Source: Novosphingobium pentaromativorans US6-1 (GTDB lineage: Bacteria; Pseudomonadota; Alphaproteobacteria; Sphingomonadales; Sphingomonadaceae). From it: a DNA stretch of 64,000 nt. The first letter of the stretch is position 1, and every line of letters starts with the position of its first letter. The position numbers were made by a program, and so were the translations under genes. A model generated the notes under the pieces. It made no database searches. It was not told where the DNA came from and saw only the letters and a program-made list of their open reading frames with translations. The stretch spans positions 2,001,501-2,065,500 of the forward strand of contig NZ_CP009291.1 in assembly GCF_000767465.1 (NCBI RefSeq), given 5' to 3'. Positions 1-64,000 of this stretch are shown piece by piece.

Positions 1-92
1 GCCCAGCCCCGGGCCCGGCCGTCCGGCACGTCGAGACGGCCGGACAGGCGATGTCCATTGGCTCCTGTGAAATCGAATGCCCTTGCGGCCAT
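1..92 (-). CDS. alpha/beta hydrolase, N-terminal fragment (cut by window start)
   Basis: The first 30 codons of a leftward gene can be read before the window edge. They begin MAARAFDFTGANGHRLSGRL and continue into DVPDG. This matches the opening strand and turn of the alpha/beta hydrolases that accompany, or are fused to, OsmC proteins. The start is secured by GAGGAG six bases upstream of the ATG at 92. It follows the OsmC gene by 25 bp, so the two are probably co-transcribed. The catalytic residues lie outside the window, so the assignment rests on the N-terminus and the neighbour only. Confidence 0.6.
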   Translation of the reverse strand, partial: MAARAFDFTGANGHRLSGRLDVPDGRARGW

Positions 93-117
93 GTTGTGCT
101 CCTCAGCGCGCCGCCGG

Positions 118-504
118 TCAGGCCAGCGTGGTCTCTATGCCAATGCCATTCTTGAGCGTGAGCGTCACGGGCGTGCGCTCTGCTATGTCGGCCAGCCGGG
201 CACGCTGGTCCTGGCTCAGCGCCCCGGTGAGGGTCAGGGTCCGCTCGATATGCGCGCCCTCCTTGCCGCCCACCAGCCGCAGGCCGACATCGGCGGATTC
301 GAGCGGCCATTCCTTGCGGTCTGCATACATGCGCAGCGTGATCGCAGTGCAGGCACCGAGCCCGGCCAGGATATAGTCGTAGGGCGCCGGTCCGGTGTTG
401 GCGCCGCCAAGCCCGGACCCTTCGTCCGCCACGAGGGCGTGACCGCTCACTTCGATCTCGGTACGATAGCGATCGCGGCCGATGCGGGCAGTTCCATTTG
501 CCAT
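118..504 (-). CDS. OsmC family peroxiredoxin-like protein
   Basis: A 128-residue OsmC/Ohr-fold protein. Family members reduce organic hydroperoxides or act as small thiol proteins in the cytoplasm. The conserved segment GPAPYDYILAGLGACTAITL lies at about residues 38-57 and contains the expected reactive cysteine; the second family cysteine is not evident. I chose ATG at 504 over the in-frame TTG at 508-510 because AAGGGAG lies 8 bases from the ATG and only 2 from the TTG. It is downstream of two pirin genes and upstream of an alpha/beta hydrolase start, with gaps of 29 and 25 bp, so it is probably part of a four-gene leftward operon. Confidence 0.88.
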   Translation of the reverse strand: MANGTARIGRDRYRTEIEVSGHALVADEGSGLGGANTGPAPYDYILAGLGACTAITLRMYADRKEWPLESADVGLRLVGGKEGAHIERTLTLTGALSQDQRARLADIAERTPVTLTLKNGIGIETTLA

Positions 505-533
505 GTGCAATGCTCCCTTGCGGTGTGCGGCGG

Positions 534-1430
534 TCAGGCCGGCAGCGGGATGAATTCGCTATCGCCCGGGACGGGCGCGAAGCGCTGCGCCTTCCAGTCT
601 TCCTTGGCCTGCTCGATCCGGTCGCGCGAGGAGGACACGAAGTTCCAGAAAATGTTGCGGCCCTCGGGGAACGGCTCGCCGCCCAGCAGCATCAGCCGCG
701 CCGCACCCCTGGCCCTGAGCACGACTTCCGCGCCGGGCTGGAACACCACGAGTTCGCCGGTGGAAAAGGAACCGGTCTGCCCGATCACCTCGACCTCGCC
801 GGAAACGACATAGACCGCCCGTTCGATATGCTCGGCCTTCACCTGGTAGCGCGCGCCTTCGGCCATGACGATATCGGCATAGACCATGTCCGAGAACGTC
901 TTCACCGGGGAGACCAGCCCATCGGAACTGCCGGCAACGAGGGTCAACCGGGTGCCGCCGTCCTCGGTCACCGGGATCTGGTCCGCCTTGTAGTGCGAGA
1001 AATCGGGATCGACCTCCTCGCGGTCGAGCGGGAGGGCGACCCAGGTCTGCAGGCCGAACAGCTTGCCGCCGCTTGCGCGGACTTCATCGGAAGTGCGTTC
1101 GGAGTGGACGATGCCGCTGCCTGCCGTCATCCAGTTGACCTCGCCGGGCCGGATCGGCTGCAACGATCCCAGCGAATCGCGGTGCAGGATCTCGCCTTCC
1201 AGCAGGTAGGTCACGGTCGCGAGGCCGATATGCGGGTGCGGGCGCACGTCGAGGCCCTCGCCGCTGTCGAAGGCGGCCGGGCCCATCTGGTCGAAGAAGA
1301 TGAACGGGCCGACCATGCGACGGTGGGCGGAAGGCAATGCACGGCGGACCTTGAAGCCGTCGCCAAGATCGCGAACCGGCGGGAGTATGACGGAATCGAC
1401 ACCTTCGATGTCGGTGGAACGGATGGACAT
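534..1430 (-). CDS. pirin family protein
   Basis: A 298-residue bicupin of the pirin family. The metal-binding signature is clear: [17 protein letters not shown], then HRDSLGS and later [11 protein letters not shown], giving the His/His/Glu-type site of the N-terminal cupin. Some pirins act as quercetinase-like dioxygenases and others as redox-responsive cofactors; which applies here cannot be told. The start at 1430 is set by GAGGAGAG just upstream, and a longer in-frame reading to 1562 lacks family similarity. It lies 67 bp after another pirin gene and 29 bp before the OsmC gene. Confidence 0.9.
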
Positions 1431-1497
1431 GCGCACTCTCCTCGGGAACTGCAGGGATCGGCGGACGCGCCAGGCACGCCCGCCTCTCTCATCGGTT

Positions 1498-2211
1498 TCA
1501 GGCCGCGTCGACCAGGACGATCTCGCTGTCGTCCAGCGCCGTAACGCGCAGGACCTCGACATCGTTCACGGCCACGCCATCACGCTCGCGCGCTTCGACT
1601 CCATCGCTTTCGCCCCCTTCTACACGCACCTGCCCGGTGGCGGGAACAAGATAGGCCTTGCGATCGCGGCCCAGCGGGTACTCGGCCGTCTCGCCGGCCT
1701 TGAGCGTGGCCGCCACGACCCGCGCATCGGTGCGAATCGGCAGGGCATCGCCGTCGCCGTCATAGCCCGAGGCCAGGGTGACGAACCGGCCCGAACGCTC
1801 ACCCTTGGGAAAGGGCCGCGCGCCCCAGCTCGGCGCATCGCCGTTGCGCGTGGGGATGATCCAGATCTGGAAGATCTTGGTCGTCACCTCCTCAAGGTTG
1901 TATTCCGAGTGGCGGATGCCGGTGCCCGCGCTCATCACCTGGACGTCGCCGGCCTCGGTCCTGCCCTTGTTGCCAAGGCTGTCCTCATGGGTGATCGCGC
2001 CTTCGCGAACGTAAGTGACGATCTCCATGTCGGCGTGCGGGTGCGGCGGAAAGCCCGTGCCCGGCGCAATCGCGTCGTCGTTCCAGACGCGCAGGTTGCC
2101 CCAGTGCACCCGCGCCGGATCGTGATAGCCGGCGAAGGAGAAGTGGTGCTTGGCATAGAGCCAACCGTGATTGGCACCGCCAAGGCTTTCGAAAGGACGC
2201 AGTTCGATCAT
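1498..2211 (-). CDS. pirin family protein (YhaK/quercetinase type)
   Basis: A 237-residue pirin-type bicupin and the first gene of the leftward operon. The N-terminal cupin carries [17 protein letters not shown], then HEDSLGN and [13 protein letters not shown], which supply the expected metal ligands. It is shorter than the downstream pirin and closer to the YhaK/YhhW quercetin dioxygenase-like branch. The start at 2211 has GGAG a few bases upstream; an extension to 2271 would run into the fumC promoter region and is not conserved in character. It is divergent from fumC, with about 180 bp between the two starts. Confidence 0.9.
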
Positions 2212-2393
2212 GGTGTGTCTCCGGCGGGCAGCGGGGGCTGCCCGGTCGAGGGTCCATATATGGCCATCCACCTAGACGGATAACTGGAACAAAATCGACC
2301 AAGATGTTCGAACAAGTGGAAATGATGAAACTCCCGGCACCATCCCCATGTGGAACGGTGGGGGTAGCGACGCCATTCCACCACGGAGCCGAC

Positions 2394-3785
<1,392 letters not shown>

Positions 3786-3901
3786 AGCAACCTGCAAGAG
3801 ATCCGTTGACGACCCGGCCAAACCCATGGCACTAGGCCCGCCGCCCCAGCGGAAGTTCCCGGACTTCCCGGCGCGCGCCAGACGGACCGTTTCGTCGAAA
3901 C

Positions 3902-3975
3902 GCGGGTGTAGCTCAATGGTAGAGCAGAAGCTTCCCAAGCTTACGACGAGGGTTCGATTCCCTTCACCCGCTCCA
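3902..3975 (+). tRNA. tRNA-Gly (anticodon CCC)
   Basis: A 74-nt cloverleaf. The acceptor arm GCGGGTG pairs with CACCCGC, and the D arm is GCTC/GAGC. The anticodon loop is TTCCCAA, giving anticodon CCC. The T arm carries GGTTCGATTCC, and the 3' CCA is encoded. It is the last feature before the long catabolic region, which makes it a possible island boundary, although no integrase or repeated 3' end was found in the window. Confidence 0.95.
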
Positions 3976-4116
3976 CTCCCTTGAACGCCGATATGCCCGT
4001 GCATTCATGCGAATTCCGCTCTGCGCGCGGGGTTCAGCGGGCAGCGGTCTGCCTCAAAGGAACGGCAGTCCGGATGAACTTGTGGTGCGAAGAATGCGAG
4101 GGATTCCGGCTTGTCC

Positions 4117-4497
4117 TCAGTCGATCAGGCCCTCCGTGCGCAACGCCTCCGTCATTGAAGCCATTGCTGTCGCAGCCGCCGGAAAGCCCGCGTAGCCCGA
4201 GGAATGGTATATGATCTCTTCCAGTTCCGCGATTGTGAGCCCGTTCTTCAAACCGATCGCCGTGTGCACCTTCAGCTCATCCGCAGCGCGCAAGGCGATG
4301 AGGATTGAAATGGTGACCAAGGAACGATCCCGCGCGCTCAAGCCCGGACGGGCCCACAGCTTCGAGAAGATGGTCTCGATCGCCAGGTCCTTCATTTCCC
4401 TGGCGAAACCGGGACTGGCCGCGGACGCTCTTTCATCCAGGACCTTTGACGAAAAACTGGAGAAAATCTCTTCGCCGGATTTTGCGGGATCGTCCAT
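4117..4497 (-). CDS. carboxymuconolactone decarboxylase (CMD/AhpD-like) family protein
   Basis: A small helical protein of 126 residues in the CMD/AhpD family. The segment LSARDRSLVTISILIALRA followed by ELKVHTAIGLKNGLT and EEIIYHSSGYAGFPAA is typical of gamma-carboxymuconolactone decarboxylase proteins. The CxxC of AhpD peroxidases is absent, so a decarboxylase or isomerase-like role is more likely than peroxide reduction. The start at 4497 has GAAAGG upstream; extension to 4566 adds atypical sequence. A 200-bp gap separates it from the RraA-like gene, so it may be transcribed separately or as the tail of that operon. Confidence 0.85.
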   Translation of the reverse strand: MDDPAKSGEEIFSSFSSKVLDERASAASPGFAREMKDLAIETIFSKLWARPGLSARDRSLVTISILIALRAADELKVHTAIGLKNGLTIAELEEIIYHSSGYAGFPAAATAMASMTEALRTEGLID

Positions 4498-4698
4498 GCT
4501 GGAAACGCCTTTCTCGTCAGTGATCGCCAGACATCGCAACGGCAACCCAAACGCGGATCCGGCCAAGGATCCCCATTCAAGTCTCGCTTCGAAACCCGGC
4601 GCTGGCCTCGTTCTTACCCGTTAATGAGCGCCTGCCTTGGCATGGCGCATCATAATTGGCGGAAGCCAGTACACCGTGCGCATCGCCAATCGGACGAT

Positions 4699-5382
4699 TC
4701 AGGCTTTCGGCTTCATGGCTGCCGCAAGGGCTCCGAGATCGAGCGGCCGGGTGCGGCAGATATCGAATATGCCTTGCTCCCATTCCGCATGACGCGCGAT
4801 CGCGGCGGGCAGATCGGGTGCGAGATGCTGCGGGATCTTCGTGATGCCGTGCCGATCGCCATGAATGAGATCTCCGGGCGAAACTTCCATGCCGCCGACC
4901 GTGACCGGGCTATTGATCTCCAGCAGATCAACCATGCCTCCGCCAGCACCTGCGCCATTGGCGAAGCTGGCAAAGCCAAGGGCTTCCATCTCCGGCACGT
5001 CCCGAACAGGGCCGTTCGTCACGCCGGCAAAGCAGTCGCAGGCGGTATGTATGAAGGACGTGATCTCGCCCCAGATACATACTGGCCCCTGCCACTCGCC
5101 GACATTTTCAACCACCAGGAAACGCGGCCCCGGGATGGCCAGCAGCCCCTGGTCCGGCGGCACGTCCAGCATCTTGCCCGGAGCGCCGGACTTGCGCGTC
5201 ATCATCTTGCGCGTGACCGCGAAGCCGCATCGCGGACCGAGCAGCGGCGACATGGCCCCCACGGCATTGCGGTCCATCACCTCCAACTCGGACGTGGGGA
5301 CGCCGAGCCGCTTCAATCCGTTCAGGATCGTGGGCGTGGAATAAGTCCCCAGCTCTTCGACCAGTTCGCGGGTGATTTCCAT
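4699..5382 (-). CDS. RraA-like / 4-hydroxy-4-methyl-2-oxoglutarate aldolase family protein
   Basis: A 227-residue RraA-fold protein. Members are class II aldolases or decarboxylases (HMG/CHA aldolase) or the RNase E inhibitor RraA. The nucleotide-like loop GEITSFIHTACDCFAGVTNGPVRD (residues about 104-127) carries the Gly-x-x-Arg-Asp segment that binds substrate and metal in the aldolases, and HGDRHGITKIP follows. Placed 4 bp after the DUF35 gene of a lyase module, an aldolase or decarboxylase acting on a cleavage product is the better reading. The substrate is unknown. Confidence 0.82.
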   Translation of the reverse strand: MEITRELVEELGTYSTPTILNGLKRLGVPTSELEVMDRNAVGAMSPLLGPRCGFAVTRKMMTRKSGAPGKMLDVPPDQGLLAIPGPRFLVVENVGEWQGPVCIWGEITSFIHTACDCFAGVTNGPVRDVPEMEALGFASFANGAGAGGGMVDLLEINSPVTVGGMEVSPGDLIHGDRHGITKIPQHLAPDLPAAIARHAEWEQGIFDICRTRPLDLGALAAAMKPKA

Positions 5383-5386
5383 GCCG

Positions 5387-5806
5387 CTAGACCGCTTTCA
5401 CCCGGTACATTGTGATGTCTTCGCCGGGAATGTCCTCGTACACGACCTGCATCGGCATACCGATCTCGAGTGTGTCGAGGTCCGTGTCGACGATATTGGC
5501 CAACACCACGATCGAGCGCGGCCTTTCCTCCATCTCGACCAGTGCAACGCCGTAGGGATCGCGCCCGAAGGTGGGCGGACCGCGATGGACGACTGAAAAG
5601 GACATCAGCGTACCCTTCCCGCTGATCGGCTTCCATTCGAGATTCTGTGAAAGACAGCTGCGGCATCCCGGATAGGGGATCCAGTTCCAGTCGCCGCAGT
5701 CCTTGCACTTGGTGACAAGGAATTCACCGCGTTCCAGCCCCTCCCAGAAGGGCATGTTGAAAGCTTCCTTGCGGGGAAGGGGGCGAAGATAAGGTTCCAT
5801 TTCCAC
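5387..5806 (-). CDS. Zn-ribbon/OB-fold DUF35 protein, partner of thiolase-like lyase
   Basis: A 139-residue protein with an N-terminal rubredoxin-type zinc ribbon (Cys34, Cys37, Cys48, Cys51) followed by an OB fold. DUF35 proteins pair with thiolase-fold or MaoC-fold proteins; ChsH2 with Ltp2 in steroid side-chain degradation is the known example. Here the gene sits 12 bp after a thiolase-fold gene lacking the catalytic cysteine, exactly that arrangement. It probably forms the obligate subunit of a retro-aldolase complex. Binding is inferred from genetic context only. Confidence 0.88.
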   Translation of the reverse strand: MEMEPYLRPLPRKEAFNMPFWEGLERGEFLVTKCKDCGDWNWIPYPGCRSCLSQNLEWKPISGKGTLMSFSVVHRGPPTFGRDPYGVALVEMEERPRSIVVLANIVDTDLDTLEIGMPMQVVYEDIPGEDITMYRVKAV

Positions 5807-5818
5807 GATAAGCCTCGC

Positions 5819-6982
5819 TTAGTCCGCAGCCAGAAGAAGTGTGCCGGCAAGGCCGTGGACCGACCACCCCTGGGCAAGGGTGACGCCGATCCTGGGATCC
5901 TTGAGCTGGCGCGCGCCGCATTCGCCACGAAGCTGGCGCGTCACCTCGATCGTATGCATGCCGCTGGGATTGCCGTTATGGCTGTTCGCCATCAACCCGC
6001 CATCCGTATTGGCAGGCATCTTGCCACCGCGGTAGAGGTGGCCCTCCTTCATGTAATCAGCGCCCTCGCCCATCTGGCAGAAGCCCATTTCCTCAAGGTC
6101 TCGGGCGACGGTGACGGCGAAACAGTCGTACAGGCCGGCGACGTCGATCTCATCGCGGCTCACGCCCGCCATGTCGAACGCCATGTCGCTGCAACGGCGC
6201 ACCGCCTGGCCGCGGGGATCGTCCCATGGCGAGGGAATGGTCTTGTAGCTGTCGGTATAGGTCGCTTCGGCGCCGCCCAGCACCCAGACCGGCTTCTTCT
6301 TGCAGTCGCGAGCGATTTCCTTGGACGCGACGACGATGGCATAGCCGCCGTCATTGTCGAGAGGGCATTCCATGAGGTGTAGCGGCGAGGCGATCATGCG
6401 CGAATTCAGCACGTCTTCCACCGTGATGGGTCCCTTGGGCCCCATGATGGAATCGGGATTGAGGATCGCATTGGCCCGCATCTGCACCGGATATTCGGCG
6501 AACACCTCTTGCGGCGTGCCATAGGCATGCATGTAGGCGCGGGTCCACATCGCGTACCACACCGACATATAGGCGCCGTGGACCATGAACTGCCAGTCCT
6601 CGACCCGAGGCGCCTTGTCCATCATCTTCAGCTGGCGCGGGCCGTTGGGATTGTTGGCATTGGCGAAATAGATCACCACGACGTTCGCCATGCCCGCCGC
6701 GATGGCGTTGGTCGCCTTGGCGACGGCGGACGATCCGTTGCCCACATCCATGTAGGTGATCGGCCTGCCGCCCAATTGCTCGGCCCAGGCCATATGCAGG
6801 TTCAGGGGCGTCTCATAGGCCATCGGGATCAACCCATCGACCTGCGTGTGGCTGAGGCCGGCATCGTCGAGCGCACCCTTGATCGCCTCAAGCTCCAGCG
6901 ACCACATCGTGCGATCGAGCCCCCGAGCCTGTTCGGTCGTGTACACACCTACGATGGCCGCTTCTCGTTGCGGAAAAGCCAT
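5819..6982 (-). CDS. thiolase-fold lipid-transfer/aldolase-like protein (Ltp2-like)
   Basis: A 387-residue SCP2-thiolase-type protein. The usual nucleophile region reads YMDVGNGSSAV at residues 77-87 and has no cysteine, so classical thiolysis is unlikely. The C-terminal SHNGNPSGMH motif (334-343) of the lipid-transfer subfamily is kept. Proteins of this type (Ltp2 in actinobacteria, Sal in proteobacteria) catalyse retro-aldol release of a short acyl-CoA from a 3-hydroxyacyl-CoA, together with a DUF35 partner; that partner is encoded 12 bp downstream. A hydratase gene lies upstream, supplying a matching hydration step. The exact substrate is unknown. Confidence 0.85.
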   Translation of the reverse strand: MAFPQREAAIVGVYTTEQARGLDRTMWSLELEAIKGALDDAGLSHTQVDGLIPMAYETPLNLHMAWAEQLGGRPITYMDVGNGSSAVAKATNAIAAGMANVVVIYFANANNPNGPRQLKMMDKAPRVEDWQFMVHGAYMSVWYAMWTRAYMHAYGTPQEVFAEYPVQMRANAILNPDSIMGPKGPITVEDVLNSRMIASPLHLMECPLDNDGGYAIVVASKEIARDCKKKPVWVLGGAEATYTDSYKTIPSPWDDPRGQAVRRCSDMAFDMAGVSRDEIDVAGLYDCFAVTVARDLEEMGFCQMGEGADYMKEGHLYRGGKMPANTDGGLMANSHNGNPSGMHTIEVTRQLRGECGARQLKDPRIGVTLAQGWSVHGLAGTLLLAAD

Positions 6983-7032
6983 TTGAATTCCTCTCGTCGC
7001 GCGGGCGCCGCCAGGGGCGTATGCGCAGCTTC

Positions 7033-7893
7033 TTATTTGTTGACCGTAGCCTGCCCGCCCACGGCAACCAACACGTTGCGCTCGACAGCGGTAGCCTGAA
7101 ACGCGAATTTACCTTCGCCCAGCGTCCAGATGTCGGTTCGCAGGGTTTCGCCCGGATAAACCGGACTCGAAAACCGCAAACCGAAACCGGCAAGCTTCTG
7201 CTCGTCGCCCGCGCATACGCCATCCACAACCGCGCGGGCGATGACGCCGTAGGTCGCCATGCCATGCAGGATCGGCCCCGGGAAGCCGGCCTTCCTCGCC
7301 ACTTCCGGGTCCGCGTGCAGCGGGTTGGCATCGCCCGACAGGCGATAGATCAAGGCCTGTTCCGGCCTCGTCTCCAGAGTGATGCTGGTGTCTGCTTCGC
7401 GCTCAGGCGCCGCCATGACGCGCGGTGCGCCCTCTGCACTGCCGCCGAAGCCCCCGTTCTTCCGCAGCATCAGCACCGTGCGGGTCTCGGCGATCAGCTC
7501 GCCCTCGCCCTGCCGGCGGATGGTCTTGCAGGTCTGCAGGATCGCGCCCTTTTCCGTGCCGCGATCCCAGATCTTCTCGACGCGGGTTGCCACTTCGAAA
7601 TTGCCGTCGGCCGGCAATGGACGATGCAGCGTAATCCACTCCTCACCGTGCAGGACGCCGTTATAGACAATGCCGAAGTCCCTGGCGAAGATGGCAAGGG
7701 ACATGCCCATGACAGTGGCCATGGTAGGAAAGGCAGCCAGACGATCTTCCAGCACGAGCCGCAATTTCTTCTCGTCCTCGATGGCGGCAGCGCCGCAACC
7801 GATTCCAAGGTTGTATATGATGGTGTCGCGGGCAGACCAGTCGACGCGTTTCACGTCGGCGGGCATCGCCAGCAATTTTTCCGCGGCCAGCAT
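7033..7893 (-). CDS. double-hotdog enoyl-CoA hydratase (MaoC/MFE-2 type)
   Basis: A 286-residue double-hotdog protein resembling eukaryotic MFE-2 hydratase 2. The C-terminal half contains the hydratase-2 motif YRLSGDANPLHADPEVA followed by GFPGPILHG at about residues 183-212, with the Asp/His pair of the active site. It would hydrate a trans-2-enoyl-CoA to the (3R)-hydroxy product. It heads the leftward module MaoC, thiolase-like lyase, DUF35 and RraA, giving hydration followed by C-C cleavage. The start at 7893 has GAGGAG 12 bases upstream. A regulon-type box lies between it and the divergent MFS gene. Confidence 0.9.
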   Translation of the reverse strand: MLAAEKLLAMPADVKRVDWSARDTIIYNLGIGCGAAAIEDEKKLRLVLEDRLAAFPTMATVMGMSLAIFARDFGIVYNGVLHGEEWITLHRPLPADGNFEVATRVEKIWDRGTEKGAILQTCKTIRRQGEGELIAETRTVLMLRKNGGFGGSAEGAPRVMAAPEREADTSITLETRPEQALIYRLSGDANPLHADPEVARKAGFPGPILHGMATYGVIARAVVDGVCAGDEQKLAGFGLRFSSPVYPGETLRTDIWTLGEGKFAFQATAVERNVLVAVGGQATVNK

Positions 7894-7924
7894 GTTGTTG
7901 ACACTCTCCTCGAGAAGATTTGAA

Positions 7925-7938
7925 AACAGATACCTCTT
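7925..7938. promoter_or_regulatory. putative regulon box A (AACAGATACCTCTT)
   Basis: Matches the core AGATACCTC of the recurring near-palindrome TTGAGRTAYCTCAA (9 of 14 positions). It lies in the 91-bp gap between the divergent hydratase and MFS genes, so it could control both. It is one of the weaker copies. Confidence 0.5.
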
Positions 7939-7984
7939 TGGGTAACAACTCTGCAATCGAAAAGAAAGGGATGAGACGGATCAC

Positions 7985-9400
7985 ATGGAGCGAATTGACA
8001 TAGGTGGAGGCGCGCAGCACGCGGGGCTGGCGAAGCGCCATCCCAAGGCCATTCTCGCGCTTGCGATCCTGACCCTGTTCACGATCCTGTCCTACGCGGA
8101 TCGCATGGTGATTGTCCTGCTGGTCGACCCGATCCGCCTCGACCTGGGGATCGACGACGTCCAGGTCAGCCTGCTCACGGGCGTTGCCTTCGCACTGTGC
8201 TTCGGCCTTGCCAGCCTGCCGCTGGCATGGGTGGCGGATCGCTATTCGCGGCGGTGGGTGATCTATGGCGGGGTGACCGTCTGGTCGCTGGCTACCGCGG
8301 CTGGCGGGATCGCCAACGGCTTTGGCGAACTATTCATGGCGCGGTTCTTCGTCGGGGTTGGCGAAGCGGCACTGGCTCCCGCCGCCTTTGCGATGATCCC
8401 CGACCTGTTTCCAAAGAAGCAGGTCGCCCGGGCGACCGGCATCCTGGCAAGCGCGGCAGCGCTGGGCGGCGGCATGGCGATCCTCGGCGGCGGGTTCCTG
8501 GTCAGCGCCACCGAAGCCGTGGGCACCGCGGTACTGCCCCTGGCCGGCGAAACACGGCCCTGGCAGATGGTATTCCTGATCCTGGGCCTGCCCGGACTGG
8601 CATTGGCGCTACTGACCTTCCTGCTACCGGGGCGCACTAGCCCGCGCACACTGCCGCACACGGGCACCGAGAATTTCAATGCGCCGGCGCTGGCGGAAAG
8701 CGGGCCCGACATAGCGCCTTCGGCCACCGACGCGCTTCCAGCCAGCTACCTGTCATGGCTGAAGCAGAACTGGCTGTTCGTCGGCGGGCTATCGATAGGG
8801 TGCAGCGCACTGGCAGCCCTTGCCTATGGACTTACGAGCTGGACCCCGACCTACCTTTCCCGCGTTTTCGGACTGTCGATGGCGGAAGTGGGCGTAACGC
8901 TCGGGTTGGTACAGATGCTCTGCGGACTTGTCGGATATATCGGCGGCGGCACGCTGATCGACTGGATGGAGGCGCGCGGCATCCGCAATGCGCCGCATCG
9001 GTACCTGATGTTCGCCTCTATCGTTGCCATGGTGGCAGCGGTCGGCGGGTTCTATTTCGCGGGAAGCATCGCGGTCGCAATGGTGTTCATCGGCATCTAT
9101 CACCTGGCCGCCCCGTTCAACAGCCCAATGGTCGTCGCCATGCAGAAAGGGGCTCCCGCTGCCTTCCGCGGACAGGCCATTGCCCTGACCACGATGATCG
9201 CCACGCTGATCGGACTGCTGGCCGGCCCTACGGCCATGGCGCTGTTTACCGAGGACGTCTTCGGCGATCCGGTCAAGGTTGGCTGGTCGGTGGCCAGCGT
9301 CGGACTGGTCTGCGGCGTCGTGGCATTCGTCAGCCTCGCCATCAGCTATGGCCCGGCACTGCGCGCCCGCGAGGCGCTCGACGAGGCCGGGGAAGGCTGA
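7985..9400 (+). CDS. MFS transporter
   Basis: A 471-residue inner-membrane transporter of the major facilitator superfamily with about 12 hydrophobic segments. The loop 2-3 motif appears as LAWVADRYSRRWV, and a matching GGGTLIDWMEARG-like loop follows in the second half. It resembles the anion/organic acid (spinster-like) MFS branch. A central polar loop at about residues 215-255 separates the two six-helix halves. It is divergent from the hydratase/lyase operon across a shared regulatory box, so uptake of the substrate of this region is a reasonable guess. It ends at a strong terminator. Confidence 0.88.
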   Translation: MERIDIGGGAQHAGLAKRHPKAILALAILTLFTILSYADRMVIVLLVDPIRLDLGIDDVQVSLLTGVAFALCFGLASLPLAWVADRYSRRWVIYGGVTVWSLATAAGGIANGFGELFMARFFVGVGEAALAPAAFAMIPDLFPKKQVARATGILASAAALGGGMAILGGGFLVSATEAVGTAVLPLAGETRPWQMVFLILGLPGLALALLTFLLPGRTSPRTLPHTGTENFNAPALAESGPDIAPSATDALPASYLSWLKQNWLFVGGLSIGCSALAALAYGLTSWTPTYLSRVFGLSMAEVGVTLGLVQMLCGLVGYIGGGTLIDWMEARGIRNAPHRYLMFASIVAMVAAVGGFYFAGSIAVAMVFIGIYHLAAPFNSPMVVAMQKGAPAAFRGQAIALTTMIATLIGLLAGPTAMALFTEDVFGDPVKVGWSVASVGLVCGVVAFVSLAISYGPALRAREALDEAGEG

Positions 9401-9419
9401 TCGGTCCCGACCGACAAAG

Positions 9420-9454
9420 AAAAAGGGCCGGATCTTCGCGATCCGGCCCTTTTT
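9420..9454. terminator. bidirectional intrinsic terminator
   Basis: A perfect 15-bp inverted repeat: AAAAAGGGCCGGATC (9420-9434), loop TTCGC, and GATCCGGCCCTTTTT (9440-9454). The stem is GC-rich with an A-tract on one side and a T-tract on the other, so it can stop transcription in both directions. It lies between the convergent MFS (ends 9400) and VOC (ends 9477) genes. Confidence 0.92.
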
Positions 9455-9476
9455 CATTTCCTCGGCTCGTGGTCTT

Positions 9477-9869
9477 TCAGAGCTTGATGCCCGGCCAGCC
9501 ATGCTCGGAAAGGTCGAAGTCGACGCCGCTGGGCGCGCGCATCTTCATTTCCCAGGTCACGCCCGCATCGCGGTCGTTGGGATCGACCATCGGCTTGGCG
9601 CCATGCTTCACGGCACGTTCGATGGCATCGTCCATGCTTTCGTCGATGACGAAACCCATGTGATTGAGACCGCGCGGATTATAGTTGGGGTAGTCCGGAT
9701 CCGAAATCTTGATGAGCGCGATGTTCATCACACCGTCGCTGAGGTAAACGGCCCCCATGTCCGGAGTACCGGCCCGGCCGACTTCCTCCAGTTCGAAGGT
9801 ACCCTTGTAGAATTCGACATCCCTGTCGAGATCCTCGACATTGATAGCGATGTGCCGAAGCTTTGCCAT
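9477..9869 (-). CDS. VOC (glyoxalase/dioxygenase superfamily) protein
   Basis: A 130-residue single-unit vicinal-oxygen-chelate protein. The opening LRHIAINVEDLDRDVEFYKGTF and later GLNHMGFVID supply His residues at the metal-binding positions, and PSGVDFDLSEHGWPG closes the fold. VOC members include extradiol dioxygenases, glyoxalases and epimerases. Its small size argues against an extradiol dioxygenase and for an isomerase/epimerase or lyase-like role. It is the last gene of a leftward operon (OYE reductase, EthD, aldehyde dehydrogenase, VOC), 43 bp after the dehydrogenase. Confidence 0.85.
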   Translation of the reverse strand: MAKLRHIAINVEDLDRDVEFYKGTFELEEVGRAGTPDMGAVYLSDGVMNIALIKISDPDYPNYNPRGLNHMGFVIDESMDDAIERAVKHGAKPMVDPNDRDAGVTWEMKMRAPSGVDFDLSEHGWPGIKL

Positions 9870-9912
9870 GTCACTCTCCTCGAAAATGCTCTGGCCGTAA
9901 TCCCGCGCGGGA

Positions 9913-11379
9913 TCACGCCATATTGATATACACGTTTTTGGTACGAACGAATTCGCGAATGCCGTGAATTCCGCCTACGCGGCCGACACCGCTCTGCTTG
10001 TTGCCTCCGAAAGGTGCCGCGACGGGCAGCCCGTAGGCGTTGTTCACAAGGATGCTGCCGGCATCGAGCGCTTCTGCAACGCGATGCACACGCTTCAGGT
10101 CATTGCTCTCGATATAGGCAGCGAGGCCGTAGGGCGTAGCGTTCGCCAGGCGCACGGCCTCTTCCTCGTCCCTGAAGCGCATGAAGCTGACGACCGGGCC
10201 GAACACCTCGTCTCGCACGACTTCGTGGCTGGCATCGACATCGGCAACCAGCGTCGGGCCGACGAAGAACCCGTCCGCCAGATCGCCGCCCAGCCGCTCG
10301 CCGCCGCTCACGATCCTGGCGCCATTGCTGCTGGCGCGGTCGACGAAACCGAGCACCCGGTCCATCTGCTGCTTGTGGATCAGCGGGCCCATCGCGGTAT
10401 CGGCATCGGCGGGATCGCCGACCTTGATATAGCTGGCGGCGTTCTGCACGTCGGCCACGAAACTGTCGAAGATCGAATCCTCGACCAGCACGCGGGTGCC
10501 GGCGATACAGGCCTGGCCCGACATCGGAATGCATCCCATCAGTGCGGCCTGGATGGCGGTCTGACGATCGGCATCGGCAAAGACGAGCCGGGCGGACTTG
10601 CCACCCAGTTCAAGTCCCACGGGAGTGAGATTGGGCTGCGCAGCGGACAGCACCTTCTGTGCGGTATGGCCGCCACCGGTGAAATGCAGTTTGTCGACGC
10701 CCGGATGGCTGCAAAGCGCGGTACCGCCTTCGCCGCCGCCGGGAACGACATTGATGACGCCTTCGGGAATGCCCGCTTCCAGAGCCAGTTCGCCCAGCCT
10801 GATACAGCTGTAGGGAGCAAACTCCGACGGCTTGATGATGCAGGTATTGCCCACCGCCATCGCGGGCGCGATCATCTGGCCGAACGAAATCGCCGGGCCG
10901 TTCCACGGCACGATGATGCCGATGACGCCGTAAGGCTCGTCGATCGTGTAATCGAAGGCTGGGGCCGGCCATGTCGTGATCATGTCGCCGCCGATCTTGT
11001 CGGCCCAACCCGCGTTGTATTCGAAAAGGTCCGCGATCCATTCGGGGAATACATCGGCCATCATGTGCGGAGAACCGTTCTCCGCCATCACGATCGCCTT
11101 GAGCTCTTCGCCATGGTCCCGAATGACCTGCGCGAAGCGGTTCATCAGCTTGCGCTTTTCATTCACCGGCATGGCGCGCCAGGCGGGATAGGCCTTGCGC
11201 GCAGCTGCCACGGCCTCGTCCATTTCCTTCTTGCCGCCAAGCGGCACGGCATAGGTCAACTGACCGTTGGCCGGATAGAGATGGTCGTAGCTTCCGATGG
11301 AGCTTTCGGTCGTCTTCTTTCCACCGATCACGAAGCCGGGCTTCGGAAGGGCCGAAATGTTTGCAGGTTTCATAGGCAT
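9913..11379 (-). CDS. NAD(P)-dependent aldehyde dehydrogenase
   Basis: A 488-residue aldehyde dehydrogenase oxidising an aldehyde to the acid. The catalytic residues are all in place: Asn160 in VPWNGP, Glu257 in LELGGKS and Cys291 in GQACIAGTR. The N-terminal Rossmann segment shows FTGGGHTA where many members have FTGS. It follows the EthD gene at a 158-bp distance and precedes the VOC gene, on the same strand as the flavin reductase. The substrate is unknown; an aldehyde from side-chain or ring breakdown fits the context. Confidence 0.93.
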   Translation of the reverse strand: MPMKPANISALPKPGFVIGGKKTTESSIGSYDHLYPANGQLTYAVPLGGKKEMDEAVAAARKAYPAWRAMPVNEKRKLMNRFAQVIRDHGEELKAIVMAENGSPHMMADVFPEWIADLFEYNAGWADKIGGDMITTWPAPAFDYTIDEPYGVIGIIVPWNGPAISFGQMIAPAMAVGNTCIIKPSEFAPYSCIRLGELALEAGIPEGVINVVPGGGEGGTALCSHPGVDKLHFTGGGHTAQKVLSAAQPNLTPVGLELGGKSARLVFADADRQTAIQAALMGCIPMSGQACIAGTRVLVEDSIFDSFVADVQNAASYIKVGDPADADTAMGPLIHKQQMDRVLGFVDRASSNGARIVSGGERLGGDLADGFFVGPTLVADVDASHEVVRDEVFGPVVSFMRFRDEEEAVRLANATPYGLAAYIESNDLKRVHRVAEALDAGSILVNNAYGLPVAAPFGGNKQSGVGRVGGIHGIREFVRTKNVYINMA

Positions 11380-11537
11380 CTTCGTTCCCGCTGCATCAGG
11401 CAGCCATGTTATTTTGCGTCATTGCGGATGATGGCTTCCCCGACACCGCGAGTAAACACGCCTCACATCCATTGGACCTAGCGTTCACCGTTCTGGATGC
11501 AGGGCGAATTGCGTTTTCGCCCCGAAGTGGAGGAAAT

Positions 11538-12326
11538 TCAGCTTCCCCCGCCATCATGGCTAGCGTTTCGATCCATCGTGCTTGGACGGTCCGACGTGCC
11601 GAGCGGCCTGCCCGGATTGATACAGGCGAACAGGCGTACACTGGCATCGCGGTCGGCGATGCCGTGTTGCCCGAGCGCGGCGACCAGTTGCGGATCGGCG
11701 GCGGCACGGGCCGCTGCATCAAAGCTGTCGAACCAGCATTCCGTTACCGCGGCGAAGCGATAGGCGGAAGCGGGATCCACCACACGGTTCCAGACGATGC
11801 GCGTCGCAGCCGGAGCCGCTTGCGCCATGTCCCGCGCCAGGGCCAGCGAACGGCCTGCGAAGTCGTCGCCTGCGTCCCGCGCGGGGGCGAGGAATGCCAG
11901 CAACACATGATCCCCCGGCTCGCCATCCACGATCGCGGTTTCCTCGACCGCCATCGTCCAGTCATCCACCGCGCCGGCGAACACGCGCTCTTCGTCCTTC
12001 TGCAATTCGTCCAGCGAATGGGGATGATAGCGCGCGGCGAGCAGGTCATCCCAGCTCTTCATTCCCAGGATCGTGGATCCATCGTATTCGTTCCGGAATG
12101 CCTCGGGCAAGTTTTCCAGCGGGCGCTTCACACATTGGCGCGAGCTGAGAAAATGCTTGCCCAGGCTTGTCGCGAAGCTGCCCGCAAGCTGTGCATGCGA
12201 ACGCCAGGCGGCCGGGAATTCATCGGCCGTCAGCGCCGGATTGCGGCGGGCGAGATAGATCAGCTTGTATTGCAAGCCGGGCGTGGGCACGAACTGGCGC
12301 GCCGTGGAGCCGGGTCTTCGCTGCAT
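11538..12326 (-). CDS. EthD domain-containing protein
   Basis: A 262-residue protein with an EthD-type dimeric alpha/beta barrel. The signature YLARRNPALTADEFPAAWRS followed by HAQLAGSF lies near the N-terminus, and the C-terminal half shows a weaker second ferredoxin-like unit. EthD proteins accompany degradation systems, including cytochrome P450 ethers, but their chemistry is mostly undefined. I chose the second ATG (12326) because AAGGG lies 9 bases upstream of it but abuts the first ATG at 12335. It follows the flavin reductase by 13 bp, so the two are one transcript. Confidence 0.8.
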   Translation of the reverse strand: MQRRPGSTARQFVPTPGLQYKLIYLARRNPALTADEFPAAWRSHAQLAGSFATSLGKHFLSSRQCVKRPLENLPEAFRNEYDGSTILGMKSWDDLLAARYHPHSLDELQKDEERVFAGAVDDWTMAVEETAIVDGEPGDHVLLAFLAPARDAGDDFAGRSLALARDMAQAAPAATRIVWNRVVDPASAYRFAAVTECWFDSFDAAARAAADPQLVAALGQHGIADRDASVRLFACINPGRPLGTSDRPSTMDRNASHDGGGS

Positions 12327-12339
12327 GGCGGTCATCCCT

Positions 12340-14370
12340 TCAGCACAGCGCGGTCTGAATCTTACCGTAGCGCGCGATGATCGCGCGCATGGCTTCGTAG
12401 CCGTCATGCACCGCATCGCCGATACGCCCGCCCTGGCGACTGTCGCCGATGATATGGGTGGGAATGCCCCTTGCGATCAAATCGTCGGCAATTTCCGATT
12501 GCCGATCGCGGCCCTGGGCCAGCAGCACGTAGTCCGCCTCCAGTTCGCTTTCAGCGCCGTCCCCATTGCGCACGACGGCAAGCCTGTCGCCGATCCTCAC
12601 CAGATGGTGCCCGGCCAGCACTGTGATACGATCGTGGCGCATCAGCCTGTCGACGAGGTTGGATCGATAGACCATCTCTGCCGAACGGGCGAGCTGGTCC
12701 GCGCGCGAGCGGGTGACGAGAGTGACCATCGCCCCGCGCGCTGCGGCAAATTCCGACGCCTCGCAGCCCGTCTCTCCTCCGCCGTAGACGACGACCCGAT
12801 CCCCTTCGCCAAGGGTAACGTCGCTGTCGCCCATCAGCAGGTCGTAGGCCTCGACCGCCATTGCGCTGTCCTCGCCCTCGATGCCGTGGCTGCGGCGGCG
12901 CGTGCCGGCGGCGATCACTACGAGATCGGGGCTCAGCGCGGCGACCTCGTCTGCCGTTACGGCATGGCCGACATGGGTGCACACGCCGCTTTTCGTCACC
13001 TGCCGATCGAGATAGTCGCGGTACCGCAGCAGCAGTTCCTTGCCCGGAGGCGCACCCGAGGCGATGATCCCGCCGCCCAGCGTCTCGCGCGCTTCATAGA
13101 GATGGGTCTCGAACCCCGCCTCGATCAGCATCAGCGCTGTGCTGATCCCGCCCGGGCCTGCGCCTACCACGATGGCTTTCTTCCCGATGCCCAGATCGGC
13201 GGGAATGGGGGCCTGCAGTTCACGGCCCGTGCGCGGGTTCTCGGCGCAGGTTACGCGGTGCAGGTTCTCCGCAGCGATGCAGAAATTGCAGGTCGTGCAG
13301 GGACGGATCAGTTCGGGGGTGCCCGCTTGCGCCTTGGCCGGCCAGTAGGGATCGGTCAGCGAGGGCCTGCCCAGTGCGACAAGGTCGCAGTCGCCATCGG
13401 CAATCGCATTTTCCGCGGTTTCGGGCAGGCGGATCTGGCCCACGCCGATCACCGGCACTCCGGTCGCTTCCCGCAGGCGCCGGGCATAAGGAAGTCGCCA
13501 GCCCTCCGGCGCCGACATCGGCTCCATCACCTTGTCGAACGACTGCGGCCCGCGACCGGTGCTCGCGTGGATGATGTCGATGCCCGCGTCGACGAGGTGG
13601 CGGCAAATCTGCGCCGTATCGTCGATGTCGAGGCCGCCCTCGACGAACTCGTCTGCTGAAATGCGATAGCAGAACGGCAAGTCGCCGATCGCTTCGCGCA
13701 CCGATTTTATGACGGCGATGGGGAAGGCCATGCGTCGCTCGGCGTCGCCACCCCACGCATCGTCGCGCTGGTTTGAGAGCGGGGACATGAACTGCGAAAG
13801 CAGATAGCCGTGTGCGCCATGCAGCTCGATACCGTCGTAACCGGCGCGCGCCGCACGTCCGGCAGCCGCGCCGAAGGCATCGACAAGGCGCCTGACCAAC
13901 GCATCGTCCATTTCCTCGACGACGAGCTTCGTCGGATCCTTGCGCGACCATACCCGGCTGGGACCGCGCACGATGCCGTCCTTGAGGAATTTGGCCGGTG
14001 AGAAACGGCCGCCATGCTGCAATTGGAGGAAAGCCTTGGCCCCGCTTTCATGCAAGGCATCGACCAGCCGGTAATGTCCGTCGAGGTTGCGGTCCGATTC
14101 GAGAGAAAGCTGATGCAGTTCGGTCCGCCCCGTATCGGGGTCGACGCTAGTGAATTCCACCACGATCAGGCCGAAGCCGCCACGCGCCCGCTCCTGATAG
14201 AACGCGATCTGATCGGGAGTCACCCGCCCGTCGATACCGCCGAGAGAAGTGGACATCGGCGCCATGACGACCCGATTCTTCAGCTTCAGCGAGCCGAGCT
14301 GGATCGGCGAAAACAGGTTGGTGTACGCTTTCTTCAAGACATCCTCATTTGCATCTGGCGGCAAATTCAT
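12340..14370 (-). CDS. old yellow enzyme-type FAD/FMN/Fe-S oxidoreductase (2,4-dienoyl-CoA reductase-like)
   Basis: A 676-residue multidomain flavoprotein like FadH and bacterial BaiCD. An N-terminal FMN TIM barrel (1-350) carries the substrate-binding HGAHGYL (184-190). It is followed by a cysteine cluster (Cys358, 361, 364, 375) for a 4Fe-4S centre and a C-terminal FAD/NAD(P) domain with GAGPGG (403-408). The reaction is probably NAD(P)H reduction of an enoyl or dienone double bond, as in dienoyl-CoA or 3-oxo-4-ene reduction. The cysteine spacing C-x2-C-x2-C-x10-C is one residue tighter than in E. coli FadH. It heads a four-gene leftward operon. Confidence 0.9.
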   Translation of the reverse strand: MNLPPDANEDVLKKAYTNLFSPIQLGSLKLKNRVVMAPMSTSLGGIDGRVTPDQIAFYQERARGGFGLIVVEFTSVDPDTGRTELHQLSLESDRNLDGHYRLVDALHESGAKAFLQLQHGGRFSPAKFLKDGIVRGPSRVWSRKDPTKLVVEEMDDALVRRLVDAFGAAAGRAARAGYDGIELHGAHGYLLSQFMSPLSNQRDDAWGGDAERRMAFPIAVIKSVREAIGDLPFCYRISADEFVEGGLDIDDTAQICRHLVDAGIDIIHASTGRGPQSFDKVMEPMSAPEGWRLPYARRLREATGVPVIGVGQIRLPETAENAIADGDCDLVALGRPSLTDPYWPAKAQAGTPELIRPCTTCNFCIAAENLHRVTCAENPRTGRELQAPIPADLGIGKKAIVVGAGPGGISTALMLIEAGFETHLYEARETLGGGIIASGAPPGKELLLRYRDYLDRQVTKSGVCTHVGHAVTADEVAALSPDLVVIAAGTRRRSHGIEGEDSAMAVEAYDLLMGDSDVTLGEGDRVVVYGGGETGCEASEFAAARGAMVTLVTRSRADQLARSAEMVYRSNLVDRLMRHDRITVLAGHHLVRIGDRLAVVRNGDGAESELEADYVLLAQGRDRQSEIADDLIARGIPTHIIGDSRQGGRIGDAVHDGYEAMRAIIARYGKIQTALC

Positions 14371-14473
14371 GGCCGACAGGAGGGGACACTACAGCCGCGA
14401 AGCGATTTGCGCGATGGCCTCGCAGTCCGCTAAGCTGGTCCCAACCATCCTGCCGGTTGCTCACAAAGACACA

Positions 14474-14487
14474 TTCAGGTAACTTAA
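14474..14487. promoter_or_regulatory. putative regulon box B2 (TTCAGGTAACTTAA)
   Basis: Eleven of 14 positions agree with TTGAGRTAYCTCAA. It lies about 100 bp upstream of the reductase start at 14370, in AT-rich promoter-like DNA. Confidence 0.55.
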
Positions 14488-14549
14488 TCAATAGGCGTTA
14501 TGCGAAGTCACCGCACGAAGTCTGGAAACTTCATTGCATTACAATCATT

Positions 14550-14563
14550 TTGAGGTATCGGAA
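14550..14563. promoter_or_regulatory. putative regulon box B (TTGAGGTATCGGAA)
   Basis: Twelve of 14 positions agree with the box consensus. It lies about 140 bp upstream of the thiolase start and 76 bp from box B2. Confidence 0.6.
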
Positions 14564-14700
14564 AAGATCACTCGGCGACACGCTCGACAGATAGACCTCG
14601 AGTAGGGACGAAGCGCTGCACGACAGCGTTGGCGCCCGGCCCGCGGGCAATCGGACATATTGTGAAGCCGCGCGTCACCAAGGAAGAGGAAATAACGGGT

Positions 14701-15903
14701 ATGCGTGAAGCAGCCATCGTCTCGACTGCGCGAACTGCCGTCGGCAAGGCTTACCGGGGTGCCTTCAACGATACGGAGGCTCCGGTGCTCTCGTCCCATG
14801 TTGTCGATGCCGCCATCGACCGCGCCGGCATCGATCCGGCCCGCGTGGACGACGTCTACCTGGGCGTCGCCAACCAATGGGGAACCCACAGCTACAACCT
14901 GGCGCGGCTTACCGTCCAGGGCTCGATCCTGCCGGACACGACTTGCGGCATCACCATGGACCGCAAGTGCTCATCGAGTCTGAACGCCATTGCGCTGGCG
15001 GCGCGGGGCATCATCTGCAACGAGATCGACTGCGCCGTTGCGGGCGGAGCCGAGAGCATCTCGCTCACGGTGAACGCGCATGCGCCGCAATACCGCAACC
15101 GTTCCGAATTCGTGAAGGCGGCCGACCCGACGGCCTACATGGCCATGATCGAGACGGCCGAGGTGGTGGCCGAACGCTATGGCGTCAGCCGGGAACAGCA
15201 GGACCGGTTCGCCGCGCTCAGTCAGCTGCGCGCGGCGGAGGCGCAGGAAGCGGGCCGCTTCGACGAGGAGATCGTACCGATCACGGTGTCCAAGGCTCTT
15301 TACGACAAGCAGGGCGAGCGCACCGGAGAAGAGACCGTCACGCTCGAACGGGACGAGGGCATCCGGCCCGGAACGACCTATGAGGCGCTGGCGGGCCTGA
15401 AGCCGGTATTCAGCAACGGCCTCCAGATTGCCGAGGGGCGCAATGTCACGGCGGGCAATTCCAGCCAGCTTTCCGACGGGGCTTCGGCGCAGGTGCTCAT
15501 GGATCTGGCCACCGCGCAGCGCGAGGGCTTGCCGGTTCTCGGCATCTATCGCGGATTTCAGGTAGCGGGCTGCGGCGCGGACGAAATGGGCATTGGCCCC
15601 ATCTTCGCCATCCCCAAACTGCTCGATCGGGCAGGCCTGAAGATATCCGATATCGGATTGTTCGAAATCAACGAGGCGTTCGCCAGCCAGGCGGTCTATT
15701 GCCAGCAGAAGCTTGGCATCGATCCGGAAAGGCTGAACGTGAACGGCGGAGCCATTGCCATCGGGCACCCCTTCGGCATGACCGGCAGCCGCCTGACGGG
15801 CCATGCCCTGATCGAAGGCAAGCGCCGCGGCGCGCGATATGTTGTCGTGTCGATGTGCGTTGCCGGCGGCATGGGAGCGGCGGGATTGTTCGAAGTCGCC
15901 TGA
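14701..15903 (+). CDS. acetyl-CoA acyltransferase (thiolase)
   Basis: A 400-residue type II thiolase cleaving a 3-oxoacyl-CoA with CoA. The catalytic residues are intact: Cys90 in [12 protein letters not shown], His356 in [10 protein letters not shown] and Cys386 in [10 protein letters not shown], with NEAF in between. This contrasts with the cysteine-free thiolase-fold protein at 5819-6982. The start at 14701 agrees with family N-termini ([16 protein letters not shown]). It is transcribed alone from an intergenic region carrying two regulon boxes and converges on the AraC-type regulator gene. Confidence 0.94.
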
Positions 15904-15960
15904 CCGCACTGCCGAGATCCGAGGCGGTGGAGGCCGGCCAGCGGTTCTGGCCCGGGCGGC

Positions 15961-16929
15961 TCAGTCCTGCCCCGACTGCTCCCGGAAATCGGTGGGCGAT
16001 TGTCCGAAATGGCGGCGGAACGTGCGTATGAAGGCCGTACTCGAGCTATAGCCGGTCGAGGCCGAGATGGCCTTGATCGGCTCGCGCGAGCGCCGCAGCA
16101 GGCGGGCGGCCATGTCCATGCGCGCGGCGCTGACCACCTCCATCGGGGTGCGGCCCGTTTCCTGCCGGAATTTCTCCGCAAATCCCGATCGCGACATCCC
16201 CGCGTGCCGCGCGAGACTGGCGACCGACCACGCACGGCCCGGTTCCATGCGAATGGATTGCACCACGCGGGCGATGGCCACGCTCGATCGCGGGTTCGCG
16301 CTGACCAGTTCGGGTTCCTGCAGCAATTGTTCGCGCAGGCGCCGCGTGACCAGCAGGTGCGCGAAGCGGGCAAGGCAAATCGTGCCGCCCGGCGCATCAG
16401 CCATTTCGCGCAAGGATCGAACCGCCTCTTCCGCAGAAGGCGAGTTGAGCCTGTATCCCGGACTACCCACGATCAGTTTGGGCAGCAAGGCACGCGGAGG
16501 AAGGAGATCCTCCGGCCAGGTCAGACCGATCTGCCCGCTCAGCACCGTGGCCGCGGGACGGCCGGTGCGCGAGGTGCCGAACATCAGGTGGACCGGGCTG
16601 TCTTCCCCTTCGAAGGCGGACAGGGCCTCGTCTTCCTGCGCCCCGACATGGCCCAGCCGGGAGAGCTTTGCGCCGGATCCCGTTCGGACCACATGACCGG
16701 CCCCATTGGGCAGAATGAAGGACTGACCGGCCGCAAACACCTGCGGCTCGTCATGCGTGCAGGAAACCTCCAGCACACCGTCCAGCACGAAATGCACGGC
16801 GATCAGATTGGGATCGTTGTCCAGCGAGAAACCCCATCCCGGCCCCAGATCGATCGTCGCCCATTTGGCGCTGACCAGATGGAGCGCGCTCAAGGCCTTG
16901 CTCAGATTTATGCTTTGCGCCCGATCCAT
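15961..16929 (-). CDS. AraC-family transcriptional regulator with cupin-type sensor domain
   Basis: A 322-residue regulator. Residues about 20-190 form a cupin_6-like ligand domain, and two helix-turn-helix units occupy the C-terminal 100 residues. The second helix unit ends in the family motif GYSSSTAFIRTFRRHFGQSP with the expected P-x-x-FR tail. The start at 16929 has AAGGA about 10 bases upstream. It is divergent from the SnoaL-like gene at 17170 across 240 bp without a copy of the 14-bp box, so it may control that gene independently of the main regulon. The ligand is unknown. Confidence 0.88.
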   Translation of the reverse strand: MDRAQSINLSKALSALHLVSAKWATIDLGPGWGFSLDNDPNLIAVHFVLDGVLEVSCTHDEPQVFAAGQSFILPNGAGHVVRTGSGAKLSRLGHVGAQEDEALSAFEGEDSPVHLMFGTSRTGRPAATVLSGQIGLTWPEDLLPPRALLPKLIVGSPGYRLNSPSAEEAVRSLREMADAPGGTICLARFAHLLVTRRLREQLLQEPELVSANPRSSVAIARVVQSIRMEPGRAWSVASLARHAGMSRSGFAEKFRQETGRTPMEVVSAARMDMAARLLRRSREPIKAISASTGYSSSTAFIRTFRRHFGQSPTDFREQSGQD

Positions 16930-17169
16930 CCGCTTCCATTCCTTTCCGGCACCCTTTCCGACGCGACCAGCCCCGGGGAGCATTAGCTAAGGTCTTTCGG
17001 ACGCGGCGGCAATGGGGCGTCCGGTTCTGCCCGCGCCCCGGGCAATCCTGCGGCAGGTTCACGATTTTGGACGGAATGCCAGCACTCTTGCCCCTCGCGC
17101 TATCGACAATCGTGGCGGGCCCGATACGTTCGCAACCCAGCGGCATTCAACCACCTGAGAGGATTATTG

Positions 17170-17709
17170 ATGAGTGAGAAAACGCTTGAACAGCGCGTCA
17201 AGGAACTGGAAGACGTCCGTGAGATCAAGGATACCTTCTTCAAGTTCCATTACGCCTGCACCGGCGGCTTCGTCGGCAAGCAGGCCGGGCGCATGGAAGC
17301 CCTGGACTATCTGACCGACGATGCCACCATCGAGGTGCTGGGCCTGCACGAACCCGGCAAGGGCCCGCGCGGCCGCCAGGAAGTAAAGGAATACTGGGAC
17401 TTCTATTACGGCGACGCGGGCCCCCTGCCCTTCGTGTTCCAGACGAGCGTGAACGAGAAGGTCGACCTCGATGGCGACACGGCCGTAGGTTATTCCAACA
17501 TGCTCATGCTCGTAGGTTTCCGTGAGGACAAACCGATGTTGGGCCTCTCGCAGCGCGTGAACGACTATGTCCGCACCGACGACGGCTGGAAGATCAAGAA
17601 GACCACCATGGTGGGCGGCTTCACCGTCCGCACGGACGATCTCGAAGGTGCGCTGAACGAGCTTCCGCCCGCCGAGGACCGCACGCCCTGGACCTACAAG
17701 GGCGATTGA
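17170..17709 (+). CDS. SnoaL-like (NTF2-fold) nuclear transport factor 2 family protein
   Basis: A 179-residue NTF2-like protein. SnoaL-type members are cyclases, isomerases (such as ketosteroid isomerase), hydratases or small-subunit-like proteins with a conical pocket. The opening coiled helix EQRVKELEDVREIKDTFFKFHYACTG is typical of the subfamily near Rieske or SDR genes in sphingomonads. No catalytic Asp/Tyr pair can be assigned safely. ATG at 17170 is used, with GAGAGG upstream; an in-frame TTG lies one codon before. It is followed by a hairpin terminator. Confidence 0.8.
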   Translation: MSEKTLEQRVKELEDVREIKDTFFKFHYACTGGFVGKQAGRMEALDYLTDDATIEVLGLHEPGKGPRGRQEVKEYWDFYYGDAGPLPFVFQTSVNEKVDLDGDTAVGYSNMLMLVGFREDKPMLGLSQRVNDYVRTDDGWKIKKTTMVGGFTVRTDDLEGALNELPPAEDRTPWTYKGD

Positions 17710-17728
17710 TCGAAAACGCCTGGCAATC

Positions 17729-17751
17729 CCGGCCTCCGGATAGGAGGCCGG
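17729..17751 (+). terminator. hairpin, probable terminator
   Basis: CCGGCCTCC (17729-17737), loop GGATA, and GGAGGCCGG (17743-17751) form a perfect 9-bp GC stem 20 bp after the SnoaL stop and before the convergent ligase gene. The T-tract that follows is short. Confidence 0.6.
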
Positions 17752-17828
17752 CGACTATTTGCCCGTCTTCGCCGGAAGCTCCTGGCGTGGACGGGCTTTT
17801 GGTATCTGCTCTCGCCGGCCGCGGCCGA

Positions 17829-19394
17829 TCAGCGCGCGATCTCGGGCAACAGGAACTTCTGCACTTTCCCGGTGGCGTTGCGAGGCAGATCATCGACGAA
17901 TGCGATCGCCCGCGGCACCTTGAAATTGGCCATCTGCTCGCGCGCCCAGCTTGTGATGTCGGCTTTGTCCGGGCTTGTTCCCGCAACGGGCACGATCCAG
18001 GCCGCGCAGACTTCGCCCATGCGTTCGTCGGGTATGCCCTTCACCGCTACCGCACCGATCTGCGGATGATCGAGCAACATGGCTTCGATTTCCGCCGGAT
18101 AACAGTTGAAGCCGCCGGTGATGAACATGTCCTTGGAACGATCGGTGATGGTCAGGTAGCCATTCGCATCGATTACGCCGATATCGCCGGTGTCGAGCCA
18201 GCCCTCCCGGTCTATGGCTTCCGCCGTCGCTTCGGGATCGTCGAGATACCCTTGCATCACGTTGTAGCCGCGCACGAGAACCCGGCCCGGCTCGCCGGGG
18301 CCGACGGTTGCGCCGGACGCGTCGAGCAGCCTGAGTTCGACCCCCTCAATCGCCTTGCCGCAACTTCTGACCACGATCTCGGGGGGATCGCTGGGTGCGG
18401 TCATCGTTACCGTTCCGCAGGCTTCGGTCAGCCCATAACCCGTGAGCACCGTCGGAATACCGAGCTTCTCACGCATGTCGGCGATCATCTGCGGCGGAAC
18501 CGAGGCGGCGCCGGTGATGGAAACGCGGAGCGATGCAATCGTCTTCCGGTCGAAGGCGGGATCGGCCAGCAGCGTCTGGAACAGGGTTGGCGGGCCGGGC
18601 AGGAAAGTCACCGCCTCCCGCTCGACGAGATCGGTCAGGTCACCCACATCAAGCTGCGCCATCGGAAGGGTCGTCGCACCGATGGCAAGGTTCACCACCC
18701 AGCCGGCCTTGTAGCCGGAGCAGTGGAAGAACGGCCACAGGATCAGGAATCTATCGCCATGCGTGATGGTCGTGGCATTGGCCCATAGCCGCGCGGTGCG
18801 CACGGTCTGTTCGTGACTTGCCATCACGCCTTTGGGGGCGCCGGTCGTGCCGCTGGTGAACATGATATCGCACAAGCCGCTACCGGGAAGATCGGCCAAC
18901 CGACGGTCCGCTTCGGCCTCGTGTCCTTTGCCCGCGGCCAGGAACGCTGCCCAGTCCTCGCCGCCGAGTTCGATCACCCTGCGCAGCCCCGGGGTTTCGA
19001 TCTGGCGCAGGGTATCGGCATAGCGATAACCGAGGAATTCGGGCGAACCGACCGCGAACGCGGCGCCGCTGCGCGCGACGATGTCCGCCGCCTCGCCCTG
19101 CCTGTAGCGCGTGTTCAGGGGCACCAGCACGCCGCCAGCCGCCTGCAGCCCGAGGCACGCGGCGATCCAGTCCGCCGAGTTTTCAGCCCAGAGTGCAACC
19201 CGTTCGCCTTCGCGCAAGCCCGCGGCGACGAAAGCCGCCGCAACCTCGCGCATCAGCTTTGCCAATTCGGCAAAGCTGATGCGCACCGGGCCATCGACGA
19301 TAGCCTCGTCATCGGGCCACCGCCGGGCTGCCGCCAGGGCAAGGCCCGGTATCGTCATCGGCTCAATCCCCTGGGCCAGGTTGTCCTGTGTCAC
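17829..19394 (-). CDS. FadD3-like acyl-CoA ligase
   Basis: A 521-residue ANL-superfamily ligase making an acyl-CoA from a carboxylate and ATP. Core motifs are complete: TSGTTGAPKGV, YGLTEACG, TGDIGVID, DRSKDMFITGGFNCYPAEIE and PRNATGKVQK with the catalytic lysine. Overall it resembles FadD3, the ligase for the bicyclic HIP propionate in steroid catabolism, which also has LNTRY and WPFFHCSGYKAG-type segments. I chose GTG at 19394 because AGAGGG lies 8 bases upstream; ATG at 19358 is the alternative. It is the last gene of an operon with a CoA-transferase and a second ligase. Confidence 0.87.
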   Translation of the reverse strand: MTQDNLAQGIEPMTIPGLALAAARRWPDDEAIVDGPVRISFAELAKLMREVAAAFVAAGLREGERVALWAENSADWIAACLGLQAAGGVLVPLNTRYRQGEAADIVARSGAAFAVGSPEFLGYRYADTLRQIETPGLRRVIELGGEDWAAFLAAGKGHEAEADRRLADLPGSGLCDIMFTSGTTGAPKGVMASHEQTVRTARLWANATTITHGDRFLILWPFFHCSGYKAGWVVNLAIGATTLPMAQLDVGDLTDLVEREAVTFLPGPPTLFQTLLADPAFDRKTIASLRVSITGAASVPPQMIADMREKLGIPTVLTGYGLTEACGTVTMTAPSDPPEIVVRSCGKAIEGVELRLLDASGATVGPGEPGRVLVRGYNVMQGYLDDPEATAEAIDREGWLDTGDIGVIDANGYLTITDRSKDMFITGGFNCYPAEIEAMLLDHPQIGAVAVKGIPDERMGEVCAAWIVPVAGTSPDKADITSWAREQMANFKVPRAIAFVDDLPRNATGKVQKFLLPEIAR

Positions 19395-19423
19395 CGCTCG
19401 AACCCTCTTTCCCACACGTTGTA

Positions 19424-20617
19424 TCAGCCCGCGACGCGGATTGCGCCGGACGCCGCCAAGGCGTCGATCTCGTCGCGTGAATAACCCGCCTCACCCAGCA
19501 CCTGGGCCGTGTTCTCGCCCACACCGGGCGCCGGCCTGCGGATTTCGGCAGGTGTTTCCGACAAGTTGATCGGCGCGCGGGTGAGCGGCACGCTCCGTCC
19601 CAGACGCGCGTGATCCAGGTGATGGATCAGCCCCATCGCCTGCACCTGTTCGTGCTCGAGCGCCTGTTGCGGCGAAAGCACCGGTCCTGCAGGGATACGC
19701 GCCGCCGCCAGCTGATCGAGCGCTTCGGCCACGGTACGTTCCGCGACCCAGCGCGCCATGCGCGCAGAGAGTTCCTCGCCGTTCTCGCCGCGTTTCTCAT
19801 CGCTCGAGAAACGTTCGTCCTCCAGCCAGTGCGGTTCTTCCATGAGCTGCGCCCAGCGGCGGAAAATCGGATCGCCCACGACCTGGGTGACGACAAAACC
19901 GTCCTTTGCGGCAAAAGTGTCGGTCGGCGCGTTGAGGAAGCTGCGATTGCCGATGGCCGTCCGCCCGAGGCCGGTCAGCGCCTGCTCGATCAGGAACGTG
20001 CTGGAGAACGCCAGGGCCGAGCCCAGCAGGCTTCCGTCGATTTCCTGCCCGCGCCCGCTATTCTGCCGTTCGAACAGGGCCACCATCACGGCAAAGGCGG
20101 CATAGACCGCCGTTGCATGGTCGACCCATGTGATCGGCGTGCGATAGGGTGTGTCTCCCGAGCCCGAAAGGTACTGGGATCCGCACATCGCCTGTCCCAC
20201 GCTGTCGAAGCCGGGGCGGTCTGTCCACGGTCCGTTCGGGCCGAACGAACTGACGTTGGCGAGGATGATATCCGGCTTGATGCGCTTCAGGCTTGCGTAG
20301 TCCAGGCCCATCTTCCCCAGCGCCGAAGGCGGTACATTGACGACGACGACATCGGCATCGGCGATCAGCCTTTCGACCATCGCAGCGCTGCCCTTCGCCC
20401 GGGGATCGTAGGCAACCGAGCGCTTGTTGCGCGACATCTGCAGGAACAGCGCGCCGTCGCCGCTGTCGGGCACCGGCGCGATCCCCCGGTCCTCTCCGCC
20501 CTCGAGACGCTCCATGCGGATCACGTCCGCACCGAAATCCCCCAGCAGCGTGGCGCAATAGGGGCCCGCGACGTAGCGGCCGAAGTCGAGAACTCTTATC
20601 CCTTGCAGAGCGCTCAT
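19424..20617 (-). CDS. CaiB/BaiF family CoA-transferase
   Basis: A 397-residue class III CoA-transferase moving CoA between carboxylates. The family opening GIRVLDFGRYVAGPYCATLLGDFGADVIRME and the tract FLQMSRNKRSVAYDP are clear, as is GQEIDGSLL. BaiF-type members move CoA between steroid acids and CaiB acts on carnitine, so substrate assignment is open. Its start overlaps the stop of the upstream ligase by 4 bp (ATGA at 20614-20617), which implies translational coupling. The downstream FadD3-like ligase follows after 29 bp. Confidence 0.92.
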   Translation of the reverse strand: MSALQGIRVLDFGRYVAGPYCATLLGDFGADVIRMERLEGGEDRGIAPVPDSGDGALFLQMSRNKRSVAYDPRAKGSAAMVERLIADADVVVVNVPPSALGKMGLDYASLKRIKPDIILANVSSFGPNGPWTDRPGFDSVGQAMCGSQYLSGSGDTPYRTPITWVDHATAVYAAFAVMVALFERQNSGRGQEIDGSLLGSALAFSSTFLIEQALTGLGRTAIGNRSFLNAPTDTFAAKDGFVVTQVVGDPIFRRWAQLMEEPHWLEDERFSSDEKRGENGEELSARMARWVAERTVAEALDQLAAARIPAGPVLSPQQALEHEQVQAMGLIHHLDHARLGRSVPLTRAPINLSETPAEIRRPAPGVGENTAQVLGEAGYSRDEIDALAASGAIRVAG

Positions 20618-22116
20618 GCGTCTTGCGCCGTCTCGAAGAGAGCACGCACGTCCGGAAGCGAAGGCTTGAGCGACGGCGTGCGAGGCAGATCGTCCACCTG
20701 CAGCAGGCGCGTCGGGACCTGGTAGGGCAGCAACTTCTCTTTCAACCATTCGCGAAATGCCGCCTCGTCGGGCGCATCGACGCCGTCCTTGGCGATCCAC
20801 GCAGCCGCAGGCACTTGCCCCAAACGCCGGTCGGGCAGCGCCACCACGGACGCTTCGCGCACCGCGGGATGCGACTGCATCGCCTTGATCACGTCATCCG
20901 GCATGATCTTGAATCCACCGCGGATGATCGCGCCGTCATGGCGACCCTTGATGTAGAGGAACCGCTGCGCGTCGATCACGGCAAGGTCGGTAGTGCGAAC
21001 CCAGGTCTTGCCATCGCCGACATTGGGCGCGCGCAGTTCCAGCAGGCCCTGTTCGCCCGGTGCCAGTTCCTCGCCGCTGTCGGGATCGACGACATGGGCC
21101 TCGACGTTGGCGTTGAGGCGACCCACGGCGCCGTACTTGTCCTTCCAGTGCGCCTTGAAGTCCTGCAGGGTCCAGCCGGCAACGCCGCCGGCAAACTCGG
21201 TCGCGCCGTAGTTCTGCAGGACCGGAATGCCGTATTTCTCGTAGAAGGCATCGGCCAATGCCGGATCGAGAGGGGCAGTCCCGGTACGATAGGCAACGAG
21301 GCTGGAGAAGTCTTCCTTCGGAATGTCGGCATCGAGGATCATGCGCAGGGCGGATGGCGGCGCGCCCGCCACCTTGGGCCGGTGGCGCACCACCGCATCG
21401 CGGAACCCCTCGACGGTAAAGCGTTCGATCAGGCACACCTTGCGGCCCGCCAGCAGGTTGTTCATCACACCGGTGATGCCTGCAATATGGGCCAGCGGCG
21501 CAGTGACCACGGCAACGCCCGAACGCAAGGCCGGCGGCGCATCGGGATCGCGCCCCTTCTCATAGGAAGCCGCGCCTGCCAGCGCCCTTTCGAGGTTGCG
21601 ACGCGGCAACGGGATACGCTTGGGCTTGCCGGTCGTGCCGCTGGACAACATCTCGATTGCCACACCCGGGGCCATTCTGCGCTGCGCATCGCTGGAGATC
21701 GCCGATTCGGTGACAGACATGCCGGAGCCGTCGATCGACACAATCGCCGATCCCGCCTCCCGCGCGGCGGCGAGGATGTCGGGACGCTCCCAGTCGGCGC
21801 CGCATGCCACAAGCACCGGAACGGCCGCATCGCGAATGTCGTCTGCCAGCTTCGCATCGGGGGAAACCGCATTCAAACTGGCCAGGCACCGTCCCGACCG
21901 AAACAGGCCGAGCAGCACGGGCACCAGATCGCAGTGGTTGCGCAGCAGCACGCCAATGCGCGTGTCCGGCCCCGCGCCGATTGCGTCGAGCAGGTCGCAC
22001 AGCTTTCGGCTGCGCCGGTCCAGCTCTTCCCAAGTCAGCCATTCGCGCCCGAATTCCAGCGCATCTCTGGTTGGATCGATCAACAGAACGCCGTCGATTG
22101 TCGCCGCAAGTTCCAT
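20614..22116 (-). CDS. AMP-dependent acyl-CoA ligase (divergent C-terminal lysine motif)
   Basis: A 500-residue ANL ligase and first gene of a three-gene leftward operon. The P-loop reads SSGTTGKPKRIPL, then YGATEFAGG, RTTDLAVID and GRHDGAIIRGGFKIMPDDV. The usual PRNxxGKxxK ending is replaced by PRTPSLKPSLPDV, which keeps a lysine in an altered frame of residues. The ligase at 50370 shares the same P-loop variant (PKRxP) and the same PRTPSLK ending, so the two are sister paralogues. The start at 22116 suits the family; a regulon box lies 22 bp upstream. Confidence 0.88.
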   Translation of the reverse strand: MELAATIDGVLLIDPTRDALEFGREWLTWEELDRRSRKLCDLLDAIGAGPDTRIGVLLRNHCDLVPVLLGLFRSGRCLASLNAVSPDAKLADDIRDAAVPVLVACGADWERPDILAAAREAGSAIVSIDGSGMSVTESAISSDAQRRMAPGVAIEMLSSGTTGKPKRIPLPRRNLERALAGAASYEKGRDPDAPPALRSGVAVVTAPLAHIAGITGVMNNLLAGRKVCLIERFTVEGFRDAVVRHRPKVAGAPPSALRMILDADIPKEDFSSLVAYRTGTAPLDPALADAFYEKYGIPVLQNYGATEFAGGVAGWTLQDFKAHWKDKYGAVGRLNANVEAHVVDPDSGEELAPGEQGLLELRAPNVGDGKTWVRTTDLAVIDAQRFLYIKGRHDGAIIRGGFKIMPDDVIKAMQSHPAVREASVVALPDRRLGQVPAAAWIAKDGVDAPDEAAFREWLKEKLLPYQVPTRLLQVDDLPRTPSLKPSLPDVRALFETAQDA

Positions 22117-22137
22117 CGCCTGAAATGACTCTCCCAA

Positions 22138-22151
22138 TTGAGGTATATGTT
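22138..22151. promoter_or_regulatory. putative regulon box C (TTGAGGTATATGTT)
   Basis: Ten of 14 positions match the consensus and the left half-site is perfect. It lies 22 bp upstream of the ligase start at 22116. It is almost identical to box D at 25209. Confidence 0.6.
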
Positions 22152-22389
22152 TTCTTAGCAACACAATCCCGCCGGGTCGAGTGCCGATTATGTCGCCGGC
22201 GTCCGAATTTGCCCGCCCAGCGTCCCCGGAGCCCGGCGACGGGCACGCCACGAATATATGCGCCGCCCCATGGTGGCAGTCATTGCGATATTTGATTAGA
22301 TGCGACAGGTATATGCCACGAGCCGTCCTGCAACGGGCGCGGCAACACGATCACGATTACCTTCACGAAACCGCAATTGGTGAGAGACT

Positions 22390-23172
22390 ATGACCCGCGA
22401 GAGCGAAGAACTACGTTATGGACTGGACCAGGGTATTGCCCGAATCACGCTGTCCGCGCCGGACAAGCTGAACTCCCTTTCCCACGAAATGCTCGCCGGC
22501 ATTCCGCAGCTGGTGCAGCGCGCCCATGACGACGGCGCACGTGCGATTCTTCTTTCGGGTGAAGGCCGCGCATTCTGCACCGGAGCGAGGCTCGGCGAAG
22601 GTTTCACGGGCGAGCGTGACCTCGGCCAACTCGTCGAAGACTATTTCAGCCCGATGGCCAGGGCCTTTTCGGAAAGCAAGATCCCGGTCGTGACGGGCCT
22701 CAACGGCCTTGCCGCAGGGGCAGGCGTGGGACTTGCCCTGTGCGGCGACATCGTCGTGGCCGCACGTTCGGCGTATCTGCTGCTGGCCTTCGCCAATATC
22801 GGTCTGGTGCCCGATGCGGGCTCAACCTGGCTGATCTCGCAATCGATCGGGCGGGCCAGGACCCTGGAACTGGCGCTGCTGGCGGAAAGGCTGCCGGTGG
22901 AAAAAGCCGCAGCAATGGGGCTGATCGCCCGGGTGGTGGATGATGAAGCTGTCGCGGAAGAAGCAACGGCCGTCGCGCGCAAGCTGGCCTCCATGCCAAC
23001 GGCGGCACTGGGCCTGATCCGAAAGCAGGTCCGCGTGGCACTGGATGAAGGCTTCAGCGCATCGCTGGAAACCGAGCGCGACCACCAGCGCGCCGCCGGG
23101 GGGACCAAGGATTACCAGGAAGGCGTGCGCGCCTTCATGGAAAAGCGCCCACCCGTCTTCACCGGCAGTTGA
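22390..23172 (+). CDS. enoyl-CoA hydratase/isomerase family protein (PaaG-like)
   Basis: A 260-residue crotonase-fold protein. The oxyanion-hole segments are present (GRAFCTGARLG and GLAAGAGVGLALCGDI). The segment ANIGLVPDAGSTW carries Asp where PaaG and delta3-delta2 isomerases have their catalytic acid, while the hydratase glutamate pair is missing. An isomerase or ring-opening activity is therefore more likely than simple hydration. It is followed after 23 bp by an MDR-family oxidoreductase gene, probably one transcript. A weak box-like sequence (22304-22317) precedes it. Confidence 0.88.
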   Translation: MTRESEELRYGLDQGIARITLSAPDKLNSLSHEMLAGIPQLVQRAHDDGARAILLSGEGRAFCTGARLGEGFTGERDLGQLVEDYFSPMARAFSESKIPVVTGLNGLAAGAGVGLALCGDIVVAARSAYLLLAFANIGLVPDAGSTWLISQSIGRARTLELALLAERLPVEKAAAMGLIARVVDDEAVAEEATAVARKLASMPTAALGLIRKQVRVALDEGFSASLETERDHQRAAGGTKDYQEGVRAFMEKRPPVFTGS

Positions 23173-23195
23173 ACGGCTTCGCAAGGGGCAGGCAC

Positions 23196-24227
23196 TTGAA
23201 CTGGAAAAGGATCGTTGTCCGCGAATACGGAGGACCGGAGCGGCTTGAGATCGAAGAACTCGACACCGTGCCCACCCCCGGCCGAGGTGAAGCACTGATC
23301 GGGATCGACGCAGCGGGCGTCGGCTATACCGACACCATCGTCAGACGCGGCAAGTACATCGACTACAAGGGAGGGCTGCCGGTCACCCCCGGCTACGACC
23401 TTGCAGGTACGGTGATTGCCCTGGGCGAAGGCGTTTCCGCTCCGGCTCCAGGAACGACCGTTTGCGACATGCCGATGAACGGCGGATACGCCCAGTACGC
23501 GGTGCTGCCCGCAAAAGACCTGATCCCCGTGCCGCAAGGCGTTGCGCCGCAGGACGCCGTGCAGGTGCCGTTGATGTACATGACGGCCTATCAAATGCTG
23601 ACTCGCGAGGTAGAACTGAAGCGGGGCGATGCGATTCTCGTCGTGGGAGCGAGTGGCTCAGTCGGGCGTGCCCTCGTGAAACTGGGGGTTCAGCGCGGGC
23701 TGCGCGTCATCGGCACGGCTTCTGCCCGAAATCTGGATGCCGTGCGCACCCTCGGCGCCGAGGCGCTCGACTATCGTCGCCCGGATCTGGCGCAAGCTAT
23801 CCGCCTGGCCAGCGGCGGCGGAGTCATGGCCGCCTTCGATGCGATCGGCGGCAATAGCTGGACAACCAGCTGGCTTTCGCTGGCGAAGGGGGGGAAACTG
23901 ATAGGTTTCGGCCTTCAGGATTACCTCGACGCCAACGCCGGCCTGATCAGTGCCATGGCCAGTTTCGCCCGGCTGAAGTTCGGCTTTCCGCTGCGCGCGG
24001 CTCTTGACCGGTCAGGACGAACGACCGGCTTCTACAATATCCTGCAACGCCGCCGAGCCTTGCCCCAGGAATATCGCGAGGATGCCATCACGGTCCTGGA
24101 CCTGTTTGCCAGCGGGGCGATTTCTCCCGATCCAGTGGAAGTGCTGTCGCTCGAGCAGGCGCCCGAGGCGCATCGCCGCATCGCGCAGGGCGGCATGGCA
24201 CATCGCCTCGTGATCGCCCCCGGCTGA
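23196..24227 (+). CDS. medium-chain reductase/dehydrogenase (quinone oxidoreductase-like)
   Basis: A 343-residue MDR protein without structural or catalytic zinc ligands, so it belongs to the NADPH:quinone/enoyl reductase branch. The substrate lobe contains PGYDLAGTVIALGEGV. The Rossmann motif ILVVGASGSVGRALVKLG has GASGSVG for NADPH. It would reduce an enone or quinone. I chose TTG at 23196 because AAGGGG lies 7 bases upstream and the protein then starts MNWKRIVVREYGGPE, as in the family; the earlier TTG at 23169 overlaps the previous stop. Confidence 0.85.
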   Translation: MNWKRIVVREYGGPERLEIEELDTVPTPGRGEALIGIDAAGVGYTDTIVRRGKYIDYKGGLPVTPGYDLAGTVIALGEGVSAPAPGTTVCDMPMNGGYAQYAVLPAKDLIPVPQGVAPQDAVQVPLMYMTAYQMLTREVELKRGDAILVVGASGSVGRALVKLGVQRGLRVIGTASARNLDAVRTLGAEALDYRRPDLAQAIRLASGGGVMAAFDAIGGNSWTTSWLSLAKGGKLIGFGLQDYLDANAGLISAMASFARLKFGFPLRAALDRSGRTTGFYNILQRRRALPQEYREDAITVLDLFASGAISPDPVEVLSLEQAPEAHRRIAQGGMAHRLVIAPG

Positions 24228-24342
24228 ACGAACGCGCTTCCCGTCATCGAAGGCCGGCGGATTTCGCGTACCCTGCGACGAATAACGAACCCTTCGACAC
24301 TTGCCCGGGTCGAGGAGTTCGTCATTCAGCTATCGCGTTCGC

Positions 24343-25134
24343 TTATCTGCCGGTGAAGACGGGCTTGCGCTTTTCGAGGAACGCCATGACCGCCTCGCGG
24401 TGATCCTCCGACAGGTGCGACATCGTTTCAAGGCCCAGATGCGCATGCAGCATCGCATCGACGCGGGCCTTGAGGTCGAGGTTCACCGCCTTCTTGGTCA
24501 GGCGGATCGCCGCGGCTGCCCCGTTTGCGATGCGCTCGGCATAGTGAGCGACGCGTGCGTCCAGTTCCTCGGGCTCGACCGCCTCGGTGACGAGGCCGAT
24601 TTCGGCGGCTTCCTCACCGCTGATCGCGTCGCCGGTGAGGAGATACTTCTTTGCCCGGGCATAGCCGACAAGCGCGGGCCAGATGATCGAACCGCCGTCG
24701 CCGGCGACCAGTCCGATTGCCACGTGCGGATCGGCAATCTTGGCTCGCCTGGTGGAAATCACGATGTCGCAGAACAGCGCGAGCGTTGCGCCAAGGCCGA
24801 TCGCATGGCCGTTAACGCGCGCGATGACCGGTCGGTCGAGATCGATCACCGCATTCACGATGTCGGCGGCCTCGACCATGCTCTCGTTCCAGCGGACATG
24901 GTCGTCGAGCGAGCTTTTCAGCGTGGACACATCTCCACCGGCCGAGAAGCAATCGCCTTCGCCGGTCAGGATCACGACATGAGCATCCGGGTCGCGACCG
25001 ATCTCGGGGAAAACCCGAACCAGTTCCTGATGCATGCGCGGATTGGTGGCGTTCTTCACCTCGGGCCGGTTGAAGGCGACAGTCACGACCTTGCCTTCCC
25101 TGCTGACCTTGAGCGCTTCGTAGTTCTCGTACAT
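24343..25134 (-). CDS. enoyl-CoA hydratase/isomerase family protein, atypical active site
   Basis: A 263-residue crotonase-fold protein. The first oxyanion segment is GEGDCFSAGGDVS and the second is GHAIGLGATLALFCDI. The position of the hydratase PE glutamate reads ADPHVAIGLVAGDGG, so glutamate is replaced and an Asp lies in GDGG. Hydration by the classical two-Glu mechanism is doubtful; isomerisation or hydrolysis is possible. ATG at 25134 has GAGGAA about 7 bases upstream. It is divergent from the AtuA-like gene across a regulon box. Confidence 0.87.
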   Translation of the reverse strand: MYENYEALKVSREGKVVTVAFNRPEVKNATNPRMHQELVRVFPEIGRDPDAHVVILTGEGDCFSAGGDVSTLKSSLDDHVRWNESMVEAADIVNAVIDLDRPVIARVNGHAIGLGATLALFCDIVISTRRAKIADPHVAIGLVAGDGGSIIWPALVGYARAKKYLLTGDAISGEEAAEIGLVTEAVEPEELDARVAHYAERIANGAAAAIRLTKKAVNLDLKARVDAMLHAHLGLETMSHLSEDHREAVMAFLEKRKPVFTGR

Positions 25135-25208
25135 GCCGCGGTTCCTCTTCATTCTCTTGGTATGTCTGGTAGCGGCCCGATTGAGTTTCCTCAATAGCGG
25201 AAAGACAA

Positions 25209-25222
25209 TTGAGGTATCTGTT
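25209..25222. promoter_or_regulatory. putative regulon box D (TTGAGGTATCTGTT)
   Basis: Eleven of 14 positions match the consensus. It lies midway between the divergent crotonase (25134) and AtuA-like (25269) starts, so it could act on both. It shares 13 of 14 bases with box C. Confidence 0.65.
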
Positions 25223-25268
25223 ATTGGACAAATGCCCTCACGGTGCTAGAAAGCACAAGGGAGAGGCA

Positions 25269-27083
25269 ATGACCGAAAAGCAAGCTCATTCGCGGATTGT
25301 CCGGATAGGTGCCGTCAGCGCATCCTTCGTCGACAGCCGCATCGCCATGCCGCAATTGCTGAACAGCGGCGTCGCACTCGATTATCTGGTGTTCGATTGC
25401 CTGGCCGAAGGGGTGATGAGCATCCTGGCCCGGACAAGGCTTGCCGGCGGCCCCGCCTGGGTGACCGATTTCGTCGATGCGCAGCTGACCCCTTTCCTGC
25501 CCGAACTGGCCGCGCGCGGTATCAAGGTCGTCTCCAATGCGGGAGGGCTGGACCCGCAGGGATGTGCCGCCGCGCTGCGCAAGGCCGCCAGCGAGGCAGG
25601 CGTCTCGCTCAGGATCGCCAGTATCTCGGGCGACGACCTCTCCGACCGAACCGGTGAACTGGTTCCGCCCGGCACGGCCGACATGTTCGATGGCGGCGAT
25701 CTGGGCGCGCAATTGCAGGCGGCCGACCAGGTCCTGAGCCTCACGGCCTATACCGGGGCCTTCGCCATAGCGTCAGCCCTGGCGGCCGGCGCCGACATCG
25801 TGATAACCGGCCGGGCGGTGGACAGCGCCGCGACCCTGGGACCGCTTGTTCACGAATTCGACTGGGACGCGAGCGATTTCGACCTGCTGTCTGCCGGCAC
25901 GCTGACCGGACACCTGATCGAATGCACCACGCAGGTCTGCGGTGCGACTTTCACCGATTGGCACGAAGTGCCCGACTGGGCGAATATCGGCTTTCCCATC
26001 GCGCTTTGCCGAGCCGACGGCAGCTCCGAGATCACCAAGCCCGAGGGCACCGGCGGCCTCATCAACCGCGGCACGGTCGCGGAACAGATGCTCTATGAGG
26101 TCGGCGACCCCGCCGCCTATACTGTGCCCGACGTCGTGTGCGACTGGACAGACGTGCGGATCGAGGAAAACGGCCCGGATCGGGTGCGCGTTTCCGGGGC
26201 CAGAGGAAGCGGCGCGCCGTCGATGCTGAAGGCCGCCCTCACCTGGGACAAGGGATGGCGAGCCAGCGTCCTGACCCCGATCATCGGCCTCGAGGCGGGC
26301 GCGAAGGCCGAGCGCACCGCGCGCGAATTGTTCAATCGGTGCGATCGACTGGCTGCCGAACGCGGGCTGCCCGCCTATTCCTTGCAGCATGCCGACGTCA
26401 TCGGCAGCGCGACCGGCGGCGTCGGCACGGCGATCTGCCGCATGGTGGCCGATCACCCGACAATGGCCGGCGCGGCGCAGTTTGCGCGCGAGCAAAGCTC
26501 GGTCATCACCAGTATGGCAGTCGGCACTTCGGTGCCGCTGGGCACCACCGTGCGCCCCCTTACCCGCTTCGCCAGCTTCCTGCTGCCCCGCGAAGCGGTT
26601 ACGCTGACCATCGGGATGGACGGTTGCGACACGGCATTCCCGATGACGTCGCAGCACAAGCAACTCCCGCGCGGCAGGGTCGCAGAGCCTGCCGCACCGG
26701 CGGCCGATGCCGCATTCCGCGTTCCGCTCGTCGCGCTGGCATGGGCGCGCAGCGGGGACAAGGGCAACCTGTTCAACGTCGGCGTGGTTGCACGCAAGCC
26801 GGATTATCTGCCCTGGCTTTACCATGCCCTGACGCCCGAAATGGTCGCGCGGCACTATGCCCCCGTGCTGGGCCGGGACCCCGGCACGATCGAGGTGATC
26901 CGCTATCCGGTGCCCGGGATCGACGCCCTGAATCTCGTCGTCGACGACGCGATGGGCGGCGGCATGCTTTCGCACCCCGGACTCGATCCCGCAGCGAAAG
27001 GCATGGCGCAGAGGCTGCTCGACTTCCCCGTGCCGGTACCCGCCGCAATCCACGCCCAGATTCAGGAGGCACAAGGCCGATGA
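25269..27083 (+). CDS. acyclic terpene utilisation AtuA family protein (DUF1446)
   Basis: A 604-residue protein of the AtuA/DUF1446 family. In Pseudomonas, AtuA is needed for growth on citronellol and similar terpenes but its reaction is unknown. The N-terminal half carries VSNAGGLDPQGCAAALRKAA and ITGRAVDSAATLGPL. The C-terminal portion has ARSGDKGNLFNVGVVARKPDY followed by a DUF-type tail (AtuA C-terminal ferredoxin-like domain). The start at 25269 has AGGGAGAGG upstream. Its stop overlaps the start of the COQ4-like gene by 4 bp, so the two proteins are probably made together. Confidence 0.88.
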   Translation: MTEKQAHSRIVRIGAVSASFVDSRIAMPQLLNSGVALDYLVFDCLAEGVMSILARTRLAGGPAWVTDFVDAQLTPFLPELAARGIKVVSNAGGLDPQGCAAALRKAASEAGVSLRIASISGDDLSDRTGELVPPGTADMFDGGDLGAQLQAADQVLSLTAYTGAFAIASALAAGADIVITGRAVDSAATLGPLVHEFDWDASDFDLLSAGTLTGHLIECTTQVCGATFTDWHEVPDWANIGFPIALCRADGSSEITKPEGTGGLINRGTVAEQMLYEVGDPAAYTVPDVVCDWTDVRIEENGPDRVRVSGARGSGAPSMLKAALTWDKGWRASVLTPIIGLEAGAKAERTARELFNRCDRLAAERGLPAYSLQHADVIGSATGGVGTAICRMVADHPTMAGAAQFAREQSSVITSMAVGTSVPLGTTVRPLTRFASFLLPREAVTLTIGMDGCDTAFPMTSQHKQLPRGRVAEPAAPAADAAFRVPLVALAWARSGDKGNLFNVGVVARKPDYLPWLYHALTPEMVARHYAPVLGRDPGTIEVIRYPVPGIDALNLVVDDAMGGGMLSHPGLDPAAKGMAQRLLDFPVPVPAAIHAQIQEAQGR

Positions 27084-27931
27084 AACGCGATTACAGCTAT
27101 TTCCACGCCGGCATCGAACAGGTGCCCACGACCAGCAGCAGCCTCGTCAGTTCGTCGCGCTTCCTCAATCATGCCGGCCTGCGCGAATGGCTCCAGCTGC
27201 ATCTCCTGCGCCGCAACGGGCCCGACCTGCCGATACCTGCCGATCCCACGCTTGGCCTCGCCCAGGCATTGACCGACATGCGCACGCCGGATCGGATGCA
27301 GACGCTGATCGATGCGGAAAAAATGCGCAATCCCGCCTTCCGGGCGTGGGTGGAGGAAAAATATCTCTCGCCGCTGACCAAGGAGGATTTCTCCAGGTTC
27401 CCGAAGGACAGCTTCGGCGGGAAATACTACAAGTACATCAGCGAATATGGCATAGCCGTGAACTTCGGCTGGGCCAACACGCCCCCTGCCAGCGACTGGG
27501 AATTCATCCAGAAGCGCAATGGCCAGATCCACGATTTCGAGCATCTGATGACGGGCGGGCAGTTCAACTCGCTGGGCGAGATCCTGCCCTACATGGTGCG
27601 GCTGTCCAATCCGCACACCCATCTCGCGCCCGAGGTCGCAACCGAATTTTCACTGATCTATATCTTCGGCGGCAGCCGGCTGCTGTTCCGCAGCTTTCTG
27701 CATTATCCGGACACCTGGCCCATCGTCATGGACATGATGGAGCGCGGGCTGAAGATCGGGCGCACGTCCGACCCGATCATGATGATGCGCTACGAGGACG
27801 CTCTCCATCTTTCGATCCCTGAAGCGCGCGAAATGCTTGGCTATCGCCATGCCGAGGATGTCGACACCGAAGATATGGACCGGATCTTCACCGAGCAGGT
27901 GAAGACGCCATCCGTCTTCGATCAGGAATAG
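27080..27931 (+). CDS. COQ4-like protein
   Basis: A 283-residue protein with the COQ4 signature HDxxHx11E: His151, Asp152, His155 and Glu167. COQ4 binds zinc and a prenylated ring in ubiquinone synthesis, where a decarboxylation/hydroxylation role on the ring has been proposed. In this operon, coupled to an AtuA-like gene by an ATGA overlap, a role in ubiquinone supply is unlikely to be the main one. Binding or oxidative decarboxylation of a hydrophobic ring substrate is a better guess. Its last 10 bp overlap the convergent dehydrogenase gene. Confidence 0.8.
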   Translation: MKRDYSYFHAGIEQVPTTSSSLVSSSRFLNHAGLREWLQLHLLRRNGPDLPIPADPTLGLAQALTDMRTPDRMQTLIDAEKMRNPAFRAWVEEKYLSPLTKEDFSRFPKDSFGGKYYKYISEYGIAVNFGWANTPPASDWEFIQKRNGQIHDFEHLMTGGQFNSLGEILPYMVRLSNPHTHLAPEVATEFSLIYIFGGSRLLFRSFLHYPDTWPIVMDMMERGLKIGRTSDPIMMMRYEDALHLSIPEAREMLGYRHAEDVDTEDMDRIFTEQVKTPSVFDQE

Positions 27932-28986
27932 CTGAACTCGGCAAAGCGTTCGACCTGCCGCGCGTCGCCTCCGTGGCGCGCGGCAAAGGCGACGATACGC
28001 TTGTAGAAATGACCGACGGGGTATTCGTCCGTCACCCCGATCCCGCCGTGCAGCTGGATTGCCTGGCCACACACGAAGAGACCCGCCTGCGCCACCCGGG
28101 CGCGGGTCGCGGCGGCAAGCCGCGCGCGTTCGTCCACGCGGCCAGAAGCGAGCCCGGCAAGCCCGACCTGAATGATCGAACGCGCCTGCTCCAGTTCGAT
28201 GAACATATCGGCAAGCCTGTGGCGCAGGGCCTGGAAGTCTCCGATCAACTGGCCGTACTGCTTGCGAGTGAGCAAGTAGTCGCGCGTCATATGAAAGGCG
28301 GCTTCCATGGCGCCCAGCGCTTCGGCGCTTTCGAGGACCAGCGTACGGTCGATCGCCTCGGACAAGGCGCCGCGGGCGGCCTCACCTTCCAGCAACAACG
28401 TCGCCGCTGTCGCATCCAGCAGGAGTTCGCTGCCCTGCCTGCCGTCGATGGTCTCGTAGCGGCGCAGCGGCGCTCCCTCGGGCGCGACTTCGAACAAGCC
28501 GATGCCGCCATTGGGCATAGCGGCGCTGACCAACAGGGTGGATGCCTCCCCCACCAGGCCAGCCTTGCGGCCGGTCAATGTCCAGCCTTCTGCTTCGCGC
28601 GCACTGGTCTGCAAGGCAAGATAATGCCCGCGCATACCCGGTTCGTCATGGGCCAGAACCGGCTGCGCGCCTCCGACGGCAACCTCTTCGGCACGCTCCG
28701 CCGAAACCGCCAGCAACAGATGCGCCGCCACCATACCGCTCTCGACAAGCGGCGCGCGCACCAGCGCGCGGCCCAGCTCCTCGGCGATGATCGCGCTGTC
28801 GGCGTCGCTGCCGCCCAGGCCGCCCGCCTCTTCGGGCAGGCCCGCCATCAGCCAGCCCTGTTCCGCGCCATAAGCCCAATCGGCAACGGCATCGCCCGCC
28901 TCGCGCACGTCGCGGTTGGCGGCCCAGCGGCGAACGCTGTCGCGCAGCATCGCCTGTTCATCGGTGGGGAGGAAGTTCAGATGCAT
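27922..28986 (-). CDS. acyl-CoA dehydrogenase, small/beta-type subunit
   Basis: A 354-residue acyl-CoA dehydrogenase-fold protein. It has the three domains (N-helical 1-115, beta 116-200, C-helical 201-354) and the late motif LHGGIGVTDEYPVGHFYKR. The sequence is typical of the non-catalytic partner in alpha2beta2 dehydrogenases such as ChsE1-ChsE2. It is encoded 3 bp after a full-length alpha-type dehydrogenase gene, which fits a heterotetramer that oxidises a bulky acyl-CoA. The pair is the last part of a six-gene leftward operon. Confidence 0.9.
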   Translation of the reverse strand: MHLNFLPTDEQAMLRDSVRRWAANRDVREAGDAVADWAYGAEQGWLMAGLPEEAGGLGGSDADSAIIAEELGRALVRAPLVESGMVAAHLLLAVSAERAEEVAVGGAQPVLAHDEPGMRGHYLALQTSAREAEGWTLTGRKAGLVGEASTLLVSAAMPNGGIGLFEVAPEGAPLRRYETIDGRQGSELLLDATAATLLLEGEAARGALSEAIDRTLVLESAEALGAMEAAFHMTRDYLLTRKQYGQLIGDFQALRHRLADMFIELEQARSIIQVGLAGLASGRVDERARLAAATRARVAQAGLFVCGQAIQLHGGIGVTDEYPVGHFYKRIVAFAARHGGDARQVERFAEFSYS

Positions 28987-28989
28987 GGA

Positions 28990-30213
28990 TCAGCCCGCCA
29001 GAAGCTGTGCGGCGATGATGTTGCGCTGCACCTCGTTGGCGCCGCCATAGATCGTCGCCGATCGGTGATAGAGAAAGTCGGAGACCACGCCGTATGCCGC
29101 AGGATCCCCGGGGGCATCGGCAGGCGGCTCGATCAGGTAGTCGCTTTCCGCGTAGTGCGGCAGCGCATGTTCGCCCAGTGCCTCGATCGCCAGTGCGCCC
29201 AGCTTCTGCAACAGCTCGGTCCCCTTCACCTTGAGGATGGAGGGCGTAGGCGAGTTCTGGTTCACTTGCGCCTCTTCCTCGGCCACGACCCGCAGCAGGG
29301 TCGCTTCATGTGCCATCAGTTCGATCTCGAGCTGGGCGAGGCGGCGTGCGAAATGCGGATCGTCGATCAGGCGCCCTGCGCCGCTGCTGCCATTGCCGGC
29401 CGCAATGGCCCTGATGCGCGCGACCAGTCCCTTGCAACGGGGCACCACGGCGGAAAACGTCCGTTCCGCGCCGAGCAACTGCTTGGCATATGTCCAGCCC
29501 TTGTTTTCCTCGCCGATGCGATTTGCGACGGGTACCCGCACGTCTTCGAAGAAAACCTCGTTCAGAACGTGTCCGCCCTCGATCCCGATGATCGGGCGGA
29601 TGGTAATGCCGGGCGACTTCAGATCGACCAGCAGGAACGAGATACCGGCCTGCTTCTTGCCCTCGGTCGAAGTACGGACAAGGCAGAACACCCAGTCGCA
29701 GTATTGCGCCTCCGAGGTCCAGATCTTCTGGCCATTGACGATATAGTCATCACCGTCGCGCACCGCGCGCGTCTGCAGAGAAGCAAGGTCGGAACCGGCA
29801 TTGGGTTCGGAGAAACCCTGCGCCCAGAAATGCTCTCCCGAACGAATCCGGGGCAGGAAGAATTCCTTCTGCGCATCGTTGCCGATGGCATAGATGATCG
29901 GGCCGACCAGATGAAACGCTTGCGGGTTCACTGCCGGGCAGCCGGCAAGATAGCATTCCTCGTCGAAGATATGCCGCTTGGTGATCGACCAGCCGGTGCC
30001 GCCATATTCGACAGGCCAGTTCAGCGCCGCCCAGCCGCGTTCATTCAACTTCGCGGTCCAGAATTCCACGTCGGGCTTGTGCGGGTGATAGCCGAGCAAA
30101 GTGCGCGCCGCCATTTCAGGCGGCAGTTCGGCGGCGATGAAGGCGCGGACCCGCCTGCGGAAATCCTCGTCGTCCAACGCATCCATCGCTTCGCTCGTCA
30201 GGGTTTCGGACAT
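28990..30213 (-). CDS. acyl-CoA dehydrogenase, large/alpha-type subunit
   Basis: A 407-residue FAD-dependent dehydrogenase. It shows WAQGFSEPNAGSDLASLQTRA (FAD/substrate segment) and YIVNGQKIWTS. The MCAD-position glutamate is replaced by glycine (IYGGANEVQRN), so the base is expected at the alternative helix-G position, LLGAERTFSA, as in isovaleryl-CoA dehydrogenase and steroid ChsE enzymes. With the small subunit immediately downstream it should form a heteromeric desaturase for a large acyl-CoA. The start at 30213 is 4 bp after the lipocalin-like gene. Confidence 0.92.
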   Translation of the reverse strand: MSETLTSEAMDALDDEDFRRRVRAFIAAELPPEMAARTLLGYHPHKPDVEFWTAKLNERGWAALNWPVEYGGTGWSITKRHIFDEECYLAGCPAVNPQAFHLVGPIIYAIGNDAQKEFFLPRIRSGEHFWAQGFSEPNAGSDLASLQTRAVRDGDDYIVNGQKIWTSEAQYCDWVFCLVRTSTEGKKQAGISFLLVDLKSPGITIRPIIGIEGGHVLNEVFFEDVRVPVANRIGEENKGWTYAKQLLGAERTFSAVVPRCKGLVARIRAIAAGNGSSGAGRLIDDPHFARRLAQLEIELMAHEATLLRVVAEEEAQVNQNSPTPSILKVKGTELLQKLGALAIEALGEHALPHYAESDYLIEPPADAPGDPAAYGVVSDFLYHRSATIYGGANEVQRNIIAAQLLAG

Positions 30214-30217
30214 AGTT

Positions 30218-30595
30218 TCAGCGCCGCTTCCAAGTCAGTTTCAAAGTCGTTCGAGACCCGACCGCGGACAATTCCAGCCGGTCGCCATCGAACCGATAGT
30301 GTCGTTCCTGCACACCGCCGGCGAGCCCTTCGACAGAGGCCCCTTCGACCTGATGCGAGACGATGGCCTCTTCCTCGTTGACGGTGAAGCGGCCGAAATA
30401 GCCTGTGTAGGCGTCCATCGCGGTTTCACTGCGTCCCGGCTCGGCCAGGAGATGCACCGACATCATGCCCTCGCCGGTATAGGTCAACAAACCAGCCGGC
30501 CATTCGCCCAGTGGGTGGACGAGCGACCCGCCCTTCGTTTCGCTGGTGAAGCTCTCAAGCTGCCAGCTTCCGACAAGCCGATCAGATACTGCCAT
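30218..30595 (-). CDS. lipocalin-like domain protein
   Basis: A 125-residue beta-rich protein of the lipocalin_5 type. It opens with LVGSWQLESF and later has PAGLLTYTGEGMMSVHL and YTGYFGRFTVNEEEAIVSH, typical strands of that small barrel family. No signal peptide is seen, so it is cytoplasmic. Members often occur in catabolic clusters and may bind hydrophobic intermediates; no reaction is known. Its start lies inside the end of the upstream crotonase gene (14-bp overlap), and the dehydrogenase gene follows after 4 bp. Confidence 0.8.
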   Translation of the reverse strand: MAVSDRLVGSWQLESFTSETKGGSLVHPLGEWPAGLLTYTGEGMMSVHLLAEPGRSETAMDAYTGYFGRFTVNEEEAIVSHQVEGASVEGLAGGVQERHYRFDGDRLELSAVGSRTTLKLTWKRR

Positions 30596-31430
30596 GGGCC
30601 GTCCCGGTCCGCTTTACCTCTTCCTCGGCAGCCTGCTCCGCCTTGCGGGCCTTGGCTTCCCGAACCATGACTTCGCGCGACAGCATCATCGCAAGGCTTT
30701 CCCGGTCGAGCGAGTCGCTGAATTTCTCAGTCATCGCGGCATTCAGATTGGCCTTGGCATAAGCTGCCGCCTTGCCGGGAAGCCCTGCAAGCTTCTGCGC
30801 CAGTTCCGTTACTTCCGCTTCCAGCGAATCGTCGTCATGGACCGCATCGACCAAGCCGAATTCCAGTGCCTCTTTCGCATTGCGCTTCGCGTCGATCAGG
30901 AACAGCTGGCGTGCCTTGGCCGTGCCCAGGATATGCGTCCAGAGCCAGCTTCCGCCGTAGTCGCCCGAGACCCCGCCAGGGGTGAATGCGGCGCGGAATA
31001 CCGCCCGGCGTCCGGCATGGCGGAAATCGCAGGCCGCCGCGAGGCTCAACCCCGCACCGGCGCAGGCCCCGTTGATCATGGCGATCGTGGGTTTGGGCAT
31101 CTCGTGCAACAGGCGAGACGCTTCGGCACTGCGGCGGACCCATTGCACGCGGCGCTCCAGGCTGGCGAGAGGACGTTGCCCCGGCCCGACCTCCGACACG
31201 CGCTCCTTGGCCGCCTGCCCGATGGCGCGCACGTCACCGCCGGCACAGAAACCCTTGCCGGCTCCGGTCAGAACGACGCACCGTACATGATCGTCATAGG
31301 CGACAGCCGTGAGCGCCTTGACCAGTTCGCGCATCAGATGAGTGTCGAGCGCATTCAGCACGTCCGGACGATTGAGCGTGAGGAAGCACACTTCCCCATC
31401 CATCCTCCTTTTCACCAGATCGTTCGACAC
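30582..31430 (-). CDS. enoyl-CoA hydratase/isomerase family protein
   Basis: A 282-residue crotonase-fold protein. It contains GAGKGFCAGGDVRAIG and GACAGAGLSLAAACD for the oxyanion hole. The active-site loop is FTPGGVSGDYGGSWLW, where Asp replaces the usual Glu arrangement, as in a subgroup seen with large acyl-CoA substrates. I chose GTG at 31430 because GGGGGAG lies 7 bases upstream; the ATG at 31451 lacks such a site. A strong regulon box lies 38 bp upstream, overlapping the end of the previous gene, so this gene may have its own promoter inside the operon. Confidence 0.88.
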   Translation of the reverse strand: MSNDLVKRRMDGEVCFLTLNRPDVLNALDTHLMRELVKALTAVAYDDHVRCVVLTGAGKGFCAGGDVRAIGQAAKERVSEVGPGQRPLASLERRVQWVRRSAEASRLLHEMPKPTIAMINGACAGAGLSLAAACDFRHAGRRAVFRAAFTPGGVSGDYGGSWLWTHILGTAKARQLFLIDAKRNAKEALEFGLVDAVHDDDSLEAEVTELAQKLAGLPGKAAAYAKANLNAAMTEKFSDSLDRESLAMMLSREVMVREAKARKAEQAAEEEVKRTGTAHGSI

Positions 31431-31467
31431 GCGCTTACTCCCCCTCGACATTCAGGAAGATCGTATA

Positions 31468-31481
31468 TTGAGTTACCTCAA
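31468..31481. promoter_or_regulatory. putative regulon box E (TTGAGTTACCTCAA)
   Basis: Thirteen of 14 positions match, one of the two best copies, with both arms TTGAG/CTCAA perfect. It lies 38 bp upstream of the crotonase start at 31430 and overlaps the last codons of the DUF2156-type gene. Confidence 0.75.
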
Positions 31482-32389
31482 ACAGGCAAGCCCCTAATCA
31501 CCCGATGCTTGGGCTGGATGCGCGACGGACCGTAGGCGCGCTTCGACTGGGCAAGTCCGGCAATACCCAGATCCTGCTCGAAGTTGAGCCATTGTGCGCC
31601 GCAGCGCGCAGCCCGGGCGGCATAACTGGCGAACATCCAGGGATAGGCGTGCGAATGGGCGCGCCGCCCCTTGGCGAAATGAACGATGCGGGCATTGCCC
31701 GAGACGCTGGCGAGCAGGAAGGCGACCGGCTTCCCCCCCGCCCTCACGAGTCCGCCTGCCAGTCCCAGCCAGCCGGCGCCGGCGATCGCTTCGCGGCATT
31801 CGGCAATATCGGTCTGTTCGGCCGTTCTGGTTATGTCGCGCGACCAGCCGTCCAACACTTCGAGCGCAGCATCGGCAAGGCCCTCGTGCCAGTCCTCGAA
31901 GGTCGGCGCATGTTCGATAGCATAGCTTCGCGCCTGCGAGCGCCGGGACTTTGCCGACGAAAGCGTCGCCATTGCCTCGGCACGGAACCAGTAGTCGCTG
32001 TCGGCATCGCGGTGAAGGACGTGCCGCCCCAATCGCCGAGCCAGATCCGGGCCGTCCTCACCGTAGGGATAGAGACAGTCGATCCCGCTTGCAAACAGGG
32101 CTTCGACCATGTCCCGATCGGGCGCGGACCCGGGCGCGGACAAGGGCGCGGACAAGGGCGCGGACAAGGGGAGGGCATGAACCCTTCCATCGTAGGTCCG
32201 CCCGCGGATATGCGGAACCGGATCGTCCATCCACCGATATTCATGCACGGCGCGAAACAGCCAAAGGTTCGCAAAGGCATATTCCGCCGGGCTGAACGCA
32301 CCCGTTGGAAAAGTCGCGCGGATGCGCTCCGCATCGCTCTTTTCCAGCGGTCTTCCCGCCACTTTTCCTTCAACGCGCGCGATCAACAC
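31478..32389 (-). CDS. DUF2156 / phosphatidylglycerol lysyltransferase C-terminal domain-like protein
   Basis: A 303-residue soluble protein with a GNAT-like fold. The C-terminal part (HSHAYPWMFASYAARAARCG and WLNFEQDLGIAGLAQSKRAYGPSRIQPKHR) resembles the catalytic domain of lysyl-phosphatidylglycerol synthases and DUF2156 proteins. The membrane part of those enzymes is absent. Aminoacyl or acyl transfer is possible but unproven. A 12-bp tandem repeat in the gene encodes a Leu-Ser-Ala-Pro array. The apparent start is GTG at 32389 with no strong ribosome site, so the start is uncertain. Its place in a beta-oxidation operon is unexpected. Confidence 0.7.
   Translation of the reverse strand: MLIARVEGKVAGRPLEKSDAERIRATFPTGAFSPAEYAFANLWLFRAVHEYRWMDDPVPHIRGRTYDGRVHALPLSAPLSAPLSAPGSAPDRDMVEALFASGIDCLYPYGEDGPDLARRLGRHVLHRDADSDYWFRAEAMATLSSAKSRRSQARSYAIEHAPTFEDWHEGLADAALEVLDGWSRDITRTAEQTDIAECREAIAGAGWLGLAGGLVRAGGKPVAFLLASVSGNARIVHFAKGRRAHSHAYPWMFASYAARAARCGAQWLNFEQDLGIAGLAQSKRAYGPSRIQPKHRVIRGLPV
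32120..32167. repeat. 12-bp tandem repeat, four units
   Basis: GGGCGCGGACAA repeats: the first unit ends CC instead of AA, and units 2-4 are identical (32132-32167). The length keeps frame and encodes the LSAPLSAPLSAP-type array in the overlapping gene. Copy number could vary by slippage. Confidence 0.9.
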
Positions 32390-32516
32390 AATGGCATGTC
32401 ACCATCCATGAGAAAGGAGGACGATGCAGTGAATCTCGGGCAATTGCGACTTCCTGACAAGGGTGCTGCACAGGAGTTCGGCACGAGGGTCCTCACAAGG
32501 GACCGCCCGATCCTTC

Positions 32517-33761
32517 TTATGCGGCTCGGCCCTTGGACCTGAATTCGGTCGGCGGGGGCGGTTCGGGCAACCGGACCGGTCCACTTTCACGCGACGGCAC
32601 CAGGATAGTCGCCTCCGCCTTGATATTGTCGCTTCCGCGCTGGTTGGTTCCGCGCATCTGAATCTCGATCAGGGGGCCCAGGACATCGTCGATCCGTTTG
32701 TCGACGATCTCGCCGGTCAGCCATGTAACGTCGCCAACGTAATTGAAGCGGCGGAATTCGAACTTGATCCGGTGGATCCAGGCATCGTCGCCCGCGTAAT
32801 TGGTCAGGTAATTGCTGATGTGGAACTGGCGGACCGGACCGATGTCGTACATCATGCGAACTCCGACCTGCTCGGCCATGTCCTTGTCCCAGTGTACGCG
32901 CTGCAGCGTATCCCACGCATTGAATTCGTCACGCGTATAGAAGCCGCGCAACTTCTTGCGATTTTCATAGGCCAACCGATTGGGCCAGTTGCCGTAGACC
33001 AGCCAGCCGGCCCCCATATGGACGTTGAACAGGTCGGTGATCGTAAGCGGGCCCTTCACCATCTTCGGCAATCGGGCGCCTACTTCCACATCCTCGAACC
33101 AAAGCGTGTCGGCGCCGCGGCGGTACTCCGCATCATAGGCCGCCTCGATCTCGGCCAGCTGCTCATCGGAATACCAGGCCGGTTCTTCCTTGGCGTATTT
33201 GGCCTTCTTGTCCGACTTCTTCTTGCGTTCGGCGTGAACGAACCAGTCCACACCGCTGACCACGACGCGGTCGTCGTCATCCCACAAGTCGAGTCCGTTG
33301 GTCACGATAACGGAACGGCCCGAGAATTCGGACTGCTTGTCGTCCACCGCCTTCACATAGCGCGAGCGATAGAGCTTCGTGCCCTCCTTGATCGGAGACC
33401 AATAGAAATTCTCGCCGCCAGAGTGGTAAAGCTGCACACCGCGCAGGGCCTTCTGCGTCGCCTTGGCTTCTTCCGGATCCATCACCGGGTTGCCGTTGAG
33501 GCCCATCGATTTCTCGAACGCAGGCGGCGCAATCACTCCCCCCCAGCGCGTACCTGCGGCATAGGCGGGATCGGTGAACAGCGGATTGTCGTCGCCTATG
33601 CAGATCGCGAAGCGGCGTACCGCGTCGTCCGTGCAGGTGATGTTCCACGGTTCATCGATCGCACCGGTGCGAAGCGTGGGATTCGGAAACCCGATGCGTC
33701 GACGCATGAGATCGACCGATTCATCGGTAATCGTGTTCCGGATAAGCCCATCGTCAGACAT
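32517..33761 (-). CDS. FAS1-like/MaoC double-hotdog dehydratase family protein
   Basis: A 414-residue protein with two hotdog units. The N-terminal unit has a MaoC-type dehydratase segment (CIGDDNPLFTDPAYAAGTRWGG followed by VIAPPAFE), with the Asp/His-type site reduced to Asp-Asn. The C-terminal unit follows about residue 235 after a lysine-rich linker (KKKSDKKAKYAKEE). Such proteins hydrate enoyl-CoAs with bulky or branched chains. The start at 33761 has GAGGAAG 7 bases upstream, and it heads the six-gene leftward operon. A regulon box lies 86 bp upstream. Confidence 0.85.
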   Translation of the reverse strand: MSDDGLIRNTITDESVDLMRRRIGFPNPTLRTGAIDEPWNITCTDDAVRRFAICIGDDNPLFTDPAYAAGTRWGGVIAPPAFEKSMGLNGNPVMDPEEAKATQKALRGVQLYHSGGENFYWSPIKEGTKLYRSRYVKAVDDKQSEFSGRSVIVTNGLDLWDDDDRVVVSGVDWFVHAERKKKSDKKAKYAKEEPAWYSDEQLAEIEAAYDAEYRRGADTLWFEDVEVGARLPKMVKGPLTITDLFNVHMGAGWLVYGNWPNRLAYENRKKLRGFYTRDEFNAWDTLQRVHWDKDMAEQVGVRMMYDIGPVRQFHISNYLTNYAGDDAWIHRIKFEFRRFNYVGDVTWLTGEIVDKRIDDVLGPLIEIQMRGTNQRGSDNIKAEATILVPSRESGPVRLPEPPPPTEFRSKGRAA

Positions 33762-33846
33762 TCAGCTTCCTCAAAATCTTTCTTCTCCTGCACCGGCAGG
33801 CGGTACGCTCCGCCCAACTCCCGCAGGACCACAGACACAGTCTTAT

Positions 33847-33860
33847 TTGAGATACCTATT
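33847..33860. promoter_or_regulatory. putative regulon box F (TTGAGATACCTATT)
   Basis: Eleven of 14 positions match, with the left half-site perfect. It lies 86 bp upstream of the dehydratase start at 33761, in the divergent gap to the SDR gene at 33974. Confidence 0.65.
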
Positions 33861-33954
33861 TTAATCAAGAGGCCGTCCGCCATCGCTATCCGCGAAATTC
33901 ACACGTGGCGCCCCGAGGGCAGGTGAAGCAATTCATATTGTGCCATTCCCCTTA

Positions 33955-33968
33955 TTGAGATACAGGAA
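33955..33968. promoter_or_regulatory. putative regulon box G (TTGAGATACAGGAA)
   Basis: Eleven of 14 positions match. It is the exact reverse complement of box L at 50336-50349. It lies only 6 bp before the SDR start and includes its ribosome site (AGGA), so binding here could block transcription or translation initiation. Confidence 0.7.
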
Positions 33969-33973
33969 TGCAA

Positions 33974-34822
33974 ATGGAACATGAGAACGGGAGAAGGATG
34001 GCGCTGGTCACCGGTGCCAGCGGCGGCATAGGCTCCGCCTGCGCCCTGCGCCTGGGCCAAGATCACGCCCTGTTCCTGACGGATATCGACGAGGGCGGAC
34101 TTCGAATCGCGGCCTCCCGCATGAAACAGGCAGGAATCGCGATTGCCGGCACCGCCGTCGCCGACCTCTCCGGGGACGGCGAAGCGCTCCGCATCGTTGC
34201 GCTCGCTCGCGGCTGCGGGCCATTGGCGAGCGTGCTTCATGCCGCCGGCCTGTCGCCGGCCATGGGCTCTGCAAGCGAGGTCTTGCGCGCAAACTGGCTG
34301 GCCACCGAAGCCTTGCTCGAAGCCCTGGAAACCTCTCTGGAGCCAGGGCTCACCGCCATAATCATCGCATCCATGGCGGGCCACCTGTGCCTGCCAGATA
34401 ACGACATCGACGCCATTCTTCGCGCGCCGTGCAGCAGTAAGGCGATCGACAGCCTCGCCGCTGAGCTCGACCGGCTTGGCTCCGGCGACGCGGCGAAGGC
34501 ATCAGCGCTGGCTTACAACCATTCCAAGCGGGCCAACCTGCTGACGGTCATGCGCCGCGCCGCGCCCTGGGGGATGCAAGGCGCGCGCATCGCCTCGATT
34601 TCTCCCGGCCTTGTCGACACGCGCATGGGCCGCCTGGAACTGGAGGCACAGCCGCAGGCGGCACAGATCCTTGCGATGACTCCGCTAGGCCTGGTCGATC
34701 CTAAGGACATCGCCGCGACAGCGGCCTTCCTCGCATCTGGCGATGCACGGATGCTCACAGGCTGCGACATCAGGGTCGATGGCGGAGCGACGGGCGTCCT
34801 GCTTTCCGGGCCAGCGGGGTAA
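33974..34822 (+). CDS. SDR family oxidoreductase (3-alpha-hydroxysteroid dehydrogenase-like)
   Basis: A 282-residue short-chain dehydrogenase. The cofactor motif is TGASGGIG and the active site has Ser in IIASMAGH and Tyr/Lys in YNHSKRAN. A long insertion between them (residues about 140-180) is the pattern of 3-alpha-hydroxysteroid dehydrogenase/carbonyl reductases. The D at TDIDE suggests NAD rather than NADP. ATG at 33974 is chosen because AGGA lies 6 bases upstream; ATG at 33968 is the alternative. It heads a rightward operon of ligase, amidohydrolase and two dehydrogenases. Confidence 0.85.
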   Translation: MEHENGRRMALVTGASGGIGSACALRLGQDHALFLTDIDEGGLRIAASRMKQAGIAIAGTAVADLSGDGEALRIVALARGCGPLASVLHAAGLSPAMGSASEVLRANWLATEALLEALETSLEPGLTAIIIASMAGHLCLPDNDIDAILRAPCSSKAIDSLAAELDRLGSGDAAKASALAYNHSKRANLLTVMRRAAPWGMQGARIASISPGLVDTRMGRLELEAQPQAAQILAMTPLGLVDPKDIAATAAFLASGDARMLTGCDIRVDGGATGVLLSGPAG

Positions 34823-34877
34823 ACCATCCTAACGCGCTCGCAACGACGGCCATTACTGAGAGAGGGTATTGACGCAA

Positions 34878-36596
34878 ATGGCAGACGAAACAGCAAAGGA
34901 ACCGCGCGCGTCGGGGCCTGATGCGCTGGCCACCTATCGCGCCATCGCCGCCGAACTGACCGCGCCGGGCGCGCCCTTCGCGATCGTCCAGCCGGGCCTT
35001 GCCGCAACGCGCCGGATGATGGGCACGCATTCGAGCTTCTACGACATCATCGAGCAAAGCTGCGCACAAAACGCCGATTTCACCTTGCTCGATTTCGAAG
35101 GCGATCGACGCAGCTATGGCAAGGTCGACGACGATTCTCGGCGGATCGCTGCGGCCCTGAGGGATGTCTTCGGGATTGCGAAGGGCGATGTCGTCGGGCT
35201 GGTCATGCGCAATTGCCCGCATTGGTTTTCCACCTTTTTCGCGATCCAGCGGATCGGCGCGGTCGCTGCGCTGCTGAACAGCCGCAACAAGGGTCCCGAC
35301 ATCGCCGCTGCCGCCCAGGATGTGGGCGCAAGGTTGATCGTTGCCGACGAACGCTGCGCCGGACGGCTGGAGGGTAAAACCGGCACACCCGTCATCGGGC
35401 CGGACGTTCTCGATACCTACCGCGCCGGATACGCTCCCGACCCGGCGGACACGCGCGCCGCCGAAGATGAACCGGCGATGGTCCTGTTCACGTCCGGCAC
35501 CACCGGGCGCGCCAAGGGGGCCACAATCAGCCACCGCAACCTATGCACCTGCGCGCGCCAGCTCGCCTACATGAACGAACTGGGCCTGACCATCGCGGCG
35601 CGCAATCGCGGCATTCCGCTTGACGTGATCAAGCAGCACACCCCGCGCCATGCCCCGCTGCTCATCGTGCCCATGTTCCACATCTCGGGCATCACCCAGA
35701 TGATCACGACGCTCCAGGACGGCGGGCTGCTGGCCGGCATGCGCCGCTGGGACCCGGCCAATGCGATGGACCTGATCGAACGGGCCAAGGTGACCCAGGT
35801 CTCGGGCCCCAGCCTGGTCATGGCGGACCTGCTTGCCCTGCCCCGCGCGAAGGAACGCATGGCTTCCGTCTCGAGCCTGGTGGTATCCGGTCAGGCGAGC
35901 CCCATTGCGCTTACCGAACGCATGCGCCGGGACTTTCCCCGCGCCTCCCAGGCGGCCGGTTGGGGCATGACCGAATTGACCGGCACTGCGGCAAGTTGCT
36001 CGGGAGCGGTCTTTGCCGAGCATCCCGGCAAGGTCGGCGTTCCTCTCCCGCTCGCGGAAATCGCCATCCGAGCGCCCGATGGATCGGATCGCCCGGTCGG
36101 CGAAGTGGGCGAGATCGCGGTGCGCGGACCCACGGTGATGACGGGATACTGGGGCCTTCCCGAGGCGAACGAGGCCAGTTTCGACGGGGAGTGGTTCCTC
36201 ACCGGCGACCTGGGCATGTTCGACGGGAGTGGCCTGCTGTCCATCGTCGACCGCGCAAAGGACATGGTGATCAGCGCAGGCGAGAACATCTATTGCGCGG
36301 AAGTGGAGCGCGTGCTCGCCATGATCGAGGATCATCAGGAAGTCGCGCTGTTCGGCGTTGCGGACGAGCGGCTGGGCGAACGCGCCATTGCCGCGATGGT
36401 CTTTGCCCCGGATTGCCCCGAAGGACCGGGCCTCGACGCCATTCGCGCCCATGCCAGTGCGCATCTCGCCGATTACAAGGTGCCGACCGAGATCGTGTTC
36501 GACCTCGGTCCGCTGCCGCGCAACAGCACCGGAAAAGTGGACAAGGCCGCGCTGCGCAAGCGTTACGAGGCGCGCGCCCGGACCCCTGCGGCCTGA
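34878..36596 (+). CDS. AMP-dependent acyl-CoA ligase
   Basis: A 572-residue ANL ligase. Core motifs are complete: TSGTTGRAKGATISH, WGMTELTG, TGDLGMFD, DRAKDMVISAGENIYCAEVE and PRNSTGKVDK with the catalytic lysine. It activates a carboxylate to its CoA thioester; the long insertion at about residues 245-265 (IPLDVIKQHTPRHAP) is unlike the other ligases here, suggesting a different substrate. It lies 55 bp after the SDR and 13 bp before the amidohydrolase gene. An in-frame TTG at 34869 is a possible earlier start. Confidence 0.93.
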   Translation: MADETAKEPRASGPDALATYRAIAAELTAPGAPFAIVQPGLAATRRMMGTHSSFYDIIEQSCAQNADFTLLDFEGDRRSYGKVDDDSRRIAAALRDVFGIAKGDVVGLVMRNCPHWFSTFFAIQRIGAVAALLNSRNKGPDIAAAAQDVGARLIVADERCAGRLEGKTGTPVIGPDVLDTYRAGYAPDPADTRAAEDEPAMVLFTSGTTGRAKGATISHRNLCTCARQLAYMNELGLTIAARNRGIPLDVIKQHTPRHAPLLIVPMFHISGITQMITTLQDGGLLAGMRRWDPANAMDLIERAKVTQVSGPSLVMADLLALPRAKERMASVSSLVVSGQASPIALTERMRRDFPRASQAAGWGMTELTGTAASCSGAVFAEHPGKVGVPLPLAEIAIRAPDGSDRPVGEVGEIAVRGPTVMTGYWGLPEANEASFDGEWFLTGDLGMFDGSGLLSIVDRAKDMVISAGENIYCAEVERVLAMIEDHQEVALFGVADERLGERAIAAMVFAPDCPEGPGLDAIRAHASAHLADYKVPTEIVFDLGPLPRNSTGKVDKAALRKRYEARARTPAA

Positions 36597-36609
36597 AGAG
36601 GAACGATTG

Positions 36610-37491
36610 ATGCCAAGACCCAAGGATATCGGCGTTATCGACCTGATGATGGGAATCCCCACGTCGGGCGACAACAAGGAAATGTACGAATTCCTCAAGC
36701 CCCTGCTGATGGACGAGCAGAGCCGCAAGATGTTCTCGATGCCTGCGCAATACATGTTCAAGGACATCCCCCAGTCCGGCGACGAGGAGGACAAGGTCGC
36801 CTGGGTCGTCGGCCAGATGGACGCGCACGGGGTGGAGCGCGCGATGACCGGGATTTCATCCGGCAACACCGACCGGGCCGAGGCGATACGCCGCTTTCCC
36901 GGCCGTTTCCTGCTCAGTTACGAATGCAACCCTAACCTCGGCATGGAGGAAGTGCGCAAGATTCGCCAGCTGAAGCGCGAACAGGGCATCGTCGCGGTCA
37001 CCTGCTTTCCCGCCGGCATCAACCCCCAGGTGCCAATCAACGACAAGCGACTCTATCCGATCTACGCCGCCTGCGTCGAGGAAGGGCTACCGTTCTTCTG
37101 CACGACCGGCGTTTGCGGACCGCGCATTCCCAGCATGTGCCAGAAAACCGAACTGATCGAGGAAGTCGTCTGGTTCTTCCCGGAACTGAAATTCGTCATG
37201 CGGCACGGTGCCGAGCCATGGGAAGACCTGGCGGTCAAGCTGATGCTGAAATATCCGAACCTGTATTACAGCACCTCGGCCTTTGCGCCCAAGCACTACC
37301 CCAAGGCGATCGTCGATTTCGCGAACAAGCGCGGGTCGGACAAGATCCTCTATGCCGGGTATTTCCCGATGGGCCTCAGCCTCGAACGGATCATGCAGGA
37401 ACTGGATGACGTGCCCTTGCGCGACGAGGTGTGGCCCAAGTTCCTGCGCGGCAATGCACTGAAGCTGTTCGGGCTGGAGGATGCCCGGTGA
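36610..37491 (+). CDS. amidohydrolase_2-type TIM-barrel protein with degenerate metal site
   Basis: A 293-residue TIM-barrel protein of the amidohydrolase_2 group (ACMSD/gamma-resorcylate decarboxylase relatives). Where active members have DxHxH after strand 1, this one has IDLMMG (residues 10-15), so both histidines are lost. The late GSDYP aspartate is also missing (YAGYFPMGL), while RHGAEPW keeps one histidine. Metal-dependent hydrolysis or decarboxylation is therefore doubtful; a metal-free lyase, thioester-acting or structural role is possible. GAGGAA lies 8 bases upstream. It overlaps the next gene by 4 bp. Confidence 0.82.
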   Translation: MPRPKDIGVIDLMMGIPTSGDNKEMYEFLKPLLMDEQSRKMFSMPAQYMFKDIPQSGDEEDKVAWVVGQMDAHGVERAMTGISSGNTDRAEAIRRFPGRFLLSYECNPNLGMEEVRKIRQLKREQGIVAVTCFPAGINPQVPINDKRLYPIYAACVEEGLPFFCTTGVCGPRIPSMCQKTELIEEVVWFFPELKFVMRHGAEPWEDLAVKLMLKYPNLYYSTSAFAPKHYPKAIVDFANKRGSDKILYAGYFPMGLSLERIMQELDDVPLRDEVWPKFLRGNALKLFGLEDAR

Positions 37492-38663
37492 CGGAAATGC
37501 CTGCCGATCCCGACGCCTTCCGAACGGCGGTTCGCGCCTGGCTGGAAGAAAACTGCCCGCCCGGTGCGCGCGGCCTTGCCCAGACCCCCGCCAACAGTGT
37601 CTGGGGCGGGCGCAATCCCACCTTTCCCAGCGAAGACCAGCGCATCTGGATGGAGCGCATGGCCGAACGCGGCTGGACCGTGCCCGAATGGCCCACAGAA
37701 TATGGCGGCGGCGGCCTGAACAAGCGGCAGGCCGCAATCCTCGCTCAGGAAATGCAGCGCATCAAGGCGCACTCACCGCTTGCCAGCCTTGGCATCTGGA
37801 TGCTTGGCCCGGCCCTGCTGGAGTTCGGCACCGAACAGCAGAAAAAGAAATACCTGCCCGATATCGCGAGGGGCAAGATCCGGTGGGCGCAAGGCTATTC
37901 GGAACCGGGAGCCGGATCCGACCTGGCCAGCGTGCAGACCCGCGGCGAACTGAAAGACGGCCAATGGGTGGTGAACGGCCAGAAGATCTGGACCACCAAT
38001 GGCGACAAGTGCGACATGATCTTCGCGCTGGTGCGTACCGAGCCCGAGGCGCCCAAGCATCTGGGCATCAGCCTCCTGCTTATCGACATGGACCAGCCCG
38101 GCGTCACCACCCGGCCTATCGAACTGCTCAATGGCGACGCGCATTTCACCGCGACGTTCTTCGACGATGCGACGAGCGATGCCGACAATATCGTGGGCGA
38201 ACGCGGCCAGGGCTGGAGCGTGGCCAAATTCCTGCTGGGCCACGAACGCGCAATGATCGGCTCTTCCTCTGCCGGCGGGCTGAACGAATCGCTTCCGGAT
38301 GCAGTGCGCAGGACGCTGGGTGTCGAAGCCCTGCGCGAAGATCCCGCACTGCGTCACGAAATCGCGAAGAACCTGATCGGAAGCTGGGTCCTGGACATCG
38401 CGATGGAGCGCCTGGGCGACCAGGCCCGCGCCCGCGCCATGAATCCGCATACCCCTTCGGTTCTGAAACTGATCGGCACCGAACTCAATTACCGGCGCAG
38501 CGAGCTGATGACGGCGCTGAACGGAATCGAGCGCATGACCCTGGGCGACAGCGATACGCGTCACTGGCTGGCGGCTCCGGCCAACTGCATCGCTGGCGGC
38601 TCCAACGAGATCCAGCTCAACATCCTTGCCAAGCGTGCACTCGAACTGCCGGAGCAAAAATGA
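37488..38663 (+). CDS. acyl-CoA dehydrogenase, large/alpha-type subunit
   Basis: A 391-residue FAD-dependent dehydrogenase. Segments WAQGYSEPGAGSDLASVQTRG and WVVNGQKIWTTNG are typical. The MCAD-position glutamate is absent (IAGGSNEIQLN), so the base probably lies in LLGHERAMIG, as in the ChsE-type alpha subunits. GTG at 37488 is used, with GGAGG 7 bases upstream and a 4-bp overlap with the amidohydrolase stop. The next gene encodes the matching small subunit, again with an overlapping start, so the two should be made in equal amounts. Confidence 0.92.
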   Translation: MTEMPADPDAFRTAVRAWLEENCPPGARGLAQTPANSVWGGRNPTFPSEDQRIWMERMAERGWTVPEWPTEYGGGGLNKRQAAILAQEMQRIKAHSPLASLGIWMLGPALLEFGTEQQKKKYLPDIARGKIRWAQGYSEPGAGSDLASVQTRGELKDGQWVVNGQKIWTTNGDKCDMIFALVRTEPEAPKHLGISLLLIDMDQPGVTTRPIELLNGDAHFTATFFDDATSDADNIVGERGQGWSVAKFLLGHERAMIGSSSAGGLNESLPDAVRRTLGVEALREDPALRHEIAKNLIGSWVLDIAMERLGDQARARAMNPHTPSVLKLIGTELNYRRSELMTALNGIERMTLGDSDTRHWLAAPANCIAGGSNEIQLNILAKRALELPEQK

Positions 38664-39769
38664 TGGCCCTGGTGCCGACCGAAGCCGAAACAATGCTGGC
38701 CGACGCGGCCAGAGGTCTGCTGGACCGTTCCGCCCCCGTCAGCGCCTTCCGGGCGCTGCGCGACAGCGGCGATCCGCTGAAATACAGCCGCGATCTGCTG
38801 GCAAAACTGGCGCAAAATGGGCTGGTCGCCGCCAACATCGCCGAAGAGGACGGCGGCGTCGGCATGGGAGCCTGTGCAGCGGGCATCATCGCCGAGCAGG
38901 CAGCCCACACACTTGCGGCCGCACCCCTGCTGAGCGCGTCGCTCGCCGCCGAACTGATCGGGCGGCTTGGCAGCGAAGAGCAGCGGCGCGACCTGCTGGG
39001 CGCGATCATGGCAGGTGAACTCGTGGTGGCCGTCGCATTGGACGAGGCGGTGCGCCACGATCCGGCAAAGCTGGCAACGGTGGCCGCCGGTGCCGGCGAT
39101 GCCTGCACGCTGACGGGCCGGAAGACGGCCGTGATCGATGCCGTGGGCGCCAACCGCCTGCTGGTTTCCGCCCGAGCCGGCGACACGGTACGCCTGTTCC
39201 TTGTCGATCCCGCGACGCAAGGCTGCACGATCAGCGCGATCGACACGATCGACGGGCGCAACATCGGCGTGGTCGCACTCGACGGCGCCGCCGGCCTCCC
39301 GGTCGGCGAGGATGCCGGCGATGCGATTGCCGCCACGCTGGATCTGGGCCGCGCGCTGCTCGGCGCGGAGCTGCTGGGCCTCGCCGATCACGCCTTCGAT
39401 GCAACCGTCGCATACCTGAAGGAGCGCGAGCAGTTCGGTCGCAAGATCGGCACCTACCAAGCGCTCCAACATCGCACCGCGCGCCTCTATGCGCGGCTCG
39501 ATCTGGCTCGCGGCGTAGTGCTGAAGGCGCTGCGCGCGATCGACGAAGCCGCGGCGGAGGCAAGCCTTCTCGCCAGCCTTTCGAAAGCGGTGATGACCGA
39601 GCTGTGCAGGGACGTGATGGTGGAAGCGGTGCAGATGCACGGCGGCATCGGCGTCACCGATGAATTCGATATCGGCCTCTACTACAAGCGCGCGCGCGTA
39701 TCCGGCGAACTGCTCGGCGATGACAGGTTCCACGTCGAACGGCTCGCCCGGCTCAAGTGGGAAATCTGA
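38660..39769 (+). CDS. acyl-CoA dehydrogenase, small/beta-type subunit
   Basis: A 369-residue dehydrogenase-fold protein, beta-type partner of the upstream gene. It ends with VQMHGGIGVTDEFDIGLYYKRAR, the typical motif of these subunits. It begins at an ATGA overlap (38660-38663), with GGAG 5 bases upstream. It completes the rightward operon started by the SDR gene. The pair is the second of three such alpha/beta dehydrogenases in the window, each probably specific for a different intermediate. Confidence 0.9.
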   Translation: MMALVPTEAETMLADAARGLLDRSAPVSAFRALRDSGDPLKYSRDLLAKLAQNGLVAANIAEEDGGVGMGACAAGIIAEQAAHTLAAAPLLSASLAAELIGRLGSEEQRRDLLGAIMAGELVVAVALDEAVRHDPAKLATVAAGAGDACTLTGRKTAVIDAVGANRLLVSARAGDTVRLFLVDPATQGCTISAIDTIDGRNIGVVALDGAAGLPVGEDAGDAIAATLDLGRALLGAELLGLADHAFDATVAYLKEREQFGRKIGTYQALQHRTARLYARLDLARGVVLKALRAIDEAAAEASLLASLSKAVMTELCRDVMVEAVQMHGGIGVTDEFDIGLYYKRARVSGELLGDDRFHVERLARLKWEI

Positions 39770-39817
39770 TGGCTTTGTCGATGCCGCTGCCATTCGCTGT
39801 TGCGCCCTGTTGCGCAA

Positions 39818-39831
39818 TTAAGGTATTTCAA
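39818..39831. promoter_or_regulatory. putative regulon box H (TTAAGGTATTTCAA)
   Basis: Twelve of 14 positions match, and the two departures are symmetric (TTA/TAA-like arms), which supports a dimer site. It lies 33 bp upstream of the Rieske oxygenase start. Confidence 0.7.
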
Positions 39832-39863
39832 TAGCCAGCACCTCGAGATGCATTAGAATAGGG

Positions 39864-40976
39864 ATGCCGAACGCCATGACGCCTGAATCCAAAGACAACG
39901 CTTCCGCACAACGCACAGCGACCGACGCCTATCTGCCCGAAATGTCGGGTGAGGAACTGATCGCCTGGCGCATGGCGGAAATGACGGACCGGCCCGATCC
40001 CGATGCGCGCAACATGCAGGACGAGTTTGCGATGGGCTGGTACTGCGTGGCCTATTCGGACGAACTGGCGGTCGGCGAGGTCAAGCCGATCCGCTATTTC
40101 GGTCAGGACCTGGCCCTGTGGCGCGGCGAGGATGGCGAGGCTCGCGTGATCGACGCCTACTGTGCGCATTACGGTGCGAACATGGCGGTGGGCGGCAAAG
40201 TGCACGGCAACCTGCTGGAATGCCCTTTCCACGCCTGGCGATGGGATGAAACGGGCGCCTGCAAGGAAATCCCCTATTCGCGCGCGGTTCCGCCCAAGGC
40301 CAAGAAGGCGGATTGCGTTCCCGCCTGGCCAACGGCCGAAGTGAACGGCATGGTCATGGTCTGGTACCATTCCGAACGTGCCGAGCCCCAGTGGCAGCCG
40401 GTCAGGTTCGAGGACGCTTACAACGACGATTGGACAGAGTTTCGCAAGTACGAATGGCACGTCTATTCCGCGCTGGAAAACATCGCCGACAATGCGGTCG
40501 ACGTAAGCCACTTCAAATACGTGCACGGCGCCATGACCGTTCCGGAATACGAGTTCGAGTTCGATGGCATCGCGCGCAAGATCACCTCGCATCTGACGAT
40601 GCAAACTCCGCGCGGCGAGGTGGCCGGCAAGATCGAATCGGTGAACTACGGCCCCGGCCAGGGCTTTGTGCGCTTTTCGGGCATCACGGATACCATCATG
40701 TTCAGCGCGACATGTCCGGTCGAGCGCGACAAGACGCACAATCGCATGGCCTTCAGCCAACCCAAGGCGAATGTCGACGGTCCAATGGCAGGGCTGACCC
40801 GCGCCATCATCAAGAACATCACGCGCCAGTTCGATCAGGACAAGGTGATCCTCGATCGTCACATCCGCGTGGAACCACCGATGGTCTGCGAAGGCGACGG
40901 CCCCTTCGGACGCAACCGCATCTATTATAGCCAGTTCTATCCCAGCCGGAACAAGGACAGGCCAGCGGCCGCCTGA
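39864..40976 (+). CDS. KshA-like Rieske non-heme iron oxygenase
   Basis: A 370-residue oxygenase component. The Rieske 2Fe-2S ligands are Cys100, His102, Cys120 and His123 (C-x-H-x17-C-x2-H). The mononuclear iron site is DNAVDVSHFKYVHG, with Asp213 as bridge and His216/His221 as ligands. The stretch CPFHAWRWDETGACKEIPYS and the VDxxHF motif resemble 3-ketosteroid 9-alpha-hydroxylase (KshA) and cholesterol 7-desaturase. Hydroxylation of a steroid-like ring is a reasonable inference. No ferredoxin or reductase partner is encoded in the window. ATG at 39876 is an alternative start. A SnoaL-like gene follows after 24 bp. Confidence 0.88.
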   Translation: MPNAMTPESKDNASAQRTATDAYLPEMSGEELIAWRMAEMTDRPDPDARNMQDEFAMGWYCVAYSDELAVGEVKPIRYFGQDLALWRGEDGEARVIDAYCAHYGANMAVGGKVHGNLLECPFHAWRWDETGACKEIPYSRAVPPKAKKADCVPAWPTAEVNGMVMVWYHSERAEPQWQPVRFEDAYNDDWTEFRKYEWHVYSALENIADNAVDVSHFKYVHGAMTVPEYEFEFDGIARKITSHLTMQTPRGEVAGKIESVNYGPGQGFVRFSGITDTIMFSATCPVERDKTHNRMAFSQPKANVDGPMAGLTRAIIKNITRQFDQDKVILDRHIRVEPPMVCEGDGPFGRNRIYYSQFYPSRNKDRPAAA

Positions 40977-41000
40977 TCGCCGTCAGCAGGGAGAAAGACC

Positions 41001-41504
41001 TTGGCGCGGGCGCCGGAGACATTGCAGGCGCTGCTGGACAGGCAGGCCATCACGGACAGGATCCACGACTACGCCCGTTCGATGGACCGTCTGGATGGCC
41101 CCTTGGGCAAGTCCTGTTTCCACGAGGATGCCATCGCCGATTACGGCGAACAGATGTTCGTCGGCGGCGGCCATGAATTCGTCGACATGTGCATGAAAGT
41201 GCACCCCGCGTTCGCGGCGCACGCGCACCAGTTTTCGAACATCCGCATCTGGCTGGACGGACCCGACAAGGCGCGAAGCGAGACTTATTGCGATGTGACC
41301 CTTCGCCGCATCGGCGAAGACGGAACCCCTTACGACATCCGCAATCTTGGCCGCTACGTCGACAATTGGGAAAAGCGCGAGGGCGAATGGCGCATTGCCA
41401 GGCGCCGGTACCTTGTGGATATGGATCAGAGCGGACCCAATGCCGGCACATTCGAAACCACCGGCAAGCGCGACCGCACGGATCCAAGCTATTTCGGCCA
41501 ATAA
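41001..41504 (+). CDS. SnoaL-like (NTF2-fold) protein
   Basis: A 167-residue NTF2-like protein. It opens with ETLQALLDRQAITDRIHDYARSMDR, followed by SCFHEDAIADYGEQMFVGGG, typical of the SnoaL-like group near Rieske oxygenase and small-subunit genes. It might be an isomerase or the beta subunit of the adjacent oxygenase. KshA-type enzymes normally lack a beta subunit, so an isomerase or dehydratase role is somewhat more likely. The start is TTG at 41001, with GGAG 7 bases upstream. It is co-transcribed with the oxygenase gene. Confidence 0.82.
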   Translation: MARAPETLQALLDRQAITDRIHDYARSMDRLDGPLGKSCFHEDAIADYGEQMFVGGGHEFVDMCMKVHPAFAAHAHQFSNIRIWLDGPDKARSETYCDVTLRRIGEDGTPYDIRNLGRYVDNWEKREGEWRIARRRYLVDMDQSGPNAGTFETTGKRDRTDPSYFGQ

Positions 41505-41616
41505 GTGCAAGACGGGGACAGCATCATGCCCACTCGCCGATGCGCGAGGCCGCAGCGGAGCTCCGCAAGAAAAAAATCGCCCCGCCCGCCGCTCTCAAGG
41601 CCGGGCGCCGCTCGGC

Positions 41617-43329
41617 CTAGCCAGGCGCGTGCTGGCGGCCGCGGACCAGTTTACCCGGCAGCGCGCCGGTCGGCTTGCCATCACGATAGGTGACCTGCCC
41701 TGAAAGGATCGTGGCGCGATAACCCGAGGCGTCCTGGAGCAGGCGCTTTCCGCCAGCGGGCAGGTCGCATTCGGCATAAGGCAGATGCAGTTCCAGCCGC
41801 TGGAGGTCGATGACGTTGAGATCTGCCTTGCAGCCTGCGCGCAGAATGCCGCGATCCTGCAGTCCCACCACCGATGCAGGCTTGCTGGTCAATTCACGCA
41901 CGGCGTCCTGCAGCGCGATCCGTCCCGTCTTGCGATCGCGCACCCAATGGATAAGCACGCTCGTTGGATAGCTTGCATCGCAGATCAGCGCGTAATGCGC
42001 GCCGCCATCGCCAAGGCCCAGCACAGTGCCCTCATGGCCGATCAGCGCCCCCACGCTATCCAGATTTCCCGCGACATAATTGCCCATTGCAACCAATAGC
42101 ATTGCCCCGCCGTCATCCTCGAGCAGAAGGTCATAGGCTTCTTCCTCGGGGCTGACACCGCGCGCAGCGGCGCGGTCCGCCACGCTTTCGGATGCATCGG
42201 GCTCGTATTTGAAGCCCGGCGTCATCGGGAACATATTGGCGAAATTGCGTGCCTGCCGGGCCAGCGGAAAACGAGCGATGTCGGGCTGCTGCGCAATCAA
42301 GGTCGCGCGCAGGGCCGGATCGCGCATCCGCGCTGCCCTCTCGCTTGCCGACAGCGGGACAAGGGGCTCGAAGGCGTCGCAGAAGCGGAACGGGTTCCAC
42401 GAAAGGTCAAGGCCCACCACCATGCCGATCGGCCGCGGAAAGATCTGCGCCATGAGATCGGCCCCCCGCGCGCGCCGCCGCTCGAGCATCTCGGCAATTC
42501 CCGGCGTTGACGTGGTGCCGGTAAAAGTCACGGTGATCTCGTGGTGAGTTGCAATCCGCGCCATCAGATCGAGCTCGTCGCTTACATCCGGATTCTCGTA
42601 GTTGGGGACGAGCTGCAGCACACCGCCGCCGGCATCGACGATCCCTGCGGCAAGTGCATGCAGTTCCTCCTCGCCTGCGTTGAAGCTGGGAATCAGCTCG
42701 CCATCGGCCGTACGGTGGAAATACAGGCGCGATGTCGCGCAGCCCAGCGCGCCCGCATCGATGGCACGGGCGGCAAGGGCCCGCATCTGCGAAAGATCGC
42801 TCTCGCTCGCGGGTTCGCGCGCAATCCCGCGTTCGCCCATCACGTAAACCCGCAAGGGGGAATGCGGCAGATAGGCGGCAATGTCGCAGTCGTGCGGCCG
42901 CGCGTCCACGGCATCTAGGAAGTCCTCGAAACTTTCCCAGGACCAGTCCAGCCCTTCGGCCATCACGACGCCGGGAATGTCTTCCACACCTTCCATCAGG
43001 CCAATCAGGGCATCGTGGTCGCCCGGCCGGCATGGCGCAAAGCCGACGCCGCAATTGCCGATGACGACCGTGGTGACGCCATGGTCGGTGCTGGGCCGCA
43101 AGCGATCGGCCCATATTGCCTGGCCGTCGTAATGGGTGTGAATGTCGACGAAACCCGGCGTGACGATACAGCCCTGCGCGTCGAGGGTTTCAGCACCGCT
43201 CGCATCGATGGCCGAAACGTCCCCGACGGCGATGATTCGCCCGTCCGCGACGGCCACATCACCGACTTGCGGTGCGGCTCCGGTACCATCGACCAGCAAG
43301 CCACCGGTCACGAGCATGTCGGCTTTCAT
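41617..43329 (-). CDS. N-acyl-D-amino-acid deacylase-type amidohydrolase
   Basis: A 570-residue metal-dependent amidohydrolase. The metal-binding HTHYDGQ motif (His64, His66, Asp68) is intact after the opening VTPGFVDIH. The late GLGDGGAHY supplies the barrel aspartate, and the small beta domain is formed from both ends. It resembles D-aminoacylase/N-acyl-D-glutamate deacylase relatives, many of which hydrolyse other amides or lactams. In this context a side-chain amide such as a taurine- or glycine-type conjugate could be the substrate; that is a guess. I used ATG at 43329, with AAAGGA upstream; ATG at 43335 is close. Confidence 0.9.
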
Positions 43330-43455
43330 CACCATCGTCCTTTCCGAACATCTTCCCATCCGTCCCGCCAGACGCGGGCTTCATTATGCAGCCAGCTTCA
43401 GCCGGCGTTGCGCCCCGGCGCCGGGACCCGAGAGCCAGGGGCTCTCTTGCGGACT

Positions 43456-44721
43456 TTACACCGGCTTGGGCCGGACCTCATGCAGATTGCCGAAGAGGCG
43501 CACCGTCGCTGACAGCACGAGCGCGCCCAGCAGGATTGCCGAGAAGATCAGGAAGGTCAGCCGATAATCGCCGCTTACGTCGTACGTCACACCGGCGAGA
43601 TAGATCGCCCCTGCCGAAGAGAGTGAAATGGCGGGCGCCACCAGCCCTTCGGTAGTGCCCAGCGAATGGGCGCCGAAGACGTCTGCAAGCAGCGCCGAGT
43701 ACATCGGGAAGAACCCGCCGATCGCCATTCCCGCCATGAGGCTCGAAGCGGCAAGGCCTGCAAAACCGGCATCGACCGTCAGGCTCAGCGTGAAGCACAT
43801 GATGATCGCGATGGCCACGGTAATCAGTGTGATGCGCTGGAACCGGTCGGCCACGATGGCCAGCACCGTCTTGCCGAAGATGCCTGAAATGCCGAGCATC
43901 GAAAGCAGAGTGGTTGCCTGCACCAGCGATATCCCCCGCCCGGTGGCCAGCGGCACAAGGCTTGCAATGCTGGCCTGAACCACCGCCAGCGTCGCGGAGA
44001 CGATGGCGGCAAGCATCCAGAATACCGGGCTCGAGGCAATTTGCCTGAGCGTCAGGGGATGTCCGATTTCGCCTTTGTCGTGAAGGTCGGCCTCGGGCAC
44101 CGGCACTGCCTTGCCCAGCGGTTCGTGCTCTCCTTCGGCGGGCCTGTCGACCAGGCCGGCTGCGATCAGCAGCATCGCGGCGCCCACGAAGATACCCTGA
44201 ATCAACAGGGCCTCGCGCCAACCGAACTCCTCGATCAACATGGCGATGAGCGGTGCGACGATGACGCTTGCAGCGGATTGGCCGAATGCGACGATGGTCA
44301 TCGCCCGGCCGCGATGCACCTTGAACCAGCGCGCCACGAGGACGTAGCTGGCAACCGCTCCCGCGCCAGCAAGGCCCAGCGAGAGGGGAAGCACCAGAAG
44401 AACCGCCTTGGCCCAGAGCGCGTCCCCGAAGCCCAGCCCGATCAGCCCGGCGCCCAGCGCCAGACCGCAGAAGGCCACGACCGTCCTGACTTTCACGAAA
44501 TCGAGGATTCGCCCGATGACCGGGGCCAACAAGGCAGAGCCGATGTGCTGGAAGACAATGCCGACATTGGCCGTCTCACGTGCAAGTCCAAGCTCCTTCG
44601 ATACGGGTGTAAGGTAAATGCTGTACCCATAAACCACCGAGCCTACGCTCAGCATGACCATGACGATGCCCATGGCAACCATGGTCCAACCCCGGTACCA
44701 CTTGAAGAGCCCGGCCTTCAT
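43456..44721 (-). CDS. MFS transporter (monocarboxylate/oxalate-type)
   Basis: A 421-residue inner-membrane MFS protein with about 12 hydrophobic segments. The first half contains a cytoplasmic loop RWFKVHRGRAMTIVAFG typical of the monocarboxylate/oxalate-formate branch, and the central loop at about residues 200-225 is charged. It may take up the acid substrate or export a product. It is divergent from the SDR gene at 44905 across a strong regulon box, and is followed by the deacylase-type amidohydrolase after 126 bp. An in-frame GTG at 44730 is an alternative start. Confidence 0.88.
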   Translation of the reverse strand: MKAGLFKWYRGWTMVAMGIVMVMLSVGSVVYGYSIYLTPVSKELGLARETANVGIVFQHIGSALLAPVIGRILDFVKVRTVVAFCGLALGAGLIGLGFGDALWAKAVLLVLPLSLGLAGAGAVASYVLVARWFKVHRGRAMTIVAFGQSAASVIVAPLIAMLIEEFGWREALLIQGIFVGAAMLLIAAGLVDRPAEGEHEPLGKAVPVPEADLHDKGEIGHPLTLRQIASSPVFWMLAAIVSATLAVVQASIASLVPLATGRGISLVQATTLLSMLGISGIFGKTVLAIVADRFQRITLITVAIAIIMCFTLSLTVDAGFAGLAASSLMAGMAIGGFFPMYSALLADVFGAHSLGTTEGLVAPAISLSSAGAIYLAGVTYDVSGDYRLTFLIFSAILLGALVLSATVRLFGNLHEVRPKPV

Positions 44722-44862
44722 GCGATGCACCCGTTGCGCCGAGTCGCGTTCCTGTCCTTGTCTGGCATTGCTCTCTCCTTAAGCCTTTGCGGCGCAACGG
44801 GGCTCATGCCTCTTATCCAAAGCTTTTCCCGCGGCGGCTTGCCTTCACCCCATCTATCCGAA

Positions 44863-44876
44863 TAGAGGTATCTCAA
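44863..44876. promoter_or_regulatory. putative regulon box I (TAGAGGTATCTCAA)
   Basis: Thirteen of 14 positions match, one of the two best copies. It lies 29 bp upstream of the SDR start and about 140 bp from the divergent MFS start. Confidence 0.75.
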
Positions 44877-44904
44877 ACAAGCATAATCGGACCGAAGGAT
44901 GCCA

Positions 44905-45666
44905 ATGGACCTGAATCGGGAATTCGAAGGCCGAACCGCGTTTGTCACGGGTGCCGCCAGCGGCATCGGCAGGGAGACGGCGCGCCTGTTCGCGCATCGC
45001 GGCGCCAGGGTCGCCTGCGTGGACATCGTCCTGCCCGGCTGCGCCGAGACCGTGAGCGAAATCGAGCGATCGGGCGGAGAGGCCCTGTCGATCGAGGCCG
45101 ACCTGTCGCGCCCCGAAGGCGCCCGCCATGCCATGAAGGCCGCGCTGGCGAGGTTCGGCCGAATCGATCACGCCTTCAACAATGCCGGCGTCGTCGGCAG
45201 CCACGAGGATCCCTTCGACGAGCAGCGCGTGGAGCATACCATCGCGGTCAACCTGCTGGGCGTCCACTGGTGCATCAAGCACCAGGTGCCGGCCATGATC
45301 CGGCAAGGCGGCGGGACCATCGTCAACACCGCATCGATTGCCGGGATATCAGGCGCCGTGGGCGCGCTGGACTACACAGCCGCGAAACACGGCGTGGTCG
45401 GCCTGACCGGTGCAGTGGCGCGCAGATTCGGCCCACAGGGCGTGCGTTGCAACGCGGTCTGTCCCGGAATCATCCAGACCGCCATGGCGGACGAGGTCGA
45501 AGGCGACGACGCGAAGCGCGAGGCGATCTTCGCGCGACTGAGCCCGATCACCGGAAAGCTGGGCACCCCGCGCGACATTGCCGAGGCGGTGCTGTTCCTT
45601 TCCAGCGAAAGGGCCGGCTTCATTCACGGAGTCGCATTGCCGGTCGATGGCGGTTTTACAATCTGA
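44905..45666 (+). CDS. SDR family NAD(P)-dependent oxidoreductase
   Basis: A 253-residue classical short-chain dehydrogenase. The cofactor motif is TGAASGIG, with VDI after strand 2 pointing to NAD. The active site has Ser in NTASIAG and Tyr/Lys in YTAAKHG, with FNNAG for structure. It would oxidise or reduce a hydroxyl/keto group on the substrate. ATG at 44905 is chosen over 44899 because AAGG lies 6 bases upstream. It is followed after 33 bp by a CoA-transferase gene in the same transcript. Confidence 0.93.
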   Translation: MDLNREFEGRTAFVTGAASGIGRETARLFAHRGARVACVDIVLPGCAETVSEIERSGGEALSIEADLSRPEGARHAMKAALARFGRIDHAFNNAGVVGSHEDPFDEQRVEHTIAVNLLGVHWCIKHQVPAMIRQGGGTIVNTASIAGISGAVGALDYTAAKHGVVGLTGAVARRFGPQGVRCNAVCPGIIQTAMADEVEGDDAKREAIFARLSPITGKLGTPRDIAEAVLFLSSERAGFIHGVALPVDGGFTI

Positions 45667-45699
45667 TCACTTGCTGCGGCGAAAGGCGGGACACATCCC

Positions 45700-46887
45700 A
45701 TGCTTGAAACGGTACTGAAGAACATTCGCGTCCTGGATTTCGGACGCTTCATCGCCGCTCCGTGGTGCGGGGCGATTCTGGCGGACATGGGGGCCGACGT
45801 TATCCGCGTGGAGAAGAAATCGGGCGGCGAGGATCGATTCGTGCAGCCGGTTTCCACCACCGGCGACGGCGCGACCTTCTTGCAATGCAACCGCAACAAG
45901 CGCTCCGTCACGCTCGACACCACGACCGAGGCCGGACGCGAAATACTGCGCGATCTGGTGAAGGGCGCAGACGTGGTGCTGGTCAACATGCCCGACGCGG
46001 CGCTTGAGGCGAACGGACTGGATTACGAGGCCCTCAAGGCGATCAAGCCCGACATCGTCTTTGCCAATGCGACGGGCTTCGGTCGCGGCGGCCCTTACAG
46101 CAAGCGCGTGGCGTTCGACGGCATCGGACAGGTCATGTCGGGCGGCGTCTTTCGATCTGGTACGCCCGATCAGCCGATGCGATCGGTTGTCCCCTATGTC
46201 GATTTCGGGACCGCCATGGCGCTGACCATCGGGATTGCCATGGCTTTGTATCACCGCGCGGCGACCGGAAGGGGACAGGCAGTGGAAGCCTCGCTGCTCC
46301 CGGTGGCCTTGATGATGACGGATGGCATGATCATCGACCAGGCGATCAACCAGCAGAATCGCGGCCGCGTAGGCAATGCCGGCACGGCTGCCGCCCCATG
46401 CGATCTTTTCAAGGTCACCGACGGCTGGATCCTGGTACAGATCGCCGGCCAGCCGATGTTCAAGCGCTGGTGCCGACTGGTCGATGCACTCGACTGGTTC
46501 GAGGACCCGCGCTTTGCTGACGATGACAGGCGCGCTGCCAACGGCAAGGTGCTCAATGCCAGGATGCAGGCCTGGTGCGCGGACATGTCGCTGGAAGAAG
46601 CGACCGCGAGGCTTGAGGAAGCGCGCATCCCGGTCGGCCCGCTGTTCTCGCCGCAGGATGTCCTGGACGATCCCCATATTGCGCAGATGGGCTTTCTCAA
46701 CCAGATGGAATACCCGGGATTGCCGCGCCCCGCACCGGTGATCGAGACTCCTTTCCGCTTGTCGGAAACGCCCGGATCGCTCTATCGGCGCGCACCGCTT
46801 CTGGGCGAGCACACCGAAGAAGTGCTGGCCGAACTCGGCATAAGCGGCGAACAGCTGGCCCGGCTGCGCGAAGAACAGATCATCTGA
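45700..46887 (+). CDS. CaiB/BaiF family CoA-transferase
   Basis: A 395-residue class III CoA-transferase. It opens with NIRVLDFGRFIAAPWCGAILADMGADVIRVE and has FLQCNRNKRSVTLD and GQAVEASLL. It is similar in length and layout to the enzyme at 19424, so the window holds two paralogues. It probably recycles CoA between substrate and product acids. Second gene after the SDR. The stop is followed by an 11-bp-arm inverted repeat that separates it from the convergent small gene. Confidence 0.92.
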   Translation: MLETVLKNIRVLDFGRFIAAPWCGAILADMGADVIRVEKKSGGEDRFVQPVSTTGDGATFLQCNRNKRSVTLDTTTEAGREILRDLVKGADVVLVNMPDAALEANGLDYEALKAIKPDIVFANATGFGRGGPYSKRVAFDGIGQVMSGGVFRSGTPDQPMRSVVPYVDFGTAMALTIGIAMALYHRAATGRGQAVEASLLPVALMMTDGMIIDQAINQQNRGRVGNAGTAAAPCDLFKVTDGWILVQIAGQPMFKRWCRLVDALDWFEDPRFADDDRRAANGKVLNARMQAWCADMSLEEATARLEEARIPVGPLFSPQDVLDDPHIAQMGFLNQMEYPGLPRPAPVIETPFRLSETPGSLYRRAPLLGEHTEEVLAELGISGEQLARLREEQII

Positions 46888-46889
46888 AG

Positions 46890-46943
46890 CTCCGGCCTGT
46901 CCGGATCGACCGGCGAAAGTCGCCAGGTCCGCACAGGCCGGAG
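46890..46943. terminator. inverted repeat between convergent genes, possible terminator
   Basis: CTCCGGCCTGT (46890-46900) pairs with ACAGGCCGGAG (46933-46943), with a small inner hairpin GGCGA/TCGCC. There is no T-tract, so this could be a factor-dependent or weak terminator. Confidence 0.5.
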
Positions 46944-46969
46944 GCCATCCGGGCGCACCCGGCGGGAAG

Positions 46970-47278
46970 TCAGGCCGTTTTCGTGCCTTCCAGGCCCATG
47001 TTACCGAACATCCCGGCCTTGACATGGCCACTGATCTTGCCGCCCTCGACGGTTGCATCGCCCTCGAGCTTCATCGGCATCGGCACCGTCATGTTCACCG
47101 TCCAGGTGAGGCGATTGCCGTCGATCCTGCCGTCTTCAACCTCGAGCGAGCCAGTCGCGCTCACCATCGTTCCGGTAAAGGTTCCTCCGTCGGAACCGGG
47201 AATTACGGTCAACGTGCCCTTCTGGTCGCCCATCGGGCTCTTCGTGATGCATTCGTAGGTTCCGGCAAGCTCGCTCAT
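46970..47278 (-). CDS. small beta-rich protein of unknown function
   Basis: A 102-residue protein that is glycine-rich and predicted to be nearly all beta strand, with alternating patterns such as GTLTVIPGSDGGTFTGTM and LEVEDGRIDGNRLTWTV. No signal peptide or metal motif is visible. The layout looks like a small calycin-type barrel, but I do not recognise a named family. It has its own regulon box 16 bp upstream of the start, so it belongs to the catabolic regulon. Binding of a hydrophobic compound is a guess from shape and context. Confidence 0.7.
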   Translation of the reverse strand: MSELAGTYECITKSPMGDQKGTLTVIPGSDGGTFTGTMVSATGSLEVEDGRIDGNRLTWTVNMTVPMPMKLEGDATVEGGKISGHVKAGMFGNMGLEGTKTA

Positions 47279-47293
47279 GGCTATCCCTTTCTA

Positions 47294-47307
47294 TTCAGGT
47301 ACATCAA
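47294..47307. promoter_or_regulatory. putative regulon box J (TTCAGGTACATCAA)
   Basis: Twelve of 14 positions match. It lies 16 bp upstream of the start of the small beta-rich gene at 47278. Confidence 0.6.
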
Positions 47308-47418
47308 GAGCTTGCTTCAAGACGCCCGGCATCGCAAGACACGATCTCTTCACGCTCCCGCGCGGCGACCGGAAAATCCACTCGTGCGGCCCGATCGCAG
47401 GTGAGTCCTGAATGCCAT

Positions 47419-47445
47419 GCAGAATGAAGCTCGGCTCCATTCTGC
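47419..47445. promoter_or_regulatory. hairpin/palindrome of unknown role
   Basis: GCAGAATGAAGC (47419-47430), loop TCG and GCTCCATTCTGC (47434-47445) pair with one mismatch. It could be an operator or a transcript hairpin. It lies in the gap ahead of the GntR gene. Confidence 0.4.
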
Positions 47446-47578
47446 GCACTTTTACTATACTTCCCGCTACACTACACGCTTTACCTTCGCCCGCGTTAGA
47501 GCATAGGGTGAAAGCAAGAGATACACGAGCAGGGAAGGGCGGACATCGGCGGAACGGATGCAAAAGCATTTTCTAGGA

Positions 47579-47592
47579 TTCAGGTACCGCAT
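47579..47592. promoter_or_regulatory. putative regulon box K1 (TTCAGGTACCGCAT)
   Basis: Eleven of 14 positions match. It is the first of a tandem pair sharing the direct repeat CAGGTACCGCA, 17 bp apart (K1 and K2). It lies about 290 bp upstream of the GntR/FCD start. Confidence 0.6.
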
Positions 47593-47595
47593 CAA

Positions 47596-47609
47596 TGCAG
47601 GTACCGCAA
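47596..47609. promoter_or_regulatory. putative regulon box K2 (TGCAGGTACCGCAA)
   Basis: Eleven of 14 positions match; the inner TGC-AGGTACC-GCA is close to a perfect palindrome. It is the second of the tandem pair, and the 17-bp spacing puts the two on nearly opposite faces of the helix. Confidence 0.6.
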
Positions 47610-47878
47610 ATTGTTCGGATCCGTCGACTCGCAGCGATGCAAGCGGTCGCGGCTGATTTGCACGGCGTGGTCTCCCTCGCCATCGGGCATGACCATCGCA
47701 TTTGCGCCAGAATCGCGCCGGTGCCGCGCCGAAGGCTGGTGCACACGTTCGCCAACGGCGTTGAAGACGCTTTTGCATACCCGGCACGATCCGTGCCGAC
47801 GCTGAAGGATCGAAGAACGGCAAGACCGTTGCGTTCGAGTGGCCCTGGCCGCCGAACGAAAGTTTGGAGTGGACACGA

Positions 47879-48664
47879 GTGAGTGAAGTCAAAAGCAAGC
47901 CCCGCAAGATCGGAGGCGCCTCGCTTGTCGATGAGGCCGCCAAGAAATTGCGCATTCTCGCGCTTTCCCGGGAGCATGGGGAGTTCCTAGGCTCCGAGGA
48001 AGAGATGATCGAACGGCTTCAGGTCAGCCGCCCGACCCTGCGGCAGGCATCGGCCCGGGTCGTGCAGGAGAACCTGGTCTCGATCAAGCGCGGCGTGGGC
48101 GGCGGCTATTTCGCGTCGCGCCCCGGTTCGCTGAGCGTCAGCCGGATGGCAGCGCTCTACCTGATGAGCCGCAATGCCGGCCTGTCCGAAACGACGGCGG
48201 CCATGAAGCCGATCCGCGCCGAGCTTGCCATGCGCGCTGCCGCCTGCACGGATGCAGAGCTGCGGGCCAAGCTTCGCAATTTCATCGAGCAACAGACCGC
48301 GGCCTTGTCAGCGTACACCGACTCGGACGAAGACAGCCAAGGCTATCGCGAGTTCCTGCGCAGTGAGCGCGAATTCGGTCAGATTCTCGGTGCGATGAGC
48401 CAGAATTCGGTGTTGATCCTGCTGCTCGAAATTCTCTACGATTTTTCCTCGCAACTGCGCCGTGGACAGGACGTGCTGATCGACCGTCCCGACCGCGTTC
48501 GCACTTATCGCGAGCTGCGCCTGAAGCTGGCAAATACAATCCTCGAGGGCGATGTCGAGATGGCGGAACTGGCAAGCCATCGCTGCTCGACCACGATCGA
48601 TGAATGGATGGACGAGGGCCTGAAGAACACCATGTTTACCGATACGGTCCTCCACGATGACTAA
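47879..48664 (+). CDS. GntR/FadR-type (FCD domain) transcriptional regulator
   Basis: A 261-residue regulator. The N-terminal winged helix (about 20-85) contains GSEEEMIERLQVSRPTLRQ, then ENLVSIKRGVGGGYF for the wing. A C-terminal all-helical FCD-like ligand domain (about 100-240) follows. FCD regulators typically bind an acid or acyl-CoA and release short palindromes. With tandem copies of the 14-bp box upstream, it is the best candidate regulator for the whole cluster. GTG at 47879 has GGAG 9 bases upstream. It overlaps the next gene by 8 bp. Confidence 0.9.
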   Translation: MSEVKSKPRKIGGASLVDEAAKKLRILALSREHGEFLGSEEEMIERLQVSRPTLRQASARVVQENLVSIKRGVGGGYFASRPGSLSVSRMAALYLMSRNAGLSETTAAMKPIRAELAMRAAACTDAELRAKLRNFIEQQTAALSAYTDSDEDSQGYREFLRSEREFGQILGAMSQNSVLILLLEILYDFSSQLRRGQDVLIDRPDRVRTYRELRLKLANTILEGDVEMAELASHRCSTTIDEWMDEGLKNTMFTDTVLHDD

Positions 48665-49466
48665 GCGCGCAGCGATCGAGGCCCTGTGTGACGACCTGCT
48701 GGCGGAGTGCCGCGAGCTGGATCGATTCGTCTCTGCCCTGTCCGACGAGGACTGGACGGCCGTTACGCCGTTCTTCGCCTGGACGGTGCGCGACCAGATA
48801 CTGCACTTGCATCAGGTGGACCGCTTCGGCCTCGTCTCGCTGGCCGGTGCGGACGACTTCCGCGCGCTTGTCACCGAAGTGCGGGCAAGGCAGGCGGAAG
48901 GGCTCGAGCTGTCGGAGCAGGTGCGCCGGGAATTTGCCGGGTCCAGCCATGCCAAAGTCCTGGAAACCTGGCGACAGGGCTATGAACGCATTTGCGCAGA
49001 GCTGCGCGCGGCGGCAGATGGATACCGCATCGCCTGGTTCGGCCCCGAAATGGGCATCGCCTCCTTTGCCACCGCCCGGCTCATGGAAGTCTGGGCACAC
49101 GGGCAGGACATCTATGACCTGTTCGGCGTGAAGCGCGAGCCCACCGACCGCATCCGCCATATTTGCGAAATAGGTGTCCGCACCTTCGGTTGGTCGTTTC
49201 GCAACCGCGGGCTTGAGGTGCCGAAGCGGCCCCAGGTCATGCTCGTTGCCCCTTCCGGCGAGGAACTGCGCTGGGATGGCGAAAGCGACGAAGTGGTGAG
49301 CGGCCCCGCCCTGGACTTCGCGATGGTCGTAACCCAGCGGCGTTCGCCGCAAGACACCCGCCTCGTCGCCAGCGGTCCCGCTGCAAGCCAGTGGCTGGAC
49401 ATTGCGCAATGCTTCGCGGGTCCGCCGCAGACGCCGGCGGCAACCGGTTCCCGCCCCCCGATTTGA
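48657..49466 (+). CDS. TIGR03084-type DinB-like metal-binding protein
   Basis: A 269-residue protein of the maleylpyruvate isomerase/DinB-like four-helix group (TIGR03084 type). Possible metal ligands are His in ILHLHQVDRFG (about 48-58) and His in LMEVWAHGQDIYD. Such proteins are thiol-dependent transferases or isomerases in actinobacteria; the reaction here is unknown. The start ATG at 48657 lies inside the GntR gene's final codons (8-bp overlap), so it is translated with the regulator. An SDR gene follows after 42 bp. Confidence 0.82.
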   Translation: MTKRAAIEALCDDLLAECRELDRFVSALSDEDWTAVTPFFAWTVRDQILHLHQVDRFGLVSLAGADDFRALVTEVRARQAEGLELSEQVRREFAGSSHAKVLETWRQGYERICAELRAAADGYRIAWFGPEMGIASFATARLMEVWAHGQDIYDLFGVKREPTDRIRHICEIGVRTFGWSFRNRGLEVPKRPQVMLVAPSGEELRWDGESDEVVSGPALDFAMVVTQRRSPQDTRLVASGPAASQWLDIAQCFAGPPQTPAATGSRPPI

Positions 49467-49508
49467 CGGGCGCGGGCCGCATTCAAGAACATCAATTGGA
49501 GAAAGAAT

Positions 49509-50261
49509 GTGACTCAGGATTTTGAGGGCTTGAACGTGCTTGTCACCGGTGCGGCATCGGGACTGGGCCGTGCGACAGCGCTGGAGTTTGCAGGTCGCGG
49601 TGCGTCCCTGACCCTGGTCGACGTGAACGCGGAAGGCCTCGACGAAACCCGCAAGGCCTGCGAAGCCAAGGGCGCGAAGGCAATCACGGTTCCTACCGAT
49701 CTTTCCGACGCCGAAGCCTGCATGGCGCCGGTTCCGGCCGCGATAGACGCCTTCGGGAGGCTCGATGCCCTGATCAACGTGGCCGGAATGCTGGTCTTCA
49801 ACCATTTCCCCGACACCACGGTGGCCCAATTCGACAAGGTCTTTGCCATCAATGTCCGCGCTCCGTTCCTGCTCATCCAGTCAGCGCTTCCCCATTTGCT
49901 GGAAAGCGAGGGCGCGGTGGTCAATGTCGCATCGGCTTCCGGAGTGATGGGCCACGCCTATACCACCGCCTACGGCGCGACGAAGGGCGCGGTCATCGCG
50001 ATGACCAAGAACCTGGCCACCGAATACTGGAAATCGCCGTTGCGCATCAATGCCGTAGCGCCCGGAGCGATGATGACGCCGATGGCAAGCGCGACGAAGA
50101 TGGACGAGACCTACGACATGCAACTGATCGCCAAGGGCATCGGCGCGCGGGAAATCGCCAGGCCCGAGGATCTGTGCGAGATTATCGCCTACCTCGCTTC
50201 GCCGCGGAACAAGCGCGTGCACGGGCAGGTCTATTCGATCGACCAGGGCGTGACCGCCTGA
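49509..50261 (+). CDS. SDR family oxidoreductase
   Basis: A 250-residue classical short-chain dehydrogenase. The cofactor motif is TGAASGLG with LVDVNAEG (NAD preference), and the active site has Ser in NVASASG and Tyr/Lys in YGATKGA. NVAGM replaces the usual NNAG. GTG at 49509 has GGAG 7 bases upstream, and an overlapping ATG at 49507 is out of frame. It is the third gene of the regulator operon. The substrate is an alcohol or ketone on an unknown intermediate. Confidence 0.92.
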   Translation: MTQDFEGLNVLVTGAASGLGRATALEFAGRGASLTLVDVNAEGLDETRKACEAKGAKAITVPTDLSDAEACMAPVPAAIDAFGRLDALINVAGMLVFNHFPDTTVAQFDKVFAINVRAPFLLIQSALPHLLESEGAVVNVASASGVMGHAYTTAYGATKGAVIAMTKNLATEYWKSPLRINAVAPGAMMTPMASATKMDETYDMQLIAKGIGAREIARPEDLCEIIAYLASPRNKRVHGQVYSIDQGVTA

Positions 50262-50335
50262 TCACACCTTCGCGCATGCCTTGATGACATTGCCGATGCG
50301 AAGGCCGAGCAGATGAGGCTTGATCGCGTCGGCAA

Positions 50336-50349
50336 TTCCTGTATCTCAA
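50336..50349. promoter_or_regulatory. putative regulon box L (TTCCTGTATCTCAA)
   Basis: Eleven of 14 positions match. It is the exact reverse complement of box G at 33955-33968. It lies 20 bp upstream of the ligase start at 50370. Confidence 0.7.
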
Positions 50350-50369
50350 TAAGGGGAACAGGATGAGAC

Positions 50370-51890
50370 ATGTCACGACAACTTCACTCCATCATTGCTC
50401 AGGCCCTCGCCGGTGACGGCGAAAAGGTCGCCCTAAGCTACAAAGGCCGCGACATTCGCTGGTCTTATCTGCGCAAGTTCGCCGAAGAGCTAGAGGACCT
50501 GCTGCAGCAGGCTGGGCTTGGCGAAGCGCAGCAGATCGGCTTCGTGCCGCGCAACCGGCCAGCTTTCGCGGCAGCGATGCTGGCGTTGCTGGCCGGTCGC
50601 CGCACTATCGTCATGGCCTATGCCTTCCAGTCTCCCGAAGCGATCGCCGCGGACCTCAGAAAGCTGAACCTGCCCGCCGTGATCGCGGACGAGCAGGACT
50701 GGACAGAGGAAACGCTGGCCGCCCTTTCTCCCGGCGCACTGGCCATTTCGCTTGCATCCGATCTGGATGCGGACGAGCCGGTGAAACTGATCGCCGGAGA
50801 CCTCAAGGCCGACCGTTCGGGTACGGCGCAGCCGACCGCAGAACCCATGGTCGAGATGCTGACCAGCGGCACGACCGGCGCGCCCAAGCGCTCGCCCATG
50901 CGATTCTCCACGATCGAGACGGCAGTCCTGGCGCAAGGCGTGCTCGAACAGGTCGGCACGGACAATGAGGAAGGCGATCCGGGTACGGTCAATTTCCCCC
51001 TCAGCAATATCTCGGGCATCTATTCCTACCTGCCTTATGCGGTGTCGCGCCGCCTGGTGCTGTTTCAGGAAAAGTTCAATCTGGATGACTGGCTGGCCTT
51101 CGTCGACCGCCATCAGCCGACTACGGTAGTCATCCCTCCGGCAGGCGTGCGCATGCTGCTGGACCGAAAGGACGTGCCTGACGATGCGCTGAAAAGCGTG
51201 AAGTACGTGCAGGTCGGCACGGCTGCGGTCGACGTAGATTCGCACAAGGCATTCGAAAAGCGATTCGGCGTGGCGATCCTGCTGTCCTATGGCGCGACCG
51301 AATTCTGCGGCGCGGCCACGACGATGACGGCTGCGCAGTACGAGCAGTTCGGCGAAGCGAAATTCGGCAGCGTCGGCAAGCCGACCGGACAGAACATCGT
51401 CAGGATCGTCGATCCCGAAACGCGTGCTCAGCTGCCCGCAGGCGAAACCGGCCTGATCGAAGTCAAGATTCCCATGCTGGGCGACGATTTCATCCGCACG
51501 ACCGACCTGGGCATGCTGGACGAGGACGGGTTCCTGTTCCATCGCGGCCGTAACGACGGTGTGATCGTGCGGGGCGGCTTCAAGATCATGCCCGGCACGA
51601 TCGAAAGCGTCATCAACCGCATCGAAGGCGTGGCCGTGAGCAGCGTGGTGGGTGCCCCTAACCGGCGGCTGGGCGAAGTGCCCGTTGCCCTGATCGAGAT
51701 GCAGCCGGGCCACGAACCGCTGCCTGCGGCCGAAGTGGAAAAGGCGATTCGCGCTGCACTTCCGGCCACCAACGTGCCGGTGGCCTATCTTTTCCCGACT
51801 GAATTGCCGCGCACCCCTTCGCTGAAGATCGATCTGAAGACGGTGAAGAAAATGGCTGCCGATGCGGTCGATGAAGGAGCGAAGGTGTGA
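50370..51890 (+). CDS. AMP-dependent acyl-CoA ligase (sister of 20614-22116)
   Basis: A 506-residue ANL ligase. It has TSGTTGAPKRSPM, YGATEFCGAA, RTTDLGMLD and GRNDGVIVRGGFKIMPGTIE, ending PRTPSLKIDLKTVKK. The PKRxP P-loop and PRTPSLK terminus match the ligase at 20614, so the two form a distinct pair that may handle related acids. The gene has its own box just upstream and is the first of a four-gene rightward operon with a fused dehydrogenase and a dehydrogenase pair. Its GTGA overlap with the next gene suggests coupling. Confidence 0.9.
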   Translation: MSRQLHSIIAQALAGDGEKVALSYKGRDIRWSYLRKFAEELEDLLQQAGLGEAQQIGFVPRNRPAFAAAMLALLAGRRTIVMAYAFQSPEAIAADLRKLNLPAVIADEQDWTEETLAALSPGALAISLASDLDADEPVKLIAGDLKADRSGTAQPTAEPMVEMLTSGTTGAPKRSPMRFSTIETAVLAQGVLEQVGTDNEEGDPGTVNFPLSNISGIYSYLPYAVSRRLVLFQEKFNLDDWLAFVDRHQPTTVVIPPAGVRMLLDRKDVPDDALKSVKYVQVGTAAVDVDSHKAFEKRFGVAILLSYGATEFCGAATTMTAAQYEQFGEAKFGSVGKPTGQNIVRIVDPETRAQLPAGETGLIEVKIPMLGDDFIRTTDLGMLDEDGFLFHRGRNDGVIVRGGFKIMPGTIESVINRIEGVAVSSVVGAPNRRLGEVPVALIEMQPGHEPLPAAEVEKAIRAALPATNVPVAYLFPTELPRTPSLKIDLKTVKKMAADAVDEGAKV

Positions 51891-54070
51891 ACCTTTCCCT
51901 TTCCGAAGACCAGACCATCCTAGCCGACGAATTCCGCAAGTTCTTTGCCAGCGAAAGCGCGATGGAGCGTGTACGCGCCGCCGAAGAGAAGATGGGCGGC
52001 TTCGATCCGGAATTGTGGCGCTCGCTCGGCGAGATGGGCGCGCTTGCCATGCGCATCCCCGGCGAAGACGGCTTCGGGTTGTTCGAGGCCGGGCTGGTGG
52101 CCTTCGAAGCCGGTCGGCAATTGGCCAGCGGCCCTCTGGTGGAAGCCATCCTCGCGGCAAGGCTGCTTGCGCAACTTGGGGGACCTGAGGACCTCATCGC
52201 CCTGGCCTCTACCGGCGAGGCCGTCGTGACGCTGGCGCTGCACGAGGCCGCCGTCGGCGCGCAGATCGTTCCGGGCGGCGCGGTGGCCGACGCCATCCTC
52301 GTGCTGTCGGGCGACGAGGTCCGCCTTGTTCGCGAGATTGTCGGAAAGGCTCCCGACAATCTCGGCGGTCAGCCGCTTGCGCCCATCGACCTGTCCGACA
52401 AGGGCGAAATCCTTGCATCGGACGGCGATGCACGCGCGGCATTTCTTGCCGGGCTTGAGGAATGGAAGATCCTCACCGCCGCCTGGATGGCAGGCGCCGG
52501 GCTTCGCGCCCTTGAGCTGGCGGGAGAATACGCCAAGGAACGCGAGCAATTCGGCCGCGCCATTGCCACTTTCCAGGCCGTTGCCCATCCACTGGCCGAC
52601 ATGGCCGCGGAAATGACCGGAGCCGACCTGGCCTGGCGCTGGGCCGTTGCTGAAGTCGCTCAGGGCGGCGGCAAGGCGGCAGCCGCCGCGCCAATGGCAT
52701 TCTGGTTTGCCGCACAGGCCTCTTCACAGGCCGTGTACCGGGCCCAGCATACATTCGGCGGATATGGCCTCGCGCTCGAATACGATATCCAGCTCTATGT
52801 CCGCCGCGCGCGGGCAGCCGCCGCGATCCTTGGCGATCCGCGCGATCAGTTGATCACGGCCGGCCGCCGCTTGTGGCTGGACGAAACCGCAGCCCTGCCC
52901 GAAACCGGCCACCCGGGCATCGAATTCGGTTACGGCGAAGCGGCAGAGGCTTTCGCGCAGGAAACCCGAGAATTCTTTCAGCGCGAACTGACCGACGAAT
53001 ATCGCGCGAACGCACATTTCTCCTATGACGGCCACGATTGGGACCTGAACCGGAAAATGGGCGAAGCGCGCCTCCTGTTTCCCAGCTGGCCCGAGGAATT
53101 CGGCGGGCGCGGTCTTGACGATCTCGCCACCGCCGCCGCGCTGCAGGTGTGGGAAGACGAAGGCGTCACCTCCCACTCGCAATATGTCTCGAACCTTGTC
53201 GGCCATTCGCTCATCCATTTCGGATCGGACGAAGTGAAGCGCGACATCGTGCCGCGCCTCGCCAAGGGCGAAATCATCTCGTGCCTCGGCTTCTCGGAAC
53301 CCCATTCTGGCAGTGACGTCTTCGCAGCCAAGACGCGAGCCCGAAAGGACGGCGACGACTGGATCATCGACGGGCAGAAGATGTGGACGAGCGGCGCCAA
53401 CCTGGCCCACCACGCCTTCCTGCTCGCGCGCACCGATCCCGACGCGCCCAAGCACAAGGGCATGACCGTGTTTCTCGTGCCGCTCGACGATCCGGGCGTG
53501 GAAATTCATCCCGTCCACACCTTCCAGGACGAGCGGACCAATGCGACGTTTTATGAAAACGTGCGCGTTCCCGATTCCTATCGCATCGGCCCGGTCAATG
53601 GCGGGCTGCAGGTGATGGGCTTCGCCCTGATGATCGAGCAAGGCGGCGGCGGTTTCGTCGGGCCGCATCGCCACGCAGTGGAATCCGCCGTCGAATGGGC
53701 GCGCGAAGCCAGCCGCAGCGGCCGCAAGGCGATCGAGAACCCGCGCGTGCTCGAACGCATCGCCGCGGCGGCGACGCGCAACACGGTTTCCTACCTACTG
53801 TACTGGCGCGCCTTATGGCTGAAGACCCAGGGCACAGACCGCGCGGCCGGACCGATGAGCAAGCTCTACGGCTCGGAAGCGCTTCTCAAGGACGCGGTCG
53901 ACCTGTTCGAACTCGCAGCTCCCGACACTCTGCTGCGCGGCAAGCATGGCGCACGGCGGCTTGAACATGAAATGCGGCACGCATCCGTTACCACGGTCTA
54001 TGGCGGCACCAGCGAGGTCCACCGCAGCCAGGTGGCGGAAGCCTTCTTCGGCCTGCCGAAAAGCCGCTGA
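51887..54070 (+). CDS. fused two-domain acyl-CoA dehydrogenase (FadE34-like)
   Basis: A 727-residue protein made of two complete dehydrogenase units. The first (about 1-340) is beta-type, ending GGYGLALEYDIQLYVRRAR. The second (about 350-727) is alpha-type, with CLGFSEPHSGSDVFAAKT and WIIDGQKMWTSGAN, and YGGTSEVHRS in place of the MCAD-type glutamate; LMIEQGGGGF offers the alternative base. Single-chain fusions of this kind (FadE34/ChsE3) act on steroid side-chain CoA thioesters. It starts at GTG overlapping the ligase stop by 4 bp and precedes an alpha/beta pair. Confidence 0.9.
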   Translation: MNLSLSEDQTILADEFRKFFASESAMERVRAAEEKMGGFDPELWRSLGEMGALAMRIPGEDGFGLFEAGLVAFEAGRQLASGPLVEAILAARLLAQLGGPEDLIALASTGEAVVTLALHEAAVGAQIVPGGAVADAILVLSGDEVRLVREIVGKAPDNLGGQPLAPIDLSDKGEILASDGDARAAFLAGLEEWKILTAAWMAGAGLRALELAGEYAKEREQFGRAIATFQAVAHPLADMAAEMTGADLAWRWAVAEVAQGGGKAAAAAPMAFWFAAQASSQAVYRAQHTFGGYGLALEYDIQLYVRRARAAAAILGDPRDQLITAGRRLWLDETAALPETGHPGIEFGYGEAAEAFAQETREFFQRELTDEYRANAHFSYDGHDWDLNRKMGEARLLFPSWPEEFGGRGLDDLATAAALQVWEDEGVTSHSQYVSNLVGHSLIHFGSDEVKRDIVPRLAKGEIISCLGFSEPHSGSDVFAAKTRARKDGDDWIIDGQKMWTSGANLAHHAFLLARTDPDAPKHKGMTVFLVPLDDPGVEIHPVHTFQDERTNATFYENVRVPDSYRIGPVNGGLQVMGFALMIEQGGGGFVGPHRHAVESAVEWAREASRSGRKAIENPRVLERIAAAATRNTVSYLLYWRALWLKTQGTDRAAGPMSKLYGSEALLKDAVDLFELAAPDTLLRGKHGARRLEHEMRHASVTTVYGGTSEVHRSQVAEAFFGLPKSR

Positions 54071-54082
54071 GGACACGACACA

Positions 54083-55261
54083 ATGCGCCTGATAGAAGAC
54101 CCCAAACTTGACCGCTTCCGGGCTGAATGCCGCGACTGGCTGCAGGACAACGTCCCCACGGCCAAGCGACCGCCCGACGGGCTTGCCCTGCGCGAATACG
54201 ATCTGGCCTGGCAACGCACCCAGTACGAAGGGGGCTGGGCCGGTGTTTCCTGGCCAAAGGAATATGGCGGGCGCGGCCTGTCGGTGCTGGAACAGCTGAT
54301 CTGGCACGAGGAATACGCCCGCGCCGGCGCTCCGCCATCGGCTTCGATGTTCGTCGCGCTCAGCCATGCCGGGCCCACTTTGATCGTTCAGGGCTCCGAC
54401 GAACAGAAGCAGCGCTATCTGCCCAAGATCCTCAAGGGCGAGGAAAACTGGTGTCAGGGCTTCTCCGAACCGGGCGCGGGATCGGACCTCGCCTCGCTCA
54501 AGACGCGCGGCGTAGTCGACGGCGATCATCTCGTCGTCACGGGCACGAAGATCTGGACCAGCTATGCCGAGGGCGCCAACCGGCAGGAACTGCTCGTGCG
54601 GACCGATCCCGAGCAGCCGCGCCATCGCGGGCTAACGTGGATCGTGTGCGACATGGACTTGCCCGGCATCGACATCCGCCCGATCACCGCCATGTCAGGC
54701 GTAACCCATTTCGCGCAGGTCTTCTACGACGAGGTCCGCATCCCGCTTGCCAACGTGGTAGGCGAGATCAACAAGGGCTGGGCCATCGCGATGACCACGC
54801 TGGGCTTCGAACGCGGCACCGGCACCATTGCCCACCAGATCGAGCTGGCCAATGGGGTCGAACGCCTGATCGAGGTAGCTGGCGAAACGACTGACCCGGA
54901 AACCGGACGCTCCCTGCTGGACGACGATGCCGTTGCCGCCAGGCTGGCGGGGCTTCGGGCAGAAGTGATGGCGCTGCGTTCGCTGACCGTTGCCTCGGTT
55001 TCGCGCGGAATGCGCGAAGAGGTTCCGGGCGCGGAAGGCAATATCCCCGCTCTCTATTTCGGAGAGCTGACCCGGCGCGTGAACGGCGCGGCGCTCGAAA
55101 TACTGGGCCCCGCGGCACTGGCGCGCGACGGCGAGCATAACTGGCCGCTGCATTACCTGGAATCGTTCAAGTGGGCGATCGGCGGAGGCACATCGGAAAT
55201 TCGCCGCAACGTGATCGGCGAACGCGTGCTTGGCCTGCCCCGTGGACCCCGAGCCATATGA
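54083..55261 (+). CDS. acyl-CoA dehydrogenase, large/alpha-type subunit
   Basis: A 392-residue FAD-dependent dehydrogenase. It shows WCQGFSEPGAGSDLASLKTRG and LVVTGTKIWTSY. The probable catalytic glutamate lies in TLGFERGTGT, with IGGGTSEIRRN at the MCAD position. It follows the fused dehydrogenase by 12 bp and overlaps the next gene by 4 bp (ATGA), which encodes a beta-type partner. This is the third alpha/beta pair of the window. The succession of three different desaturase forms in one region suggests stepwise shortening of a side chain or ring fragment. Confidence 0.92.
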   Translation: MRLIEDPKLDRFRAECRDWLQDNVPTAKRPPDGLALREYDLAWQRTQYEGGWAGVSWPKEYGGRGLSVLEQLIWHEEYARAGAPPSASMFVALSHAGPTLIVQGSDEQKQRYLPKILKGEENWCQGFSEPGAGSDLASLKTRGVVDGDHLVVTGTKIWTSYAEGANRQELLVRTDPEQPRHRGLTWIVCDMDLPGIDIRPITAMSGVTHFAQVFYDEVRIPLANVVGEINKGWAIAMTTLGFERGTGTIAHQIELANGVERLIEVAGETTDPETGRSLLDDDAVAARLAGLRAEVMALRSLTVASVSRGMREEVPGAEGNIPALYFGELTRRVNGAALEILGPAALARDGEHNWPLHYLESFKWAIGGGTSEIRRNVIGERVLGLPRGPRAI

Positions 55262-56229
55262 GCCGCGACATGATAATCGACCTTCACCCGACAGAAGACC
55301 AGCAGATGATTGCCGACTCCATCGGCGCGATGCTGGCCGATACGCTTCCGGTCTCGCGCCTGCGCGAGAAGGATGCCTGGGCCGCCGCACCCGAAGTGGC
55401 GATGTGGAAGGACTTTGCCGAACTCGGCCTTTTCGCAATGGCCCTGCCGGAGGATGAGGGCGGTGCCGGCTATGGCCTTTGCGAAGAACTGGTCGCAGCG
55501 CGCGAACTGGGCCGCGTCCTGGCATCGCCATCGCTGCTTGCGCAGATTGCCGCAGTCCATCTTGCCTCGGGCGACGACCGCGCCGCGCTCGTGTCCGGAG
55601 ACAAGCGGGCCGCTTTCGCAACTCCCGGTGTGGATGGCGCGCTCTACCTCTATGACGGAGTCGGAGCCGACTTTGTCGTCGTGCTCGACAGCGGCGTTTC
55701 GCTGCACAAGGCAGATGGGTTCGACTGGTCCGAGGCGGTCGCGATGGACGAGACGGTCTCGATCAGGCGCGCGTCCCCGGCCCCCGCGCCCGGGAACCGC
55801 GACGCCATGGCGGACCGGGTTTCGCTGCTGATCAGCGCAGCACTGGCAGGCATGGCGCAAGCGGCAACCGAACTTGCCGTCGAATATGCCGGTCAACGCG
55901 AACAGTTCGGCCAACCCATCGGGTCTTTCCAGGCGATCAAGCACGCGCTGGCCGACATGCGGGTGCGCGCCGATGCGGCAGATTCACAATCGCGCGTGGC
56001 CGCCGTGGCCTTTGGCCTGGGCGGGAACGACCGGCGCGAAGTGGCCGCTGCGCGCTGGCTGGCCGGCAATGCGGCCTTGGAAAACGCCAGGGCAGGCATC
56101 CAGGTACACGGCGGCATGGGTTTCACCGCCGAGTGCGACGCACATCTGTTCCTGAAGCGCGCCCACCTGTTCGCAAGTCTGGGCAGCAGCCGTCGAGGCG
56201 AGGAGCGCAGGCTGATCGCTTCAGCCTGA
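55258..56229 (+). CDS. acyl-CoA dehydrogenase, small/beta-type subunit
   Basis: A 323-residue dehydrogenase-fold protein, shorter than the other two beta-type subunits (354 and 369). It ends with IQVHGGMGFTAECDAHLFLKRAH, the family motif. It begins at an ATGA overlap with the alpha gene; a second in-frame ATG lies 12 bp later. It completes the operon and converges on the SDR gene at 56281. It probably forms a heterotetramer with the preceding product. Confidence 0.9.
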   Translation: MSRDMIIDLHPTEDQQMIADSIGAMLADTLPVSRLREKDAWAAAPEVAMWKDFAELGLFAMALPEDEGGAGYGLCEELVAARELGRVLASPSLLAQIAAVHLASGDDRAALVSGDKRAAFATPGVDGALYLYDGVGADFVVVLDSGVSLHKADGFDWSEAVAMDETVSIRRASPAPAPGNRDAMADRVSLLISAALAGMAQAATELAVEYAGQREQFGQPIGSFQAIKHALADMRVRADAADSQSRVAAVAFGLGGNDRREVAAARWLAGNAALENARAGIQVHGGMGFTAECDAHLFLKRAHLFASLGSSRRGEERRLIASA

Positions 56230-56280
56230 CGGCTGGAACGAGAACGGCCGCAAGAACGGTATCGGCTCGGCCGCGACGGA

Positions 56281-57087
56281 TCAGTTCCGTTCGGGCAGGT
56301 TCGGGTTATCCTCGGCCACAATCGCCGGGGTGACCATCCAGCCCCCGTCGGCCATGATCGTCTGCCCGGTCACGAAGCTGGCCTGCGGTGAAAGCACCCA
56401 GGCCAGCGCCTGTGCAACTTCATCCACCGTACCGAAGCGCCCCGCCGGCAGCTTCATGTGGAACAGTGCCTCCATCTGCGGCGACGCGGTGATGCGCGCC
56501 GTGGCGATCGGGCCGGGCGCAATGCAATTTACCCGGATCCCCAGGCGGCCCCATTCGAGCGCCATCGACCTGGCCAGCGAGACCATGCCCCCTTTCGCAG
56601 CGCCATAGGCGGCATGGCGCGCGGCGCCCTGTTCGCTGGCGATGGACCCGACGAAGGCCATTGCACCGCCGACGCCGCCATCGCGCATCACGCGTGCCAT
56701 CGTGCGGCCGATCAGGAACATCGGTCGCAGGTTCAGCGCGAGCTGTGCGTCCCACATGGCGGTGTCCATGTCGATCAGGTCGCACCAGTCGGCCACGCCG
56801 ATGACACTGGCGCACAAGGTCGGCACGCCGAACGCCTTCCCGGCTTGCGCGACAGCAGCCTCGACGGCACTTTCATCGCGCACATCGACCTCGACCGCGA
56901 GAGCTTCGGCACCGGTTTCGCCGAGCGCTTCGCATAGCCGTCTCGCTGCGTCGCCATCCCGATCCGCCACCACGACCCGCGCGCCGTGTGCTGCAAGCAG
57001 GCGCGCGGTCGCCTCTCCGATACCGGCGCCGCCGCCCCAGATGACGGCGCTTTGCCCCTCGATCCCGAGTGTCGTTGCCATTGTCAT
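56281..57087 (-). CDS. SDR family oxidoreductase
   Basis: A 268-residue classical short-chain dehydrogenase. The cofactor motif is GGGAGIG, with VADRD after strand 2 for NAD. The active site has Ser in FVGSIASEQG and Tyr/Lys in YGAAKGG. The usual NNAG is replaced by CASVIG, an uncommon change. The start at 57087 overlaps the IclR stop (ATGA), so it is made together with that regulator. It is a good candidate for a target or product linked to the divergent Baeyer-Villiger gene. Confidence 0.9.
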   Translation of the reverse strand: MTMATTLGIEGQSAVIWGGGAGIGEATARLLAAHGARVVVADRDGDAARRLCEALGETGAEALAVEVDVRDESAVEAAVAQAGKAFGVPTLCASVIGVADWCDLIDMDTAMWDAQLALNLRPMFLIGRTMARVMRDGGVGGAMAFVGSIASEQGAARHAAYGAAKGGMVSLARSMALEWGRLGIRVNCIAPGPIATARITASPQMEALFHMKLPAGRFGTVDEVAQALAWVLSPQASFVTGQTIMADGGWMVTPAIVAEDNPNLPERN

Positions 57088-57989
57088 GTGTTTCCCGATG
57101 CAAAAGCCGGGGCAGCATCGGCCCAGATGGCGCTGCAAGCTTCGACGAGCGAATCGGCTTCAGCCAGCAATTGCGCCCCCCTGACAGGCTCGTGCGGATA
57201 GCTCACGCCGATGTTGTAAAGCACGCGCCGGTGGCGGTCGAAGATCGGCACCGAAAGCATCCGCACGCTGTACTCACCGTCCGGGTGGATTTCCGGCGGT
57301 TGGTATAGGCCGTTGTCCATCGCCGCGAGCAGCATGGCCAGGCTCGCCTGCGCACCGGCCCCTTCCTCCACGTCGGCAAGATGACGGGTGAAGGCGCCAT
57401 GTTCGGCCGAGCGAAGCGAAACCAGAAACCCGCGGTGGCGCAGAAGCTGCAGCGCACGCTCGTGCCCCTCGCGCGCGGATTGCGACACGACCTGGCCCTG
57501 CACCTGGTCCCGGGGCGCGCACCATGCCGCGATATCCTCCTCGTCCGACCAGGCGATGAACAATCCGCCCAAAGGTGCGCGCAGTGGAACGCGCTGCCCG
57601 ACGCGAAGGCTGGTGCTCATCCCCGCCTGCACGGCGAACCGCGCCACACCGATGATGTCGCTGCCAGCCCGGGCAGTCAGCAAAGTCTCACGCCCGCTGC
57701 GCGCCGCCCAGGCGGATGCCACCTGCCGCGCCTGTTCAAGCAGCGGATCGTGCCGTGCCGCCGCCTCTCCGATCGCCACCAGTGCCGGGGCGAGTCGGTA
57801 GGTCTTGCGTTCCGGATCGCGCAACAGATAGCCGCGCTGCATCATCACGTTCAGGATCGCATGCAGCGAGGAAGCATTCGTCCCGGTGAACCGCATGATA
57901 TCCGACAGGGTGAATTTTTCCGCAGGCTGAGCCGCCATCAGGTCGATGATCTCAAGCGCTCTCAATGCGGATAGGGCGGGCCTGCTCAT
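57084..57989 (-). CDS. IclR-family transcriptional regulator
   Basis: A 301-residue regulator. An N-terminal winged helix (about 5-65) with FTLSDIMRFTGTNASSLHAIL precedes a GAF-like effector domain (about 80-255). IclR regulators act as dimers or tetramers and respond to small acids or aromatic compounds. A 26-bp perfect inverted repeat lies 11 bp upstream of its start, so autoregulation together with control of the divergent Baeyer-Villiger gene is likely. ATG at 57989 is used; an in-frame TTG at 57995 is possible. It forms an operon with the SDR gene. Confidence 0.92.
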   Translation of the reverse strand: MSRPALSALRALEIIDLMAAQPAEKFTLSDIMRFTGTNASSLHAILNVMMQRGYLLRDPERKTYRLAPALVAIGEAAARHDPLLEQARQVASAWAARSGRETLLTARAGSDIIGVARFAVQAGMSTSLRVGQRVPLRAPLGGLFIAWSDEEDIAAWCAPRDQVQGQVVSQSAREGHERALQLLRHRGFLVSLRSAEHGAFTRHLADVEEGAGAQASLAMLLAAMDNGLYQPPEIHPDGEYSVRMLSVPIFDRHRRVLYNIGVSYPHEPVRGAQLLAEADSLVEACSAIWADAAPAFASGNT

Positions 57990-57999
57990 GCCCAAAAGA

Positions 58000-58071
58000 A
58001 TGGATTCGGCCCATCAATTTTGCAACATCGAAATGATTTTCAGCATTGCAAAATTGATGGGCCGAATCCAT
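58000..58071. promoter_or_regulatory. 26-bp perfect inverted repeat, probable IclR operator
   Basis: The left arm (58000-58025) and right arm (58046-58071) are perfect reverse complements over 26 bp. They flank a 20-bp spacer. The arms begin ATGGATTCGG and CC-ATGGATTCGG respectively in opposite orientation, and end TTGCAA/TTGCAA at the centre. The repeat lies between the divergent IclR (57989) and Baeyer-Villiger (58107) starts. It could bind IclR tetramers or fold as a transcript hairpin. Confidence 0.8.
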
Positions 58072-58073
58072 GA

Positions 58074-58087
58074 TAGAGGTACAGGAT
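58074..58087. promoter_or_regulatory. putative regulon box M (TAGAGGTACAGGAT)
   Basis: Nine of 14 positions match. It resembles box G. It lies 20 bp upstream of the Baeyer-Villiger start, just outside the 26-bp inverted repeat, so two regulators may act here. Confidence 0.5.
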
Positions 58088-58106
58088 TTCAGAGAGAGGC
58101 GACCTC

Positions 58107-60020
58107 GTGAAGGACCGGGACTTCATCATGCGCGGGCTGGAGGCGGCCGACCTCGACGCCGTGAAGATCACGCTGTTCCATCACACGGGCGAGCGAACTC
58201 TGGCCGAACTCCCGGTTGCGGCAAGAATGAACGGCGACCAGAAGGTCGCGCTGATGACGAGGGCCGCCGACTGGCTGCTGGAGAACGCCTCTGCCCAACG
58301 CGCGCGCGCACCTTCTCCCGCCGAGATGCGCGCGATGATGGAAATGGCAACGGGTTCGCCCATCGGCGACAAGGAATTCGAGGCAAGGCACGAGATCGCC
58401 GGCCTCGGCGACTTTCCCTACATGGCGAAGTGGGACGGCGATCCGCCCAGCATACCCCCCGGTTTCAAGGTGGCCATCGTCGGCAGCGGCTTTGCCGGCG
58501 TGAGCATGGGCGTGCAGTTGGACCTGCTCGGCATCGACTACGTGGTGCTGGAACGGCGCTGCGAAGCGGGCGGCGTGTGGAGCATCAACACCTACCCCGA
58601 TGTGCGGGTCGATACGATGTCGGTCACGTATGAATTCGCCTTCGATCGGGAGTTTCACTGGAACGAATATTTCGCCCGCGGCGCAACCGTGCGCGAGCAT
58701 GTCGAAAGGGTAAGCCGCAAGTTCGGCGTGCATGGCAGGACGCTGTTCGAGCATGACGTGAAGGAAGCCCGCTGGAATCCCGACACCAGCGAATGGACCC
58801 TCACCGTCGCCACGCCCGGCGGCGAAAGGACCATGACAGTCAACGCTATCGTATCGTGCAGCGGCTTGTTCGCCACGCCCCGGATCGTCGATTTCGAAGG
58901 CAAGGAAGACTTCGCCGGCGATATCGTCCACACCGCCGAATGGCCCAAGGATCTCGACTACAAGGACCGCCGGGTCGCGACCATCGGCAATGGGTCCACC
59001 GGCGTCCAGATCCTGGGCGAGCTGGCAAACGCAGCCCGGCATGTCGACGTGTTCCAGCGCACGCCGCAATGGATCACCCCGCGTGCCGGCTATGGCAAGC
59101 CGATCGAGGACGAGCATCTCTGGCTGATCCGCAATTTCCCCGGCTATCGCAACTGGTGGCGCTTTACGGCAACCGCGCCGCTGTTCGACACGCACAAGCT
59201 GATGCTGCCCGATCCCGAATGGCAGGCCAGGGGCGGCATCGTGAACGAAGGCAACGATGCGATGCGCGCGATGCTGCAGGCCTATATCGCCGAGCAGGTG
59301 AACGGCGACCGGCACCTGATCGCGCAGTTGACTCCCGACTATGCGCCGCTGTCGCGCCGGCCGGTCGTCGACAACGGCTGGTACAAGGCGCTGACGCGCG
59401 ACAATGTCGATCTGGTCACGACGCCCATCCGGCGCCTTGTGCCCGGCGGCATCGAGACCGTCGATGGCAGGGTGCGCGAATGCGACCTGATCGTCACTTG
59501 CACCGGCTATGCCGTATCCAGGTATCTCTGGCCTACGCGCTACAAGGGGGATCGCGGCCAGGATCTGCACGATGAATGGGACTCCGGCGACGGGCCGCGT
59601 GCCTACCTTGGGCTGATGCATCCGGGCTTTCCCAATCTTTTCACCGTCTACGGCCCCAATTCGCAACCGATCTCGGGCGGGCCGCAGCAACCGGTTTGGT
59701 TCGCGACATGGGGATCCTTCGCCGCCAGGATGCTCATGCGCATGCTGCGCGAAGGCAAGCCGCAGGTGGAAGTGACCCGCCAGGCCCATGACGACTATAA
59801 TCGCAGACTGGACGCGCAGGCCGCCACCTTGCTGCAGACGAGCGAGCTGGGCGGCGCGGACAGGAACTATTACCTCAATGCCGATCAGGGTGGGCGGCTT
59901 CAGGTCAACGCGCCCTGGTACGCACCGGACTATCATCGCATGTTGACCCGGATCGATTGGGATGCGGTAAGATTTGCCGGCGAGCCGACAGAAGCACAGG
60001 CCATGACGGGAGCGGCATGA
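58107..60020 (+). CDS. Baeyer-Villiger monooxygenase (long N-terminal extension)
   Basis: A 637-residue flavin monooxygenase inserting oxygen next to a ketone. The FAD motif GSGFAG is at 126-131, the fingerprint FAGDIVHTAEWP at 269-280, and the NADPH motif GNGSTG at 294-299. The first 115 residues are an extra helical region, seen in long BVMOs such as the 4-hydroxyacetophenone type. GTG at 58107 follows GAGAGAGG. The next gene overlaps its stop by 4 bp (ATGA). In steroid context it could act on a 17-keto or side-chain ketone; the substrate is unknown. Confidence 0.93.
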   Translation: MKDRDFIMRGLEAADLDAVKITLFHHTGERTLAELPVAARMNGDQKVALMTRAADWLLENASAQRARAPSPAEMRAMMEMATGSPIGDKEFEARHEIAGLGDFPYMAKWDGDPPSIPPGFKVAIVGSGFAGVSMGVQLDLLGIDYVVLERRCEAGGVWSINTYPDVRVDTMSVTYEFAFDREFHWNEYFARGATVREHVERVSRKFGVHGRTLFEHDVKEARWNPDTSEWTLTVATPGGERTMTVNAIVSCSGLFATPRIVDFEGKEDFAGDIVHTAEWPKDLDYKDRRVATIGNGSTGVQILGELANAARHVDVFQRTPQWITPRAGYGKPIEDEHLWLIRNFPGYRNWWRFTATAPLFDTHKLMLPDPEWQARGGIVNEGNDAMRAMLQAYIAEQVNGDRHLIAQLTPDYAPLSRRPVVDNGWYKALTRDNVDLVTTPIRRLVPGGIETVDGRVRECDLIVTCTGYAVSRYLWPTRYKGDRGQDLHDEWDSGDGPRAYLGLMHPGFPNLFTVYGPNSQPISGGPQQPVWFATWGSFAARMLMRMLREGKPQVEVTRQAHDDYNRRLDAQAATLLQTSELGGADRNYYLNADQGGRLQVNAPWYAPDYHRMLTRIDWDAVRFAGEPTEAQAMTGAA

Positions 60021-60808
60021 TGGACCAACTGGAACTTGAAGGCGGCTGCGCGGTCGTCACCGGCGCGGGTTCGGGCATCGGGCGCGCCCTGGCGCTGGAA
60101 GCGGCGCGCCGCGGCCTGAATGTCGCCTTGTCCGATATCGCCCCCGAAGCGCTGGCCGAAACCCTTGCCATGGTCGAGGCTGCAGGCGGTAGCGGCATGG
60201 CCCGGACGCTGGACGTGCGCGATGCGCAAGGCCTGGAACTGTTCGCGCGGGACGTCGAGAACGCCTTCGGCTCACCTGCCCTTGTCTTCGCCAATGCGGG
60301 CGTGCTCAAGTACGGCAGCACGATCCGCCCCGACCTCTCCGTCTGGCGGCGCACGGTAGAGGTCAATGTGCTGGGTCCGGTCAACACGGTCCATGCTTTC
60401 CTGGGCAGGATGGTCGATGCGGCAAGGCCTGCCCAGTTCGTGATTACCGGATCGATGGGAAGCCTCGTTTCGGTGCCCGAACTGGCATCCTACACCGCAT
60501 CGAAACATGCGATGTGGGCGCTTGCCGACAGCCTGGCGATCGAACTGGCCGATCAGGACGCCGTCGGGGTCTCGCTGCTATGCCCGCCGCGTGTCGATAC
60601 GCCGATCCTGAATGAAAGCGAGGCGCGCATACGCTCGGCGCAAGGCGAGGAGGCGGCAAGGAGCTTGCGCCGTTCGGCCATGACGCCTGCAGAAGTCGCC
60701 AGCTGTGCATTCGACGGAGCCATCGCGCGGCGGCTTTACATCACCCAGCAGATCGAAGGCATTGCCCCCCTGCTTCGCCAGCGGATCGCAAAGCTGATTG
60801 ACCTGTGA
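60017..60808 (+). CDS. SDR family oxidoreductase
   Basis: A 263-residue short-chain dehydrogenase. The cofactor motif is TGAGSGIG and the active site has Ser in ITGSMGS and Tyr/Lys in YTASKHA. The ATG at 60017 overlaps the BVMO stop by 4 bp, so the two are coupled. A likely role is making the ketone for the monooxygenase from the alcohol, a common arrangement. An MFS gene follows after about 40 bp. Confidence 0.92.
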   Translation: MMDQLELEGGCAVVTGAGSGIGRALALEAARRGLNVALSDIAPEALAETLAMVEAAGGSGMARTLDVRDAQGLELFARDVENAFGSPALVFANAGVLKYGSTIRPDLSVWRRTVEVNVLGPVNTVHAFLGRMVDAARPAQFVITGSMGSLVSVPELASYTASKHAMWALADSLAIELADQDAVGVSLLCPPRVDTPILNESEARIRSAQGEEAARSLRRSAMTPAEVASCAFDGAIARRLYITQQIEGIAPLLRQRIAKLIDL

Positions 60809-60848
60809 CCGCCTGCGAACAGGCTCGCCAACCGACCTTCGCTGCTGC

Positions 60849-62504
60849 ATGATTGACCGGATGTCCGAAAAGAACCCGAAAAACGCCGAGACTTCGCCAT
60901 TCAAGGTGCCCTTCTTCCGGACGCTTTGGGTGACCATGCTGATTTCAGCCTTCGGGACCAACATCCAGGGGGTTGGCGCGGCATGGCTGATGACCGAGCT
61001 TTCCGGTTCGGCGTCGATGGTCGCGCTCGTGCAGACTTCGATGGTGCTGCCTCTCATGCTGTTTTCTCTGCTGGCGGGCGCGCTGGCCGACGGTTTCGAG
61101 CGGCGCACGGTGATGATCGCCGCCCAGCTTTCGATGCTGGTCGCTTCGCTCGGGCTGATCGCCTGCGCCGTGCTCGACTTGCTGACCCCATCGATCCTGC
61201 TCGCCTTCACCTTCATTATCGGCAGCGGCATGGCATTCAATGCGCCGGCCTCGCAGGCAGCCATCGGCGAGATAGTTCCCCGCCCTGCACTTCCCGGGGC
61301 GGTCGCCTACATGTCCATGACGTTCAACATCGGACGCTCGCTCGGCCCGGCGCTTGGCGGCATCATCGTTGGCGCATTGGGCGCGGTTGGCGCCTTTGCC
61401 TTCAACGCCTTCACCTACCTTCCGCTGACTGCCGTCCTGCTTCGCTGGAAGCCCCCAGAAACCGACACGTCCCTGCCGCGCGAACGCATCTTTCACGCCA
61501 TGGCCGCGGGCATCCACTACACCCGCATGTCACCCGACATCCTGCGAGTGATACCGCGCGCAGCCCTGTTCGGGTTCGGCGTTGCGGCCGTTTCGGGTCT
61601 CATGCCGGTCATTGCCCGTGAAGAGCTTGGCGGCGGACCGCTTACCTACGGCCTGCTGCTGGGCGCCTACGGCATCGGCTCTGTCGCCGCGGGATTCGTC
61701 GTGCGACCGCTACTCGAACGCCTGGGCAGCGAGAAGGTGGTTCTGCTCGCGTCGCTGTGCGCGATGGCCGGCACGACAACCATCGCCTTCAGCCCCTATA
61801 TCGCCTTGTCGATGCTGGCCCTCACGTTCGTGGGGATCGGCTGGGTGCTGGCGCTTTCCAGCTGCAACACCGTGGTCCAGCTGGCAGCTCCGCGCTGGGT
61901 GGTGGCGCGCACGCTGTCGATCTACCAGATGGGGGCGTTCGGCGCGATGGCGATCGGTGCAGCCACGTTCGGCACGCTGGCCGATCACATCGGCGTTCCC
62001 TACGCCCTGCTGGCAGCTGCGGGGGTTCACCTTGCCTCTATCCTGATCGGCCGCGTCCTGCCGATCGTCGATGTCGAACGCGATCTCGACCCGCACGACT
62101 GGAACGAACCAGACCTTGCCCTGCCGATCGAGGGCCGCAGCGGCCCCATCGTGATCAGCATCGCCTACGAAATCGACAGGGACGACGTTCCGCGTTTCCT
62201 CGCCCTCATGACCGAACGCCGGCGAGTTCGGCGCAGGGACGGCGCGCACGGCTGGACCTTGATGCGCGATCTCAATGCGCCGGATCGCTGGGTCGAGCGT
62301 TACGATGTTGCAACTTGGCACGACTATATCCGCCACAACAAGCGACACACCGTGGCCGATACCGAGAACTGGAGCGAGATCCTCGCCCTGCATCGTGGGG
62401 ACGGGCGGCCTCGCGTGACCCGGTTGATCGAGCGACAGACCGCCAATCTGCCCGGCGCCCGCCTGCCTTCGGCACGCGAAATGAGTGGAATCGCCCAGCC
62501 CTAG
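60849..62504 (+). CDS. MFS transporter with C-terminal dimeric alpha/beta-barrel domain (MFS_3)
   Basis: A 551-residue protein. The first about 410 residues form an MFS exporter-like membrane domain with LAGALADGFERRTVM at the loop 2-3 position, similar to EntS-type proteins. The last about 130 residues (PIVISIAYEIDRDDVPRFLALM onwards) are a soluble antibiotic-biosynthesis-monooxygenase-like barrel typical of MFS_3 proteins. An exporter role is more likely than uptake. ATG at 60849 is chosen; ATG at 60861 is equally possible because neither has a clear ribosome site. It closes the BVMO operon. Confidence 0.88.
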   Translation: MIDRMSEKNPKNAETSPFKVPFFRTLWVTMLISAFGTNIQGVGAAWLMTELSGSASMVALVQTSMVLPLMLFSLLAGALADGFERRTVMIAAQLSMLVASLGLIACAVLDLLTPSILLAFTFIIGSGMAFNAPASQAAIGEIVPRPALPGAVAYMSMTFNIGRSLGPALGGIIVGALGAVGAFAFNAFTYLPLTAVLLRWKPPETDTSLPRERIFHAMAAGIHYTRMSPDILRVIPRAALFGFGVAAVSGLMPVIAREELGGGPLTYGLLLGAYGIGSVAAGFVVRPLLERLGSEKVVLLASLCAMAGTTTIAFSPYIALSMLALTFVGIGWVLALSSCNTVVQLAAPRWVVARTLSIYQMGAFGAMAIGAATFGTLADHIGVPYALLAAAGVHLASILIGRVLPIVDVERDLDPHDWNEPDLALPIEGRSGPIVISIAYEIDRDDVPRFLALMTERRRVRRRDGAHGWTLMRDLNAPDRWVERYDVATWHDYIRHNKRHTVADTENWSEILALHRGDGRPRVTRLIERQTANLPGARLPSAREMSGIAQP

Positions 62505-62670
62505 TCCTCGTCGGCCCCGATCTGCGTCCTGGGGCCCTTCGGCCTTGGACCCTGTCGGCCCTCATCGACGTCCGGACTCGGCGGCGCAAAGGCAAATGAA
62601 CCGCGCCGTCGCGGGAGGCGGCCCTACAATGATATCAAATTCGGGCTTGCCTGATATGCCTGGCGCCGGG

Positions 62671-62684
62671 TAAAGGTATCTCAA
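62671..62684. promoter_or_regulatory. putative regulon box N (TAAAGGTATCTCAA)
   Basis: Twelve of 14 positions match. It lies 25 bp upstream of the second Baeyer-Villiger start at 62710, in a 205-bp gap after the MFS gene. Confidence 0.7.
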
Positions 62685-62709
62685 TTGGATCTTACGGAGA
62701 GCGAGTATA

Positions 62710-64000
62710 GTGACGGCCACCGACAGCACAAAGCTTCAACGCCTCGAGGAACTCAAGAAGCGCTATGCTGCGGAACGCGACAAGCGTCTGCGCGATGACG
62801 GCAACGACCAGTATCGCGGGTTTGAGGAAATCCAGCGCCAGTTCGACAAGGACCCCTTCGCGGACCCGGCTTTCACCCGCGATGCGGTGGAGGAAGAGTG
62901 CGAGGTCGCCATTGTCGGCGCCGGTCTTTCCGGACTGATGACGGCCGCGCGGCTGACCGAGCAGGGCATCACTTCGATGCGCATCATCGACAAGGCAGGA
63001 GACTTCGGCGGAACCTGGTACTGGAACCGCTATCCCGGCGCGGCCTGCGACATCGAATCGTACATCTACATGCCGTTCCTTGAAGAGACCGGTTACATCC
63101 CGACCGAGAAGTACGCCAAGGCACCCGAGATTTTCGAGCACTGCCAGCGGATCGCCAGGCATTACGACCTTTACCCCCACGCCCTGTTCCAGACCCTGGT
63201 CAACGAACTGCGCTGGGACGATCGAGAAAACCGCTGGCTGGTCACCACCAATCGTGGCGACCGGATCAAGGCCCGCTTCATCGCGATCGCGGGCGGGATC
63301 ATGCACAAGGCCAAGCTGCCCGGCATCCCCGGCGTAGAGAAGTTCAAGGGTCACTCTTTCCACACCACGCGCTGGGACTATGGCTATACCGGCGGCGGTC
63401 CGCGCCAGCTGATGGACAAGCTGGCCGACAAGAAGGTCGCCATCATCGGCACCGGCGCCACCGCGATCCAGGCGGTCCCCCGCCTCGCCGAATGCGCCGG
63501 GGAACTCTTCGTCGTGCAGCGCACGCCCTCGGCCGTCGGCCCGCGCGGCAACAAGGCCACCGATCCCGACTGGGCGCAATCGCTCGAGCCGGGCTGGCAG
63601 GCGAAACGCATGGAGAACTTCACCAAGATCGTCTCGAGCGAGGAGGTCTCCTGCGACATGGTGCAGGACGGCTGGACCGAGATCTTCCGGAACATCCCGC
63701 AGGCCTATTCGGTATCCACCGAAGAACAGCAGCTGGCCGACATGGAACAGATGGACAAGATCCGTGCCCGCGTCGACGAGCTTATCGCAGATCCGCAGAC
63801 GGCCGAGGGGCTCAAGCCCTGGTACAACATGATGTGCAAGCGGCCGTGCTTCCACGACGAATACCTCCAGGCCTTCAATCGCGACAACGTCACCCTGGTC
63901 GATACCAAGGGCGCCGGCGTCGACGAGATCGACGAAACCGGGCTGATCGTCGATGGCAAGCACTACGATGTCGACTGCATCATCTATTCGACCGGTTTCG
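62710..64000 (+). CDS. Baeyer-Villiger monooxygenase, 3' end beyond window
   Basis: At least 430 codons, open to the window edge. The FAD motif GAGLSG is at residues 70-75, [15 protein letters not shown] at 100-114, the BVMO fingerprint [12 protein letters not shown] at 212-223 and the NADPH motif GTGATA at about 247-252. The layout follows cyclohexanone/steroid-type monooxygenases rather than the longer enzyme at 58107, from which it clearly differs. GTG at 62710 is the start; GGAG lies about 11 bases upstream. It is preceded by its own regulon box, so it is probably transcribed separately. Confidence 0.92.

Follow-up and report, generated by a model that had tools for sequence, protein, structure and literature searches.

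A recurrent 16-bp palindrome in a sphingomonad catabolic cluster and a GntR/FCD protein as its candidate reader

Catabolic genes and predicted operators

The 64-kb window, the whole stretch of DNA analysed here, carries a gene cluster that looks built for the breakdown of a steroid-like compound. Pfam matches mark out, among the genes predicted to be regulated, a minus-strand operon for MaoC, a thiolase and a ChsH2-like OB protein (5387..7893), whose thiolase we take to be Ltp2-like; a plus-strand gene for a KshA-like Rieske oxygenase (39864..40976; KshA_C and Rieske domains); and a plus-strand operon for an AMP-ligase and acyl-CoA dehydrogenases (50370..56229). A GntR/FCD regulator, predicted to bind the operators described below, is encoded on the plus strand at 47864..48664, with a likely GTG start at 47879. 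A preliminary description of the window had reported about 16 copies of a 14-bp near-palindrome, and all 16 lie where it placed them. The motif is real but wider than first drawn: the operator candidate is a 16-bp palindrome, AWWnAKRTAYMTnWWT, with A in 69% of sites in one flanking column and T in 69% in the other, where the assumed background is 18%. These outer columns are A/T-rich although the 14-mer left them unused.

Predicted operators are spread across the cluster (G061 and G062 denote two genomes with a syntenic cluster). The divergent gap between MaoC and an MFS gene holds one at 7924..7939 (21.4 bits), and G061 and G062 each have a site in their orthologous gap. Two occupy the divergent gap between an OYE-like reductase and a thiolase, at 14473..14488 (22.5 bits; a site lies upstream of the OYE gene in G062) and 14549..14564 (16.0 bits). 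The gap between an AMP-ligase and an enoyl-CoA hydratase likewise has two, at 22137..22152 (22.8 bits; the ligase gene of G061 and G062 also has a site at this end) and 22282..22297 (17.0 bits), and so does the enoyl-CoA hydratase/AtuA gap, at 25180..25195 (18.7 bits; a site is present in the gap of G061 and G062) and 25208..25223 (20.6 bits; 20.0 bits with the independent matrix described below). Upstream of a hydratase/lipocalin/acyl-CoA dehydrogenase operon, the site at 31467..31482 (21.6 bits) has counterparts in the corresponding gaps of both genomes. In the MaoC2/SDR gap, 33846..33861 (17.6 bits) and 33954..33969 (21.0 bits; ranked below the first 30 by the independent matrix) form a pair, ~100 bp apart, that is conserved in all three clusters. 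Sites with equivalents in both relatives also stand 31 bp ahead of the gene for the KshA-like Rieske oxygenase (39817..39832; 22.0 bits) and in the MFS/SDR gap (44862..44877; 23.3 bits).

The site at 47293..47308 (19.3 bits; the independent matrix gives it only 4.0 bits) precedes a minus-strand 102-aa open reading frame without a Pfam match (46970-47278). Two weak tandem sites at 47578..47610 (starting at 47578 and 47595; 14.0 and 11.3 bits) lie 268-285 bp upstream of the GntR gene, and that this gene's own sites are weak and distant counts against the main reading set out below. The AMP-ligase/acyl-CoA dehydrogenase operon has its site 19 bp ahead, at 50335..50350 (21.0 bits; ranked below the first 30 by the independent matrix), and every letter of this site is the same in G061 and G062. 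The IclR/FMO gap holds 58073..58088 (18.3 bits), matched by a 16.7-bit site in G062 and by none of at least 15 bits in G061. An orphan at 62670..62685 (19.9 bits) sits between two convergent genes and is the exception to the earlier claim, which holds for the rest, that all copies lie upstream of starts; in G061 and G062 minus-strand genes, one of them KshA-like, lie downstream of this site, and those genes are absent from the window.

The first list of copies was incomplete, leaving out two good sites (25180 and 22282) and two weaker matches, one at 49481 and one within a gene at 9922. Nor is the central TA strictly invariant, as had been stated, since 25180 has TT; the reported absence of copies from positions 1-4000 is true at 10 bits or more, with a single 9.1-bit match at 866. 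Sites of at least 13 bits are found in eight of the nine divergent gaps of the cluster and in one of nine convergent gaps, by a manual classification in which two gaps depend on the uncertain ORF 46970. From site to nearest start codon the median distance is 39 bp, with 11 of 17 sites within 45 bp, a position that suits a repressor; for four sites the distance is 84-136 bp.

Specificity, conservation and extent

With up to three mismatches, the 14-mer matches the 64-kb window 15 times, against a mean of 2.22 and a maximum of 7 in 100 dinucleotide shuffles. These matches comprise 13 of the 16 listed sites plus 25181 and 33761; the other three, at 7925, 22138 and 58074, exceed that mismatch limit. 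Across the genome this loose pattern is barely enriched (175 matches versus 154 for the reversed pattern); specificity is seen only with the 16-bp pattern. Two comparisons proposed at the outset, with coding DNA and with shuffled gaps, were carried out. At 15 bits or more a refined matrix finds 16 noncoding sites and one coding site in a window of which 7.7% is noncoding, and 15 sites are observed against a shuffled-gap mean of 0.05, with a matrix partly trained on the same sites. A matrix built solely from other genomes finds seven sites of at least 10 bits in the window gaps, against a shuffled mean of 0.18 and maximum of 2 (300 shuffles). IUPAC patterns and matrices were used in place of a sequence-only covariance model (R1, built from 55 16-mers), which was too insensitive: it returned one site in its own genome and one per locus in six loci, each read on both strands.

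The cluster is a single block of ~100 kb in Erythrobacter litoralis SNB-035 and in an Altererythrobacter MAG, and most orthologous gaps there contain sites. The contig with a 72%-identical GntR protein and the syntenic cluster carries all nine exact sites of G061 and eight of the nine of G062. Orthologous gaps, a comparison also suggested earlier, were read manually: of 12 window gaps with a site of at least 15 bits (31452-31477 counted in; 47578 and the two weak sites of 49467-49508 left out), 11 have a site of at least 15 bits in G062 and nine in G061, with two more at the head of a rearranged operon. Sphingobium sp. AS12, which has a 70% ortholog, contains only one exact site and shows weak enrichment (30 versus 13), which counts against the main reading. 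Among 36 same-genus genomes only 0-4 exact sites are found, versus 0-3 for the control, so the regulon is not a genus-wide feature.

A single regulon over the catabolic region, as first proposed, is well supported by the placement of the motif, by the palindrome upstream of regulator homologs (see below) and by conservation in G061 and G062. The size given for it, about 55 kb, proves too small: sites extend to about C1:2,070,215, 4.7 kb past the window end, and recur in a second cluster (B; C1:2,601,176-2,643,818) ~530 kb from the window cluster (A). Homologs of the cluster-B genes sit within the same block in G061 and G062, with sites. Nine of the ten exact 16-mer sites in the 5.46-Mb genome fall within these two loci (window plus flank, and the second cluster). 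With at most one mismatch, 18 of 45 sites lie outside clusters A and B, which counts against the main reading; a cluster C, at C1:3561325-3562183, has three such sites. The exact site at C1:2098998 (ATAAAGATATCTTTAT) was counted as a match and set aside from the regulon; it adjoins an ArsR-methyltransferase/MTHFR operon, and the same 16-mer is also present in several other Sphingomonadales.

A GntR/FCD protein as candidate reader

The protein encoded at 47864-48664 combines an N-terminal winged helix (Pfam GntR, PF00392; 30.4 bits, cut-off 27) with a C-terminal all-helical FCD domain (PF07729; 34.1 bits, cut-off 24.3), domains it has in common with the FadR group of FCD-type GntR regulators (FadR, LldR and NanR). 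FadR binds long-chain acyl-CoA and controls fatty-acid genes. The FadR group has palindromic operators, and the window protein has as its predicted operator a palindrome found upstream of many homologs; to our knowledge, its consensus is unlike those of FadR or PdhR. The predicted model (mean pLDDT 87.3) has seven helices after the linker, as in the FadR group, whose FCD domain has one helix in addition to the six of the VanR group according to the accessible part of PMC7797058. Among the Foldseek matches listed, the nearest solved folds are NanR by E-value and CGL2915, which is LldR in that same part of PMC7797058, by TM-score; FadR entries rank below NanR, and sequence identity to the 50 fold matches listed is 14-20%. 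A metal-binding FCD subgroup (LldR, TM0439 and Atu1419) is described there with an Asp/Asn and three His in the pocket. By manual reading of the alignments to NanR and 6az6, the metal-site Asp faces a Glu in the window protein and the first His a non-His, the D-x-x-x-H of NanR being replaced by E-x-x-x-non-His; the second metal-site His apparently faces an Arg, beside a gap in the NanR row.

This protein had been put forward for a binding test, and sequence comparison points to it as the best regulator candidate, many of its homologs having the same palindrome upstream. De novo motif discovery used no sequence from the window: the regions upstream of distant homologs, 46 of 52 of which were retained, yielded WAAnAGRTAYCTnTTW, the same palindrome. 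In the window, the top eight matches to this motif are all previously listed sites, as are 11 of the top 12; this independent matrix gives five others from that list (33955, 47294, 47579, 47596 and 50336) less than 5 bits or a rank beyond 30, which counts against the link. With a genome-trained matrix and a threshold of 13 bits, 44 of 80 homologs have a site in the 350 bp upstream, versus 2.2% of 14,228 random same-locus windows; within 150 bp and with GC matching, the figures are 41 of 80 and 3.5% of 5,518 windows. Among whole loci (2-4 kb), a site of at least 13 bits is present in 6 of 11 for GntR versus 4 of 29 for IclR, 2 of 29 for AraC and 1 of 11 for TetR, the control homologs being mostly more distant than the GntR ones. 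Against the link, the three closest orthologs (70-72%) have no site of at least 12 bits within 350 bp upstream, and an upstream site of at least 13 bits is found in 8 of 27 nearer homologs versus 36 of 53 distant ones. In many nearer homologs the centre differs (ATAAAG-GAYA-CTCAAT) or no site is clear; all six loci with the recognition helix SRATLRQ have the GAYA centre, and all belong to one related group.

These computed results support the motif itself, its positions, its conservation and its association with the protein family. Most likely, with a probability we put at about 0.83, the repeated sequence is the operator of this GntR/FCD regulator, a presumed repressor of clusters A and B. 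We infer that this very protein binds as a dimer, its two winged-helix domains reading the half-sites of the palindrome. Sitting near promoters, it would most likely repress about a dozen operons of a CoA-dependent supercluster for a steroid-like substrate, and would act in trans on the second cluster. A pathway intermediate, which may be a CoA thioester, would probably bring about its release from DNA. More tentatively, and at slightly less than even odds, a previously undescribed sphingomonad FCD clade may supply the master switches of CoA-dependent steroid-like catabolism, with one protein reading ~27 predicted operators over two clusters that lie ~530 kb apart here and form a single ~100-kb block in relatives. 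In the operator code of this clade, recognition helices containing SRPTLRQ would be paired with RTAY-centred sites and those containing SRATLRQ with GAYA-centred ones.

Alternative readings and related systems

It is fairly unlikely that the same protein acts on the same operator as an activator rather than a repressor. The four sites with the nearest start codon 84-136 bp away fit activation; the 11 of 17 sites within 45 bp speak against it, as do two distant homologs (G024 and G033) in which, by manual reading, the site ends ~10 bp from the ATG, and FCD regulators are mostly repressors. We also consider it unlikely that the paralog GntR2 (C1:3593986; 43% identical), a member of the same family, reads most sites or shares them with the window protein. 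GntR2 has an upstream site of its own, a variant (ATTGAGTAATCTTTTT; 16.5 bits) 160 bp away, and another TAAT-centred site in its surroundings. Its neighbourhood, however, prefers another centre, and in the G061 and G062 blocks, where sites are present, the GntR gene best matches the window protein (72%), GntR2 being no best hit among the matches listed (best query per place).

Reading by the IclR (57084-57995) or AraC (15961-16983) protein of the cluster is very improbable. Both genes are conserved in the G061 and G062 clusters, and the AraC/SnoaL gap of G062 has one site, of 22.1 bits; yet this gap has none of at least 13 bits in the window and none of at least 15 bits in G061, the IclR/FMO gap of G061 also lacks one at that threshold, homolog loci elsewhere seldom have sites, and AraC proteins bind direct repeats according to the accessible part of PMC12882949. 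A cluster-B TetR gene (L027:2370-2951) was considered and rejected: a site lies at its start codon, but it is no best hit in the G061 and G062 blocks among the matches listed, and just the one homolog locus in 11 has a site. A LysR gene (L025:5179-6066), likewise no best hit in those blocks among the matches listed, was also set aside. There is practically no chance that the palindrome is an AT-rich accident or a mobile repeat of gaps. The gaps are indeed AT-rich and the loose 14-mer is hardly enriched in the genome, but across matrices and thresholds 7-17 sites are observed against shuffled-gap means of 0.05-0.46, the sequence flanking the 16-bp sites holds little information, and the sites return in orthologous gaps. 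The motif found de novo upstream of distant GntR homologs contradicts such an origin as well.

Control of a large steroid gene set by one regulator is known from KstR of actinobacteria, which belongs to the TetR family and another phylum and has an unrelated operator. For sphingomonad steroid catabolism, the accessible parts of the literature describe EdcR and several unproven candidates. EdcR, the repressor of the estradiol cluster of Caenibius tardaugens, resembles the regulator proposed here in repressing a sphingomonad steroid cluster through a palindrome overlapping promoters; its proposed palindrome in the accessible text, TnnCnnTACnAnTnGTAnnGnnA, differs from our consensus when the two strings are compared. 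The C. tardaugens bile-salt clusters bsd I and II are also sphingomonad degradation clusters, for which the available portion of the source proposes operators of other regulator families, AraC and TetR; the proposed TetR sequences there, ATAGGGCCATTG and GCATGCGGGATGC, differ from the palindrome here. Among the matches listed from the open-access PMC literature we found no description of such an operator, and an earlier description is possible.

Under the GntR/FCD reading, a single regulator and a single operator would serve a hitherto unstudied catabolic supercluster, which would allow the extent of the pathway to be read from genomes by motif scan. The 80 related regulators, of which many have a probable operator, offer a set for studying DNA choice by FCD proteins. 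Plasmid searches found similar genes on Novosphingobium and Sphingobium plasmids.

A 16-bp palindrome at the heads of catabolic operons

The preliminary description listed 16 copies of a 14-bp near-palindrome, and all 16 were recovered at their positions. Allowing up to three mismatches, the 14-mer TTGAGRTAYCTCAA matches the window 15 times, compared to a mean of 2.22 over 100 shuffles and fewer than 15 in every one of them. Column statistics reveal that the signal is one base wider on each side, with an A before and a T after, and the motif is thus a 16-bp palindrome with the consensus AWWnAKRTAYMTnWWT. Each listed site scores 15.1–22.7 bits with leave-one-out matrices. Once refined with 20 further stretches alongside the window, a matrix that had seen these data yields 17 window positions above 15 bits versus one in nine control stretches (L033–L041, 180 kb).

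The description also placed the sites in gaps or gene edges upstream of starts. This holds for most of them: noncoding DNA, only 7.7% of the window by our gene list (start codons picked by eye and Shine-Dalgarno match), contains 16 of the 17 sites of at least 15 bits, and the median distance to the nearest start codon is 39 bp (45 bp or less for 11/17). By our classification, in which two gaps depend on an uncertain 102-aa ORF at 46970, sites of at least 13 bits occupy eight of nine divergent gaps in the cluster but one of nine convergent gaps. That single convergent case, 62670–62685, does not fit the claim, having no start codon within 400 bp. In Erythrobacter litoralis SNB-035 and an Altererythrobacter metagenome-assembled genome (MAG), minus-strand genes that are missing in the window, one of them KshA-like, lie downstream of its counterpart; the site therefore looks like an orphan operator, a relic of a deletion.

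Operons flanking site-bearing gaps encode acyl-CoA dehydrogenases (one fused), hydratases, AMP-ligases, CoA-transferases, a KshA-like Rieske oxygenase, an FMO, an OYE-like reductase, an AtuA protein, MFS transporters, and a thiolase with its ChsH2-like partner.

Distribution in the genome and in relatives

A whole-genome scan bears out the palindrome in its 16-bp form, with 10 exact sites in 5.46 Mb versus one for the reversed control. The looser 14-mer does not stand up to it: at three mismatches it gives 175 matches versus 154 and has no useful genome-wide specificity. Three exact sites fall in cluster A (the catabolic supercluster of the window plus 4.7 kb beyond), six in cluster B, ~530 kb away (2.601–2.638 Mb in contig coordinates, C1), and one at an operon of ArsR-methyltransferase and MTHFR genes. 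With up to one mismatch, the sites number 45 versus 18 for the control; by our tally 15 are in cluster A, 12 in B, three at C1:3.561–3.562 Mb, and 15 elsewhere. Cluster B (C1:2600001–2640000, L027 and L028) carries many operator sites along with a TonB receptor, SDRs, and two Rieske oxygenases. The gene set of the two clusters resembles steroid-type CoA-dependent catabolism.

The start of the ArsR-methyltransferase gene (L026:13488–14525, C1:2098988–2100025), which lies ahead of the MTHFR gene, carries the perfect palindrome ATAAAGATATCTTTAT. Several Sphingomonadales genomes contain this 16-mer too, and it is probably the site of a different regulator.

Orthologs of the window GntR/FCD protein with 72% identity occur in E. 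litoralis SNB-035 (L135) and the Altererythrobacter MAG (L136), in blocks that share long runs of synteny with the window, at 44 to 92% identity. By our tally, the single cluster contig holds 9/9 exact sites, and 19/26 with one mismatch allowed, in E. litoralis, and 8/9 and 22/28 in the MAG. Twelve window gaps have a site of at least 15 bits; by our count, 11 of them are matched at that score in the MAG and nine in E. litoralis, where two more gaps have their site at the head of the rearranged operon. The 50335 site before the AMP-ligase is identical in all three genomes. Both blocks include homologs of several cluster B genes, so clusters A and B likely split during evolution. In Sphingobium sp. 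AS12 (70% ortholog), sites precede KshA and lie close to the ligase, but the whole genome has only one exact site. Across 36 same-genus genomes, exact sites number 0–4 each versus 0–3 for controls; hence, the regulon is not general in Novosphingobium.

A candidate GntR/FCD regulator

The cluster contains three clear regulators, AraC (15961–16983), GntR/FCD (47864–48664), and IclR (57084–57995). An alignment scan of the genome collection found at least 80 GntR homolog loci. Among the 80 listed, 44 have a site of at least 13 bits within 350 bp upstream, versus 2.2% of random windows from the same loci (genome-trained matrix). Such sites precede 36/53 distant homologs but only 8/27 nearer ones, and the three closest orthologs (70–72%) have none within that distance. 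In the reverse direction, upstream regions of distant homologs alone (46, with 6/52 left out as short or duplicate) yield the palindrome WAAnAGRTAYCTnTTW. Its top eight window matches, and 11 of the top 12, are listed sites; five others do poorly, 47579 and 47294 scoring 4.8 and 4.0 bits and the top 30 lacking 33955, 47596, and 50336. Whole-locus scans find sites at 6/11 GntR loci versus 4/29 IclR, 2/29 AraC, and 1/11 TetR loci, the control homologs being mostly more distant than the GntR ones. In cluster B, a site (L027:2946–2961) overlaps the start codon of a TetR gene (L027:2370–2951). These sequence comparisons support both the DNA side and the link of the operator to the GntR/FCD family.

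The window protein has both defining domains, GntR and FCD. Its AlphaFold2 model (mean pLDDT 87.3) displays seven helices after the linker which, set against the helix description of FCD groups in PMC7797058, points to the FadR group. The nearest fold matches are NanR by E-value and CGL2915 by TM-score (query TM-scores of 0.33–0.61 among the matches listed). In our reading of the alignment, the metal-site Asp of NanR is replaced by Glu and the first His by a non-His residue, which hints at ligand binding without metal. A bound dimer would sit near the promoter or 5′ leader and repress the cluster operons until an intermediate of the pathway, of CoA type or another kind, releases it.

Among the literature matches listed, we found none that describes the operator or the regulator, and the EdcR palindrome differs from ours. 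As far as these sources go, this is therefore a new regulon under a known kind of regulator.

Recognition helices and neighboring loci

The recognition helix was surveyed at 80 loci; at seven of these the reading gave no helix or a different frame. All six loci with the helix VSRATLRQA (L138, L140–L143, and L159), which form one related group, have a GAYA-centered upstream site, ATAAAG-GAYA-CTCAAT; SRPTLRQ homologs mostly have RTAY-like centers or no clear site. SRATLRQ may thus represent a specificity switch to GAYA. The paralog GntR2 (L126:3968–4774, C1:3593968–3594774; 43% identical) is surrounded by TAAT-centered variant sites despite its SRPTLRQ helix, so any helix–operator code is at best partial.

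Four distant homolog loci (L167, L169, L202, and L208) carry a site pair spaced 53–64 bp apart, 2–3 kb upstream of the regulator gene, and their regulators therefore probably control a neighboring gene too. In a Hyphomonadaceae MAG, the GntR match (L150:8001–8744) contains a stop codon, or a sequencing error, and has a 22.6-bit site upstream. Around an amidohydrolase gene ~32 kb from GntR2, three one-mismatch sites share a span of 0.9 kb (C1:3561325–3562183, L042).
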